Assembly (NCBI GenBank): GCA_963971285.1
Contig: OZ020248.1
Location: 9,982,001 to 10,046,000, forward strand
Direction of reading: 5' to 3'
DNA: 64,000 nucleotides
Source of the DNA: Astropecten irregularis
Lineage: Eukaryota > Echinodermata > Asteroidea > Paxillosida > Astropectinidae
In this document: one piece after another, positions 1 to 64,000 of the stretch
How the letters are laid out: each line of letters begins with the position of its first letter
Position numbering within the stretch: position 1 is the stretch's first letter
Notes under the pieces: generated by a model
Told to the model about the DNA's origin: nothing
Seen by the model: the letters and a program-made list of their open reading frames with translations, nothing else
Databases searched by the model: none
Translations under genes and position numbers: made by a program

Positions 1-150
1 ATGTGATCTGTTTTGCTTTTGACTTGTATTCGGTCATTGTTTGCTGAGCATAACATTCACAAGGATATTTTTTTTGGCATACTGATTTTATATACCAAGG
101 TTTTTGGTGCTTAAGCAAATTTTGGTGTTTAAGAAGCTCTATGAAGTTGG
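1..150 (+). repeat. Transposon-end fragment, inverted copy of 3465-3600
   Basis: The stretch from about 15 to 150 (key words CTGAGCATAACATTCACAAG, CATACTGATTTTAT and GGTGCTTAAGCA) reappears reverse-complemented at 3465-3600. It ends in AGTTGGCCCGTGG, which resembles the ATGAAATTGGCCCATGG seen at about 31,884-31,898 inside the Helentron. This looks like the terminus of a dispersed DNA element. No coding sequence is seen. Confidence 0.6.
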
Positions 151-228
151 CCCGTGGACAGGAGGGAAGAGATACCCCGAGTGCTTCCGGTGGCAAACAG
201 GTGACTGAAAACCAAATTCAAGGCGTAC

Positions 229-702
229 CTTCGTCTTCAAAGTAAGCTTTGAATGAGTATGCCCTGGTGGTTGTTGAGCTGACAGAGTAGGCGGTCCCCA
301 CTGCGATGTCACTGGAGTAGCTTGACATGCCTGCGTAGCGCAGTGTCACCGACTCCAGACTGAGGTCGTAGTGCAGGGCCGGGTACTGGTGCCTGAAGCC
401 CAGCATGTCGCCTGGCTGGAAGACGATCCGGTCCGCCTTCGGCACCTCCACCGAGGTGTAGCCGGCCGAGGTGGCAGAGAGCGTGTTCTCGCCGACCAAC
501 TTGTAGTAGTTGCCGGTCGTCTTGCGCCAGACGCCCGGCTTGAAGGGCTGGTTGAGCGTACTGTAGAAGACCCAGCCCTTGATGCGACCGTAGCAGGTCA
601 TCTCGGTGGTGTCGAAGATGTACAGGCGATTGCTGGAGTCGGAGATGATGCGGTCCTTGATGGATGCTACTGCCACCTCGGTGTGGTCGCAGTAAGGCTC
701 CT
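229..702 (-). CDS. Internal exon of an unidentified extracellular protein (phase 1-1, 158 codons)
   Basis: On the minus strand an open frame is bounded by a good acceptor (tttgctttcag just above 702) and a donor (GAAG/GTACGC just below 229). The exon is 474 bp, exactly 158 codons, and both ends fall in phase 1, the pattern of shuffled extracellular modules. The peptide begins around EEPYCDHTEVAVASIKDR and ends around AYSFKAYFEDEG. It is rich in aromatic and beta-type residues, with motifs GRIKGWVFYS, FKPGVWRKT and VFQPGDMLGFRH and only two cysteines, suggesting a beta-sandwich ectodomain. I have seen similar-looking segments in large invertebrate adhesion/polycystin-like proteins but cannot name the family. 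Base composition here is clearly more GC-rich than the surroundings, which supports coding. Neighbouring exons lie outside the window or were not recognised. Reading beyond the splice sites to a Met gives low-complexity sequence that I consider intronic. Confidence 0.6.
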
Positions 703-3300
703 CTGAAAGCAAAACGTTCGACACAGATAATGAGAGCTGATGCAAGACCACATACGGGTGCGTAAGCATACACGTATATAGAGAAGTTAATATTTTCTGC
801 GTCTTGAGACTGAGACCTAAATATGGGCCAATTTCACGGCCCTGCTTAGCACAACAAAATGCTAACCTTGACATTTCTGTCTTCATAAAAATAGAATTTT
901 TATGTCATCTGTATCAAGTGTGATTGTTCTTTGGCTGTTGTTCACTGACTTTGAATATCAAATGGACAAGATATTTTTGTGCTTAGTAGCTCCAGGAAAT
1001 TACCCCAGATGAACACCACTATAGGACCGAATCCTTATAAAACTAAACTTTTATCATTATCTATGGCAACACTGAAATAATTGTAATGATGTTGATGATC
1101 CTCTTAAATTGGTAGGTTTCTGCATACGCAAACTCTTAAAATGATTTCAATATTCCTTTAAGATGTTGTGCATTTGTTTGATGATATTGAGCCAATGGGA
1201 AAATGTTAACTTCATCACATACCTGCTGAGCAACGGCTTATAATTCCCAATACGACAACCTGTAATACAAGAAAGTCCATTCAAAATGTTAAGAAAACCA
1301 AAATCAATGCAAGTAATAAACTGCTCATCAGAAAAAAATAATGTCCTGAAATAAATAAATTGCTTTGAGTTATGAGGGTCTGACTTGTGTCATTGTCCTG
1401 TTCCCAATTGGACTTCGCTAAAGGTCCTAGGATTGAAACAAGAGCAGGCAAAACAAAACCAATGAAAATGATTAGTAATTAAGTTAACAGAGCAGCAACC
1501 ACAATTTGTCGAGCATGTACATGAAATAATAAACCTGTGAAAATTTGAGTTCAATTGGACATCTGAGTAACGAGAAAAAAAAAGTGAAAACCCGACTCAA
1601 TTTTTCTTACAACAAAAGAATGGTTTTGATCTTACTCAGAGACCAAAACTGTTTTCGGTCTTTGTTTGACTGATTATTTCTGGATAAAAACAGCATTTCA
1701 GGCAGACCGCCTTAACAGTATGTTTGTACCAGTACCATCTTCATACCCCGAAAGTTATACGTAAATCTGTAAACATTTCTGTTTGGGTATGCTACCACTC
1801 ATGTTTTGACCTTTAAAAATAATGATAAATACCACAAAATGTTCAGGATTTTTTAAGCGCACTCAACTTGCTTCATTCAACAAGTCTTGATCGCATAAAT
1901 ATCGCCTTACTTGATTTGCATTGCTACATCAATCAATGCAAAACATGTCTTCCTCCAAAACATAAATATCCCACAAGTTTTTAGCAGGCAGCCTCCGACG
2001 ACTTCACCTTTTTACCACACGACAAGATCGTTCTCGCTAAGGCACTTTTGCAAAATGGTAACGAATTTGTCTTCATAACTAAAAAGACTCACTTTAATGA
2101 GATGATTACAACTATAGGAACTAGGACTTAAAGATAATATCATATTTTGGTTTTTGTCAAAGAAATACAAATTCATGGCCAAAATATCAAGGAAGATATA
2201 GTAACAGTTATCTGTGGAATTTCAGTCCCCGGTGCCCAGAATTTTTACAATCTTTTCTCTTTTATTTTTGATCTTTAAAAGGTCAGAAATGATTTTGGTC
2301 ACTGGTTTTACTCTTTTCTTGATACATACAACATTTCAGGCAGAAAAATGTTAGCGGAATGTTTCTACTCTCACCATCTTCATACCTTGTAAGTTATAGG
2401 TAAATCTGTGGACATTTCTATTTCGATATGCTACTAAAGTAAGATCGTACATTTCAAGTTGAATCTGACATACTTCCATGCGCAAAAGACCTATTAGTGT
2501 GGAGAGCCATGTCTGAATCAGAGGTTCATCATTGGAAATAGATAGTAGATAGATAGAAAGAAGAAATGGGAGACCAGTTGGTGTAAATGGTGTCTATTCT
2601 AAACCTAAGGTTCAAAGGTTTTTTTAATTTTTTTTATTCTAAACCAATATGCAAAAATACATGATACAAAGCATGATAGTACCACTATAGACGTTACAAG
2701 CATGGTTGGTATAATTAAACAGTACCGGTACCAAATTAATACTATTGTCGTCATCTTGACGAAAATCATAATTCTGAAGCGTTATGATATACATTTATTA
2801 GTGAATAATTAGTTTTTGGTTGTAATTCTTAAAAGGCAAACAAATAGATGTAACACCACACAGCTTACCAAAAGGGCCAAAAACCCAATTCTCCTAACTG
2901 TCGACATGTTCATTTCTCCTCTCATGTTCAACACGTGCCTAGATGGCAGATGCAAACCATCGCGCGATGACACAAAGTTAACGATGATTTTTATCTCAGT
3001 TCCCAAGTAAATGGACCCATTTTTTAGCACTCTTCGCTAGAAGAAGAAAAAAATAGACTTGCCGCTGTACCAAAATGGCGTCCTCTGGTTTGATGTGGAA
3101 CAACAAAAACTGATCTTACCTAATCCCCCTATACGTGCCTGTGATCCAGCCTATGCTTACACCCCTTTACATAATTAATGAGCTTAGCGAACTTATTGAT
3201 TGGGACTTTTGCTCCGATCCGGACCAGGGGCTAGCACACTGCCCGGTATTTTAGTGTCTGCTACACGATGGTGAAGTTTCCGTAAGATAGTCAGTGTTAT
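703..3300. other. Non-coding stretch with two degenerate MITE copies
   Basis: No convincing coding sequence. About 1515-1817 matches the second MITE family of this window (compare 47,514-47,846, 50,441-50,811 and 61,172-61,541). About 2128-2455 is a decayed reverse-oriented copy of the TTAA MITE family that is intact at 43,567-43,931. Short open frames around 2.8-3.0 kb show no recognisable protein features. Confidence 0.55.
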
Positions 3301-3307
3301 GAAACTT

Positions 3308-3456
3308 GGGGTCGATTTCACGAATCCCTGCGATCGATCGTAACTCGCGTTACGAAGGATAACCCATCGTAGGGAGCATATCCCACGTAGGGCTTCAATG
3401 CATCATAAGTCCTACGATTGATAGTGAGTAACGAAGAGTTTGGTGAAATCGACCCC
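3308..3456. mobile_element. 149-bp MITE with GGGGTCGATTTCAC terminal inverted repeats
   Basis: The left end GGGGTCGATTTCAC is matched by GTGAAATCGACCCC at the right end. An inner pair of arms around CGTAACTCGCGTTACGAA and GAGTAACGAAGAG extends the foldback. The length and structure fit a non-autonomous DNA transposon. No target-site duplication could be fixed. Confidence 0.7.
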
Positions 3457-3464
3457 AGGAGCAA

Positions 3465-3600
3465 ATTTTATAGACCTGCCTAAGCAATAAAATCTGCTTA
3501 AGCACCAAAAAACCTAGTAAATAAAATCAGTATGCCAGCCAAAACTTCTTGTGAATGTTATGCTCAGCAAACTATGGCCGAATACAAGTCAAAAGCAGTT
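3465..3600 (-). repeat. Transposon-end fragment, inverted copy of 15-150
   Basis: Reverse complement of the repeat at the start of the window. The two copies face each other across about 3.3 kb that includes the 229-702 exon and the small MITE at 3308. Confidence 0.6.
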
Positions 3601-4244
3601 AAAATTACTTGAAATTTTGGTTGGTAATCCTGTTTGATTGAGGAAGACTTTTCATGCTTTAGCGAATTTTGCCCTATTTTTTGTGCCCTTTTTCTACACA
3701 AAATAATGTGAATACCAATTTTGATCATTATACTTTCTATAGGTTCTTGTCAAGATCTGTATTTTTAAGACTAGATACCCTTCACGGTGATTTTGTGCAC
3801 TTTTAATAAAAATTGTGTCTGTAAATTCAATCGCCCCTTTTTCTTTAACAAATTTAAAACACAAGCTTTCGATAGTCCATCGACCTAGAATGACGTTTTA
3901 TGAGGAAGTAAACTTTTGGAAGATCCATTATGATCGTTCATAGTTTCTCCACCACTGGTCGACTACGCATGATCCCATAATTCTCAAAATGACCAAAGAT
4001 GGAAGTCTTTTTAATCGTTCTTTCAGTCGTTGGGACAATGCACAATCGAAAACGCACATGATTTGCATGTTACTGCCACGAGGTCGATCTACATTAGCAT
4101 ACAGCGGTATGCCTTTCAAATGAAGTGGTCAGCTTTATCAGTTTGGCTAGCAGCCAATTTATGCCTTTCAAGTCAGCGATCGATATTTCTATGTTTTTTT
4201 CTGTATCCCTTACGCATCCACCACAAAGCTCCGGTTGAGGGCGC

Positions 4245-4375
4245 TATGCTATGCGACTTTTGACTGATCACTGTCATTCTCAAGAGGGCGCCGCCGCGGT
4301 TCACCAGGCACTGGAAAAGTGTGTCGATTTTGTAGTCAGTGCTTTTGTGCATGAATATTCGTTGTTACCACAACC
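4245..4375. repeat. Dispersed repeat shared (inverted) with about 32,665-32,765
   Basis: The sequence around GAGGGCGCCGCCGCGGTTCACCAGG...CATGAATATTCGTTG here is the inverted counterpart of CATTCGTGCACAAAAGCAATG...GCCTGGTGAAGCGCGCCCTC inside the Helentron block. The identity of the family is unknown. Confidence 0.45.
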
Positions 4376-4429
4376 GGCGTAAATAATCGCATGAAAATGT
4401 CCAGTACATAATAATATGGGACATTTATA

Positions 4430-4745
4430 TTGCGCAGCTATTATATGAATATACTCTACTGCGCATTACAACTTTAATATTATCCCTGGTCATTATTTAC
4501 ATTCCTGAAACCACCTCAACTCCCTGGGGAGTATACAGCCCCGGCTACCGTATTCAGTGCACAAAGCCATCACTACCCTCGCAGGTACCCATTTACACCT
4601 GGATGAAGAGGAGCAATCTGTGACAGAGCGTGTTGCCCAAGGACGCAAGCACCATTAACCCATGGCTGGATTCGAACCCACAATCTGTAGATTGAGTACA
4701 AGACTTTGAGTTCAACACGTCAGACCACTAGGCCACAGCACGCCA
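4430..4745 (-). repeat. tRNA-derived SINE-like element
   Basis: Read on the minus strand it carries an A-box-like GTGGCCTAGTGGTCTGACG and a perfect B-box-like GGGTTCGAATCC about 60 nt later. A body follows containing CATTCCTGAAACCACCTCAACTCCCTGG on the plus strand. The same body piece recurs at about 59,600-59,640 next to the same ATTGCGCAGCTA..ATGAATA upstream words, so this is a dispersed family. It lacks a foldable acceptor stem, so it is not a tRNA gene. Confidence 0.6.
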
Positions 4746-4845
4746 CATACTGTGCATTGGGGTGGCAGAGGAGGACATGAGTTTCCTAAGAACAAACAAA
4801 TGCAGAATCTGTTGAGGTTGGCTATAAAATATTGGCCCAAAATTT

Positions 4846-4969
4846 GAATTAGACACGGCAGAAATTCGACGTTTGGAAGCCGAAAGATGAAAGATCGACA
4901 GGGCTTGCCGCTTTTAACGGCAGAAGAGCGGCACGGCTTCAAACGTCGATTTTCTGCCGTGTCTAATTC
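4846..4969. mobile_element. 124-bp hairpin MITE (AGACACGGCAGAA ends)
   Basis: GAATTAGACACGGCAGAAAT at the left pairs with the reverse complement at the right (TCTGCCGTGTCTAATTC), and the arms continue through CGACGTTTG/CAAACGTCG. AATT may be the target duplication. A decayed relative of one end lies at about 5182-5240. Confidence 0.7.
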
Positions 4970-5394
4970 AATTGAAACGTCCCAAGTCGGTATCAATTTG
5001 AACTCCGGAGGGCCGCTCCCGACAACTAATGCAGGAGAGAGCGCCGCCTTCTCTTCTAAAAATAAATCGCAATATCATAACTCTCTTGGTCCACCATGTT
5101 GATATTTGCATTACATTTAACAGAAAACCGGCGTTTGAAGCAACTGCCGTCACGTTTATGTCGATTGCAATGTATTGAATAATTAGACATGACAGAAGTT
5201 CGACGTTTGAAACTGGCATATTATAAGGCCGTGTCCGAAGCGGGCTTCCAAAGCTATGACTAGGTCTATTTTCTTGGTGTCTCCTCGTATTTCCAATGGA
5301 ACGAAGCCCTAGACCTAGCTCTAGACAACAGATTCGGATAAAGCCTAAGATCGGACGAGTAAAACGTGAATGGTACACAATCAGACTGATTTAT

Positions 5395-6822
5395 TTTATT
5401 TTATTTTAAAAATTACATTTTAGATATGAAGCATCTACACGAGAGGATCAATGGAAATGATAGAGTTTTGAAATCTCACTCCAAATCAAGGATATAAACA
5501 TTATAATTATTTATAAATGACTCAATATTATACTTCAAACCATAGCATTTTAGCCAAGTTAGTAGTGACATTTAAATACCTCAATTTCCAGTGGTTCTCA
5601 CATTGAAACGATTTACACCATATTTTTTTACATAAAAATAGTAATTTATTTTTTCAAACTGGATAATAAAGCCAAAATGATGGCAAAAGCTCTAAGTACA
5701 ATATGAAGAAAAAAATCTCAGAATCACCAAAAATTATTTTCTCGATCTGAGAGAAAATAATGAAATTGAACCATCGGTATACTGCACAAAATCAATGGTA
5801 AAAGGCGAGGTTGCCGCGCATAATTATGTTGGTCTGACTCGTTTTATTTTATGGTTGCTTCTTATGAATATGAATAGTTGAGAAAAAAATGTGCATGATT
5901 TAAAGGCATCCAAATAATATTCCAAATCAGTGATTCGTAATATAGGTTTTACGCACATATTTAAAACTCAGTTTTTTTAATCAATTTCCAAAGCGGTTAA
6001 CTTCAACATCGTTTCGGAGAAAATTTCGTCATTTTGCAATCAAATTCGTATACATTTCATCAAATAACCACAAGGGAAACTGACTGAATTTCATTTAAAT
6101 CCCTCACATGATTATATGCCGTCCTTCATTATTTTACGTTTTATCGTTTTATCGAAGTGAAGTGCTTAGGAAATTGAACGAAGAAAAGTTTGAAAATGTG
6201 CGGGAAAACCTATAATAAAAGAATGCAACGAATATATAAAATACAGATTGAACACGTTAAGAATCCGATACATTTCTCACATTTGAATACAATTAGCCTA
6301 TTCACAATACATAACGACTAGCTACAAATTTAACTCAAGAAAATGTCCTTTTCCCGTTAACATATCGCCACAAAATCACCTTTAATAATTTTCAATTAGC
6401 CGTAATTTTTGTTTGATTAATATTCGATTTTCTTAAAATTCTGAACAAACATCCCGTTTGCCGTATCTGTGAAAACATTGATCTTTGATTGAATTATAGT
6501 CAAAGCTGTAGATGTAAGCGAACTTGAATTTGGTCTCAATCGCTTTATGGGAAATGTTCAAAAGAACGAAACATTTAATGAGAATCGTGGTTTGTATATT
6601 TGTGATAAAGTCAGTGAAATCGTTCGCATTAATTTCTAGTTGATCTGTTGGCAGTAGGAGAGGCTGCATAACTCGGGATTTGTAAATGAATTCGTCAAAG
6701 GTTCCAGTTCTGAGAAAAGTGAAATTCAGATGTGTATAGTTATTGCAGGGTCGGCTTTTCGATACGCCAAGTTCAAGTAGCTTCAGTATGGGGCCGTTGC
6801 TGTATATCGGTTCTTAATCATC
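5395..6822. repeat. 3'-flank of lectin unit 1, paralogous to 49,880-51,020
   Basis: AT-rich non-coding DNA. From about 5430 it is recognisably the same as the DNA downstream of the 51.6-kb lectin, with shared strings such as GGATATA.ACATTA and TGACATTTA.ATAC. The last 200 bp (CTAGTTGATCTGTTGGCAG onward) are shared by most lectin units and include a GGAGGCGCTGCAT-like motif (here GGAGAGGCTGCAT). No gene is seen. Confidence 0.6.
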
Positions 6823-7338
6823 TCAGGGAAAGTCTTTGACGAAGCGACCGTTTGCGTCAGCTGTCAGACAATGCATGCGAGGAGTATCCGGCATCTCACA
6901 GGCTACAAACTTACTAATGGTGCAGGACTGAGTTGCCCACTGGCCATTAATCTTCCTGTTAAGGGTAACACATTCATCATTGTCGGGTTGCCAATTCATC
7001 CAGTTCTTGTAGGTCATTTCTCTTTTGCCGTCAGAGCATGTGAAGCTGGAGTTGGCAGATTCACGCTGGCAGTCAATCCATATGCCTGTACTGAGCTCTG
7101 TCGCAGGGGCAATTTCTTCCATCACCATCCCCCAGATGAAATCATTCTCGGCCTGTGAATTCGGCACGATGAGGCTGCCTCCTTTGCCAGCGCAGAATCG
7201 GGAGGCATCTGCCCGATTCATATGGCTCAGATACAGGGCGTAGCACGACTGGTTCCACTTTTTCCAGCCGGCAGGGCATGTTGCCACCATGGATGATATA
7301 GCCCCAATTAAAATCACACGAACAAACCAAGATGACAT
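6823..7338 (-). CDS. Secreted C-type lectin, copy 1 (171 aa)
   Basis: Single-exon gene for a small secreted C-type lectin. Residues 1-20 (starting MSSWFVRVILIG) are a signal peptide, and the mature protein starts at TCPAGWKKW. Long-form CTLD features are visible: an N-terminal cysteine pair (CPAGW...SCY), the first core cysteine in SRFCAGKGGS, IWIDC in place of the WIGL core, the QPD motif in WQPDNDEC, and the closing cysteines in SC and VACEMP. QPD predicts galactose-type specificity by family rule. The downstream WND motif is degenerate (GQWATQ), so Ca site 2 may be weakened. There is an N-glycosylation sequon at NQS and a short conserved tail after the domain (RMHCLTADANGRF). An in-frame ATG 14 codons upstream exists. 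I chose the inner one because it gives a normal signal peptide and is shared by the paralogs. A likely role is extracellular glycan recognition. Confidence 0.9.
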   Translation of the reverse strand: MSSWFVRVILIGAISSMVATCPAGWKKWNQSCYALYLSHMNRADASRFCAGKGGSLIVPNSQAENDFIWGMVMEEIAPATELSTGIWIDCQRESANSSFTCSDGKREMTYKNWMNWQPDNDECVTLNRKINGQWATQSCTISKFVACEMPDTPRMHCLTADANGRFVKDFP

Positions 7339-7765
7339 GTTTGTGAATGTCGTTCGTAAAATGCGCATTCGAAGGCACACTGAGTTTTTACTGTTCAGAT
7401 TTCAAATCAGTGAGAATAAAATTATTACTCAAAAGAGGCCTACCTCAGCACACAAATGTCAGCACCAGTAATTCACTATGCCAATGTGTGGTGTATTTCA
7501 AACCATTGACATTAGTTTGAATCATTGCTCGATCACAGTTTCAACAAAAAGTGGTTATCGGCAGCGTATGAATACTTATACAGTTCTTTCCTGACGTGGA
7601 TGAAGCAGACGTGGTTGTGGAATGTAACTGTCGGCAATCCTTCCAGAAGGAAACGTACGCAGAACACGGCAGATTGCAAGGACCAGTCACTCTGCCAAGT
7701 ATTCGATTGTTTGAAGATGCAAGACTTCAAATCTGAATGAGATTGACTCCTCAACTGATGGGAAA
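7339..7765. promoter_or_regulatory. Shared divergent intergenic region of unit 1
   Basis: 427 bp between the lectin (minus) and the small ORF (plus). It is conserved in all five paired units and so probably holds both promoters. A TATA-like box for the lectin (TATAAG on the minus strand) lies near 7575-7580. GCTGAG/GTAGGC on the minus strand near 7440-7450 is a splice-donor-like site, seen in four of the five units. Confidence 0.45.
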
Positions 7766-7975
7766 ATGAGTTTGTATAGCATGTCCGTCTTGCTGGTTTG
7801 CTGTCTAGTTACAGGAATGGTTCTGTTGGCTGTTGCATTGGTCTATACATGTATTAATTTGTGTCTCTGTGCTCCACGGCCAGGTATCTCGTATTACGTG
7901 CTCACAATTTTGCCACGTATTGCAAACCTGTTGTCTACGTGTGAATTCGTCAAGATTCTTTCAAGCGATGTGTAA
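7766..7975 (+). CDS. Small hydrophobic protein, divergent partner of lectin copy 1 (69 aa)
   Basis: Unrecognised protein. Residues 1-32 form one hydrophobic signal/anchor segment starting MSLYSMSVLLVCCLVTGMVL. A variable middle follows, and the C-terminus is CEFVKILSSDV. The same N-terminus and a similar EF-V/I-KI-x-x-S-D/E end occur at 12,871, 41,873 and 52,610. The internal segment changes length, yet the frame joining the two ends is kept in these four copies, which argues for a translated product. The start context (AAAATGAG) is favourable, with A at -3. It could also be the first exon of a longer gene, but no conserved donor was found. Cell-surface or secreted location is inferred from the hydrophobic N-terminus only. 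Confidence 0.5.
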   Translation: MSLYSMSVLLVCCLVTGMVLLAVALVYTCINLCLCAPRPGISYYVLTILPRIANLLSTCEFVKILSSDV

Positions 7976-8313
7976 TTCTTTACTCTGGCCGTGTCTATTG
8001 GTGTTTGTCTTGAATTTTTAGTGAAGAGACGTGACATCAAGCCTGTAAAGTGTCCATGAGTTTGTCCGTTCAGCTGCACGAAAAAGTTGCACAATGTACA
8101 ACATAATACAGAAACTGACGTGGACCCACTAGAAATTTAGTCTACTGAACGAGAATGGTGAATTGTTAGGGCTCTTTTGTTTCATTTTGTCACGACTGAA
8201 AAACTACGTTGACCAATAATAATTAGAGGCGTGTCGTGTGTGTCAGGCTCAGGCTCGTGTCTACTTGGTCAGACTCTCATATTATCTACACGTGGTTGGT
8301 GGTTATTACCGTT
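7976..8313. other. Unit 1 sequence downstream of the small ORF
   Basis: Non-coding and paralogous to 13,072-13,321 continued by 35,002-35,090. It contains the string CCAATAATAATTAGAGGCGT at about 8213-8232, which is the empty site for the Helentron inserted in unit 2. GTT at 8311-8313 is the left copy of the target duplication of the transposon that follows. Confidence 0.7.
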
Positions 8314-10228
8314 TAGTCCGTGGGCCGTGGCCTTTTATTCGCTCGTTTCGTGACCATCATCACCGAATTTGTTCCCACTTGGCATGGATGTAGATCTGAC
8401 ATTACTGAACAAGAATTGATTTGTTCCCACGTCAAATTTGTGTTCACTAAAGAGAAATTTGCGATAGAAAATCGTCAAATTTTACGTACAGAAAAAACAT
8501 AAGAATAAACAGCGCCCTCAATCGGTAGAAATTTATTATCTACATAATAATACTATAGGAACTGCATACCCGAGCTAATTTTATTCCCGATGTAAAACCC
8601 TTTACATGATTGGAAACTTATCAAACTCAACGTAATTATTTCTAGGGACATTTTATTTGTCGTTTTAATTATGGGAAAATTAGGTGAATGGTGGATGGAA
8701 AATATGACACATGTTTCTGAAGATGTTGCTCCCAGCAAACTGCTGTCGCAATTTGGCATTGTTACGGTATATGAGAGTCGGTTTTTGAAAACACTGGGAA
8801 ATTATTCTAATGACTGTTTTGTTTTGAAATGTAGAATTTCCACCACGAACAATGATTATTCATTATACAAAACAATGGTCTTACACAAAAGACGGGCCCT
8901 ACACTTGTACAATTTATAGCATTTTGTTCAATTATTATGACTTTAAATTTGTTCCGCGGAAAACAGAGATTTCACCACTTCATTTTGTGATGGGCTCCAT
9001 ACAATAGTCTTTACCACTAAACAAACATTGCATTTATGATAAAGAATTAAATAAAAATATGACTGAAATTCCAACGAAGGATGTTAAAAATGTATATTAT
9101 AAACAATTATGATAATAAAATTATCTTGCTCATAACACTAAATATACCCCAAATAATATATTTTCTTAGGATACATTGGCTATGTGTGCTTTTGCAATGA
9201 GCTGCATGTAGGGTGAAAAGTAAAATATATGATTGCAAAGGGTAAAAAAGAGTACATGTACTTACACTTCACACTGTCACTTTCACTGTCTGATCCATCA
9301 TGGGTACACATGAAATAATACCCCTGTGAAAGGTTAAGCTTAATCGGCCATCTGAGTCTCAAGAGAATATTATTGAAAAACTTAGTCAATTCTTTTCTTA
9401 TAAAAAGAATACTGTAGTTTTAATCATGCGTGACAAGATATTTCCGTTAGTGTTTCCAAAAAAGAAATATACATCTTATAATAAGCATTTTGGACCAAAA
9501 TATTTTAACAGCAAAATCATGTGAGATCATACAGTGTGTGTGGCTTAAAATAAAGACTCCTTTGTTGGAATAAAGTCATGTATGCAACTATATTGAAGTC
9601 TCAACTTCATTGTGATAATTGTTTTGTTTTCTTTGTCATCAAATATTTTTATTGTAATTTTATTTAGATATTTAAATATTCTGGTAGGTTCAAAACGTCA
9701 GGCATTCCCAAGAACGTTTCAGGTCAACCCGGTCCGTGATTATTTTAGGCTCTTATTTTGGTTGATGAGCAATTTGCAGCAGTTTATTACTTCCTCATCA
9801 TTTAGAAATTTGCTGGGAGAAACATCTTCAAAAACATGTGTCATATTTTCCATCCACCATTCACCTAATTTTCCCATAATTAAAACGACAAATAAAATGT
9901 CCCTAGAAATAATAACGTTGAGTTTGATAAGTTTCCAATCATGTAAAGGGTTTTACATCGGGAATAAAATTAGCACTAGTTTTATTATGTAGATAATTAC
10001 TTTCTACCGATTGAGGGCGCTGTTTATTCTTATGTTTTTTCTGTACGTAAAATTTGACGATTTTCTATCGCAAATTTCTCTTTAGTGAACACAAATTGGA
10101 CGTGGGAACAAATCAATTCTTGTTTAGTAATGTCAGATCTACATCCATGCCGAATGGGAACAAATTCGGTGATGATGGTCACGTAACTCAAAAACTAAAG
10201 CGAATTTGGCCTCACGGCCCACGGACTA
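8314..10228. mobile_element. 1.9-kb DNA transposon with about 420-bp terminal inverted repeats
   Basis: Left TIR about 8314-8739 and right TIR about 9809-10,228 are near-identical reverse complements (outer ends TAGTCCGTGGGCCGTG and CACGGCCCACGGACTA). The element interrupts lectin-unit DNA: ACCGTT before and TGTACTGAG after are continuous (ACCGTTTGTACTGAG) at about 35,086 and 42,367. GTT is present on both sides, giving a 3-bp target duplication. The 1.07-kb interior carries no transposase frame and includes a fragment of the second MITE family near 9290-9430, so the element is non-autonomous. The superfamily is undetermined; a 3-bp duplication is compatible with several cut-and-paste groups. 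Confidence 0.85.
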
Positions 10229-11972
10229 GTTTGTACTGAGTCCTCGCCATACTGCAGTTACGCCAATTATGTCTCATTGGCGCCAAAAGACATCACACAG
10301 CGCAGGCTGGTTGTTGACAACTGATGGTTGTATCAAGGCCACGAAGTTTAACATTGGGGAAGTTAAAACATCGAGGCGAGCATTGTTGAGGAAGTTTAAA
10401 GACTATAACAGTCCAATGGTATCAGTATGACCTAAATATGTACGGAGATCTAGAAGTGCCATTTGGTTTTTGAAGATACCAAGATAGTTGTGCATTGGTT
10501 TGATCACGATATTACGTCTATGTGAGGAATGGCGACATTACACACACAAGATGACGACAGGAGGAAGATGTGAAAATCGTGAGGCAAAAGGGCACATACA
10601 TGTCTGGTTTGTTTGAGCATTTTAAGACCTTTTTTCAAATCTTAGTTCTACTAAATTATTATCACAAGGTGCCGTGCATTGCAATTACACCTCAGCTTTC
10701 TAGATTGTCAAACAATACAAGCACAATCTCTTACCGAGGCGCTCATGCCTCGGTTTCAATATTCACTAATAATTTCCACAAAGTAAACTCAAACCACATA
10801 CACACAGAATTTATTCAAAGAGTTTCGCCAAATGAAATATGGTTGAGAATACTTATAACTTCACACTCTATCAATGACATCATTATGTATTTGATATTTA
10901 TCTAAACTCATTCGTTCTATTCACTCGTTCGTTCATTCGTAGATTCACTCCAATATTTCAATAAAACTACTTTAATAGTGATTCGAACATTGGAACCAAA
11001 TAGGTAATGAACTAGATTTGAAGCGGACAAAATTACGCAACTAAAAGCAAATTTCATTTCATGTTTAAATATTGCTACAAAATTAACCAATGTCAATAAT
11101 TAAAACTCAATACACTGCTCCAAACTACTCATCAGCCAAAATAAATATCTGAAATTAATAAAAATGCTGGGAGTTGGGATTGTTGGGAGTGATCCCATCA
11201 GGATCTTTAGCATTTGATAAAGATCCTGCTTGGATCGAAACGCGTAAGGCCCTTCTAACTCCAAGCACAATTTAATGTCTTTTTCTCATTATTATAAGTA
11301 TCTCGATTGCTCTAACTTTGTCAACCTTTTTTTTTAATGATATCAATGTGTATGAAGCAGTGTACAATGTTAGTTATAAAATATCTCACTTACATCAGTG
11401 CAGAGCAGACACTAATGCAAAACATTAAAGACAATCTAGAAAATGATTTCGTTCCTAAAACATAATTTACGATAACATTGCCTTTTGTGTATCAGTGTAC
11501 TAAAAATGACTTTTGCAACGGAAAGCATACAGCAGTTCACCAAAGAGCAGCGATAAAAGCAAGGCGCTAGATTGAATAATGTATTAGATTACATTGTTAT
11601 GTTACAATAGACAACTCAGCCATTTGATCGCCATCACAAATCTATCATTTTGCACTGAGTTTGGTCTATAACTATCTATCGCTTAAAGAGAAAATATTGA
11701 AACGAATGAAATGAGCTACATGTATTTTTACATGTTTACATTTGTAGCCTATCTGTCGACAATATGAGGCGCTGCATATATTTTGATGTCCGGATGAGTT
11801 CATTATTATACGGTGTCAAGTTCTTAAGAAAGTAAAGCGTCTATGTAGCTTTTGCAGCGTTAGCTTTTCGATAGGCCGAATCCATGTAGCTGCAGTTCGG
11901 GGCCGTTGTTGTATATGGGTTCTTAAACATCTCTAGGAAAGTCTTCGACGAAGCGACCGTTTGCGTCAGCTG
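10229..11972. repeat. Recent segmental duplication, copy A (matches about 35,088-36,773)
   Basis: The 1.7 kb downstream of lectin copy 2 is nearly identical by eye to the 1.7 kb downstream of lectin copy 3, including the run from GTATGAAGCAGTGTACAATG to the lectin 3' end. The similarity continues into both lectin genes. No gene is seen inside. GGCGCTGCATAT near 11,768 is the conserved unit-end motif. Confidence 0.8.
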
Positions 11973-12446
11973 TCATACAATACATGCGATATCCGGCATC
12001 TCACAGGCAACAAACCTACGCTGAATGCAGATCTGAGCGGTCCATTTGCCACCAGCACGCCTTGAAATGGCGACACATTCATCATTGTCGGGTTGATCAG
12101 CCTTCCAGTTCTCGTAGGTCATTTCTCTTTTGTCGTCAGAGCACGTGAAGCTGGAGTCGGCAGATTCACGCTGGCAGCCGATCCATATCCCTTTGCTCAG
12201 CTCTGTCTCAGGGGCAATTTCTTTCATCACCATCCCCCAGATGAAATCATTCTCGGCCTGTGAATTCGGCACGATGAGGCTGCATCCTTTGCCAGCGCAG
12301 AATCTTGAGGCATCTGCCCGATACATAGGGCTCAGATACAGGGCATAGCACGACAGGTTCCACTTTTTCCAGCCGTCGGGGCATGTATCCACCATGGATG
12401 ATAAAGCTCCAATTAAAATCACACGGACAAACCAAAACAGTGACAT
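11973..12446 (-). CDS. Secreted C-type lectin, copy 2, with frameshifted short tail (157 aa)
   Basis: Same architecture as the other copies: signal peptide MSLFWFVRVILIGALSSM, mature start near TCPDGWKKWNLSCY, QPD in DQPDNDEC, degenerate WND (GKWTAQ) and last core cysteine in VACEMP. Three oddities are visible. First, the loop between QPD and the closing cysteine (AISRRAGGKWTAQICIQRR) differs at most positions from copy 3 although the flanking kilobases are almost identical. Second, AGKGC replaces AGKGG, adding an unpaired cysteine. Third, a 4-nt deletion at about 11,987-11,990, relative to copies reading GCGAGGAATATCC, shifts the frame after MPDI. The conserved TADANGRF tail is lost and the protein ends ACIV. 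The lectin fold itself is complete, so it may still be functional. Confidence 0.85.
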   Translation of the reverse strand: MSLFWFVRVILIGALSSMVDTCPDGWKKWNLSCYALYLSPMYRADASRFCAGKGCSLIVPNSQAENDFIWGMVMKEIAPETELSKGIWIGCQRESADSSFTCSDDKREMTYENWKADQPDNDECVAISRRAGGKWTAQICIQRRFVACEMPDIACIV

Positions 12447-12870
12447 GATTTTGATTGTCGTTCGTAAGAAGGGGCACTCGGATGCGCTGTGAGTGTTTTC
12501 TGTTCGGACTTCAGATCAGTGAGAATAAATTACTCAAAAGAGGCCTACCTCAGCACACAAATGTCAGCACTAGTCATTCACTCTGCCAATGTGTGGTGTA
12601 TTTCAAACCTTTGACATTAGTTTGAATCATTGCTCGATCACAGTTTCAACAAATAGTGGTTATCGGCAGCGTATGAATACTAATACAGTTCTTTCCTGAC
12701 GTGGATGAAACAGACGTGGTTGTGAAATGTAACTGTCGGCAATCCTTCCCGAATGAAACGTACGCAGAACACGGCAGATTGCAAGGACCAGTCACTCTGC
12801 CAAGTATTCGATTGTTTGACGATACAAGACTTCAAATCTGAATGAGATTGACTCCTCAACTGATGTGAAA
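12447..12870. promoter_or_regulatory. Shared divergent intergenic region of unit 2
   Basis: 424 bp, closely similar to 7339-7765 and 41,417-41,872. The minus-strand donor-like GCTGAG/GTAGGC is retained near 12,545. Confidence 0.4.
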
Positions 12871-13071
12871 ATGAGTTTGTATAGCATGTCCGTCTTGCTG
12901 GTTTGCTGTCTAGTTACAGGAATGGTTCTGCTGACTGTTGCATTGATGTATACGCATTTGTGTCTCTATGTGCTCAACGGCCAGGCGTATAGTGAGCTCA
13001 CTATATTGCTAATTATAGCAAAATTATTGTCTACGTGCGAATTCATCAAGATTCATTTAAGCGATGTGTAA
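12871..13071 (+). CDS. Small hydrophobic protein, divergent partner of lectin copy 2 (66 aa)
   Basis: Paralog of 7766-7975. The N-terminus MSLYSMSVLLVCCLVTGMVL is identical. The middle (LYVLNGQAYSELTILLII) is unlike the other copies, and the C-terminal motif is CEFIKIHLSDV. An ATG two codons earlier gives MK- before this start. I chose the inner ATG because all copies share it. Function is not recognised; a single membrane/signal segment is the only clear feature. Confidence 0.5.
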   Translation: MSLYSMSVLLVCCLVTGMVLLTVALMYTHLCLYVLNGQAYSELTILLIIAKLLSTCEFIKIHLSDV

Positions 13072-13689
13072 TTGTTTTCTCTGGCCGTGTGCATTGCTAT
13101 TGGTCTTGAATTTTTAGTGAAGAGACGTGACATCAAGCCTGTAAAGTGTCCATGGGTTTGTCCGTTCAGCTGCACGAAAAAGTTGCACAATGTTCAACAT
13201 AATTATTCAGAAACTGACGTAGACCAACTAGCAATTTAGTCTACTGAACGAGAATGGTGAATTGTTAGGGCTCTTTTGTTTCATTTTGTCACGACTGAAA
13301 AACTACGTTGACCAATAATAACTAGATGTGTTTGTTGACAAACACTGAGCTGTTTCGTGTATGTTTTTATAAATAAAAAAATAAAAAAAACATGAACGCA
13401 ATTGTCCCAGTACAGAGAAATTGCGGTGTTTTAATTGTCGTAAACAGCTATAAGGAGCGTCGTCACTCGACCATTAATATACATATAGGTACATGTACAT
13501 ACACACGACCATGAGAAACACAGAAATGGCAGAGTCTACTATAGGCCAGAGCGCAAAGTATATATGGTTGTGCATGGGCGGTGGAAACAGCACAATGACT
13601 GATTTTCTAGCTCGTCGTACTACGTTTACACGTACACAATTGGCCCACTACTATGGATAGCCATATTAGCGGTCCAAGAATTTCTAAGG

Positions 13690-14360
13690 CCCGTGTTTTG
13701 TGTTATGTTTGACTCTAAATGGCAAAATTAATGATTCAAAAAAATCAATAAAAATTCAATCGATGACGTCATCGTGACGTCACTTCACATTAGGGATACT
13801 AGTACCATTTCCTAACTACCCACCAAGTTTCATTTTGATCGGATATTCGCTTCTATGTGTTTCCGTGAAAAAATGGCAAAATTAATGATTCAAAAATCAA
13901 TAAAAAATCAGCCGATGACGTCATCGTGACGTCACTTCAGATTTAGGATACTAGTACCATTCCCTACCTATCCACCAAGTTTCATCACTATCGGATATTC
14001 CCTTATATGTGAATCAGAAAATCGGCTTTTTGATGACGTCATCATGACGTCACCACTTTTTGGTATTTTGTGGCATGTGCCTATAGCCTAACAAACATTT
14101 TGCCGAAAGAATTTCGAAAATACGATTTGTCGTTCATGAGATATAAAGAAAAGGTCCAAAAATTTAATAATTCGTATAAAATCACATGATGACGTCATCA
14201 ACACGTGACTGCAATTTTTGTCTATAACACGTCCCCATATACTTACATACCAAGTTTGAGCTGCATCGGACTTGCCGTTCTGGAGATAAAGAGCCCTAAA
14301 ATTTGCACTTTTATGATGACGTAATTGTGCACGTGATGACGTCACGATGACGTACATACA
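13690..14360. repeat. TGACGTCA-rich module at the left of the Helentron
   Basis: Repeating blocks of about 110-150 bp contain GATGACGTCATCGTGACGTC or close variants (about 13,764, 13,914, 14,033, 14,190, 14,313-14,350). They are interleaved with phrases such as CCAAGTTTCAT..GATCGGATATTC. CACGTGA E-box-type words accompany several blocks. The same kind of block occurs at 32,990-33,660 and 34,727 at the other end of the element. Confidence 0.65.
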
Positions 14361-14454
14361 CGGGACACTATTCGGGGTGTTGGTCTAACTATGTGCCAAG
14401 TATGAAGTTGATTGGAATTGGCATAATGGTAGAAGTGGCTCTTAGAAAACCCCT

Positions 14455-14525
14455 GTGTTATGTCTATGGGAAAAAAGTGGAAAAAAAAACAAAAAAAAAC
14501 TAGAATTTTGTCTGTCAACTGACAG
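14455..14525 (+). repeat. A-rich tract plus hairpin (terminal-like module)
   Basis: TCTATGGGAAAAAAGTGG then A-runs lead into TCTGTCA-AC-TGACAGA, a 7-bp hairpin at about 14,509-14,524. The organisation matches the ends at 33.83 and 34.92 kb (GTCTATGGG... then A-rich, then hairpin), so it may be the 3' end of a nested non-autonomous relative. Confidence 0.45.
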
Positions 14526-14529
14526 AGCA

Positions 14530-17206
14530 AATTACTTTTTCGCCTTTTCTTATTTCTAAATTGTTGGTTGGTAAAATAACACCCATTCAGAAATATGTTT
14601 ACAATCTGGCCGCTTAATAAATTGGTAAATAAATGTTTATTGTGAAGCAATTGCCTAAAACATAGTCACATAATATTATTGAAGAGATTGATAATGTCAT
14701 CGGTCAAATTAATAAAAGCCACATTTTTTACATATTTTTTACGATATATATTGTACAAAGTTACCATATTCCTGGCTTTTATGTACATGATTGTATCCAG
14801 TTGGACTTGCTTCATCATATCATTGGAAATGGAATGTGAAGTTTAATGATTGAAGGTTGTGTCGCGTGATTATGGTGGCTTTATTGCAGTTTTTCATATC
14901 ACTTCATCCCGACTTTATTATTGGACATAGATTTTTTGTCATAATTGGTATTTGATGTTTTTCCTTTGAGGATCTGTTAAATGACACATTATGACGTCTT
15001 GAAAATATAATTTTTTTATATGCCATTGGAAATTTCCAATGTAGTCTTCCCGACGTATACACATACATGTACATCCTATAGGCCTCTGCCATGGAGTTTG
15101 ATTTTTATCAGCTTTATATGGTTGACTCGTGTGCAGAACTTTGGCCCTTAAATTCGTTTGCAAGCCACCGTGCACATAAAACATAAAAGTATGGTGACAC
15201 CCTATGGCGTAAAATAATGTCTTTGGCACAAAATCCGGCTTAAAACAAGACTATAGTTTATGGCGTCCTCAAACTTGGGCGGCCAAATGTTGCAAAATAT
15301 TTGTTTTTTGTTGACAGAATACTATGCGACCAAATTCAACAGATTTGCAAGCTTTCCATATCTGTACAAATACATACCACCATTGTTTGTGTTGTGTTGT
15401 TGGCATTCAGCAATATGTTTAAACGTTTATGGAATGTTTTGTACAAATTTGTGATGGGTTTGCTTGGCTTTCATGGCTCGCCATATTTTCCGCCAGATTG
15501 ATTGGCACATACATTTTTTTTTCCCTATACCGTTCCTGCAGGCCAATAGAGGGCGCCCTTTGGGGCTGTGACGTTGCAAAAGAAAGGGCCTGTGTGCGGT
15601 TCATTTTTAATATAACTCTATGGGTTCATGTAAACTGACTATAATTTAAACGCACATTGTGTACGTGAAGTTAGACTGCTTTCCGTCCCAAGTTCGTGTG
15701 ACGTACAGAATGGAGATCTGCGTCACTGATCAAGGTACGTATACGTGTTCCTATTCGGTCGTGCTAGTTACAGCTTGTATCTTAGAGAAGCACGCCTGCG
15801 TCGGTCTTAAACCCTGTCTTAACAATATCGATTGCTATACTACAGCTTGGAAGGGAACTTTATAACATCAAAATATTTGCGTTTTGTTTTGTTTATTGTG
15901 AGTTTTGTGACGTTAATTCATAATTTAACATATTTCCAATCAAGTGTTTGTTACTATATGTACATGTAAAACTACTAGGGTGGGTGTAGAGAGGCATTCT
16001 AATGATGGATATTAATTTAGTAGCCTAGGCGCAGGCTCTGTCGTTAGGCATATGTATTATGTGCATACGCATGTACATGTAAACAAACTATGCAACGTTA
16101 GTAAAAAGCAGGCCTGTGTAATGTCAGATATAGACGAGGTACATTGTTGTTTTTTATGAAGCTCGCAGTAGGAGTTTTGCTTGTGATATTTGTGCAAGTT
16201 ATACTATTTGGGGTTAGTGTCTTTTACGCCACCCATATTATTTTCAGTATTTATTTAGACAGTAACACTCACAGTTAGCTTCTTCTGTTCCAAAATGAGA
16301 TTTGTTACTTTAACCAAATTTATTCATGGGTCAAAGACGTCACGCCTAGGTAGCCTACATTGATCTGACAGCATATTTTGAAAATGTTTAAAAAGAATTA
16401 TCTCAGTCGTCGTTACGTCACTTCTTGTGTAAGCACAATATAAGTGCACACTAGGGCATTGTGTTACAATATATTTGTTTTCAAGCCAGCTACATTGTCA
16501 AGCATTGTTCAATGACCTCAGGTCATCGGTCACTCATGAAAAGCCAGGATGTGCGACTGAGAGAATTATTGTCTAAGTTTATTATTCTGAGTAAGGCCTA
16601 ATAATTCCGTGATTAATAAATATAGTGTTGAAATGATATTGCCTACGTGCCCCATATGATGGTTCATGCTGCTACCTTGAACAGAAAAAACCTGTGCAAA
16701 TTGTATGGGATTATGTACTTTTTGAAGGAATAAAAAAAAAATTGTATCTATCATGGTTGATTTTTAAGTGTTTTTTTTTTTCAAGAAATAAATGTTTTTT
16801 CCACTGTAACTTTCGGTCTGATGACGTCATCAATCTAAATCTTGGCACCATTGTTGTCTGGTAAGAGGTCGTCATAAGTGTTCTAGAAACTTTCAGATTG
16901 AGGAAGATCATCAATTTTATGAATTATTTCAAATGAAAACAACCTTTGTCAAAAGTGGGGAATTGGTTACCGGTGATTGTTACTTACTTACATGTAAGTA
17001 ACAGTGCCAATTTCATTAATGCTTTAGTTGAACAATTTTAATTTTAATTTTTATTTGGAATCTGAAGAACTGTAATGAACACATGTACAAGTAATACTTA
17101 GTATGTTCAGTCCAAATATCAATACTATATTATGCATGTATATGCATTGTACATGTATAAACATCAAACATGTCATTGAATTTTGTTGAAATGGTTCCAA
17201 ACATAG
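14530..17206. other. 5' non-coding part of the Helentron
   Basis: No protein feature recognised in the short open frames here. About 16,741-16,862 is a direct repeat of 32,916-33,032 (GATGACGTCATCAATCTAAA). CCAATAGAGGGCGC at 15,543-15,556 closely fits the metazoan CTCF core consensus. Confidence 0.5.
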
Positions 17207-17359
17207 ATGTCATTTGATTCCCTGTGTACAGATAGACTGGTGTACATTAAAAAAAGGAATATTAAAACAAAATATGAGTATGATATTTGTTCCGATGATT
17301 GTTGTGTAGTCACATGTTCATGTATTCTTGTTTGTTTTTGTTTTTGTTTTTTGCAGAAG

Positions 17360-20300
17360 ATGGTCAAGACAAAGAAACCTGCAGGCCAGGGTGTCTCCTG
17401 GTGTTTGATTCCTTCCCTGAAGTTGGCACCTCTTCAGGGAAGACACATGCCTAGTAGGCATTGTGCAAACCAGCTGGCACACAAACAGCGTGTGTTCGTA
17501 CTCCGAGATCTTGTGGGTCAGTGTACTCGCAGTTCTCATTACGAGGGTACTGGGAGCAGTGTCTCCTTCAGCTTGATTGAGGCTTATCAAAGGTGTAACT
17601 ATGGTTCGAGCAGCGGCTTTATTAGCTTTTTGAGTAGCAATCTGTTGAGGCTTAATCTGAGGCTTAATGATCAAAAATCAAGAAAGTGTGCAGAGATGCA
17701 CCATGCGGCTCTATTGAGGCTTAATCTGAGGCTTGATGATGAACAATCAAGAAAGAATGCAGAGAAGGAGAATGAGGCAGGAATGAAGAAGAGGAAGATA
17801 AGTAAAACGAGTGTCAAGCATAAAGTAAGTAGTCACAAAGCAGTGGACAAGTTGAAGAGAATGAGTAAGACATGTTGTAGCAGGAATGGGGTTTTGGAGT
17901 GTGTTGTGGAATATTGTAAAGATGAAAGGAAAGTTTCCAAACCAAGTGAAAAGAAAAGAAGAAGATACGAACAGAGGCAAAGCTTGAGAAGGCGAAGAAA
18001 TGGTAAATTAATTGAATTATATGTCAGTAAGGAAGAGAGAGAGAAACGTAAAGATTTGCAGCAAAACATTCAGAGTCACACAAGAAGAAGTCTGATGTAT
18101 ATTATCAAGAAGTTGGATAAGCAGAAAGATACAAGGAAAGATGGCAAGAATGTAAGGATAGATGGGGTATTGAATCAGAAGAAAACTAAATGCAAGTGGT
18201 CCAATAGTGGAAGAGACAGTAAATCAGAACATAAATTGCATGAGAAAAGTTCTGCCAAGGAGATCAAGGTCAATAATACAGCTCATTGTGTGGAAGAAAC
18301 TAAACTTACGTCATGTTGGCTATGTGATCAAGTGATATATGCAAGTGGAGTAGATAGAGTTGTGAAATGTGATACTTGTTGTACCTGCTATCATGTGACA
18401 TGTGCTGGATTTTTGAGAACAATGTTAACCCTAGGAAGTAAATCACTGTCATGGCTATGTTCAAAGTGTGGTAGATGTTCTTACACTGATTGTTTGTTAT
18501 TTGATTTTGGTACTCCAGTAGATGAAAACAAGTTTGAGATGGACGATGTACCTGTTATTGCTGTATCAAATCCAGAACATGATTCATATTGGGAAGATCA
18601 TGATGACTGCTTGAACCTGAATGAACATGAAGGTGAGACACAAAAGGGTATCATTCCAAAAGGGTATGTGAAAGAGCAGATAGTAGTGCAATCTGGTGGA
18701 TATTCACTAAGGAGCAAGACAAAAATGGACAGTCAGATTACTTCTAATAGTGACAAGCAAGCTGCAGTGGATAAAGAGGTTAAAAAGAAGAAAACATCAC
18801 GGGTCTCTGCCAGACATAGTGGAACAGCTAGTGATGCTAGTATGAATCAAACATGTTCAGAGGAAATAAATAGTTGTAAATATACACTAAGAAGTAGGAA
18901 AGTAAAAATGGGGATTGTTGATGAACAAGATACATGTAGTAATGAGAAAATGAAGTCGAAAAGAAAACATGAAGAAAATGGACAAAGTAGTTGTATAGAT
19001 AATGAGAGTAGGAAGAAAGTAAGAGGTCATACACACAGAATAGTTAATTCTGGCATGAACACTTTGAAGACAGACAATCATGATGATGTAGAGATTTGTA
19101 AACATATCAGTATTGTTCAAGGAAGTTTCCATCAAGGTCATCAGAGATTTGCTGAACTGGCCGGGAGACAGTGTGTTTGCATGAGCTTATGTGGAATTCT
19201 TTATAGCCAAATCAAGAATTTGAAAATGTGGTGTTTGAAAGATATGGATTTTGTGTTGAATACTGGAAATGAATTGTACAGATATTTGAGTCATAGCTCA
19301 ACAATGATGAATGAATATTTATTGATAAGTGAATTGCCGGATGAAATTGATGCATTTGGTAAAATGTTCCATTTGAAAGTTCATGAATCTATTTCCGGTA
19401 CATTTGGAGAGGCATCTCTGACTGAATTTAATATGATTTCACTGAATAGAGGAATAGAGCAGACCATTCAGAAATATGGTGCATGTTTTATTTGTTTCCA
19501 TGGAAATACCTTTGTTGTAATTTCTCAGGATGGAATGTATTTTATTTTTGATTCACACTCTAGAAATGAACAAGGGCATCAAGATAGCGAAGGCAAAAGC
19601 TTGCTGAAATGTGTGTCATCGTGGAAAGGTGTATACAGGTATTGTGTTGAACTTGCAAAATCTATGAATTTGAGTGATACTGAACAATATGAAATAACAG
19701 GAATCTCAATATGGATTGATGATAATAAAGATTATGAATGTCATGATATTGATGAAAGTGTTAATAGAGTGGATTTACACACCGATATCAAAAATGCAGA
19801 AGACAGTGGAAGTGATGTTGAAATAGTAGGAATAAATCATCCAACCAATTTGAAAGTTGCTCCGCTAACTGATAATAACAGGAGAGCATTGTGTCAGAAA
19901 TTGGGTTTGATCAAGAATTGTTTGGGAAGTAAGGAGAATATTGTACAATGTGACAACATGGGTCGACCTGATTGTGTTAAGAGAATTCAAGGTGATGGAA
20001 ATTGCTTTTTTAGAGCTGTATCCTATGCTGTATCTGGATCTGAAAGTAATCATATGCAACTCAGAAGTATGACCGTGAATCACTTATTGGATAATTCAGC
20101 TAGATTCCAATGGTTAATAAGAGAGGAATACGCAACAGTGCAAAATTATGTAAGTAGATCAGCAATGTTGAACAGTGGTACATGGGCTACTGAAGTAGAA
20201 ATCATGGTCATGGCTAACTTATTGAATGTGGTTATATATACATACAGTGTGGATAGATGGTACATGTTTACTGGTATGTTATCTCGTGGTCATGGATTAT

Positions 20301-22123
20301 CAGAATCAGGTATTTATTTGTATCACAGAGGACAGGTTCATTATGATGTAGTTAAGAGTGTTCATGAGTTAATTACTGAATCAATTGAGAATATTTCTAG
20401 ACATGGTACTGACCAAATACCAATAGCTAATACTAATAGTAGCTGTGATAATGTGAAGAAGACAGACTCAGAATTAGAGAAGCCAAAGCAATGCCAGAAG
20501 AAACCACGTAAACGTGTCAATTATAGGATGAGATGCAAACTGCAAAGAGAGAAAGCCAGAGAAAACTATAAAAAAATGACTGAAAAAATGAGTTATGCAG
20601 CCAGAAAGAAACAGAAATATCATGAGGATGTAGCATATAGAACCAAAAAAAAAATGAATTCAAGACTAAAATATCAAAATGATAGTATGTACCGAGAGAA
20701 GAAGCTTAAAAATACTAAGTTGAGGTATCAGGAAGATGATGCACATAGACAAAGAAAGGTCCGCAATGTTAAGATAAGGTATCAGGAAGATGATGCACAT
20801 AGACAAAGGAAGGTCCAAAATGTTAAGATGAGGTATCAGGAAGATGATGCACATAGACAAAGGAAGGTCCGCAATGTTAAGATAAGGTATCAGGAAGATG
20901 ATGCACATAGACAAAGGAAGGTCCAAAATGTTAAGATAAGGTATCAGGAAGATGATGCACATAGACAAAGGAAGGTCCAAAATGTTAAGATAAGGTATCA
21001 GGAAGATGATGCACATAGACAAAGGAAGGTCCGCAATGTTAAGATAAGGTATCAGGAAGATGATGCACATAGACAAAGAAAGCTATCTCATGATAAAATG
21101 AAGTATAAGCAAGATGATGCTCATAGAAAGAGAAAGATTTCAAGTGCAAGAAATAAATATGAAGATGTAAAAAGCAGGGAAAGAAAACTGAATGCGTTGA
21201 GAACCACATATTACAACAATGATGTATACAGACAAAAGAAAATTGACTTAGCAAAGAAGAAGTATCATTCCAAACCAGCATATAGAAATGCTCTTATTCA
21301 GTCAATCAAAAAGAAGTATTTTTGTAATTTGAATTATAGGAGAAAAGTGAGAAATTATCAGAAGTTCAAATATTGTGTTGATGCTGGATATCGCAACAAA
21401 TTGAAGCGTACTAATATGTTACGGAGGATGAGACGTAAGAAGATGGCTTGCATTATGAAGAATGTAATGATGAATTGGAAGAAAGAAATTTCTACAGGAC
21501 CTGAGTATACATGTGCTGTTTGTTGTAAACTTTTATTCAAGAATCAAGTTATAAGATGTAACAAAGACAAATACAGTAATGCTGAATGTATATCTGAAAA
21601 TTATCTTGCTTCATATTTGTGGATCTGTTACACTTGCCATAGGAAATTACTCCAGAAGAAAATACCTGCAGAAAGTTGGATTAATAATTTGAAATTGGTT
21701 GACATCCCTAAGGAGTTGAGATGTTTGAATATATTAGAAGAACATTTGATTTCAATTAATATACCATTTGTCAAGATGATTGCATTGCCAAGAGGAGGGC
21801 AGCATGGTGTTCATGGTCCAGTTGTATGTGTGCCATCAAATATAACAAATACACTAACGGCATTGCCAAGATGTAACAACACTGATGAGTTAATCAGAGT
21901 GAAGTTGAAGAGAAAATTATCTTATAAAGGATATTATCAGTATCAACTAGTGAACAGGAGTAATGTCGAAAATGCATTGCATTATCTTAAGGAGAATAAT
22001 ATTTGGTATAAAGACATTGAAGTGAATGATGAGTGGGTAAATCCATTATTGGATGATGATGATGAATTAATAGAAGAAGAAAGTACAACAGAAGCTTCAG
22101 GAGGAGGAGTCAGATGGAAGTGA
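17360..22123 (+). CDS. Helentron protein, N-terminal part: PHD-like finger, OTU protease, basic repeats, DUF6570-like region
   Basis: First segment of the transposase-helicase gene. A T-rich tract ending TTTTTTGCAG at 17,356 looks like a splice acceptor immediately before AAGATGG, so I take the ATG at 17,360; an open frame extends back to an ATG at 17,207. Domains in order: K/R-rich leader with a duplicated LLRLNLRL motif (17.64-17.77 kb); a PHD-type zinc finger (18,311-18,495, CWLC...CDTC..CYHVTC...WLCSKC); an OTU-type cysteine protease (19,980-20,360) with GDGNCFFRA (Asp and Cys) and QVHYDVV (His), all three catalytic positions present; lysine-rich 18-residue repeats (about 20.5-21.4 kb); a CxxC zinc ribbon (CAVCCK...CYTC, 21.5-21.66 kb); and a DUF6570-like stretch (MIALPRGGQHGVHGPVV, VKLKRKLSYKGYY). 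The frame ends at TGA 22,121-22,123 after SGGGVRWK. The acidic linker continues in another frame, so a small indel in the GGAGGAGGAG run at about 22,100 separates it from the next segment. Confidence 0.9.
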   Translation: MVKTKKPAGQGVSWCLIPSLKLAPLQGRHMPSRHCANQLAHKQRVFVLRDLVGQCTRSSHYEGTGSSVSFSLIEAYQRCNYGSSSGFISFLSSNLLRLNLRLNDQKSRKCAEMHHAALLRLNLRLDDEQSRKNAEKENEAGMKKRKISKTSVKHKVSSHKAVDKLKRMSKTCCSRNGVLECVVEYCKDERKVSKPSEKKRRRYEQRQSLRRRRNGKLIELYVSKEEREKRKDLQQNIQSHTRRSLMYIIKKLDKQKDTRKDGKNVRIDGVLNQKKTKCKWSNSGRDSKSEHKLHEKSSAKEIKVNNTAHCVEETKLTSCWLCDQVIYASGVDRVVKCDTCCTCYHVTCAGFLRTMLTLGSKSLSWLCSKCGRCSYTDCLLFDFGTPVDENKFEMDDVPVIAVSNPEHDSYWEDHDDCLNLNEHEGETQKGIIPKGYVKEQIVVQSGGYSLRSKTKMDSQITSNSDKQAAVDKEVKKKKTSRVSARHSGTASDASMNQTCSEEINSCKYTLRSRKVKMGIVDEQDTCSNEKMKSKRKHEENGQSSCIDNESRKKVRGHTHRIVNSGMNTLKTDNHDDVEICKHISIVQGSFHQGHQRFAELAGRQCVCMSLCGILYSQIKNLKMWCLKDMDFVLNTGNELYRYLSHSSTMMNEYLLISELPDEIDAFGKMFHLKVHESISGTFGEASLTEFNMISLNRGIEQTIQKYGACFICFHGNTFVVISQDGMYFIFDSHSRNEQGHQDSEGKSLLKCVSSWKGVYRYCVELAKSMNLSDTEQYEITGISIWIDDNKDYECHDIDESVNRVDLHTDIKNAEDSGSDVEIVGINHPTNLKVAPLTDNNRRALCQKLGLIKNCLGSKENIVQCDNMGRPDCVKRIQGDGNCFFRAVSYAVSGSESNHMQLRSMTVNHLLDNSARFQWLIREEYATVQNYVSRSAMLNSGTWATEVEIMVMANLLNVVIYTYSVDRWYMFTGMLSRGHGLSESGIYLYHRGQVHYDVVKSVHELITESIENISRHGTDQIPIANTNSSCDNVKKTDSELEKPKQCQKKPRKRVNYRMRCKLQREKARENYKKMTEKMSYAARKKQKYHEDVAYRTKKKMNSRLKYQNDSMYREKKLKNTKLRYQEDDAHRQRKVRNVKIRYQEDDAHRQRKVQNVKMRYQEDDAHRQRKVRNVKIRYQEDDAHRQRKVQNVKIRYQEDDAHRQRKVQNVKIRYQEDDAHRQRKVRNVKIRYQEDDAHRQRKLSHDKMKYKQDDAHRKRKISSARNKYEDVKSRERKLNALRTTYYNNDVYRQKKIDLAKKKYHSKPAYRNALIQSIKKKYFCNLNYRRKVRNYQKFKYCVDAGYRNKLKRTNMLRRMRRKKMACIMKNVMMNWKKEISTGPEYTCAVCCKLLFKNQVIRCNKDKYSNAECISENYLASYLWICYTCHRKLLQKKIPAESWINNLKLVDIPKELRCLNILEEHLISINIPFVKMIALPRGGQHGVHGPVVCVPSNITNTLTALPRCNNTDELIRVKLKRKLSYKGYYQYQLVNRSNVENALHYLKENNIWYKDIEVNDEWVNPLLDDDDELIEEESTTEASGGGVRWK
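20723..21100 (+). repeat. 54-bp in-frame tandem repeat, 7 near-identical copies
   Basis: Each 54-bp unit encodes 18 residues of the form RYQEDDAHRQRKV-R/Q-NVKI. The seven core copies alternate between two variants (CGCAATG and CAAAATG), suggesting duplication of a two-unit block. Diverged units of the same 18-residue spacing flank it on both sides (about 20,560-20,720 and 21,100-21,400), with the core Y-x3/4-D-x-x-Y/H-R-x-K-K. Confidence 0.95.
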
Positions 22124-22142
22124 TGATGAAACAAATGATCGT

Positions 22143-23921
22143 TTGTGTGGTTTTGCTTTGGATACATGCTTACAACCTGTAGATATTGCACAAGAAATAC
22201 TTGATCAACATTTTGATGATGTACTTAATATAGCACCTTGTGAAGGAAATAATCCTGTCAGAGTGTTGATGGAAGAAGGTAATGAGGCTAAATGTTTCCC
22301 TGCATTGTTTCCATCAGGAAATCCAATCTTTAATGATGATCGACCAGTGGCTATTACACTATCAAGATATTTCCTAAATAGATTGATGAATGCTGATAAT
22401 AGATTTGCACAGAATATTCAGTACATCTTTTATGCACAGTATCTGTCCGAAGTTCAAAATGTAATGTCAAAAGTTTCAATTGCAATGCGTCAAAGTTCTG
22501 GAAGAAATAGAAATATTGCTAAATTGGGAGCTGGAATGATTAAAAACAAAGAGCAGTTGAATGAAATTTTACAGTCTGACAGTGGTTACAAATTCTTGAA
22601 ACCAATTAGAGGTACACCACCCTATTGGCAATCAGCCCAGAGAGATGTCATGGCTATGATTAGACAACTTGGAATACCAACATGGTTTTGCTCATTTTCT
22701 GCTGCTGATATGAGATGGCCTGAAGTTATAAATACACTACTGAGGCAACAGGGAGATTTAAGAAAAATCGAAGGTTTGGATTGGAATGAAAAATGCTTGA
22801 TATTACGAAGTAATCCTGTGACTGTAGCAAGAATGTTTGATCGGAGATTTCATACATTTCTAAAGAATGTCATTTTGTCACCTGCGAATCCTGTTGGAAA
22901 GGTCAAAGATTATTTTTACAGAGTTGAATTTCAGCAAAGAGGCTCTCCACATACTCACTGTTTATTTTGGATTGAGAATGCTCCTCAAATTGAAGTGGAT
23001 ACAGATAATGAAGTTACAACATTTGTTGATAGATATGTTAGTTGCAAGTTGCCATCAAAGGAAGAAGATGAGGAATTAAATGATATTATAAGTCATGTTC
23101 AGATGCATAGTAAGAAACATTCTAAATCTTGTAGAAAGAAGGGAACAGAGTGTAGATTCAACTTTCCAAGACCTCCATCTGTCAGAACTTTTATAACAAA
23201 ACCAACCCCAGCAACTAATTATGCAGTCAATAATAAGAGTTCTTATACAGGAGAGAATGAATTTGATGATGATAATGACCTTGATGAAAATGATTGCAGT
23301 GATAGTGATTGTACTGAGGATATAGATGAAGATACATGTATTGATGACAATGAGAGAGGTAAAAGAAATAATAGAAAGAAGCTTGATCAAGCAAAAGCAT
23401 TACTGAAATCTGTTTGGGAGGCTATACAAAATGAGAACAATGCAAACATGTCAACCATAGAGCTGTTTAAAAGTATTAATATTACACAGACTGATTTTAA
23501 GAAGGCTCATGATCTTTTAACTACAAAGCATGGTATAATAATGAAAAGAGAACCTCAAGATGTTTGGGTTAATCAATACAATTCTGATTTGATAAGATGT
23601 TGGAATGCTAATATGGATATTCAATTTATTTGTGATGAATATGCATGTGCAGGTTATGTTGTTTCTTACATGTCTAAATCTGAGCGTGAGATGAGCCAGC
23701 TATTATCAAATACACAAAGTGAAGCAAGGAAGGGTAATATGGATGCTAAGAGTAGTATGAGGGAACTTGGATGTGTATACTTGCATAATCGTGAGGTATG
23801 TGCTCAAGAAGCAGTGTTTCGTGTTTGCAGTTTGCGATTAAAAGAAGGCTCAAGAAAAGTGGAGTTTATTCCTGTTGGAGAGAATCCAGTAAGAATGAGT
23901 TTGCCATTGAGTGTCATTTAG
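22143..23921 (+). CDS. Helentron protein, middle part: Helitron_like_N / HUH Rep endonuclease
   Basis: Second segment of the same gene; the start given is only the first ATG, and the frame is open further upstream. The region from about 22,380 (QYIFYAQYLSEVQ) to 23,060 has the Helitron_like_N signature, including GTPPYWQSAQRDVMAMI and PTWFCSFSAADMRW. The HUH metal motif is H-T-H at 22,950-22,958 within RGSPHTHCLFW. The candidate catalytic tyrosines lie in YACAGYVVSYMSKS (about 23,640-23,683). An acidic low-complexity stretch (DDDNDLDENDCSDSD and following) splits the Rep from the tyrosine motif. The REVCAQEAVFRVCSL block typical of the Rep-helicase junction follows. The frame ends at TAG 23,919-23,921 inside conserved sequence, and the next segment continues in the same frame, so this is a nonsense codon rather than the natural end. 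Confidence 0.88.
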   Translation: MCGFALDTCLQPVDIAQEILDQHFDDVLNIAPCEGNNPVRVLMEEGNEAKCFPALFPSGNPIFNDDRPVAITLSRYFLNRLMNADNRFAQNIQYIFYAQYLSEVQNVMSKVSIAMRQSSGRNRNIAKLGAGMIKNKEQLNEILQSDSGYKFLKPIRGTPPYWQSAQRDVMAMIRQLGIPTWFCSFSAADMRWPEVINTLLRQQGDLRKIEGLDWNEKCLILRSNPVTVARMFDRRFHTFLKNVILSPANPVGKVKDYFYRVEFQQRGSPHTHCLFWIENAPQIEVDTDNEVTTFVDRYVSCKLPSKEEDEELNDIISHVQMHSKKHSKSCRKKGTECRFNFPRPPSVRTFITKPTPATNYAVNNKSSYTGENEFDDDNDLDENDCSDSDCTEDIDEDTCIDDNERGKRNNRKKLDQAKALLKSVWEAIQNENNANMSTIELFKSINITQTDFKKAHDLLTTKHGIIMKREPQDVWVNQYNSDLIRCWNANMDIQFICDEYACAGYVVSYMSKSEREMSQLLSNTQSEARKGNMDAKSSMRELGCVYLHNREVCAQEAVFRVCSLRLKEGSRKVEFIPVGENPVRMSLPLSVI

Positions 23922-23951
23922 AAGAAATCAGAAGATGATGAAGATATATTT

Positions 23952-26714
23952 ATGACAAGTCGAATTGATCGTTATAAAGCAAGACCGGATATTGATACAT
24001 TTGAAAACATGTGCCTTGCAACGTTTTCTTCACATTATAGAGTAATTTATAATGCAAAGACATGTAAGAAATCAAGAGAATCACAAATATTCACTTTGAA
24101 AAATGGATTGGGTCACATACAGAAACGTACACGAACTGAAGCAGCAGTCATAAGATATCCACGGTTTTCAACAACCAAATACCCTGAAAAATTCTACCAT
24201 AGTTTACTGCAGTTGTTCCTTCCATATCGCCTAGATGTTCAATTGAAGCCAGAACAGTTTGAGACTTATGAAGACTTTTATACAAATGGAGCTGTTTCTT
24301 TAAATGGTAAAATGGTATCAGTTAGTGTAACAGTTGAAAGGAATCGTTCTAAGTATGAGAAGAATGTTGAGAAGCTTGAAGCAGCAGAAAATTATCTAGA
24401 AAAATTTGGTGTACATGAGGATGCATGGGCTTTAATTTGTCCAGCAACTGAGCAAGAAAGACTTGAATGTAAAGAAGAAAGACAACAAGTTGAAGATGAT
24501 CATGAAGAATGTGCTATTCCAGATTTGCAATCAAATAACAAAGACAAAATATATAATATTGAACCACATCCTGCTAAAATATCAAAGCGAGATGCATTGC
24601 CTTTATTAAGATCATTAAATGTACAGCAGAAGAAGGTTTTTAACAAGATTCGCAATTGGTGTTTAGAAAAGATTAATGGAGGAAATCCTGAACCATTTCA
24701 TGTATTTCTCACTGGTGGAGCTGGAACTGGGAAAAGCCATTTAATAAAGTGTATATATTATGAAGCAACACGATTATTTTCAAGAATGAATTATAATCCT
24801 GACAATGAATCAATACTAATTACTGCACCTACTGGAGTTGCTGCTTTTAATATCAATGGAAGTACAATTCATAGTGCATTGTCAATTCCTACAGATGCAA
24901 GATTGCCTTATCAACCTCTTGGTGATGAGAAATTGAATACCTTAAGAGCTATACTGCAAGATATTCAAATTATGATTATTGATGAGATATCAATGGTTGA
25001 TCATAAGATGCTTTGTTATATTCATGGGCGCCTACGTCAAATAAAGCAAATTAGAGATGATAGCAAGGTTTTTGGAAATATCAGTATTTTAGCTGTTGGT
25101 GACTTCTATCAATTGCCCCCAGTAAAAGGAAAGGCTTTGTATAACATGAATGTAACAGTAGATCTGTGGAATGATTACTTTCAGAAAACTGAATTAACAA
25201 CAATTATGAGACAGAAAGAAGACGTGCAGTTTGCAGAAACTTTGAATAGATTACGTGTAAGATCCAAGCAGGATAAAATACAGAATGAAGATGTAGCAAT
25301 ATTACAATCACGAGAGACAGGAGAAGATTGGGATGATGCATTACATATATTTCCATGTAACAAACAAGTGGATGAATATAATTTGAAAATGTTGTTTGCA
25401 AAGTGTACTGAATGTAAATGTATTTTATCAAATGATTTCCAGAGAGATACGGGTCATAGTAAGAAAAGTGGAGGACAGAAAGTGCCAAAGAAAGCAATTT
25501 ATACCAATTTACCAGAGTCATTATGGCTAGGTATCGATGCAAGAGTCATGTTAACCAAAAATATTGATGTGTCAGATGGACTTGTTAATGGAGTAATGGG
25601 AACTGTGTCTGCAATTACAATGTTACCGGATAATTCTTCTCCAAAATGTGTGCATATTCATTTTGACAATAACAATATTGGAATGAAATTGAAAAGGAAA
25701 TGTCAATCGCCAGTGAATGATGAGACTGTTATAATTGAGAGAGCAGAAGAAAATATGACAAAAAAGTGGATGCGACGTCAATTTCCTCTGAAATTAGCAT
25801 GGGCTTGTACAGTTCACAAAGTGCAAGGATTGACAACTAAGAAAGCAGTAGTGTCATTGAAACGTACATTCTCATCAGGTCAAGCTTATGTTGCAATGAG
25901 TCGAGTAACATCACTTAATGGACTTATAATTGAAGGCTTTGATGAAAAGTATATATATTGTAATAGATCAATTCATGCTTCATTGAGTAACATGTCACAT
26001 TTTATTAATGAAAGTAATGAAAGCACAGAACCCTTGCAGGACACAGTAATCATGATGCATAATATTCAAGGATTGAAGGAACACTTTGAAGACCTAAAAT
26101 GTAACAGAGATTTTATAGCATCAGATTTCATTTGTTTAGCAGAAACATGGATTGATGATGAGTTATGCAGTGACACAGATTTAACAGGATATAAATGTTA
26201 TCATCAGATCAGAAGTCTTTCATATAATGATTCAAGCAGCAGAACACACAATTTGCAACAACAGTGTCATGGAGGAGTAGCTGTATATGTGAAGAGGAAC
26301 AGGACTTGCAGTAGACTAAGATTAGATGTCATGAATATTGAGTATATTGCATTACAGGTCATTTCTGAAATTTCGTTTTGTTTAGTGATAATTTATCGTC
26401 CAGCATCATATTGCATCAAGACATTTATTAATAATTTTGATCATCTCCTTGATGAAATTCACAGAGTGTCCAACAGATGCATCATATTGGGTGATTTCAA
26501 TGAAGATATTTCAAAAGGAAGTTCACATGTTGAAAGATTAATGCGAATCAAAGGCTATGGGCAATATGTCACAAATACAACAACTGAAGGTGGTACTTTG
26601 ATTGATCACGTGTATGTTAGACATTTGGATCATGTACATGCTGATGTAATTCCTACATACTACAGTTACCATGAAGGCATTAGAATCACAATGAGAAATG
26701 ATGTACATCTATGA
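23952..26714 (+). CDS. Helentron protein, C-terminal part: Pif1-type helicase and EEP endonuclease
   Basis: Continues in frame after the TAG at 23,919, so the ATG used here is nominal. The junction region includes RYKARP and ENMCLATF. Pif1-family SF1B helicase motifs are complete: Walker A GGAGTGKSHL (about 24,715), Walker B IMIIDEISMVD (about 24,970), AVGDFYQLPPV, NGVMGTV, WACTVHKVQGLT and YVAMSRVTSLNGL. An endonuclease/exonuclease/phosphatase domain (26,040-26,690) follows, with HNIQGL, LAETW, IIYRP, LGDFNED and TLIDHVYV. The last motif reads YYSYHEGI where many EEP nucleases have S-D-H. The His is present but the Asp is Tyr, which could reduce activity or be a family variant. The natural stop is TGA at 26,712-26,714. 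Helicase plus EEP fusion is the hallmark of Helentron/Helitron2 elements. Confidence 0.9.
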   Translation: MTSRIDRYKARPDIDTFENMCLATFSSHYRVIYNAKTCKKSRESQIFTLKNGLGHIQKRTRTEAAVIRYPRFSTTKYPEKFYHSLLQLFLPYRLDVQLKPEQFETYEDFYTNGAVSLNGKMVSVSVTVERNRSKYEKNVEKLEAAENYLEKFGVHEDAWALICPATEQERLECKEERQQVEDDHEECAIPDLQSNNKDKIYNIEPHPAKISKRDALPLLRSLNVQQKKVFNKIRNWCLEKINGGNPEPFHVFLTGGAGTGKSHLIKCIYYEATRLFSRMNYNPDNESILITAPTGVAAFNINGSTIHSALSIPTDARLPYQPLGDEKLNTLRAILQDIQIMIIDEISMVDHKMLCYIHGRLRQIKQIRDDSKVFGNISILAVGDFYQLPPVKGKALYNMNVTVDLWNDYFQKTELTTIMRQKEDVQFAETLNRLRVRSKQDKIQNEDVAILQSRETGEDWDDALHIFPCNKQVDEYNLKMLFAKCTECKCILSNDFQRDTGHSKKSGGQKVPKKAIYTNLPESLWLGIDARVMLTKNIDVSDGLVNGVMGTVSAITMLPDNSSPKCVHIHFDNNNIGMKLKRKCQSPVNDETVIIERAEENMTKKWMRRQFPLKLAWACTVHKVQGLTTKKAVVSLKRTFSSGQAYVAMSRVTSLNGLIIEGFDEKYIYCNRSIHASLSNMSHFINESNESTEPLQDTVIMMHNIQGLKEHFEDLKCNRDFIASDFICLAETWIDDELCSDTDLTGYKCYHQIRSLSYNDSSSRTHNLQQQCHGGVAVYVKRNRTCSRLRLDVMNIEYIALQVISEISFCLVIIYRPASYCIKTFINNFDHLLDEIHRVSNRCIILGDFNEDISKGSSHVERLMRIKGYGQYVTNTTTEGGTLIDHVYVRHLDHVHADVIPTYYSYHEGIRITMRNDVHL

Positions 26715-26740
26715 GTCACCCTCAAGTGGATATATCATGA

Positions 26741-28432
26741 GTAAACTTTCATTGCTGGAAATCAGTGTCATCTAAAACCATCAAATACCTTGCAGACCTA
26801 GTGACTAATATTCTTATTGCCACCCACGTGGATGGAAGTCAGTGTCATTTAAAGCCCTTTAATTCCTTGCAGACCTAGTGACTAATATTCTTATTGTCAC
26901 CCACATGGCTGGAAGTCAGTGTCATCTAAAGCCCTTTAATTCCTTGCGGACCTAGTGACTATTATTCTTATTGTCACCCACATGGCTGGAAGTCAGTGTC
27001 ATCTAAAGCCCTTTAATTCCTTGCAGACCTAGTGACTATTATTTTTATTGTCACCAACATGGCTGGAAGTCAGTGTCATCTAAAGCCCTTTAATTCCTTG
27101 CAGACCTAGTGACTAATATTCTTATTGTCACCCACATGGCTGGAAGTCAGTGTCATCTAAAGCCCTTTAATTCCTTGCAGACCTAGTGACTATTATTTTT
27201 ATTGTCACCAACATGGCTGGAAGTCAGTGTCATCTAAAGCCCTTTAATTCCTTGCAGACCTAGTGACTAATATTCTTATTGTCACCCACGTGGCTGGCAG
27301 TCAGTTTCATCTCAAGCCCTTTAATTTCGTGCGGACCTAGTGACTATTATTCTTATGTCACCCACATGGCTGGAAGTCAATGTCATCTAAAGCCCTTTAA
27401 TTCCTTGCGGACCTAGTGACTAATATTCTTATTGTCACCCACATGGCTGGAAGTCAATGTCATCTAAAGCCCTTTAATTCCTTGCAGACCTAGTGACTAT
27501 TATTCTTATGTCACCCACATGGCTGGAAGTCAATGTCATCTAAAGCCCTTTAATTCCTTGCGGACCTAGTGACTAATATTCTTATTGTCACCCACATGGC
27601 TGGAAGTCAGTGTCATCTAAAGCCATCATCTTCATTGTGGACCTAGTAGTTATTATTGCAACCCTCATGGCTGGCAGTCAGCTAAAGCCATCATCTTCCT
27701 CTAGACCTAGTGACTATTAGTGCCACCCTCATGGCTGGAAGTCAGTGTCATCTAAAGCCATCATCTTCCTTGTGGACCTAGTGGCTATTATTTCCACCAT
27801 CATGGCTGGAAGTCAGTGTCATCTAAAGCCATCATCTTCCTTGTGGACTTAGTGGCTATTATTTCCACCATCATGGCTGGAAGTCAGTGTCATCTAAAGC
27901 CATCATCTTCCTTGTGGACCTAGTGGCTATTATTGCCACCATCATGGCTGGAAGTCAGTGTCATCTAAAGCCATCATCTTCCTTGTGGAGGTAGTGGCTA
28001 TTTTTGCCACCATCATGGCTAGAAGTCAGTGTCATCTAAAGCCATCATCTTCCTTGTGGAGGTAGTGGCTATTATTGCCACCATCATGGCTGGAAGTCAG
28101 TGTCATCTAAAGCCATCATCTTCCTTGTGGAGGTAGTGGCTATTATTGCCACCATCATGGCTAGAAGTCAGTGTCATCTAAAGCCATCATCTTCCTTGTG
28201 GAGGTAGTGGCTATTATTGCCACCATCATGGCTAGAAGTCAGTGTCATCTAAAGCCATCATCTTCCTGGTGGACCAAGTGGCTGTTATTGCCACCCTCAT
28301 GGCTTGAAGTCAGCTAAAGCCATTACCTTCCTTGTGGACCTAGTGACTATTATTGCCACCCTCATGGCTGGCAGTTAGCTAAAGCCATCACCTTCCTTGT
28401 GGACCTAGTGACTATTATTGCCACCCTCAATG
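26741..28432 (+). repeat. Minisatellite of about 77-bp units (roughly 22 copies) inside the Helentron
   Basis: Units read GTCACCCACATGGCTGGAAG, then TCAGTGTCATCTAAAGCCCT, then a GACCTAGTGACTA tail. A clean 77-bp step is seen (for example 26,834 to 26,911). The distal half shifts to a second variant with CCATCATCTTCCTTGTGG. It starts within about 30 bp of the EEP stop codon. Stop codons occur in the units, so it is non-coding. Confidence 0.95.
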
Positions 28433-28848
28433 TCAGCGAAAGTGACCATCATGTTTGAGTTTCTTCAAATGTATGAACTCATGTATTTCCGTCATTATGG
28501 ATATAGTGATTGTTATGTTACATGAACCAATGTTGGAAGTTGGTATCAACTAATGCTTTCATCGTTCAGCATTCTTACTGCATGGTCATGGTTTTTTGCT
28601 CATCAACTGTCAACATGAGAACCGGGCAATGTTTTTTAAGAGCTATCATGTAAATATCAGTCAACATCAACAAGTCCAGACTGCTTCCCTCTTCAACATT
28701 TTGCTGATGCCAGTAACCCAGCCACCATCACGTTTAGGGTTGTTGGTTAGTATCTGGTAAAAAAAACAACTTCTAATAATTTTAGTTTTGTAGTTGCTCA
28801 AATCTGTCAACTACAAAGAAATGTTTGATCTGTACAAACCTTCAAGCT
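28433..28848. other. Non-coding DNA after the minisatellite
   Basis: No gene or clear repeat seen; AT-rich. Confidence 0.5.
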
Positions 28849-29193
28849 TATATCATACTTTGGTTTTTATCAATGAAATACAGATTTATGGGCAAAAATA
28901 TCAAGACAGATACAGTAACAGTCATAAATGAAAATGTCAGTCCCATACGGTGCCCACTTTTGTACGGCCACAGTATTTCTTAAGTCTTTTCTCTGTTATT
29001 TTTTATCTTTTAAAAGATCAAAAAGATTTTCGGTGGTCGTTTTACAAATTTCTGGATAAATACACCATTTCAGGTGGAAAAATGTTAATGGTATGTTTCT
29101 ACCACCAATATCTTCATACCCTGTAAGTTATACGTAAATCTGTGAAAATTTCTGTTCTGATTTCTTACCTATTAAGTATGATACTACCTTTAA
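28849..29193 (-). mobile_element. TTAA MITE family 1, copy in reverse orientation
   Basis: Diverged copy of the element at 43,567-43,931. It starts near ATATCATACTTTGGTTTTTA and ends AGTATGATACTACCTTTAA. It lies inside the Helentron block, so this MITE family was active after, or carried with, the Helentron. Confidence 0.7.
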
Positions 29194-29991
29194 GATTTAT
29201 GATTGGAACACAACAAGTTATGCAGTACATGTGTATCATATTCAATTTCATATTTTTTCTTCAGCAAGCAACCATACAGTATATGATTTATCAATCTCTA
29301 TTATTTTTTCCTTTTATCTTGTTTTCGGTCTTGCCTTTTATTAGGTCAACACATTTTCCTTGTGGGTGGCTATAGAGTTCATGAAGGCTCTCCATTTATG
29401 TACTGTCTAAAGATAAACTACTTGGGTGAGTGAATGAGTGTAAAATTTCTACCTTTTTAGATTGAAATGAAGCCAAGAAGTCATAGTTGCCACTTTTCAG
29501 GATATTGCTCTTGTTCATGAGTTGCACACTGGAATGAGTGTAACATTCAACAGTTTATTGCAAACTTCACTAATATTCAATCTTGACAAATTGCATTATA
29601 TTATGTAAATACAGTTTTACATTCTCCATTAATTTCAAAACCTCTTTGCCAAATATTTCATACATTGATGGTAAATTGTTTTTCTTTCATAACCTTGTTC
29701 CATATTAACTCATCAGTTGGAGTTCTACAAAAGCTTATTTTCCTGCAATCAAGTCCAAATGAAGACATGAAATTTTATTGAAATGTCCAAATTGTATTTT
29801 ATTTTTCACATGCAGATACCAACATTGGAGATGTGTTTGCCACTCATCATGGAGCCAGGTGATTGCTTAGCTTCTCATCAACAGCTGCACATCGGACTAT
29901 TCCTTCTTGATTATGTCTCTGCAATATTCATTCTTCTTGTAAAATGCCCTCCTTGAAATTGTTAACACAACTGGAAACTTCTTGAATTAAT

Positions 29992-30495
29992 GTTACTGAA
30001 GCAATGAACGTTTGCAAAATATACCTTGGACATGACAATTTTCATAAACCTGCTTGGATGCTTTTCTCCAAAAAGTGTATGTATGTAAACATTTAGAAGA
30101 TGGTTATGAGTATAAATTATGTTATAATTTACCGATGGCTATAAAAATAAAATTCATTGGCATAAACATTGCTGATATAATGCTGGTTAAGAAAGGCACC
30201 TTATACAAATATTTAAAAGATGCAAATCACAAAGTACTTCTGGAATTACTGTTACTGAAGCAATGAACGTTTGCAAAATATACCTTGGACATGACAATTT
30301 TCATAAACCTGCTTGGATGCTTTTCTCCAAAAAGTGTATGTATGTAAACATTTAGAAGATGGTTATGAGTATAAATTATGTTATAATTTACCGATGGCTA
30401 TAAAAATAAAATTCATTGGCATAAACATTGCTGATATAATGCTGGTTAAGAAAGGCACCTTATACAAATATTTAAAAGATGCAAATCACAAAGTA
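29992..30495 (+). repeat. Direct tandem duplication, 2 x 259 bp
   Basis: GTTACTGAAGCAATGAACGT starts at 29,992 and again at 30,251. The copies are essentially identical up to AATCACAAAGTA (30,236 and 30,495). Each contains a short open frame (about 60-70 codons) with no recognisable features, and identity of the copies does not show that it is coding. Near-perfect identity suggests a recent duplication or an assembly effect. Confidence 0.9.
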
Positions 30496-32335
30496 TAAAT
30501 ATGGAAGAGATATTCCCTTTTTTTTAAAGGGCAAAAAACCTTCAAATATTTACAACAGAGCATATGATCTCTGATATCAGTTCAAATGTGCATCACAGCT
30601 GACTTGTCAACCCCCCATTTGTGACTTTTAAAACCTGCAGAATTAACGCGTTGGTAAAAAAATAATTGTAAAATATTTTGTATAATTATATTCATGCTCA
30701 CATAAAGTGTCCATATGTTCCATCTTCTCATAATTGTATACCGGTACATATGTACACTATGGTGTATACTGTTTTACTTTATTATATTATTTGTTACATG
30801 TACAATAGTTGAGCTCTTAATCCCCAATACACCAAAACGATCATGATTATTATCAACACATGGACTTACATGTATAAAACTAGAGGAAAATGCATTCAGG
30901 GTCGATTTTAATGATAGGTAAATATGCAAAAGATATGACTTTACAAAGAGATTCATTGTATTTAGAGACCTGAACAATTATTTTCATAATATGCTATATG
31001 AGACAACAATTTTAAATTGAACTAAAAACCAAAACATTTGGTCAAAAATTTCAATAATATTTCTCATTTCTCTTGCTTATAAAAAATGAGATATGTCATG
31101 CTAATCTTTCAAATATATCAAAATTATATCACAATTCTTGTTAAAAAAAACAACAAACATACGGCACAAGTGTAGAAACTTGCATTTATTTTATTAAGAA
31201 CGTATATGCTGCATATGTAATTGTGCGCTATTTACAATACGTTTCAGTGTCCACAAGGAAGTAAATGTATGTGTGTTAAAACAAAATAAAGCATTCAATT
31301 ACAGAAATAGAATGACTGTGTGACAGTTCCCTTTGTATCACTTTGCAGCTTGTTATCAAACATGATCACCCAATGACCCAAACTATTTATTGCAATTCAT
31401 TTTTACAAACTGCAGCTACAGTGAATGCAGACATTTGAGGGTGTTGAAGTACAAAGAATATCTTGTTCTAGTGGGTACAATACTGGGTACTGAAGTTAAT
31501 TTAATTTTAAGGATGTACAAACACATGAGAGGTGGGATCATAGTGACAATGCACAGAATACATTGATAGTCGGGTAGAGGAAACGGCGTGTACAAATTGA
31601 ATGGGCTTTTGCGTATAATACACGACACACTAGGGATGGGTTGAACGAACTTTGTGTATACACGCATGTAGTAGTCGCCGCGATGGTTTTGATTAGCACA
31701 AAAATGTCTCGCCCAATAAGACAAACCACCATTGAAAATTCCATTTGATATTCATGGTCAGCGAACAACAGCAAAAGAACAATCACAAGAGATACACAAC
31801 ACATGGAAATGTGGTTGTTAACCCCGTTTATATTAAGACTGAAATGTCATGCTTAACAAATTGTTGTGCTTAACAGTTTTATGAAATTGGCCCATGGTCA
31901 TATCATTAGTGCTGCCTTTGCCGCGCCCTGTGTGGCACATTTCTCATCTCTTTGGTTGCAGTGAATTGGAGACTTTTGGAGAGGGCTGTCGATAGAGGGC
32001 AGCAAACTACCAGGCTCCTTAAAACTTGTTTACACGCTGTAAGTACGGCTGTTGTCCAAAAACTCACCCGCCGGAAGACACAGGAAAATACTGTGAACAT
32101 TAAATTCAGGCCATTTTTAATTCATTTTCATATTCACAACAGCCGCCCACCACGATTTCAATGCCCGAAAACACAAAGTTATGATGTTAAATTCTGATGT
32201 TTGGCGAGGAATAATGTGATAGGCTTCGCTTGCAAAGTAAAAACTCTGTGCACAAAACTGAATGCTGTTTGCCGTGGGCCACCGTGATCATTTGTAATTC
32301 TCCCTTTTAGTGGCCAATCTCAACAAATTCTGCAT
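30496..32335. other. Non-coding 3' half of the Helentron block
   Basis: No convincing gene. ATGAAATTGGCCCATGG near 31,884-31,898 resembles the DNA-element terminus seen at 130-160 of the window, so an old insertion may lie here. Confidence 0.4.
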
Positions 32336-32665
32336 TTGTTTGTTTTTGGGGAACTCATGTCCTACCCTGTAACCACAACCGGACACTGCACACTATTTCA
32401 GGCATTTTCATTGCGATTATTTACGCCTGTTGTATTTATTATTTATGATTATTTATTTCAATTATATTTATTTAATTCAATTAGTCTGGAGAGCCCCTTT
32501 GACAGGAATATTTCCTTTTGGGCAATCCTTCGGGAGCTGATTGGATTATTTTGTAGCTATTGTATTTGTTTTGTCCTGTTCTATGGAAAGTGTTAATTGT
32601 TGTTCTTGTGCTTTGTAACTTGTTCTTCCCGAGAAATGAAATAAATACTAAATACTAAATACGAT
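32336..32665 (+). repeat. Possible LINE 3' end with AAATACT-type tail
   Basis: A T-rich stretch ends in GAAATGAAATAAATACTAAATACTAAATACG, a short-period tail of the kind left by non-LTR retrotransposons. No reverse transcriptase motif survives, so this is tentative. Confidence 0.3.
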
Positions 32666-32915
32666 GAACATTCGTGCACAAAAGCAATGACAACAAAATC
32701 AAGACACTTTTCCCGAGCCTGGTGAAGCGCGCCCTCTTGTGATTAACAATGGTTAGTCAAAAGTCTCCCATTGCTGCGAATCACAGTTTCGGCCCCAGTC
32801 GGGGTATCCATATACATTTCAAGTCTATCGCAGGCCATGGCCAAGCTCACTGAACACATATAAACATAAATATACCACAGAACTACCTTTATCCTGCTAT
32901 TTCTAGGAAAATCAA

Positions 32916-33660
32916 GATTGTATCTCTTGTGGTTGATTTTTCAGCTTTTTTAAAGAAAAAAATGGTTTTTCCATTCTAACTTCCGGACTGATGACGTCAT
33001 CAATCTAAATCTTGGCACCGTTGTTGTCTGGTTGAAGCTTATCTTAAATATATATTTTGGAGCAATTTACCTCAAACTTCGCCACAGACATCAACTAAAA
33101 ATGCATTTTTGAATTTTTTCAACTTGTCGCTAGAGGGCGCTCGAATGTTTGATGACGTCATCAATCAGATTGGTAAACACCTCATCACTGCCAGATACTG
33201 ACATCGTTGAAACCAAGTTAATATCTTTCTCCAATTTTAAATTATAAGACATTTCCTGTTTTGACGTTTTCGACCGGAAGTAAGGGTCACGTGACTTCAC
33301 GCACACGAGATAAAATTAAGATCTAGGGTTACTTGACACATTTTCAAAAAAAGTAAGGCAAGGGAAAGTACGGTTGAATTTTTATCGATTCTTGAAGATT
33401 AAAACCTATCTATTTTTGATTGCTTGTAATATGACACTCGATGACGTCACGATGACGTCATTCTTTATGGTGACACTCTGTCATAGGATCTATGACTCTT
33501 CGAAGTTTCATCAAAATCAAATATTGTTTAATGACCAAAATGCGTACGGAAAAATTTAACATTTATTCTTTGAAATCGTGTACAAAGTGAATGGGACAAA
33601 ATAAATATTCAAAAATCTATAAAAAATCACGTGATGACGTCATCATGACGTCATTGCTTT
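32916..33660 (+). repeat. TGACGTCA palindrome-rich region, right side of Helentron
   Basis: Contains GATGACGTCATCAATC twice (about 32,990 and 33,150), GATGACGTCACGATGACGTC near 33,440 and CACGTGATGACGTCATCATG near 33,625. The first 117 bp repeat 16,741-16,862. TGACGTCA is the perfect CRE palindrome bound by CREB/ATF proteins in animals. Whether these sites act here is unknown. Confidence 0.65.
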
Positions 33661-33773
33661 TAGGATCATCCTTGCATTAGGGTCCTTCATTGGTATAAGT
33701 TTGATGATGATCCGAAAAAGCACTTAAGTCGTGCTTAGAAAAAACGTGTACAAATTGAATAGGCTCATTGGAG

Positions 33774-33863
33774 AAGAAGAAGAAGAAGAAGAAGAAGAGG
33801 AAGAGGAAAAAAAAAATCAGAACAAAAAGAATAACTTTTTCGCACTCGAAAGTGCGAAAAAGT
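33774..33863 (+). repeat. (GAA)n tract followed by 13-bp hairpin with CGAA loop
   Basis: A GAA microsatellite (about 33,774-33,800) and A-rich DNA precede ACTTTTTCGCACT (33,834-33,846), loop CGAA, AGTGCGAAAAAGT (33,851-33,863), a perfect 13-bp stem. The layout is the same as at 34,870-34,946 and is suggestive of rolling-circle element 3' ends. Confidence 0.75.
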
Positions 33864-34049
33864 CAAAAAAAAAAAAATAGAGATTGTGTCTGTTGAAAAC
33901 AGAACACATGGCTTTTCCACATAATTATGATACATAAAACATTTCTCAAATTAATACAAATCAATTATTTTTTTTGATTAAAACATATGGTTTAAAGGTA
34001 TCCATATTTCAATGTAGGAAACTAAAGTTTGACCCATTTGTTGCAGGGT

Positions 34050-34640
34050 TATTGGAACACATTGCCTGCCAATTAGAATGGTCACAAACAATAACCTTGC
34101 CTAACATTGACTTTTGGTGAAAAAATTATGATCAAAGCTCTTACCACTTTTAAATGAGGAGCTACTTCCTGTTTGACCGGAAGTATCACAGAGTTCCAGC
34201 AATGGGTCACAAAGAAAGACCTTGCCTAACATTGACTTTTGGTGAAAGAATCATGAACATAGCTCTTACCACTTTGAAATGATGAGCTACTTCCTGTTTG
34301 ACCGGAAGTAGAGGTCACAGAGGTCAAGCAATGTATCACAAAAGAAGGACCTACCATAACATTGTCTATTGGTGAAAGAATTATGATCATAGCTCTTATC
34401 ACTTTTAAATGAAGAGCTACTTCCTGTTTGACCGGAAGTAGAGGTCACAGATGTCAAGCAATGTAACACAAATGTAGGATCTTGCTTAACATTGAATTTT
34501 GGTGAAAGAATCATGATCCTAGCTCTAACCACTTTTAAATGAGGAGCTACTTCCTGTTTGACCGGAAGTAGAGGTCACAAGGGTCAACTAATGTGTCGCA
34601 AAGAAAGACCTTACCTAACATTGACATTTGGCGAAGGAAT
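34050..34640 (+). repeat. About 130-bp tandem array with paired ETS-like sites
   Basis: ATTG starts of successive units at 34,105, 34,231, 34,361, 34,491 and 34,620 give periods of 126-130 bp. Every full unit contains CTACTTCCTG, then TTTGACCGGAAGTA. This is a near-palindromic pair of GGAA cores, the second matching the strong ETS consensus ACCGGAAGT. A related pair lies at about 33,253-33,285 next to CACGTGAC. Confidence 0.85.
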
Positions 34641-34726
34641 CAACTTAATATCTCAAACGGTTGATTTTTTGTAGATTTTTTAAGATTTTGATTATTAAAA
34701 TTAAATTGCTTGTAATTTGACACCTG

Positions 34727-34946
34727 ATGACGTCATGATGACGTCATTGTTCGGCACACATCTACGCTATAGGGGCTTTACTTGGACCAAGTTTGGTTAA
34801 GATTGATTGCTTAAAAGTGACCAAAGTGGCGTGTAGAAAGTCCTAGTGCATTGTCTATGGGAAATTTGGCGACAAGAAGAGGAAGAAGAAGAAGGAAAAA
34901 AAATAACAGAACAAAAACAATACCTTTTCCGTTGAACACGGAAAAG
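34727..34946 (+). repeat. Second terminal-like module with hairpin
   Basis: GATGACGTCATGATGACGTC, then CCAAGTTTGGTTAAGATTG, a GAAGAAG tract, A-rich DNA, and the stem CTTTTCCGT (34,924-34,932) / ACGGAAAAG (34,938-34,946). It is collinear with 33,600-33,863, so the two are diverged copies of one element end. Confidence 0.65.
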
Positions 34947-34972
34947 CCAAAAAAAAAAATAAGAAAAACAAA

Positions 34973-34999
34973 AGCTGTTCCGCTGCATGCGAAACAGCT
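34973..34999 (+). repeat. Terminal hairpin at the right edge of the Helentron
   Basis: AGCTGTTCCGC...GCGAAACAGCT forms an imperfect stem around TGCATG. It is followed by AA and then resumed lectin-unit DNA (TTAGAGGCGT). Hairpin plus CTAA is the expected 3' terminus. Confidence 0.75.
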
Positions 35000-35001
35000 A
35001 A

Positions 35002-36773
35002 TTAGAGGCGTGTCGTGTGTGTCAGGCTTAGGCTCGTGTCTACTTGGTCAGACTCTCATATTATCTACATGTGGTTGGTGGTTATTACCGTTTGTACTGA
35101 GTCCTCGCCATACTGCAGTGACGCCAATTATGTCTCATTGGCGCCAAAAGACATCACACAGCGCTGGTTGTTGACAACTGATAGTTGTATCAAGGCCACG
35201 AAGTTTAAGATTTTGGAAGTTAAAACCAACGAGCCGAGCATTGATGAGGAAGTTTAAAGACTAAAACACAGTCCAGTGGTATCAGTATGACCTAAATATG
35301 TACGGAGATCTAGAAGTGCCATTTGGTGTTTTAAGATACCAAGATAGTTGTGCACTGGTTTGATCACGATATTACGTCTATGTGAGGAATGACGAGATTA
35401 TACACACAGGATGATGACAGCAGGAAGATGTGAAAATCGTGAGGTAAAAGGGCACATACATGTCTGGTTTGTTTGAGGATTTTGAGACATTTTTCAAATG
35501 TTAGTCCAACTTAATTATTATCACAAGGTGCCGTGCATTGCAATTATATCTCGGCTTTCTAGATTGTCACACAATACAAGCACAATCTCATACAGAGGCG
35601 CTTATGCCTCGGTTTAAATATTCACGAATAATTTCTACAAAGTAAACTCAAACCACATACACACAGAATTTATTCAAAGAGTTTCGCCAAATGAAATATG
35701 GTTGAGAATACTTATAACTTCACACTCTATCAATGACATCATTATATAAGGTTGAAAATATTTGATATTTATCTAAACACATTCGTTCTATTTAATTATT
35801 CCCCTATAATCAATTAACATTCATTATAAACGTGAATTCACTCTAATATCGAACATTGTAACCAAACTGGCAATGAGCTAGATTTGAACTATCACGCAAC
35901 TTAAAAACAACTTTTTTTTCCTGTTTAAATATTGCAACAAAATTAACAGATATCAATAATTGAATCTCAATATAAGTAATACACTGCTCACAACTACTCA
36001 TCAGCCAAAATAATTATCTGAAATTTATAAAAATGCTTGGAATTGGGAGTTCCTGCTTTGATCGAAACGCGTAAGGCCCTCCTAACTCCAAGCATAATTA
36101 AATCTCGGTTAAATGATTTTCTCAACATTCGGTTTTCTTCAATGTGAACAAGTATCTCGATTGCTCTAATTGTGTCGACATATTTTTATGATATCAATGT
36201 GTATGAAGCAGTGTACAATGTTAGTTATAAAATATCTCACTTACATCAGTGCAGAGCAGACACCAATGCAAAACATTAAAGAGAATCTAGAAAATGATTT
36301 CGTTCCTAAAACATAATTTACGATGACATTGCCTTTTGTGTATCAGTGTACTAAAAATGACTTTTGCAACGGAAAGCATACAGCAGTTCACCAAAGAGCA
36401 GCGATAAAAGCAAGGCGCTAGATTGAATAATGTATTATATTACATTGTTATGGTACAATAGACAACTCAGCCATTTTATCGCCATCACAAATCTATCATT
36501 TTGCACTGAGTTTGGTCTATAACTATCTATCGCTTAAAGAGAAAATATTGAAACGAATGAAATGAGCTACATGTATTTTTACATGTTTACATTTGTAGCC
36601 TATCTGTCGACAAGAGGAGGCGCTGCATATATTTTGATGTCCGGATGAGTTCATTATTATACGGTGTCAAGTTCTTAAGAAAGTAAAGCGTCTATGTAGC
36701 TTTTGCAGCGTTAGCTTTTCGATAGGCCGAATCCATGTAGCTGCAGTTTGGGGCCGTTGTTGTATATGGGTTC
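35002..36773. repeat. Segmental duplication, copy B (matches about 10,229-11,972), including resumed unit 2
   Basis: Unit 2 DNA resumes at 35,002. From about 35,088 it runs in parallel with 10,232-11,972 almost base for base. The untouched ACCGTTTGTACTGAG at about 35,086 is the empty site of the 1.9-kb transposon. An 80-codon frame at 35,015-35,257 contains VCTESSPYCSDANYVSL, echoed in the frames at 38,091 and 52,982. It is not confidently coding. Confidence 0.75.
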
Positions 36774-37301
36774 TTAATCATCTCTAGGAAAGTCTTTGAC
36801 GAAGCGACCGTTTGCGTCAGCTGTCATACAATACATGCGAGGAATATCCGGCATTTCACAAGCCACAAACTTACTCTTGGTGCAGAGCACAGCAGCCCAC
36901 TGGCCATTACCATTCTTGTGAAAGACGACGCAGCGGTCATTGTCGGGTTGCTCATTTCTCCAGTTCTTGTAGGTCATTTCTCTTTTGCCGTCAGAGCACG
37001 TGAAGCTGGAGTCGGCAGATTCACGCTGGCAGTCGATCCATATGCCTGTGACGAGCTCTGTCGCAGGAGCAATTTCTTCCATCACCATCCCCCAGATGAA
37101 ATAATTCTCGGCCTGTGTATTCGGCACGATGAGGCTGCCTCCTTTACCATCGCAGAATCGGGAGGCATCTGCCCGATACATAGGGCTTAGATACAGGGCG
37201 TAGCATGACTGGTTCCACTTTTTCCAGCCGACAGGGCATGTAGCCACCATGGATGATATAGCTCCAATTAAAATCACACGGACAAACCAAAACAGTGACA
37301 T
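36774..37301 (-). CDS. Secreted C-type lectin, copy 3 (175 aa)
   Basis: Full-length secreted single-CTLD lectin. The signal peptide (MSLFWFVRVILIGAISSM) is followed by TCPVGWKKWNQSCY with a glycosylation sequon, then the SRFC core cysteine (here CDGKGGS), IWIDC, WRNEQPDNDRC and the closing LC...VACEMP. The WND site is GQWAAV, lacking the Asn-Asp pair of classical Ca site 2. The tail keeps the family signature RMYCMTADANGRFVKDFPRDD. It is the closest neighbour of copy 2 in flanking DNA, yet the segment VVFHKNGNGQWAAVLCTKSK bears little resemblance to that of copy 2, a sharp local divergence. It pairs divergently with the small ORF at 37,719. Confidence 0.9.
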   Translation of the reverse strand: MSLFWFVRVILIGAISSMVATCPVGWKKWNQSCYALYLSPMYRADASRFCDGKGGSLIVPNTQAENYFIWGMVMEEIAPATELVTGIWIDCQRESADSSFTCSDGKREMTYKNWRNEQPDNDRCVVFHKNGNGQWAAVLCTKSKFVACEMPDIPRMYCMTADANGRFVKDFPRDD

Positions 37302-37718
37302 GATTTTGATTGTCGTTCGTAAGAAGGGGCACTCGGATGCGGAGTGAGTGTTTTCTGTTCGGACTTCAGATCAGTGATATTGAGAATAGATTACTCAAAA
37401 GGGGCCCAATTCAGCACACAATGTCTTTAACATTCTTTTCAGTCATTGGTTGATCACAGTTTTAACAAGTGGTGGTTATAGGCTGCGTATGAATACGTAC
37501 AGTTCTTTCCTGTGTAGTACTAGGGACATTTAGCGGTATTAAGCTGACATGGATGAAGCAGTGGTTGTGAAATGTAACTGTCGGCAATCTTTCAAGAAGG
37601 CGTCACGTTCGTAGAACACGGCCGATTGCAAGGACCAGTCACTCTGCCAAGTATTCGATTGTTTGACAATGCAAGACTTCAGAATCTGAATGAGATTGAC
37701 TCCTCAACTGATGGGAAA
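37302..37718. promoter_or_regulatory. Shared divergent intergenic region of unit 3
   Basis: 417 bp. The donor-like GCTGAG/GT seen in units 1, 2, 4 and 7 is mutated here (plus strand AATTCAGC instead of ACCTCAGC, near 37,407-37,414). Confidence 0.4.
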
Positions 37719-37847
37719 ATGAGTTTGTATAGCATGTCCGTCTTGCTGGTTTGCTGTCTAGTTACAGGAATGGTTCTGCTGGCTGTTGCATTGATGTACA
37801 CGCATTTTGTGTCTCTGCCCACAATATTGCCACTCAGAGCAAAGTAA
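37719..37847 (+). pseudogene. Small hydrophobic protein, unit 3 copy, truncated by frameshift (42 aa)
   Basis: The same MSLYSMSVLLVCCLVTGMVL start, then MYTHFVSLPTILPLRAK and stop. The usual C-terminal coding motif (SEFVKIHLSEM) is still visible just downstream, at about 37,862-37,894, but in another frame, so an indel has split the gene. An in-frame ATG at 37,626 would add an N-terminal extension. That is not conserved in units 1, 2 or 7, so I do not use it. Confidence 0.5.
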
Positions 37848-38090
37848 TTATGCTCCGGTGAGTGAATTTGTAAAGATTCATTTAAGCGAGATGTGATGGT
37901 ACAGAATTTTCCCCATCACGTAGTGTACTGCAGTCAGCCTTGTATTTTAAATGGTGAGACGTGACATCAAGCCTCAAGTTTGGCCGATCAGCTTATCTAG
38001 AAATTGCACTTGAAATTCAGTCTGCTGGGCAAGAATGGTGATTTGACATGGTTTGTTTTATCTTGTGAAGTCCAACTGCTTTGACCAAGA

Positions 38091-38306
38091 GTGATAGGTG
38101 TGCCATGTAAGTCAGACTGGAGGACAAGTCTAATTTACGAGGCCCTCGTATTATCTACAGGTGGTTGGTTGTTGTTCACCGTTTGCACTGCGTCCTCACC
38201 ATACTTCAGTGACGCCAATTATGTCTCATTGATTTTGGCGCCAAGCACAGCACTTGTTGTTGACAGCCATGGTTACATCAGAAAACAAGGACCACATGTG
38301 AAGTAA
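38091..38306 (+). other. Conserved 71-codon open frame, doubtful gene
   Basis: Peptide begins MIGVPCKSDWRTSLIYEALV and includes TVCTASSPYFSDANYVSL. A close relative is at 52,982-53,209. The conservation may only reflect recent DNA duplication; no domain is recognised and no initiation or splicing evidence is seen. Confidence 0.25.
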
Positions 38307-40239
38307 TATCAGTGTACAGGCTACAGCATTTAACATTGAGGAGTTTAACATCAAACCAAGCTTCTTCTTGAAGAAGATTGAATACCTTTACAATGATATC
38401 AACATGACCAAAATGTGTACGGAGCTCTAAAAGTGCCATTACGCTACTTGAGATCTCGAGATATAACTTTTCACAGGTTTCATGTCGACATTTTATGTTA
38501 CTTTGTTAAGGCATCACAACATCTGAATAAGGAGGACAATTTGCAAATCGTAAGATATAGGTTCACATATACATGTGCAATTTGAGAAAATTAAGACAAA
38601 TATTGAGTGTATTAATACATGTAGAAATTGGAATAGTAATTTTCGAGGCTCATTATGCAGTTTGTGATAATAAATTAGAAGTATACCCGTCCAAGTTTGC
38701 TATTATGAAATGCCGTCCCAATGTTCTATAATCATAGATACCAGGTTGAAGCAGATCCGTTTAATTGGTTGCATTACACATTATAGATTCATGCTTTTAA
38801 TCATCAATCCTCAAGGCTTCTTGGTGACATCTCCACAGTGACTTGTATTTGTACAGTGTTTGCATTCAGCTCATCAAATTCATTCGGTTAATAAAGGATC
38901 CATAGTTCATCGGTTATTGACGTTATATTATGAACATTTCTGTCGTGCAGATGTAAGTTTGGGATCAGACTCCTCACAACACAATAATATATATATTACT
39001 GTCCACTCGATTGTCCTTATTTTGCTCAATCCAATCAATATTGCAATCGTTTTATTTGTCAAATTTTCACATAGAACATTTATTCAAAACTTTTTTACAT
39101 GTATACGAATCGAATTAGCTATTAATATAATTATTGCGAATAAATCTTAAAAACTGATAAGATTATAATCCTCATTTGATAAAGTTTAATTGACTAAAGT
39201 CAAGAAGTTGGAGGAGTATGGAACTGTTCTCATTATACGAAGAGGCTTGTTGGGAGCAATCTCTACCAAAATGCATTGGCCTCAGCAAAGGACATGGTTT
39301 TCTTGAACGTAGATGCGAACATTTGTCAGACCTGAAATTTCTTTCTCTTTGATATCAGATTGATCAATTACAAACAATCTAACCATATCGCTTACTGACA
39401 TCAGAAAAATAAATGTTGAACAAATGAACAGTTTGGGTTTAGATCTCTAAACTGTACATGGAATGATCAATATTACCCAAACTGAATATGCCGCGATTAA
39501 TGTTTACAAGTCGCTTTGGTTATGTTATTATTGCAGTTATTTCTTGGATTCAAGAATGAAGATTTGTCCATACACATTTTTGCTTGTAATGGATATAAAA
39601 TATTGAAATAAGTATTAAAAGATGAAATTAACATGATTTCAAGGCGTGTGAATAACATTCTAATTATAATAGCGATTAATAATACACGAATGCAAAGAAT
39701 GGAAACCAATCTAAACAAAACATGTTTTTGAATCCGAAACACATTAACATATATGCCATAAGTCATAATACATGCCCAATATGGTTCATATGTTTCGAAA
39801 ATATTTTCCTATTTAAATATTGCCAGAATCAGTTAACTTAAATTGCAAATTTAAATTCACTTCAATTCTTCAATAAATTTCTTACTCTAATAGTGATCTG
39901 GTACAAACGAGTGCAACGAATAAGCAATGAAGAAGTTTTGAAGCAGAAAAATAACACGCTTTTAAATACATTTAATCAAAATACATGACGAATTAAATTG
40001 AATTACATTGAAATAAACTCAGAGCATTATCCTTTTCCTATCTAAATAATGCCACATAATTAAACCTTTTCGTTGATTAAAGTTTAATACCAGTCTCGAA
40101 TATTAATGATTTTTCAACGGGGAGATACAATTATTACGGATGTAAATGCAAATTATGCATATCCTTCACCGACGTAGATGTGTACGGCATACTCAGTGCT
40201 TGTTGGGAGCACATGAAACAAATCATGCAAATGAATAAA
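38307..40239. other. Non-coding spacer
   Basis: AT-rich, with no gene recognised. About 40,148-40,220 (TCCTTCACCGACGTAGATG..CTCAGTGCTTG..GAGCACATG) is a fragment of the palindromic SINE family that is complete at 59,736-60,029. Confidence 0.5.
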
Positions 40240-40415
40240 TCATCCCACTATAAGAAATTGAAAAGTGAACAAACAAAAATTGGAGTGGGACTCGATCCGG
40301 CGACCTCCTGAATACCTACAGGCGCTCTACCAACTGAGCTATCCAGCCCTACGTTGGTGGTGTCCCTAATAGTCAATTATCTTTGTTCGTTTGGCAGTCA
40401 GAAGCCATGAGACCA
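40240..40415 (-). repeat. tRNA-derived SINE with intact A and B boxes
   Basis: On the minus strand TAGCTCAGTTGGTAGAGC (A box) is followed by a CCTG/CAGG anticodon-type stem and GGATCGAGTCCC (B box). Unique flanks (GACTATTAGGGACACCACCA, TTTGTTTGTTCACTTTTCAA) are shared with 56,630-56,790. The 5' GGGCTGG has no complementary 3' acceptor strand and there is no tRNA 3' end, so it is a SINE rather than a tRNA gene. Confidence 0.75.
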
Positions 40416-40901
40416 CGCACACACAGCCATACCCCAAGGACCATTTCATCGATACACACAGCAATGATTATATCACTTAGGAATTTCCTAAAAACGGCTC
40501 GTTTATTAAATAATTAAACGAAAAACCGTAACCAAAATTATTCATAACAATTGTGTTTTAATTTACCTTTTTCCTGTTACATTACCATGGCGAAGATTAT
40601 TGTATCATCGCCACAGTGGAATGTGGTGTACATCGAGTAATGAAAAAATATTTAAAATATTGATAGAATGGAGTATAAATGAACGTCGCGCTTAGTATCA
40701 TGTAAGAGTAAACGAAATCTTTCAGATTTCTAGTTGATCTGTCTGCTGCATAACTCGGGATTTGTGAACGAGTTCGTTAAAGGTTCCAGTTCTCAGAAAA
40801 GTCAAATTCATATGTGTAGTTATGGCAGCGTCGGGTTTTCGATACGCCAAGTCCATGTAGCTGCAGTTCGGGTCGTTGTTGTATATCGGTTCTTAAACAT
40901 C
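40416..40901. other. 3' flank of lectin copy 4
   Basis: No gene seen. From about 40,730 (CTAGTTGATCTGTCTGC) it matches the conserved lectin-unit 3' flank. Confidence 0.5.
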
Positions 40902-41416
40902 TCAGGGAAAGTCTTTGGCGAAGCGACCGTTTGCGTCAGCTGTCATACAATACATGCGAGGAGTATCCGGCATCTCACAGGCCACAAACTTAGTGCCAAA
41001 GCAGGGCTTCGCCTTCCACTTGCCATTACTATTCTTGTTAAGGGTGACACATTCATCATTGTCGGGTTGCCCACTTTTCCAGTTCTTGTAGGTCATTTCT
41101 CTTTTGCCGTCAGAGCACGTGAAGCTGGAGTCGGCAGATTCACGCCGGCAGTCGATCCATATCCCTTTGCTCAGCTCTGTCGCAGGGGCAATTTCTTCCA
41201 TCACCATCCCCCAGATGAAATCATTCTCGGCCTGTGAATTCGGCACGATGAGGCTGCCTCCTTTGCCAGCGCAGAATCGGGAGGCATCTGCCCGATACAT
41301 AGGGCTTAGATACAGGGCGTAGCACGACTGGTTCCACTTTTTCCAGCCGTCGGGCATGTATCCACCATGGATGATATAGTCCCAATTAAAATCACACGAA
41401 CAAACCAAGATGACAT
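40902..41416 (-). pseudogene. C-type lectin, copy 4, 1-nt frameshift between signal peptide and CTLD
   Basis: The start codon at 41,416 opens the usual signal peptide (MSSWFVRVILIG type). At about 41,351-41,354 the run that reads GTCGGGGCATG in intact paralogs is GTCGGGCATG. The missing base throws the CTLD (from DGWKKWNQSC onward) out of frame with the signal peptide. The CTLD itself is otherwise open and complete: IWIDC, SGQPDNDEC, GKWKAKPC, VACEMPDTP and the TADANGRF tail. A start in the CTLD frame (ATG at 41,408) exists but gives no signal sequence. Either a very young pseudogene or a sequencing error in a homopolymer. The rest of the gene shows no decay. Confidence 0.75.
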
Positions 41417-41872
41417 GATTGTGAATGTCGTTCGTGAAAGGAGCATTCGAAGGCGCACTGAGTTTTTACTGTTCAGATTTCAGATCAGTGAGAATAAATT
41501 ACTCAAAAGAGGCCTACCTCAGCACACAAATGTCAGCACCAGTAATTCACTCTGCCAATGTGTGGTGTATTTCAAACCTTTGACATTAGTTTGAATTATT
41601 GGTGCGTAAAAGTTTCAACAAAATTGGTGGTTATCGGCAGCGTATGAATACGTATACAGTTCTTTCCTGTGTAGTACTAGCGACATGTAGCGGTAAGCTG
41701 ACGTGGATGAAGCAGTGGTTGTGAAATGTAACTGTAGGCAATCTTTCCAGAAGGCGTCACGTTCGTAGAACACGGCAGATTGCAAGGACCAGTCACTCTG
41801 CCAAGTATTCGATTGTTTGACGATGCAAGACTTCAGAATCTGAATGAGATTGACTCCTCAACTGATGGGAAA
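41417..41872. promoter_or_regulatory. Shared divergent intergenic region of unit 4
   Basis: 456 bp, conserved with units 1, 2, 3 and 7; minus-strand GCTGAG/GTAGGC near 41,517 is retained. Confidence 0.4.
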
Positions 41873-42049
41873 ATGAGTTTGTATAGCATGTCCGTCTTGC
41901 TGGTTTGCTGTCTAGTTACAGGAATGGTTCTGCTGGCTGTTGCATTGATGTACACGCATTTGTGTCTCTGCCCACAATATTGCCAAGTAGAGGAAAGTAA
42001 TCATGCTCCGGTGAGTGAATTCGTCAAGATTCATTTAAGCGAGATGTGA
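41873..42049 (+). CDS. Small hydrophobic protein, divergent partner of lectin copy 4 (58 aa)
   Basis: MSLYSMSVLLVCCLVTGMVL hydrophobic start, short Cys-containing middle (LCLCPQYCQVEESNHAP) and the family C-terminus VSEFVKIHLSEM. The whole reading frame is intact although the neighbouring lectin is frameshifted. No homology is recognised. It is best described as a signal/anchor micropeptide of unknown function. Confidence 0.5.
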   Translation: MSLYSMSVLLVCCLVTGMVLLAVALMYTHLCLCPQYCQVEESNHAPVSEFVKIHLSEM

Positions 42050-43566
42050 TGGTACATAATTTTTTCATTGCCCAGTGTTTTTATATCAGCCTTGGCTCTT
42101 ATGCGGTGAGACGTGACATCACGCTTGAGTTTGTCCGTTCAGTTGTTCAAAGGAGATGCACAATGCTCACTGTATAATAACCTTTAATAATAGACCCACT
42201 TGAAATTCAGTCTGCTGGGCAATAAAGTAAATTTATGGTAATTTGATAATCTTGTCACGTCTGACTTCGTTAATCGATAATTAGAGGTGTGCCGTGTATG
42301 TCAGGCTGATGCTCGTGTCTAATTGGTAAGACTCTCATATTATCTACTGGTGGTTGGTGGTTATTACCGTTTGTACTGAGTCATCGCCATACTGCAGTGA
42401 CGCCAATTATGTCTCATTGGCGCCAAAAGACATCACACAGCGCAGGCTGGTTGTTGACAACTGATGGTTGTATTAAAGTGAAGGCCACGAAGTTTAACAA
42501 TGGTGAAGTTGAAGCGTCGAAGCAAGCTTTGTTGAGGACGATTGAAGACAAATAAAGCCCAATTATATCAGTATGCCGGAAATATGTACGGAGATCTAGA
42601 AGTGCCATTTGGGTTTTTGAGACACCAAGATAGTTGTGCACTGGCTTGATCACGATATTACGTCTAAGTGAGGAATTATGACATCACACACACAAGATGA
42701 CGACAGGAGGATGATGTGAAAATCGTGAGATAAAAGGGCACATACATGTCTGGTTTATTTGAGCATTTTAAGACCTTTTTTCAAATCTTAGTTCTACTAA
42801 ATTATTATCACAAGGTGCCGTGCATTGCAATTATATCTCGGCTTTCTAGATTGTCACACAATACAAGCAAAAATCTCAAATTTGGGCGTTTAAGCCTCGG
42901 TTTCAATATTCATTAATAATACCCACAAAGTGAACTCAAACCAAATACACACAACATTCAATCAAAGAGTTTCGTCAAATGAAATTGTGCTTTAGATTTC
43001 GGATAACTTCACATAGGCCTACTATCAATGACGAAATTATATGTATGGTTGAAAATACATAAAATCATATAAACACATTAGTTCTATTCAAATATTTCGG
43101 AAAATTAATTAACATTAATTTAAACGAAATGTAACTCCAATATTCCATTAAATTACTTGGTTCATAGTGGAACCCACTAGGTAATGAACAAATTTCACAA
43201 AACGAAAAAAAACATTTCGTTTCCTGTTGCCATGGAATTAACTATACTCATCAATAATGAAATGTCAATTAAACAGTTAAAGATTGAAAAAGAAATCGGT
43301 TTTCTTAAAAGTTAAGAAGTATCTCGATTGCTCTATCTGCAAGGTTATTAAAAAAACTAAAACATATAACTGATGAAAAAGCAGAAGTGGATTTCAAGGC
43401 AAAAGATAAATACTTTGCAATAATTCTTGCCTTTGTGTATCAGTATACCAAATTAAGTTTTGCAACAAAAAGGAAAATTATATCCAGTCTTCAATTCAAT
43501 GTGACTAAAATGTTAACTAACAGTGATCCGTTATATAGAACGCAACGAATAGGTAATAAACCAGTG
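42050..43566. other. Unit 4 tail, paralogous to 10,229 and 35,090 onward
   Basis: Non-coding. It contains ACCGTTTGTACTGAG near 42,367, another empty site for the 1.9-kb transposon, then decays into AT-rich DNA. Confidence 0.55.
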
Positions 43567-43931
43567 TTAAAGGTAGTATCATACTTTGGTAAGAAACCAA
43601 AACAGAAATGTTCACAGATTTACGTATAACTTACAGGGTATGAAGATGGTGTTGGTAGAAACATACCGTTCAAATTATACCGCCTGAAATGCTGTATTTA
43701 TCCAGAAAAGAGTAAAACTAGTGACCAAAATGATTTTTGATCTCTTAAAGATCAAAAATAAAAGAGAAAAGACTTAAGAAATACTGTGGCAGTTTTTCAC
43801 TGTTCTGTCAAAAAGTGGCCACCGTATTGGACTGAAATTTTCACAGATGACCGTTACAGTATGTGTCTTGGTATTTTTGCCCATGAATCTGTATTATTTT
43901 GACAAAAACCAAAGTATGATACTACCTTTAA
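43567..43931 (+). mobile_element. TTAA MITE family 1, intact 365-bp copy
   Basis: TTAAAGGTAGTATCATACTT and GGT at the left are perfectly mirrored at the right end (ACC, AAGTATGATACTACCTTTAA), a 24-bp inverted repeat including the TTAA. The length is identical to the copy at 47,843-48,207. TTAA targets suggest piggyBac-like mobilisation. No coding. Confidence 0.85.
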
Positions 43932-44827
43932 AGCCAATTCAAGTAATAAACTGCTGCAAACTGCTCATCAGCCAAAATTATAACTTGAAATTTATAAAAG
44001 CTCGGAGTAAGGAGAGCCTAACGTTTTAGCAGGATCTGCATCGAATGCTGACCATAAAGATAAAGCTTTCGATGCAGATCCTGCTATAGGATCAAAACGT
44101 CAGGCCCTCCAAACTCCAATCAAGATTTAAAGCCGATAAATTTCACATATTCTACTACCAAAACTCACAATTAAATGACCAATATACTGCGAACTCAGAG
44201 CATTGAGAGCAATATTCCTTAAGCATTTTGGTATTGCCACGAAATTGCCCTTACTTGACGTTAATGATATGTTTGTCTTTGTTATTATTTGATTTTCTTT
44301 TCATGTGGACAAACATCGGATCTGCTGCATTTTCGATAACATTCGTTTTTCTACGATATGAATGTTCCAGAGCTGTGTGGCAGCAAAGGAATATATTTCA
44401 CAATATCTCTTTTATATCAGTTCTTAAGAAAATCAAATAATTAAACAGAGAATTGAAATGGATTCTAAGCCAAAAGCATAATTTACAATACATATGTCAC
44501 TAACTTACATTGTTAGTTGTTTCAGTTACCATGGAGCAAAAAACGATTATACAATAGTCAGAAATAAATAATTTTTAGTTGAATTCGTCTGAATGAGCAT
44601 CGCGGTTTGTATAATGTGTTGAAGTAATAACGAAATCGTTTACATTCATTTCTAGTTGATCTGTTGGCAGTAGGAGGCGCTGCATATACTGCAATGTCTT
44701 GATGAGTCAAAGAAAGGTTCTAGTTTATAGAAACGAAATTCAGATGTGAAGTTATTGCAGAGTCGGCATTTCTATACGCCAAGTCCATGTATAGCTTCAG
44801 TTTAGGGCCGTTGTTGCATATCTGTCC
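43932..44827. other. Spacer and 3' flank of lectin copy 5
   Basis: Non-coding. From about 44,650 it matches the lectin-unit 3' flank; GCAGTAGGAGGCGC at 44,667-44,680 is the best-preserved copy of the unit-end motif. Confidence 0.5.
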
Positions 44828-45346
44828 TTAGTCATCTTTGACGAAGCGACCGTTTGCGTCAGCTGTCATACAATGCATGCGAGGAGTATTCGGCATCTCA
44901 CAGGCCACAAACCTACTCTTAGTGCAGAGCTGAGTAGCCCAGTGGCCACCAGATTTCTTTTGAAACATGACGCATAAATCATTTTGGGGTTGCCCATCTC
45001 TCCAGTTCTTGTAGGTCATTTCTCTTTTGCCGTCAGAGCACGTGAAGCTTGAACCGGCAGATTCACGCTGGCAGTCGATCCATATCCCTTTGCCCAGCTC
45101 TGTCGCAGGGGCAATTTCTTCCATCACCATCCCCCAGATGAAATCATTCTCGGCCTGTGAATTCGGCAAGATGAGGCTGCCTCCTTTGCCAGCGCAGAAT
45201 CGGGAGGCATCTGCCCGATTCATACGGCTCTGATACAGGGCGTAGCACGACTGGTTCCACTTTTTCCAGCCGGCAGGGCATGTGGCATGCACCATGTATA
45301 AAATCATCCCAATAAAAAACAATTGACCGATTAACCAAGGTGACAT
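44828..45346 (-). CDS. Secreted C-type lectin, copy 5 (172 aa, QPQ variant)
   Basis: Belongs to the second subgroup, with signal peptide MSPWLIGQLFFIGMILYMVH and mature start TCPAGWKKWNQSCY. The core is otherwise standard (SRFCAGKGGS, IWIDC, VACEMP, TADANGRF tail). The sugar motif reads GQPQNDLC instead of QPDND. Loss of the Asp in QPD plus the absent WND (GHWATQ) should abolish classical Ca-dependent galactose binding, so the ligand may differ. The frame is open about 45 codons further upstream, but the signal peptide and the paralogs support the ATG at 45,346. No divergent small ORF is found upstream; this distinguishes copies 5, 6 and 8 from the rest. Confidence 0.9.
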   Translation of the reverse strand: MSPWLIGQLFFIGMILYMVHATCPAGWKKWNQSCYALYQSRMNRADASRFCAGKGGSLILPNSQAENDFIWGMVMEEIAPATELGKGIWIDCQRESAGSSFTCSDGKREMTYKNWRDGQPQNDLCVMFQKKSGGHWATQLCTKSRFVACEMPNTPRMHCMTADANGRFVKDD

Positions 45347-45899
45347 TTTGATTGAAAATGAATTGAATTCAAGGAGTTGTAGCCGCAGATGAGCCGTATG
45401 AGCAGGTTCTATGACGAAATTCTTCACAAACACCGCGAGTTCAATCTGTTCAAGATTGTGATTCCAACTGATGTACTGCAATTCACAGATCGGTTACAGA
45501 AACCTTTTTCAGGCTAAGATGGTTTAGGCTGAATTACTCGATCAAATCGTGGACAACAAGCAACTACAAGTACAGCATCAATATCTGGACTCTACCTATC
45601 TCGGTGAGGTGTTTTTGCAGTTTGGCAACAAGTCACGACAAGCGGTGTTTGGCTGTGTACTGCAGGATTGTAGTCACTCCCAGGTTTGCTTAATCAATGA
45701 CACGAACAGTTCTTTATTGTTAAGACACTCTCAGCTACACTCTCTTTGCGCACGGATGCGATCCAAACGGCAATGAAACCGACTGAAGCATTAATTCCGG
45801 AGGCACTTAAGCTCGGGTTGCTCTTTCGTCTTCTTTGTCTTGATATTATGCCCTTGGCCTTGGCCACGTCGAATGACAATTGCCACTCATTAAAGGATA
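45347..45899. other. Upstream region of lectin copy 5
   Basis: The first 140 bp (AGGAGTTGTAGC...GATGAGCCGTATGAGCAGG) are shared with the region upstream of copy 8 (58,540-58,580) and probably hold the promoter of this subgroup. No gene seen. Confidence 0.4.
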
Positions 45900-46461
45900 A
45901 AGCCCATTTCCACGTGTTAATTGACGCTGTCCATCGTAATGGGTATTGATTTGATCGATGGCCACTTTAGTGATAATTAAAGTGGTCCCTTTTCAATGGT
46001 GTCAGATGAGCCTCCTGTATCCTTTGTGTTTAGACTCAAGAGGCTTAGGCAATTATCTTTCATGGTATTTTGCCTGCAATTATATGAAGACTTGCTGCCA
46101 TTGTGTGTTGTCAGGATCTGGAGCCAACTAGACTGCTGACGTAGAGAGCTTGCTGTGCCGATACGCTGCGTCTGTTTCGAAGCATCGTGTTGACACGGCT
46201 CTAAATCATGACCACTTAAAATCAGGGCTTGTTTTGTGTGCATAGTTCTTAAATGATGACCCATTTTGTTCGCAGGCCCATCATGTCCGGCCCAGTGTCT
46301 ACAGGCCCATTATGCCCGGCCCACTTTGTTCGCATGCCAATTTTGTACAAAGAATTGACAAGTTCTGACGAGAACTCTGAATAACCATCTTATAGGTCTC
46401 TCGGAAGTTCTCATTGCTTTAAGCAACGTTTCCATGCACTTGTCTCTCAGTACAGCTACCA

Positions 46462-46677
46462 AATACACGGGTTTACACTTCGAAAAATACGCGTGCGTGA
46501 AAGTACCTCGTTTTGAAGTTGCGATCAAAAGCTAAGATGGCCGCCGAAGTGTAAACCCGTGTATTGTAATTTCTCAATACACGGGTTTACACTTTGAAAA
46601 GTGCGCATGCGTGGAAGTGCCTCGTTTTGAAGTTGCGATCAAAAGCTAAGATGGCCGCCGGTGTAAGCCCGTGTATT
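46462..46677. mobile_element. Two tandem about 104-bp MITEs (AATACACGGGTTTACACTT ends)
   Basis: Copy one 46,462-46,565 and copy two 46,576-46,677. Each begins AATACACGGGTTTACACTT and ends with its reverse complement (GTGTAA.CCCGTGTATT). The interiors share GAAGTTGCGATCAAAAGCTA and AAGATGGCCGCC. Confidence 0.85.
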
Positions 46678-47510
46678 GTGAAATAATTATAAGACAGTGC
46701 GTGGGTTGAAATTCTGGACATGTTCAATCTCAGTTGAGGTTTGTTTCCGATCACAACATTCTCGATGGGTGATGTTTAAGCGTGGCACTGTGGGATGGTA
46801 GTCACGGTTGCTTAATGACTGGCACGAACAATTCTTTCCCATGAAGTCGCCTGCTACAATTCCTGTGCGTACGCATGTGATCTGGCTTCATGGTCGCGTG
46901 ACGTTAACAGAGATGTAAGTCTGACTGTATAATCGCATTGTATTATAATTTCTATCTCTCCTGCGGCCTTGGCCACCGACGAACCACAAAGATTCCTACA
47001 CGAACCACTCTTACTTACGCTTATCGATACAATCTTCACAAAGCTCTCAATTTGGTCCGTGCGATTTTTCAGTTTGAGGAATTCACTTACAGTTTGCAGA
47101 CTACCTCAGATTCCCCCGTACACACTCATATCAACCCAAAGTAACAAGTGCTAAGAAATAGACTGGCCGAGTTTAGTCTACACAACCGACATCAGTCTGA
47201 CACGAATATTAGTCTGGCATCAGACACGTATCCCAACACGAACACGATCCATAACTGTGCACTCTGTTCTTCCTATTTTCCTCCATGAAATAAAATGTCA
47301 AATGTTTTATACTCACATGTCAAATAGAAACATTTATTTTACACTCCTATAATCTACATGTACAATGCAATTTTAAATTCAAAAAGTGTGCCATTAATGA
47401 TGCAATATAATATAAAGCATTGATACGATCGGAAATAACATCAAAATAAGCGTAATTCTACGACTGCCCAAAACAGACATCAATCATTAAGGAATATTGT
47501 ATTTAGATTA

Positions 47511-48207
47511 TTTTAAAGGTATAATAAAGGATTTGCAATATGTCACAAAACGGCACTCATACTTTGTTTGATCCAACATGTACATATAATAATTTTGAGC
47601 TCAATCGGACATCTGAGTCACGAGAAAATAGTTAAAATCTGACTCAATTTTTCTTATAAAACATTAAGTATGGTTTTGATCTTACACCGAGATCAAAACT
47701 GTTTTCGGTCTTTGTTTGACTTCTTTTTGGATAATACAGTAATGGCATATTTCTACCGACACCGTCTTCATACCTTGAAAAGTATTCGTAACATCCGTGA
47801 TCATTTCTGTTTGGGTATGTTACCAATCCTGTACTAATACCTTTAAAGGTAGTATCATACTTTGGTAAGAAACCAAAACAGAAATGTTCACAGATTTACG
47901 TATAACTTACATGGTATGAAGATGGTGGTGGTAGAAACATACCGTTACAATTTCTCCGCCTGAAATGGGGGTATTTATCCAGAAATTAGTAAAACAACGA
48001 CCAAAAATCTTTTTGATCTTTTAAAAGATCAAAAATAAAAGAGAAAAGACTTAAGAAATACTGTGGACGTTTTTCACTGTTTTCTCAAAAAGTGGGCACC
48101 GTATGGACTGAAATGTTCACAGATTATTTTTACTGTGTCTTCCTTGATATTTTTGCTCATGAATCTGTATTTCTTTGATAAAAACCAAAGTATGATACTA
48201 CCTTTAA
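47511..48207. mobile_element. Composite of MITE family 2 (47,514-47,846) and intact TTAA MITE family 1 (47,843-48,207)
   Basis: The two elements sit head to tail and share the TTAA at 47,843-47,846. Both have TTAAAGGTA-type ends. The inverted paralog at about 61,862 lacks both elements and reads straight through (GATTTTGAGGCGTCC against GATTATTT...TGCGTCC), giving the empty site. Element 1 is 365 bp and matches 43,567-43,931. Confidence 0.85.
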
Positions 48208-48811
48208 TGCGTCCAAATAATTCAAACTATACTACAATGATCCGTAAGAGTGCCACCTACAGACAGTGAACAAGTTTTGAAGCAGAAGCATTTGACACAT
48301 TATTTTAAACACCATTATTCACAATGATTATGCGGTATTTATGTAAAAGCAATTTTCTAACAAGGCTTAACTATTGTCACGAATCTTCATCATAAATTAA
48401 GTGCTACTTCATTGTACCACAACATTCTAAATCATACAATAATCCGTAATATGAGAATGTAACGAATAATTAATGAACTGAAATGAAATATGTTTTGAAG
48501 CAGTATTTTTTTCCACATTTAAATTCATTTTTTACAATAATTAACCTTGCAATATGCTCAAAATTTCTATTAAAATGGTAATGGCAAAATGGCAATTTCG
48601 AATACGTAAAGAACAAGTTTCAAAACCAAAACAATACACACATCAACTTGTCCTTAATATATACACAGCAACTGGTAAATATACAGTGTCATGTCTGTGC
48701 GTCATACATCGAATGTCAACTGTAATGATTTGGTAGTAGAATATTATCCAAAGTATTAAAATGTTCGCGTTAATCTCGGTCATTTTATTTGGGCGTTGCA
48801 CTTGGTCAGTT
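48208..48811. other. Spacer and 3' flank of lectin copy 6
   Basis: Non-coding and AT-rich. It lacks the CTAGTTGATCTG flank found after most other copies; only the last 20 bp before the stop codon match the family. Confidence 0.45.
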
Positions 48812-49330
48812 TTACGGCAGGTCTTTGACGAAGCGACCGTTTGCGTCAGCTGTCATACAATGCATGCGAGGAGTATCCGGCATCTCACAGGCTACAAACC
48901 TTCTCCAAGTGCAGGACTGAGCCCCCCATCTGCCGCCAGCAAGCTTGTGAAAGGCAACACAGTCATCATTGTCGGGTTGCCCATTCATCCAGTTCTCGTA
49001 GGCCATTTCTCTTTTGCCGTCAGAGCACGTGAAGCTGGAGTTGGCAGATTCACGCTGGCAGTCGATCCATATCGGTTTGCTCGGCTCTGTCGCAGGGGAA
49101 ATTGCTTCCAGCACCACCCCCCAGATGAAATCATTCTCGGCCTGTGAATTCGGCACGATGAGGCTGCCTCCTTTGCCAGCGCAGAATCGGGAGGCATCTG
49201 CCCGATTCATAGGGCTTAGATTCAGGGCGTAGCACGACTGGTGCCACTTTTTCCAGCCGGCTGGGCATGTCGCGTGTGCCTTGCATAAAATAGTACCAAC
49301 TAATATCAGACGAGTCAACCAAGATGACAT
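48812..49330 (-). CDS. Secreted C-type lectin, copy 6 (172 aa)
   Basis: Signal peptide MSSWLTRLILVGTILCKAHA, mature TCPAGWKKWHQSCYALNLSP. The NQS sequon of the other copies is lost (HQS). CTLD features are complete: SRFCAGKGGS, FIWGVVLEAISPATEPSKPIWIDC, NGQPDNDDC, GRWGAQSC and VACEMPDTP, with the TADANGRFVKDLP tail. QPD is present; WND is reduced to W-G-A. Substitutions in the EAISPATEPSKP segment make it the most distinctive copy outside the main variable loop. The ATG at 49,330 is chosen for the signal peptide; the frame is open nine codons further to another ATG. No partner ORF is seen upstream. Confidence 0.9.
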   Translation of the reverse strand: MSSWLTRLILVGTILCKAHATCPAGWKKWHQSCYALNLSPMNRADASRFCAGKGGSLIVPNSQAENDFIWGVVLEAISPATEPSKPIWIDCQRESANSSFTCSDGKREMAYENWMNGQPDNDDCVAFHKLAGGRWGAQSCTWRRFVACEMPDTPRMHCMTADANGRFVKDLP

Positions 49331-51143
49331 TTTGCTTGTAGACCTACGTGACCGCAATTACAAATTTTATTGTAATAAATGGAATTATGACTGTGTTCCT
49401 TTAGTCCCAGTTCAATGGTTGATTCAACACAAATAATATGGTGACGTAATACAGGTCCATGTGCACATATCCAGCGGATGAATATTGACAGTTCTTCAGC
49501 ACAGAATGTGCGAATCAGTTGCCTTGCAAAACAGTGTATAATTGGACGACACAAGCTGTAGAGTCTATAGAGTAATTATACCTGAACCGACGTCAGTTTG
49601 AATGAGATCTCATGTCAGTCTTCCACAGTATGCAGTGTCTTATTGCTGATAATGCAGTGGTATCATACCCTGTGCGTGTCTAGATATCAAATGATGTATG
49701 TGTATAATACTCCACATCCTATATGCCTTACATTGGCCACTGCCTTTACCAAAATAACATACACGCCAACTCGTGTGTTCAATCATGTGTCTTCAAGGTC
49801 TATACTGAATCTTACTGGTTGTAGTTTGGTGGCTTTACCTGCTAAAGTGGTTTCATGCAACCGAAAAAATCAATTGGTTGACTCAAGGATATAGACATTA
49901 CATTTATGAATAACTCAACATTATAATTCAAACCAGTGCATTTTTTGTGAAGTTGGTATAGTGACATTTAGATACTATCATTTCAAGTTATTTTCACATT
50001 GAAAGGCTTTATACCAAAAAGGCTTTATACCCAAAAGAGAGAAAAACGATGGTTACTGTTGAAAATCATTGGTAAAATGCGAAGGGTTGTCAAGCATAGC
50101 TATGCTGGTCTCACTTGTTTTTTTATTTTTATTTTTATTTATTTATTTTTTTAGATTTAATAGTTTTCCGCTTATTTTTATGGTCGCTTCTCATGAATAA
50201 AAAGTTGAAATTGAGAAAAAATTCTAAATCTAAGAGTGATTCGTAATAATGAGAGTGCAACGAGTACACATTGAACAAGTTTTCAGCCTGAAAAAGTTCT
50301 TACGTTTAAATACAATTATTATTCACAATACATGACAACTATGCTTTGAATTTATCTCAAAGCAATGTTCTTTTCCTGTTTACATTTTGCCACAAAATCA
50401 CCTTTAATTAATTATAATTAAACGTCATTCTTGATTTAACAAAGGTATAATACATGATTGGTAAAGGTCACAAAACAGCACTCAAACTTTGTCTGATCCA
50501 CCATGTACATGAAATAATAAACCTGTGAAAATTTGAGCTCAATCGGACATCTGATTCACGAGAAAATAGCGAAAACCCGACCCAATACTTCCTATTATAA
50601 AACATAAAGAATGGTTTTGTTCTTATCCCGAGATCAAAACTGTTTTCGGTCTTTATTTTACTTATTTATGGATAGAATCACCATTTCAGGGGGAAATATT
50701 CTTACGATATGTTACTACCAGCACCATTTTCATAGCCTTAAAGTTATACGTAAATCTGTGAGCATTTCTGTTTGTGTTTGTTACCAATCCTGCATATTGT
50801 ACCTTTGATAATCGATTTTCTTAAAATCGTGAACAAACCACTGTCTGTTTCATCTGCAACAAAACTTTTTTATGATTTAATTTGTCAAAGCTGTATGCAA
50901 GCGTGAATTTGGTTTCCATCGCGCTATGGAATGTTCCATTCAAACGAATGAAACATTTAATGAACATCGCGGTTTGTATTTCTAGTTGATCTGTCCGCTG
51001 CAGGAGGCGCTGCATAATTTATATCGGGGCGCTCGAAAGAGCGATCAGCCAATCAGTCGATCATCCAATCAGCCGATCAGCCAATCAGCCGATCAGCCAA
51101 TCAGCTGATTGGCAAAACCATGGCAAAAACCAATCAAGAATAC
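49331..51143. other. Spacer with paralog of unit 1 3' flank, a family-2 MITE and a CCAAT array
   Basis: 49,880-51,020 parallels 5430-6680. A family-2 MITE occupies about 50,441-50,811 (AAAGGTATAATACATGATTGG to GCATATTGTACCTTTG). The unit-end motif GGAGGCGCTGCAT lies at about 51,003. No gene seen. Confidence 0.6.
51030..51113. repeat. CCAATCAG/CCGATCAG tandem array with hairpin
   Basis: CGCTCGAAAGAGCG forms a small hairpin. It is followed by about eight 8-bp units alternating CCAATCAG and CCGATCAG (with CCAATCAGTCGATCATCCAA at the left), closing with CTGATTGG. CCAAT is the NF-Y core; five occurrences on the plus strand plus ATTGG at the end. It may be simple-sequence expansion. Confidence 0.7.
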
Positions 51144-51513
51144 TTAAAGGTTGTATCATACTTTGGTAAGAGACCAAAACAGAAATGTTCGCATATATAT
51201 TTACGTATAACTTTCAGGGTATGAAGATGATGCTAGTAGAAACCTACTGTTACAATTTTTCCGCCCGAAATGATGTATTTATCCAGAAATTAGTAAAACA
51301 ACGACCGAAAATCTTTTTGATCTTTTAAAAGATCAAAAATTAAAGAAAAAAAACTTAAGAAATACTTCGGCCGTTTTTCACGATTTTCTCTAAAAGTGGG
51401 CACCGTATGGAATTGAAATTTTCACAGATGACTGTGACTGTATCTTCCTTGATATTTTTGCCCTGATTTTGAATCTGTACTTCTTTGACAAAAACCAAAG
51501 TATGATACTACCT
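51144..51513 (+). mobile_element. TTAA MITE family 1, inserted in the 3' flank of lectin copy 7
   Basis: TTAAAGGTTGTATCATACTT at the left and AAGTATGATACTACCT at the right. The right TTAA is lost and the element abuts GAGAAAGTCAAATTCAGATG, which in other units is continuous lectin 3'-flank DNA. The insertion therefore removed or displaced about 500 bp of the usual flank order. Confidence 0.75.
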
Positions 51514-51611
51514 GAGAAAGTCAAATTCAGATGTGTAGTTATTGCAGAGTCGGCTTTTTGATACGCCAAGTCCATGTAGCTTCAGTTTGGGCCGTTGTTG
51601 TATATTGGTTC

Positions 51612-52136
51612 TTAATCATCTCTGGGAAAGTCTTTGACGAAGCGACCGTTTGCGTCAGCTGTCAGACAATGCATGCGAGGAATATCCGGCATCTCACAGG
51701 CCACAAATCTACGGTTAGCGCAGGACTGATCACCCCACTTGCCACCAGCATTCTTCACAATGGTGACGCATTCGTCTTTGTCGGGCCGCCCCTTTTTCCA
51801 GTTCTCGTAGGTCATTTCTCTTTTGCCGTCAGAGCACGTGAAGCTGGAGTCGGCATATTCACGCTGGCACTCGATCCATATCCCTTTGCTTAGCTCTGTC
51901 GCAGGGGCAATTTCTTCCATCACCATCCCCCAGATGAAATCATTCTCGGCCTGTGAATTCGGCACGATGAGGCTGCCTCCTTTGCCAGCGCAGAATCGGG
52001 AGGCATCTGCCCGATTCATAGGGCTCAGATACAGGGCGTAGCATGACTGGTTCCACTTTTTCCAGCCGTCGGGGCATGTTGCCACCATGGAGGATACAGT
52101 CCCAATTAAAATCACACGGACAAACCAAGATGACAT
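51612..52136 (-). CDS. Secreted C-type lectin, copy 7 (174 aa)
   Basis: Signal peptide 1-20 (MSSWFVRVILIGTVSSMVAT). Cysteines at about 21, 32, 49, 90, 101, 123, 139, 147 and 157; C49-C147 and C123-C139 are the expected core disulfides, C21-C32 the long-form hairpin, and C90-C101 an additional pair. The sugar motif at 117-119 reads R-P-D (GRPDKDEC) rather than QPD, and position 134 onward is KWGDQSC. Here an Asp two residues after W may partly restore the WND ligand. Sequon NQS at 29. The tail RMHCLTADANGRFVKDFPRDD is intact. It pairs divergently with the small ORF at 52,610. Confidence 0.9.
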   Translation of the reverse strand: MSSWFVRVILIGTVSSMVATCPDGWKKWNQSCYALYLSPMNRADASRFCAGKGGSLIVPNSQAENDFIWGMVMEEIAPATELSKGIWIECQREYADSSFTCSDGKREMTYENWKKGRPDKDECVTIVKNAGGKWGDQSCANRRFVACEMPDIPRMHCLTADANGRFVKDFPRDD

Positions 52137-52609
52137 GATTTTGAATACCGTTTGTAAAAAGGGTCACTTGAAGGCGCAGCGAGTGTCCACTGTTCAGACT
52201 AGTCAGATCAGTGAGATTGATATTGAGAATAATTATTCAAACGATGCTTACCTCAGCACATGTCAGCACCAGTAATTCACTCTGCCAGTGTGTCGTATAT
52301 TTCAGACCTTATACATTTAGTTTGAATCATTTTTTAGTCACAGTTCTAACAAGTGGTGCCTATCGGCGGCGTATATATACACACACACGTACAATTCTTT
52401 CCCGGGTAGTCATAATTTCAACATGTAGTGGTAAGCTGACGTGGATGAAGCAATGGTTGCGAAATATAACTGCCGGCAATCTCTCCAGAAGGCGTCACGT
52501 ACGCAGAACACGGCAGATTGCAAGGAACAGTCACTCTGCCAAGTATTCGATTATTTGACGATGCAAGACTTCAAATCTGAAGAAGATTGACTCCTCAACT
52601 GATGGTAAA
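52137..52609. promoter_or_regulatory. Shared divergent intergenic region of unit 7
   Basis: 473 bp. The minus strand carries GCTGAG/GTAAGC near 52,250, the best donor consensus of all units, and TATATATA near 52,372-52,381. The region is conserved with the other four paired units. Confidence 0.45.
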
Positions 52610-52882
52610 ATGAGTTTGTATAGCATGTCCGTCTTGCTGGTTTGCTGTCTAGTTACAGGAATGGTTCTGTTGGCTGTTGCATTGATGTATACGCATTTGT
52701 GTCTCGGTGCTCCACGGCCATATGTCTCATATCAAGAACCCACAATATATTGCCACGTAGAGCAAAGTAATTATGCTCCGGTGAGTGAATTCGTCAAGAT
52801 TCATTCAAGTGAGTTGGGATGGTACAGAATTTTTCCATCACGTAGTATACTGCTGTCAGCCTTGGCTTTTTACTGGTTATAA
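52610..52882 (+). CDS. Small hydrophobic protein, divergent partner of lectin copy 7 (90 aa, extended)
   Basis: MSLYSMSVLLVCCLVTGMVL start, longer middle (GAPRPYVSYQEPTIYCHVEQ), then NYAPVSEFVKIHSSEL. The stop that ends the other copies (GAGATGTGA) reads GAGTTGGGA here, so translation runs on for 25 codons (WYRIFPSRSILLSALAFYWL end). Either a lost stop or a copy-specific extension. Function unknown. Confidence 0.5.
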   Translation: MSLYSMSVLLVCCLVTGMVLLAVALMYTHLCLGAPRPYVSYQEPTIYCHVEQSNYAPVSEFVKIHSSELGWYRIFPSRSILLSALAFYWL

Positions 52883-52981
52883 ACGTGACATCAAGCCAGA
52901 GTTTGTCAATACAGCTGAGCGAGGAAGTTGTGCTGAGCAAGAATGGTACTTTGAATTGGTTCCTTTTCTATCTTTTTAACA

Positions 52982-53209
52982 GTGATAGGCATTCCATGTA
53001 AGTCAGACTGGAGGACAAGTCTAATTTACGAGGCCCTCGTATTATCTACAGGTGGTTGGTTGTTGTTCACCGTTTGCACTGCGTCCTCACTATACTTCAG
53101 TGACGCCAATTATGTCTCATTGATTTTGGCGCCAAGCACTGCGCTAGTTGTTGAGTTGACATCTCATGGTTATATCATAGAGCTAGAGCAAGAAACAAAT
53201 CTAAAGTAA
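52982..53209 (+). other. Conserved 75-codon open frame, doubtful gene
   Basis: Relative of 38,091-38,306 (MIGIPCKSDWRTSLIYEALV; SDANYVSLILAPSTALVV shared). Both lie about 100-250 bp after the small ORF of their units. It may be untranslated 3' sequence of the small-ORF transcript. Confidence 0.25.
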
Positions 53210-53796
53210 CATCATTGTTCATACTACAACCTTTAACTTCAGTGAAAATCAAAACAAGCAATGTTCAGGAAGATTGAAGACCCCCAAAACAATGACATCA
53301 ATATGACCGAAAATGTACGGAGCTCCAAAAGTGCCGTGTCTTAACCTTAACCATATCCCTTATGTTTTATACACTGGTTTCATGCATGTCGGCATTTTTT
53401 GATACTTTGTCACGGCATTACGACATCTGAGTGGAAAATTACGCAATTAAACGCACAAGATATTAACAAAGGGAGAAAAATGTTCAAAATGTAACATATA
53501 GGGGTACATAAATGGATATTTACATAATAATAGTACAAATATTGATTGAACAAGTACACGTGTATGTCTTGATTGTCTAAATTGTGACACATTTTTAACT
53601 TTAACTCAAATTAGTAATCTGCCTTCCAATGCATTTCGGGAATTGTGTCCATTGCTGGTTGCTATCATTGAACATTGGGCCATCCCCTACAAAACCACAA
53701 AGAGTGATTGTTAACGATACATTTGCAGTGTTACATATAAATAATAACCAATCATATCTTTGTATTATACATTCTGTTGCGGATATTTGTGCTTGA
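53210..53796. other. Non-coding spacer
   Basis: No gene or defined repeat recognised. Confidence 0.4.
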
Positions 53797-53971
53797 CTGT
53801 TTGAATTGCAATTGTGTTTATTTAAGGCTGTCCATGTGCCAGGCAAGTATAATGACCAAGCCGACGCTTTGTCCCGATTTCAGATCGACCATGACGCCCC
53901 TACCAATGCTTCCACAAGTTTGAAAAAAGGTGAGATGGACCGCTTGTTGACGTTATCAATAATACAGAAAT
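53797..53971 (+). pseudogene. Retroelement RNase H C-terminal relic
   Basis: The open stretch reads FKAVHVPGKYNDQADALSRF and onward. H-V-P-G-x-x-N-x-x-A-D-x-L-S-R is the highly conserved end of the RNase H domain in Ty3/gypsy-like and tyrosine-recombinase (DIRS/Ngaro-like) retrotransposons. The frame is closed by TGA immediately upstream and a stop at about 53,971, and no other pol domain is visible, so it is a short fragment of a dead copy. Confidence 0.7.
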
Positions 53972-54058
53972 AAACTTCAGGCATGAATGCATTTTGCCAG
54001 TTTAAGGGTTGGTGGTTAGGAACGGTTTAACCGCTATAGCTACATAAGTGGCTTGGGT

Positions 54059-54395
54059 TATACAGGGTGTCCTAAAAAAAACCCGCAACACTTGTGTCGA
54101 GAACTAGTCGAGGGTCTTGAACCCGGGACATTTGGCTCGCAGCTCCGGACCTGTCGACTCGAGCCACTTTTTCAGACTTGAAGATGAGATGAAATTTCGA
54201 CATATTTCAAGCGAGTCGGATTTGATTTTTGGGACCGGAAAAAAAAACCGTTTCCGGACGGGTCTTGAACCCGGGACGTTTGGCTCGCAGGTCCGGACCT
54301 GTCGGCTCGATCCACTTTTTCAGACTTGAAGATGAGATGAAATTTCGACATATTTCAAGCGAGTCGGATTTGATTTTTGGGACCGGAATTTTTTT
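54059..54395. repeat. Mariner-like MITE end followed by 2 x 148-bp tandem repeat
   Basis: TACAGGGTGTCCTAAAAAAA and CTTGTGTCGAGAACTA match the left end of the element at 57,460-57,903. Its remainder is missing and replaced by two copies (54,112 and 54,260) of a 148-bp unit containing GGGTCTTGAACCCGGGAC, GTCCGGACCTGTCG and GATGAGATGAAATTTCGACA. The first phrase is reminiscent of a tRNA B box in reverse. Confidence 0.75.
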
Positions 54396-54713
54396 TTTTA
54401 TAGCTCTCAGAACTCTCTTATTTAAAATATATTGAGTGCTCAACTTTTATTAATGAGCTCGGCGGACGAATTTTGGGACTATTTACTTGTGTGCACCCTC
54501 ATGCCTGCTCTGCGCTGCATGCATGATTGTGTGTATGCAATGTGTGCACACGCTGTGAAAGCTTGCTGCATGCTGCCGTGGGCTTTTACGTCGCATGAAC
54601 ACTAGTGAGTTACGAGTGAGATCCCGAAAATACCCCCCCCCCGAAAAAAAACACAACAACAACAACAATCACAGACAAAAAAGAAGGTGGAACATAATGA
54701 AACAAGAGGTAGG

Positions 54714-54951
54714 TAAAGCCCACCGCACACTATACGATCCGACATTCCGACTAGGACCCGACTCGTTTTTGGACTGATCGCAAAGCATTCTGGGAGTCTT
54801 AACCGTGATTGTTCCCAGTCGCAGACCAACTCTGATGACCAGTCGGCAAGTTTCGACTGTCGAATCACGGTTAAGACTCCCAGAATGTCTTGCGATCCTT
54901 CCAAAAACCAGTCGGGTCGTAGTCGGATCGTATAGTGTGCGGTGGGCTTTA
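54714..54951. mobile_element. 238-bp hairpin MITE (TAAAGCCCACCGCACACTAT ends)
   Basis: The two ends are exact reverse complements for at least 30 bp, and the arms extend to about 115 bp each (inner word GGGAGTCTTAACCGTGATT). If TA is taken as the target duplication the termini are AAGCCC. The superfamily is unassigned. Confidence 0.85.
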
Positions 54952-55001
54952 GTCATATAGCTCTATGGTCACACATGCACTCTAGGAATGCTGGTAAACT
55001 C

Positions 55002-55075
55002 GTACGCCGACCAACTCGTACGCCGACCGACTCGTACGCTAACAAAATCGTATGCTGACCAACTCGTACGCCACC
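55002..55075 (+). repeat. Short minisatellite, about 18-bp unit
   Basis: About four units of ACTCGTACGCCGACC with variants (GCTAACAAAATCGTATGCTG in the third). Confidence 0.8.
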
Positions 55076-55375
55076 GGCATACATGATATAGATAGTAGCC
55101 TAGACTGTAATTAATAACGAAATGAATGACTTTTTTGAGGGACTGGTTTTCTTATTTTTTTTGTGTGGTATGCACCGTATGGGATTGGTACTCCTTAGGC
55201 TGCTGAACTGACAATTAAAACTGCACTGATCGAGTATAACGTTGGAATATGGTGTATTTATCCAGAAAGAGTAAAACCAAACACTAAGCAATGCTTTGAT
55301 CATGTTAAGACTAGAAAGAATTGAAAGAATTTAAATCGTTGGAGTTAATCTTATTATTGAGATATTATTGTACAG

Positions 55376-55594
55376 TTTTCTAAGAAGGTAGAGGGCCGTA
55401 GTGTGGTGAAGGAGGATGGTGTGGTATTAACGGAAGATGAACGGAGATAAGCGCAAGAGATGAAAACGAAGGATATACTAGCCTACAGCAAATTTAAAAA
55501 GGAGGGTAAAAATGAAGTAGAAAGAGGAGAAAGCAAGGAAAAGAAAATGGTCAAGAAGAAAGGGGATGAGCAGCCGAGAAACTATTCAGTATAA
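55376..55594 (+). pseudogene. Possible coding relic, Lys/Glu-rich, with one in-frame stop
   Basis: After a plausible acceptor (TTATTGTACAG) the frame reads KKVEGRSVVKEDGVVLTEDE, then TAA at 55,448-55,450, then continues ILAYSKFKKEGKNEVERGES to a second TAA at 55,592. A purine-rich strand and codon-like periodicity suggest a dead exon or transposon gag-like piece. It is not recognised and could be chance. Confidence 0.25.
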
Positions 55595-55599
55595 TTAAT

Positions 55600-56629
55600 G
55601 TACTAGCGCTGCTGTAGTGTGTTTATCGAAGTACGTGAAATTCAAAACCATCTGGCCGTATACACGGGAAATACACGAGGGTTCAATTTGATAAAATGGA
55701 ACATGTTGACGGTTGGTCTTAGGTAATTACACATTCCAACTTGCGAATAAGCGGCGGCTTGCGGACAACAGTATGATACAAAGTGTCACGGTATCGAGCT
55801 GCAATTTGCACCAAAATGTAGCTTAGGGTGTTACCTATCCATTGATGCCTGTTGCAGTGAATTCTGTGAAAAAAATTTATTCATACTTTTCAAAGTATAG
55901 CATGACTAGCAGCGCAAACAAGCGGCCGGGCCTACGGAAAACGGTTTGATACAAAGAATACGGTGGCCAGAAGTATACATCACCCAGAGTTGATATTTAC
56001 TCCGCGAATACGCATCGCCTTGTATTGTATAACCACAAAGATTCATACACCAACCACTTTTGCTTGCAAATCATCAATAACGTCTTCACAAAGTTCTCAA
56101 CGTGGTACGTGTTATTTATCAGTATCAGTAAGTATATTCAAATAGTAGCTGCGCAATGTAAATGTCTTATATTACAATCATAAGATAAGAAATCCATCCG
56201 TTTTTATGTTCTTATTAAATAAGTATAGCCCAACTTTTCAAATAGTCATTCATAAGCAAAACATTGTCATGTCTCTGTCCGTTTTACCACGTCTTTAAGT
56301 CTGGCATCAGACTCCTCACAAAACGAACAAGATTTAGAGCTGTTCACTCGGTTTTCCATTTTTTCTCAATGAAATAAATTCCAATTGTTTAATTGTCACA
56401 TTTCCAATAAGAACATTTATTTGACAATTAATTTAGCTACAACAACGACCCTTATGAGTGTCACCTACGGGCAATGAATAAAAAGTATTTCACATAATAA
56501 TTTTAACACCATTATCCACAATACATAACCAAAATTCTGTATTTAGCTAAAAGCAAATTTTCAAAATGTACCGTTCTCAGGTTGCAGCATTGCTGCGTGC
56601 ATCGATAAAATGATCCCGATGATTTGGCG
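55600..56629. other. Spacer with partial copy of the 46-48 kb block
   Basis: 56,030-56,400 and about 56,430-56,580 match pieces of 46,980-47,330 and 48,230-48,350. No gene seen. Confidence 0.45.
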
Positions 56630-56790
56630 GTGTGTGAGTAGTTTCATGGCTTCTGACTGCGAAACGAACATAAATAATTGACTATTTGGGACACCACTAA
56701 CGTAGGGTAGTGCATCTGTACGGTATTCAGGAGGTCGCCGGTTCGAATTTCGTTCCAGTTAATTTTCCTTTGTTCACTTTTCATTGACTA
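56630..56790 (+). repeat. tRNA-derived SINE, A box deleted
   Basis: Same family as 40,240-40,415: GACTATTTGGGACACCACTA, then TTCAGGAGGTCGCC and a good B box GGTTCGAATTTC. The A-box segment is missing, so the internal promoter is probably dead. Confidence 0.7.
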
Positions 56791-57459
56791 TAATTTCAGT
56801 CAGTTTCCATTTTTTTTTTGAATATTGCCATAAATCGATTGGTATTATGTCACCCAACTTTACCAATAACATTTTGAATTTCAGAATCTAAAAAATACAT
56901 ATTAACCTTTAATGAAATAATTATGTTTTGAAGCCGAAAAAGTATCCACATTTTAAAATGTTTCCGGTTTTTTTTTTCAAAATACATATCCTTCCAATAA
57001 TTATACTAGTGAAATTTATCTAAAAGAATTTCACGGTTTTTTTATTTTTCAAAAAATTCAAATATATTTATTGTGTTAAATCAAATTTCACTAAATTGTT
57101 CCATTGCTTACAGCTAGTTTATTCCTAATATAAAAGTAACACTAAAGTATAATGAACAAGTTTTGAAACAAAAAAAAGGCACGCATCAAATTTATCTTTT
57201 CATATTCACAACGACTAGCCAATATACTTCAAATATTGCTAGCTTTTTGCATTTGATGAACACACAATCAAAAATAAAAACCGGAAATTAAATGTTAATC
57301 CAATGATCTTGTAGCTTGCAATGTTTGGTTTATTATTTCAAATGACAAGAAATGTCATGTCTGTGGATCACACATAGAATGTCATCTGCAATGATTCGGT
57401 AGTAGAATGTTATCCAAAGCATTAAAATGTGCGTGTTTTGCTTCAGAGAAATTACACGG

Positions 57460-57903
57460 TATAAACAGGGTGTTCAAAAAACCGCACTTGTGTCGAGAAC
57501 TATTATATGCAAATTAAACTGTTTATTACTTCAAGATTCAGATATGTGATACAACCATGTTTCGGCTATCACCATGTAGAATTTGAGCAAAATTGAACTT
57601 AAATTGAGTGAAAAAGTAACACTGAATTATCCAACCTCAAAACCCGATTTTCATCTTTCTGTCATATACATTATGTGTGTATTGACCAATATTCGTGTGA
57701 TCCTTGCAAATTTGTTTTTAAGGAGTATTCTTTCAATTGGTCATATTTTCGCCAATTTCAGCCCCAATATGCTTAAATTCTATATGGTGATAGCCAAGAC
57801 ATGGCTGTATCACATCTCTGAATCTTGAAGTGATAAACAGTTTAACTAATTAACACAATGGGTCCCAACACAGTGTTGCGTTTTTTCTGGGACACCCTGT
57901 ATA
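57460..57903. mobile_element. 444-bp mariner-like MITE
   Basis: TATAAACAGGGTGTTC at the left and GGGACACCCTGTATA at the right, flanked by TA. Subterminal arms also pair (GATTCAGATATGTGATAC with GTATCACATCTCTGAATC). The ACAGGGTGTCCC type end and TA target fit Tc1/mariner-related non-autonomous elements. The 81-codon frame inside is not transposase-like. Confidence 0.75.
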
Positions 57904-57992
57904 ATGTAGTATCTGGTTTTCCTTTTCGACATTCTTAAAATCCGTAATGTCAGTCATTTTATGGTCGTCGTATACGTTCTTAATCATAATCT

Positions 57993-58514
57993 TTACGGCA
58001 AGTCTTTAAAGAAGCGACCGTTTGCGTCAGCTGTCAGACAATGTATGCGAGGAATATCCGGCATCTCACAGGCCACCCATTTACCGGAAATGCAGGGCTG
58101 AGCTCCCCATTTGCCACCAGCATACTTGTGAAAGACGACGCATTCGTCACTGTCGGGTTGGCCATTCATCCAGTTCTCGTAGGTCATTTCTCTTTTGCCG
58201 TCTGAGCATGTGAAGCTGGAGTCGGTAGATTCACGCTGGCAGCCGATCCATATCGCGCTGCTCGGCTCTGTCGCAGGGGCAATTTCTTCCATCACCATAC
58301 CCCAGATGAAATCATTCTCGGCCTGTGAATTCGGCACGACGAGGCTGCCTCCTTTGCCAGCGCAGAATCGGGAGGCATCTGTATGCTTCATACGGCTCAG
58401 ATACAGGGCGTAGCATGACTGGTTCCACTTTTTCCAGCCGGCAGGGCATGTGGCATGCACCATGTATAAAATCATCCCAATGAAAATCAATCGAATGATG
58501 AACCAAGGTGACAT
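57993..58514 (-). CDS. Secreted C-type lectin, copy 8 (173 aa)
   Basis: Signal peptide MSPWFIIRLIFIGMILYMVH, then TCPAGWKKWNQSCY; nearest relative in signal and promoter DNA is copy 5. CTLD complete: KHTDASRFCAGKGGS, AIWIGC (closest of all copies to the WIGL core), NGQPDSDEC, GKWGAQPC and WVACEMPDIP. QPD intact, WND reduced to W-G-A. The tail reads RIHCLTADANGRFFKDLP. It starts only about 90 bp from a mariner-like MITE on its 3' side. No small ORF partner. Confidence 0.9.
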   Translation of the reverse strand: MSPWFIIRLIFIGMILYMVHATCPAGWKKWNQSCYALYLSRMKHTDASRFCAGKGGSLVVPNSQAENDFIWGMVMEEIAPATEPSSAIWIGCQRESTDSSFTCSDGKREMTYENWMNGQPDSDECVVFHKYAGGKWGAQPCISGKWVACEMPDIPRIHCLTADANGRFFKDLP

Positions 58515-59735
58515 TTTGGAATGAAAAATGAATTCAATTCAAGGAGTTGTAGCTGCAGATGAGCCGTATGAGCAGGTCGAAAATCTTCAAAAACTAGGAG
58601 TCACGATGTCTTCAAGATATTTATTGTCATGGCAGCTTATGAGCTTCAAGTCACAGATCGGTTACATACGTCGGGAAGGCTGAGTCACTCGACACAAATC
58701 GTGGAATATTAGTTATTATTAGTACAGCTTCAAAATCTGGACTCCTTGATTCGATCAGGTTTGCTTTCAATTGTATCTTAACATCTCGACGGGTGATTTT
58801 TTAAATCTCTAAAATGTGAGATGGTAGTCACTGTCGGGGTTGCTCGGTAAATAACACAGGCATGCGTTTACTGGTCGCGTAAAGATATCAAACAGAGATA
58901 TAAGTCTGACTGTATAATCGCATTGTATTATAATTTCTATCTTTCCTGCGGCCTTGGCCACCGACGAACAAGTTAGATTCATACACGAACCACTATTGCT
59001 TGCCGCTTCAGTTGACATTGTCTTCACAGAGCACACAACTTGATTCGTGTGACTTATTATAAACAAATGCCGTTGAACAAAATATTGCAGGAGAAATTGT
59101 GATGTCGTTGTCATCAGTGATGAAAGATATATCCCGTTTAACCGTTTGTGCATGGAATATGTAAAAACAAACGCCCTCATATGTTAATTGCACGCAAAAC
59201 TAACAGTGACAACATTGAATCAACTTTAAACTCCGGTTGGTGTTTAAGAATTTAACCCCCGTTTCAGACAGGCGTCCCAGCTTCGCACCAAACTAAATAA
59301 AATCGAGTTTATATCGGGAAATGTGACGATAAAACCACAATTGACAATTGATTTCGTTAAAGAAAATAAGAAGAACCGATTGGACAGTTACTGATCTTGT
59401 TCGTGATGGAAGGAGTCTGATGCTAGACAAGACAGCCAGTCTGTTTTTTTACCCTTATTGCTTTGTGTAGAGATGAGCAATAAAGCAATAAGAATTGAAA
59501 GATTTCTTATCATAGATAATAATATTGGTGATTTTAATATTGCGCAGCTACTATATGAATAAACCCTACTGCGCATTACATATATCCTTTGTCACCGGGA
59601 CATAAATTACATTCCTGAAACCATCTCAACTCCCTGGGAGTACAGATTTTGCCAATGTTGAGCCCACGCCAAAGACATTTTTGTGAAAAAAGGTGCTGAC
59701 GTCATTACCTTATTTGCATTGGTGATGAGGAATAC
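58515..59735. other. Upstream region of lectin copy 8 and repeats
   Basis: 58,540-58,580 matches the copy 5 promoter; 58,790-59,060 is a partial copy of the 46.7-47.1 kb block. About 59,530-59,640 is a fragment of the SINE at 4430-4745 (GCGCAGCTACTATATGAATA, CATTCCTGAAACCATCTCAA). No gene seen. Confidence 0.5.
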
Positions 59736-60029
59736 AAATTAGGCTTGCCCTTCACCGACGTGAATGAGCACTCTATGCTCAGTACTTGTGAGAGCACGTG
59801 AAAAAAAATCACATGCTTGCTCAGGAGGGATTCGAACCCACGACCTCGGCCTGCTTACCAGTGCAGATGCCTTACCTGCTAGGCCACCGAGCTAGCTGGG
59901 GTCTGCAGGGTGAATCGAATCCAATATGCATCTGCACTAGTAAGCAGGAGGTCGTGGGTTCGAATCCCACCTGAGCAAGCATGTGAGTATTCAGTGCTCA
60001 TCCACGTCGGTGAAGGACAAGCCTAATTT
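59736..60029. repeat. Foldback tRNA-SINE: two head-to-head copies
   Basis: AAATTAGGCTTG...CTTCACCGACGTG at the left is mirrored by CACGTCGGTGAAG..CAAGCCTAATTT at the right. Each arm carries a B box (GGGTTCGAATCCC right; its complement left) and the phrase GCATCTGCACT.GTAAGCAGG; only the left (minus-strand) arm keeps an A-box-like GGTGGCCTAGCAGG. It forms a nearly 300-bp imperfect palindrome. Confidence 0.85.
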
Positions 60030-60424
60030 GCATATTATCTATTTCCCGACCAAAAAATATTCAAGAAAGGAATACATGAAAACAATAATACGTAACGTAA
60101 GCCTTTGACTAAAACGGGAACCTGTTTTTGCAGATCATCAGTTTACGCAGGTAAACTGCGTTCGCGTTTCATTGTATTCATATTGGACAGGGTACCAGGT
60201 GTAGCGCCCTCTGGGAGAGGAATTGCACAAATTTGATCAAACCATCAACAAATAGGACGATTTCATAAAAAAAAAAAAAAATATGTACATGAATAAGCCT
60301 ACTCTTGTTTGTAAAATTATTAAACTTCCCATATACATTCTTAAATACACCAGTAATACATTGGAGTCTCATCTGTTTTCACAATCCGTTTCACTACGTC
60401 TTTAAATATGTACAAGACACTCTA

Positions 60425-60800
60425 TTTCTTAGCACTTGTTGCATTGGGTTGATAGGAGAGTGTACGGGGAATCTGAGGTAGTCTGCAAACTGGAAGTTTC
60501 TTGCTGATACTGATAAAGCACACGGACCATGTCGAGAGCTTCGTGAAGACTATTGATAAGCGTAAGTAAGAGTGGTTCGTGTATGAATCTAAGGTGTTCG
60601 CTGGTGGCCAAGGCCGCAGGAGAGATGAAATTATAACCCAAGGCGATAATACAGGCAGACTTATATCTCTGTTATCACCTGGTGACCATGAAGCCAGATC
60701 ACATGCGTACGCACAGGAATTGAAGTAAGCGAGTTCGTAATTATAAGGAAGAACTGTTCGTGCCAGACATGAAGCAACCCACAGTACCCACAGCTTCAAG
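60425..60800 (-). repeat. Inverted partial copy of the 46.7-47.1 kb block
   Basis: Shares GTGTACGGGGAATCTGA.GTAGTCTGCAAACTG, GGTGGCCAAGGCCGCAGGAG and CATGCGTACGCACAGGAATT with 62,125-62,410 in the same orientation, and with 46,860-47,120 in the opposite one. Confidence 0.7.
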
Positions 60801-61171
60801 GTAATTTCATACTTCTGTCAAAGAAATGCAGAATCATATATAGGCAGAATTTTCAAGAAGGATGCAGTAACAGACATATTTGAAATTCCCAGCCCCATAC
60901 GGTGCCAACTCTTTTGAGGAACCCGTGAAAAAAATATCACGGTATTTTAATATAAGTATTTTAAAAATATAGCTAGATTTTAAATATTTCAAAGTTGTTG
61001 TGAATATAATCAGGGTAATTTGATGTTTGAACCGTTTCGGTTTCGAAACTTGTTCATAACATATTCGCAGCAGTGCATGTACTTTTACTGAACAAATAAA
61101 TTAGCTTTAAACATTACTGGAACACTCGATTGAAAATTTAAACAATAGTAATTGACGTTTTGGTAACATTT

Positions 61172-61541
61172 AAAGGTATAACACATGATTGGTAAAAGAT
61201 CAAAAAACAACACTCACACTTTGTCTGTTCCGGCATGTACATTATGATAGTAAACCATTAACCTGTGATCATTTGAGCTCAATCTGACATCTGAGACATG
61301 AGAAAGTAGCGAACACCCGACTTTTATCTTATAAAACATAATAATGGTTTGATCTTACCCCGCGATGAAAACCGTTTTCTGTCTTTGTTTTACTCATTTC
61401 TGGATAAATACACCATTTCAGGCAAAAATATTTTAACGGTATAAATCCACCAGCACCATTTTCATAACTTGAAATTTATCAGTAAATCTCTGAACATTTT
61501 CGTTTGACCGTTTCTTACCAATCCTGTAGACTGAACCTTTA
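61172..61541 (+). mobile_element. MITE family 2 copy
   Basis: From AAAGGTATAACACATGATTGG to CCAATCCTGTAGACTGAACC; same body words as 47,514-47,846 and 50,441-50,811 (TTTGAGCTCAATC.GACATCTGA, AAAC.GTTTTC.GTCTTTG). Confidence 0.75.
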
Positions 61542-61549
61542 AATTATTT

Positions 61550-63590
61550 TACATAAATTATTGCAAGGATATGTTTAAACAAATTATTTAGATGCAAAAA
61601 TTACATGTTTCATCAAACTTTATTATCTATTCGTTGCATACTCATATTACAGATCTCTGTAAAATTAAGACTGGTATTGGTACATTGGCGTGTCATTTGA
61701 CTTATGATAAAGATTAGTCTTGTTAAAAATTGCTTTTAGCTAAATCCAGCATAATTATTATGAAATATGGTGTCAAAATGTGTGGAATGCTCCTGTCACA
61801 AAACTTGTTCATTGCCTGTAGGTGACACTCATTTGGGTCGTTGTAGTAGTTAAATTATCTGGACGCCTCAAAATCATCTGAACACAATATTCCCCAATGG
61901 AGGAAATGTCCATTATAGAATTACATATGATTGATGTCTGTTTCAAACTGAGATTTATAGAACCACATGTAATTTATACTGTTCCGAATTGTGGTAGTAA
62001 TTCATCATATTGCATCAGCATTAAGACACTTTTTTGATTGATAATTGCATTGTATACTTCTAGAAAGATGTGAAATAAATGCTCTTATTGGAAATGTGAA
62101 AAAATAACTTGTTCGTGTTGTGGGAGATGAGAGTGTACGGGGAATCTGATGTAGTCTGCAAACTGTAAGTTTCTTATACAGGGTACTTATTCTGATAAAT
62201 CACACGAACCAAGTTGTGAGCTTTGTGAAGACTATTGACAAGTGGCAGCAAAGAGTGGTTCGTGTATGAATCTTTGTGGTTCGTCGGTGGCCGAGGCCGC
62301 AGGAGAGATGGAAATTATAATACAAGGCGATTATACAGTCAGACTTATATCTCTGTTAACATCAGGCGACCATGAAGCCAGATCACATGCGTACGCACAG
62401 GAATTGTAGCAGGCGACTTCATGAGAAAGAACAGTTCGTGCCAGTCATTAAGCAACCGTGACTACCATCCCATAGTACCACGCTTAAACACCACCCATCG
62501 AGAATGTTGTAATCGGGACAAACCTCAACTGAGCTTGAATAAGTCCAGAATTTCAAGCCATGCACTGTCTTATAATTTTTCCACAATTTGGTAGCTGTAC
62601 TGAGAGACAAGTGCATGAAAACGTTGCTTAAAGCAATGAGAACTCCTTAGACACCTATAAGATGGCTATTGCTGAGTTTTCTTCGGAACTAAATTCTGTG
62701 TGCAAAATGGGCATGCGGACAAAGTGGGATGGACACAATGGGCCTGCGTACACTATATCAGACAGACATCATGGGCCTGCTAATAAGATAGGCCTTTAAG
62801 GACGATTATTTGCGCCGTGTTTTGAATTGGCTTCAAAACGTTTTGTGTGTGGACACAAATAATTGAGATTCAAATCGCGATTTGAATCGCCTTACAAATG
62901 CGTTTGTTTTTGCAAATAATCGCGATATTTGCTGTTTGAATGCCGGGTTTATATCCCATCATTCAAGGCGCGCAAGTTTCTAAGCTGTCACAGCACGGTG
63001 TGTGTATTTTCAATATAATACACAGAAGATTAGTGGTAACTACCATATAATTTCAGTTCGTCGCGCGCGTAGCACCGGATGCAGGTCAAGTTCAGGTCAA
63101 ACATCGCTGCACATGCTCAGTTTGTTAAGAAGTCGTACTGGTGCGATTTGCGTCGCGTTTTTGTGTGTCTAAACGTGCCTAAAATGGACGCGAAGAAAAA
63201 ATAGGCTTGAGAACACGATGGGCCGAACATAGCGGGCGAACTTACAAAATGGGTCATAATTTCAGGACAGAATGGGCGTGAACCCAAGTCTGCAGAACAC
63301 CATAAGAACGTGCACACACAACAAGTCCCGATTAGTGAGTGAACATTTCGAGCTGTGCCGTCATGATGCTTCGAAACAAACGCAGCGTTTCGGCGCAACG
63401 AGCTCTCTACGTCAGCAGTCTAGTTGGCTCCAGATCCTGACGGCATATAATTGGCAGCGACTCTTCTTAGGCCTATATTTCCATCAAAATATTGTGATTG
63501 AAAAAAAAAGCCACTTAATTTTATCGCTTAAGTGGCCAGCCATCAAATCAATACCCATTACGAGGAACAGAATCAATTAACAACAAGATC
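61550..63590 (-). repeat. Inverted copy of the lectin 5/6 intergenic block (45,900-48,500)
   Basis: See 45,900-48,500. This copy lacks the 47,511-48,207 MITE pair. It carries about 430 bp extra at 62,795-63,225, containing AAATCGCGATTTG and GTCGCGCGCG, of unknown origin. No gene recognised. Confidence 0.7.
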
Positions 63591-63612
63591 TGCACTGTTA
63601 GAAATTTTCTCC

Positions 63613-64000
63613 TTAAAAAAACAGAAAAGTGCCTGCAGCAGAGTCTCGAGAACAACTGTAATTTTACTGCACAATTCTTAACACAATTAACAGTTTATCT
63701 GTTTTTAACAGACAATCTGTGTGTGATAAATAAATAATCTTCTTAAAAAAACCAGAAATGTGCTTGCAGAAGTCTCAAGAACTCCTGTAATTTCACTGCA
63801 TAATTCTTATCACAATTTACAGTACATCTGTTTTATAGCAGACTTTTCTGTTAGTGACAATTGAAATTTCTCTTGAAAAAAACCCAGAAAAGTGCCTGCA
63901 GCAGAGTCTCGAGAACAACTGTAATTTTACTACACAATTCTTAACACAATTAACAGTTTATCTGTTTTTAACAGACAATCTGTGTGTGATAAATAAATAA
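63613..64000 (+). repeat. 130-bp minisatellite running off the window
   Basis: Unit starts (TT-A/G-AAAAAAA..CAGAAA) at 63,613, 63,743 and 63,873 give an exact 130-bp period. Units 1 and 3 are nearly identical while unit 2 is diverged, which suggests a 260-bp higher-order repeat. The array continues beyond 64,000. Confidence 0.9.

Follow-up and report, generated by a model that had tools for sequence, protein, structure and literature searches.

Invertebrates without lymphocytes are thought to depend on large germline gene families for recognition. Diversity-generating retroelements (DGRs) of phages and bacteria diversify proteins with a C-type lectin fold, and the diversity of the SpTransformer genes takes the form of a mosaic of elements. 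Sections of PMC13428168 describe SpTransformer (Sp185/333) of sea urchins as clustered and diversified effector genes with recombination-like restructuring, and sections of PMC3924837 describe, for opsin exon 5, MHC and plant R genes, low gene-wide divergence with a local peak at a functional site under conversion.

The lectin arrays described here resemble opsin exon 5, MHC and plant R genes in having a local peak at a putatively selected site amid concerted evolution, but the peak recurs in several separate one-exon arrays, and parts of an exon of about 400 bp are nearly unlinked. They share with SpTransformer an echinoderm host, clustering and diversification, but the protein is a different one and the variation lies in patches on a C-type lectin domain. 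As in VLR and avian immunoglobulin conversion, a constant framework carries a variable segment that related donors may fill. The likeness to DGR proteins is in variation on the putative ligand side of the fold, although here the array is eukaryotic and the variation is not limited to adenines. We found no account of such echinoderm lectin arrays in the open-licence papers searched.

Eight window genes and their family

The 64-kb window (the whole stretch of DNA analysed), whose host is probably a sea star, contains eight single-exon C-type lectin genes with a signal peptide, all on the minus strand by tblastn; two of the eight are frame-damaged. Copy 1 (6823..7338, variable loop at 6910..6999) has its signal peptide, lectin domain and tail in one exon, as seen from the open reading frame, a Lectin_C match (E 4.7e-15) and a reading of the start codon. 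Copy 2 (11973..12446, loop at 12015..12104; ORF, Lectin_C profile, frame check and translation) has a frameshift in its tail, and its nearest loops, those of L022 and L029, are 1.25-1.28 Mb off. Copy 4 (40902..41416, loop at 40989..41078; tblastn, frame check and translation) has a frame break between the signal peptide and the lectin domain. Copies 3 (36774..37301, loop at 36870..36959), 6 (48812..49330, loop at 48899..48988) and 7 (51612..52136, loop at 51708..51797) were defined by ORF, tblastn and translation, and copies 5 (44828..45346, loop at 44912..45001) and 8 (57993..58514, loop at 58080..58169) by ORF, Lectin_C profile and translation; the loops of copy 1 and of copies 3 to 8 were placed from translations. 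Lectin_C (PF00059) matches all four of the window copies that were scanned (E 1.9e-13 to 2.5e-16), with scores of 51.5-60.8 bits against a curated score of 22.6, making them members of that family, and a 129-residue core aligns without gaps across all eight. AlphaFold models of the eight proteins have a mean pLDDT of 51, too poor for mapping or for a fold search.

The window genes are part of a 50-member family of close copies spread over three chromosomes; L057, a fragment without a readable loop, is left out of every family count. The reading frame is open across signal peptide, domain and tail motif in 46 of the 50 (41 by script and the rest by reading), and five of the nine copies that fail the script deviate solely by one letter of the tail motif. 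Removing copies less than 2% different from another leaves 46 distinct copies, which form the divergence set; L041 and L043 were excluded from the per-codon and PHI tests, and L054-L056 from the PHI and correlation tests. Eighty control loci were fetched, among them one without an open frame and one C29 locus that contains N and was dropped, and twelve loci (L121-L132, 11 with a frame) enter the motif counts only and no divergence count.

Calcium-dependent sugar-binding C-type lectins carry a QPD/EPN-type motif together with a WND motif. A [QE]P[DN] motif is present in 28 of 46 family copies and WND in none of them, and these 46 copies thus lack the combination; WND occurs in 7 of the 28 copies of array C1.

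Divergence of scaffold and loop

Across the 28 pairs of window copies, codons 1-89 differ at a pS of 0.100 and a pN of 0.055, and codons 90-120 at 0.341 and 0.296; codons 121-129 have a pS of 0.265 and a pN of 0.060. The uniform frame and variable loop of the eight copies, noted in the preliminary description, are therefore real. The 46 distinct copies behave similarly, with a pS of 0.154 and a pN of 0.092 in the scaffold of the lectin domain, against 0.412 and 0.352 in the loop (30-32 codons, from after NW to the closing Cys). The lowest pS (0.023) is in the scaffold and the highest (0.535) in the loop, where pN is also high. Among the 1035 pairs, which are not independent, loop exceeds scaffold in 99.6% for pN and in 96.5% for pS, and the contrast is not due to chance. 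Diversity is not confined to the one loop as had been thought, since a second, smaller variable patch is present at alignment columns 53-72, just ahead of the WIGC strand (pS 0.26-0.28, pN 0.18-0.22).

The wider flanks of the eight window copies differ mostly at 0.3-0.6, so that the uniform scaffold is as odd as the variable loop. Its silent sites are free to vary. In the most uniform segment, codons for identical residues differ between array C11 and three other arrays in 7/12, 8/10 and 8/11 cases, and in 0/26 for the single pair compared within C11; scaffold silent sites thus differ between arrays and yet are homogenised within C11.

Arrays C1, C17 and C25 also have a joint pS and pN peak in the loop. 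C29 has the joint peak with a weaker silent contrast (loop pS is not the higher in 33/153 pairs), and C23 peaks in pN but shows little contrast in pS. The loop peak lies at a homologous place in these separate arrays.

Genealogies, flanks and donors

The peak and the remainder of the exon have different genealogies. The scaffold tree is rejected by the loop data (p-AU 6e-55) and the loop tree by the scaffold data (3e-110), and the two are uncoupled in three arrays: the correlation of scaffold and loop distances is 0.099 in C11 (34 copies, those whose loop has the more common length), 0.052 in C1 and 0.082 in C29, with none of 100 shared-tree simulations as low for any of them. Using all 43 C11 copies raises the correlation to 0.486, an effect of the difference between loops of two lengths. 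Linkage is weak between the scaffold's own halves too, at 0.144 in C11 (0/100 simulations) and 0.073 in C1 (1/100); the C29 value (0.092, 17/100) is not significant. PHI tests are mostly non-significant (C11 exon p 0.99, scaffold 0.27 and loop 0.65; C1 0.63; C29 0.04).

Among genes with both flanks alike, loop divergence exceeds flank divergence in 16 of 19 pairs, and nine independent flank-sister pairs have a flank divergence of 0.037 and a loop pS of 0.147 (p 3e-8). Scaffold pS in these nine pairs (0.048) is no lower than in the flanks, so homogenisation is visible between distant copies and not between sisters. Loop distance still tracks flank distance, with Spearman coefficients of 0.27 for the upstream and 0.41 for the downstream flank, and scaffold distance does so to a similar degree (0.37, 0.33).

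Copies 2 and 3 had been singled out for loops that differ within near-identical kilobases. The loops do differ, at 33 of 90 nt, but near-identity extends for about 0.5 kb only, and elsewhere identity is about 87-92%: the 3' flank (60-700 bp beyond the core) is 1.5-5.5% different, the 5' flank 8-13% with gaps, and longer blocks are 92.4% (1281 bp including the gene) and 86.9% (980 bp) identical. The loop of copy 2 is 10/90 from that of L022, though its flanks are those of copy 3; L032 and L013 are alike, these cases having been picked by eye. Some loops have their closest match in genes whose flanks are largely unrelated.

In a strict chimera scan a closer foreign loop is found in 8 of 22 eligible copies (three at nominal p<0.05, none after Bonferroni correction), against closer foreign copies in 7/22 and 11/22 for its scaffold controls, none at p<0.05. 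Strict flank limits give two loop recipients and no scaffold recipients of 22 eligible, and loose gap costs give five nominal cases of 32 eligible and none after Bonferroni. The search for donor fragments proposed in the preliminary description was run through the genome with the copy 8 loop, and this one query found no loop-only donors, in which the arrays may differ from VLR and avian immunoglobulin genes; all 40 scored matches, of 41 candidates, are at known family copies. The suggestion of conversion with homogenisation elsewhere gains support from low scaffold pS at silent sites that differ between arrays, from the differing genealogies of loop and scaffold and from the loops whose closest match has largely unrelated flanks, with no single donor surviving correction.

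Selection, alternatives and a proposed mechanism

Probably two processes act together: short-tract gene conversion, which makes the scaffold uniform and reassorts pieces of the exon, and selection, which keeps the divergence peak at the loop. Codons scored as positive at p<0.1 number 7/32, 7/30 and 4/33 in the loops and 7/95, 1/90 and 0/88 in the scaffolds; pooled, this is 18/95 against 8/273 (Fisher 1.7e-6), by a script of our own whose trees recombination makes wrong, so that false positives are possible. Loop pN/pS is 1.09 in C1 and 1.13 in C29. With positive codons lying mainly in loops, selection may be a partner of conversion.

An unlikely alternative is that the loops are old and divergent by chance, their mismatches blocking conversion while the rest is homogenised, without any selection on the loop. 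High loop pS fits this account, as do a loop-wide w below 1 in the window family (0.87 for the eight window copies, 0.79 for 46) and silent sites near random at an invariant loop Cys (column 107, pS 1.04). The concentration of positive codons in loops argues against it, as do the two pN/pS values above 1 and the homologous position of the peak in separate arrays; moreover, some similar loops are found in genes whose flanks are largely unrelated, which does not suggest that exchange is blocked.

We give rather little weight to a purpose-shaped recognition system, in which the uniform exon segments bordering the loop on both sides would be homology anchors for continual loop swaps between genes of one array, in the germline and possibly coelomocytes too. 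Each animal would then have its own loop set on a few fixed scaffolds, an arrangement analogous, in an echinoderm, to a variable-region repertoire.

Localised hypermutation of the loop, whether deaminase-like or adenine-directed as in DGRs, would raise silent and replacement changes jointly in one patch, and DGRs do target C-type lectin folds, but it is very unlikely here. Loop and scaffold have similar kappa values (C11 2.29/2.28, C1 2.11/1.88, C29 1.28/1.49) and similar substitution classes, and all four bases vary. Loop heterozygosity by consensus base A/C/G/T is.437/.359/.322/.281 in C11,.254/.179/.201/.244 in C1 and.234/.299/.225/.147 in C29; adenine is highest in C11 and C1 but not in C29, and in none of the three are loop changes limited to adenines.

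Focal diversifying selection on its own had also been offered, to be judged by dN/dS and synonymous divergence in the loop. The per-codon positive sites favour selection by point mutation on the loop alone, but with w below 1 and loop silent divergence 3.4-fold over the scaffold and 4-fold over the flanks of sister pairs, this synonymous excess contradicts it. Silent divergence climbs together with replacement divergence and selection on point mutations alone therefore fails; we regard it as highly improbable. That haplotypes or collapsed copies in the assembly created the pattern is scarcely credible: the near-identical pairs L010/L012 and L025/L026, 37.5 kb apart, could be duplicated haplotypes, but 46 of 50 copies are left once those less than 2% different are removed, flanks differ, three chromosomes are involved and frames are mostly open.

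Under conversion with selection at the loop, short-tract conversion would be frequent among these paralogous secreted, single-exon lectin genes, would hold the scaffold of the domain, along with some of the tail, near-identical across clusters, silent sites included, and would shuffle pieces of the exon into parts with nearly independent genealogies. In the stretch that runs from the QPD motif to and including the closing cysteines, selection would favour copies that differ, so that homogenising events there would be lost and variant segments would persist and move between genes. The outcome would be a divergence peak at both silent and replacement sites and, in the window family, a repertoire of some 50 germline-encoded variants sharing one scaffold, with the pattern recurring in other arrays. 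The agent is presumably conversion and not unequal crossing-over, and the loop is the putative ligand-binding part, with recognition of microbes, over that of gametes or prey, the most likely role.

In the one genome on which this evidence is based, nearly every copy has a putative binding loop of its own; the arrays look like an inherited means of holding many recognition specificities on one scaffold, and they show how one germline family could be uniform and diverse at once. Because silent-site data tell homogenisation of the scaffold apart from diversification of the loop, and several arrays in this genome serve as natural replicates, one can test directly how germline repertoires withstand homogenisation.

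The lectin array and its genomic setting

The window region corresponds to contig C11, positions 9,982,001–10,046,000, of the assembly (G000; 475.7 Mb, 168 contigs) and contains eight lectin genes (copies 1–8; window 6823..58514), every one on the minus strand. Each is a single open frame of ~170 residues encoding a signal peptide, a C-type lectin domain and a short tail that ends near ADANGRF; the frame is broken past the signal peptide in copy 4 and shifted in the tail of copy 2. A protein query against the genome, for which 150 of 816 first-look candidates were scored, identifies 50 copies above 200 bits (the window family), in C11 clusters at 2.46–2.48, 9.99–10.09, 11.22–11.28 and 11.57–11.64 Mb, with a single C11 copy at 3.78 Mb and outlying copies on contigs C10 (one) and C8 (three). 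The Lectin_C profile gives 1283 first-look candidates, and all 150 of those scored are above the cut-off, so the lectin counts reported here are lower bounds; lectin genes are very numerous in this genome. The array orientation flips within C11 9.988–10.085 Mb, the window's eight copies being on the minus strand and the listed copies at 10.048–10.085 Mb on the plus strand. At C11 11.227–11.268 Mb two genes are repeated 37.5 kb apart (loci L025/L026 and L010/L012) with flank divergence of 0–1.3%, so that either the segment was duplicated recently or a haplotype is duplicated in the assembly.

Between copies 2 and 3 there is a Helitron-like element (window 17207–26714, plus strand) with three open frames, matching OTU and DUF6570, Helitron_like_N, and a PIF1 helicase with an endonuclease/phosphatase domain; the first frame contains a row of RYQEDDAHRQRK repeats. 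Self-comparison shows a tandem repeat of period ~71–77 bp (window 26750–28429) adjoining the Helitron end, and a 228-aa open frame (window 218–904, minus strand) has no match in a Pfam scan. Elsewhere in the assembly, COX1 of the mitochondrial contig is best read, at positions that we take to be conserved, if AAA stands for Asn and ATA for Ile, two assignments of the echinoderm mitochondrial code, and ARAGORN places six tRNA genes immediately upstream, four on the opposite strand, presumably the sea-star order; the host is therefore probably a sea star, with which the size of the genome also agrees. Contig C131 contains an unbroken COX1-type frame (552 aa, standard code) and is perhaps bacterial, and a fragment of mitochondrial COX1 with 7 TGA codons at C25:9951047 is probably a nuclear insertion.

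Divergence along the exon

Silent (pS) and replacement (pN) divergence were compared in 46 copies, the 50 minus four that are <2% different from another. The scaffold, the part of the domain before the loop, has pS 0.154 and pN 0.092, the loop (30–32 codons after NW up to the closing Cys) 0.412 and 0.352, and the nine terminal codons 0.288 and 0.065. In 12-codon windows pS is lowest (0.023) around alignment columns 29–40 and peaks at 0.535 in the loop, and a second variable patch lies directly before the WIGC strand (columns 53–72), with peak pS 0.28 and pN 0.22 near columns 57–68; this patch is also present in the arrays of contigs C1, C17 and C25. Among the eight window copies the flanking DNA is mostly 0.3–0.6 different and the signal-peptide stretch ~0.2. 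High loop pS and pN, low scaffold pS and divergent flanks together show that the loop is old or foreign DNA, not just fast in amino acids, and that the domain scaffold is unusually uniform as DNA. Codon constraint as the cause of low scaffold pS is ruled out, because in the most uniform segment over half of the residues that C11 has in common with other arrays are encoded by different codons (7/12, 8/10 and 8/11; for three further genes, 8/14, 9/13 and 8/13); between C1 and C17 this is so at only 6 of 18. Divergence in this segment is likewise low between copies located on different chromosomes (pS 0.057, 171 pairs), which may reflect either dispersal or exchange between chromosomes.

Joint pS and pN peaks recur in other arrays. 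In C1 (28 distinct copies among 40) 360 of 378 pairs have a higher pS in the loop than before it; the corresponding numbers are 12/15 pairs in C17 (6 distinct among 8) and, with a weaker silent contrast, 120/153 in C29 (18 distinct among 19 clean reads). The joint peak is also seen in two groups of C25 (10 and 7 genes), where the patch preceding the WIGC strand is strong too and in the second group equals the loop. In C23 (18 distinct among 20, with 119 of 153 pairs used) the peak is one of pN, and pS differs little between loop and scaffold. The signal peptides of C1, C29 and C23 are variable too, at silent and replacement sites, and the uniformity is therefore that of the domain scaffold, not of the whole 5' end.

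Probable exchange between copies and proposed selection on the loop

The preliminary description had offered focal diversifying selection, or conversion with homogenisation elsewhere. We consider it probable that both operate: short-tract conversion would homogenise and shuffle the copies, and selection would keep the loops dissimilar. The scaffold tree is rejected by the loop data and the loop tree by the scaffold data; scaffold–loop distance correlations within three arrays are near nil (0.099, 0.052 and 0.082), in each case below all 100 shared-tree simulations. One C1 gene pair is 1.1% different before the loop and 32% within it. Where both flanks are alignable, loop divergence exceeds mean flank divergence in 29 of 34 pairs (significantly in 14), and scaffold divergence is below it in 30 of 34; in nine independent pairs with both flanks alike, loop pS is 0.147 against a flank divergence of 0.037 (p 3e-8). 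Four possible loop exchanges were chosen by eye. Copy 2 matches copy 3 in both flanks, but their loops are 33/90 apart, and its loop differs at 10/90 from that of L022, which is 1.28 Mb off with flanks 28–59% different. L032 has L034-type flanks and an L031-type loop (the nearest 200 bp downstream is also similar to L031, at 13% divergence, and the remaining flanks are unlike), L013 shares its flanks with L015 and has a loop closer to that of L016, and L023 resembles L011 on the 5' side, its closest loop being on another chromosome.

Other results slightly lower our confidence in conversion with selection and make a little more credible a neutral alternative without selection on the loop, which we still regard as rather unlikely. 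PHI reaches significance in only one set of five, and in a strict chimera scan of 22 eligible copies no recipient survives Bonferroni correction; a foreign copy is closer in the loop in 8/22 and about as often in scaffold segments (7/22 and 11/22), with nominal p<0.05 for the loop alone in 3/22. Loop distance still tracks flank distance (correlations 0.27 and 0.41), and scaffold silent divergence in the nine sister pairs (0.048) is not lower than flank divergence. We weight the genealogical test above PHI because PHI compares neighbouring with distant sites and is disturbed by the strong loop–scaffold rate difference. As to selection, the region-wide ratio is 0.79–0.87 in the window family, 1.09 in C1 and 1.13 in C29. 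Our own implementation of a per-codon likelihood test (replacement rate above silent rate, p<0.1) finds 18 of 95 loop codons positive against 8 of 273 scaffold codons (Fisher 1.7e-6), which is supporting evidence only, since recombination makes such tests lenient. The mechanism that we propose corresponds to the divergence-peak model already known (PMC3924837), in this case for a lectin and for several arrays simultaneously.

The variable face and its likely use

In the register set by alignments with PLA2-receptor and IgY-receptor domains, the variable patch spans the QPD end of the long loop, strands 3–4 and the closing Cys, which we take to be the usual ligand side of the C-type lectin fold. 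In a C29 protein a PAN domain follows the lectin domain, and the window-family and C1 proteins end, by eye, near its expected start. PAN-like C-terminal parts are found in lectin genes L101–L120 (C29) and L126 (contig C22); of the two proteins scanned with Pfam PAN_1, L101 is above the cut-off and L126 just below. This part is nearly invariant in C29 (pN 0.030). Because WND occurs in none of the 46 window-family copies, classical calcium sugar binding by this family appears unlikely. By analogy, immunity would be the most likely use of the window lectins.
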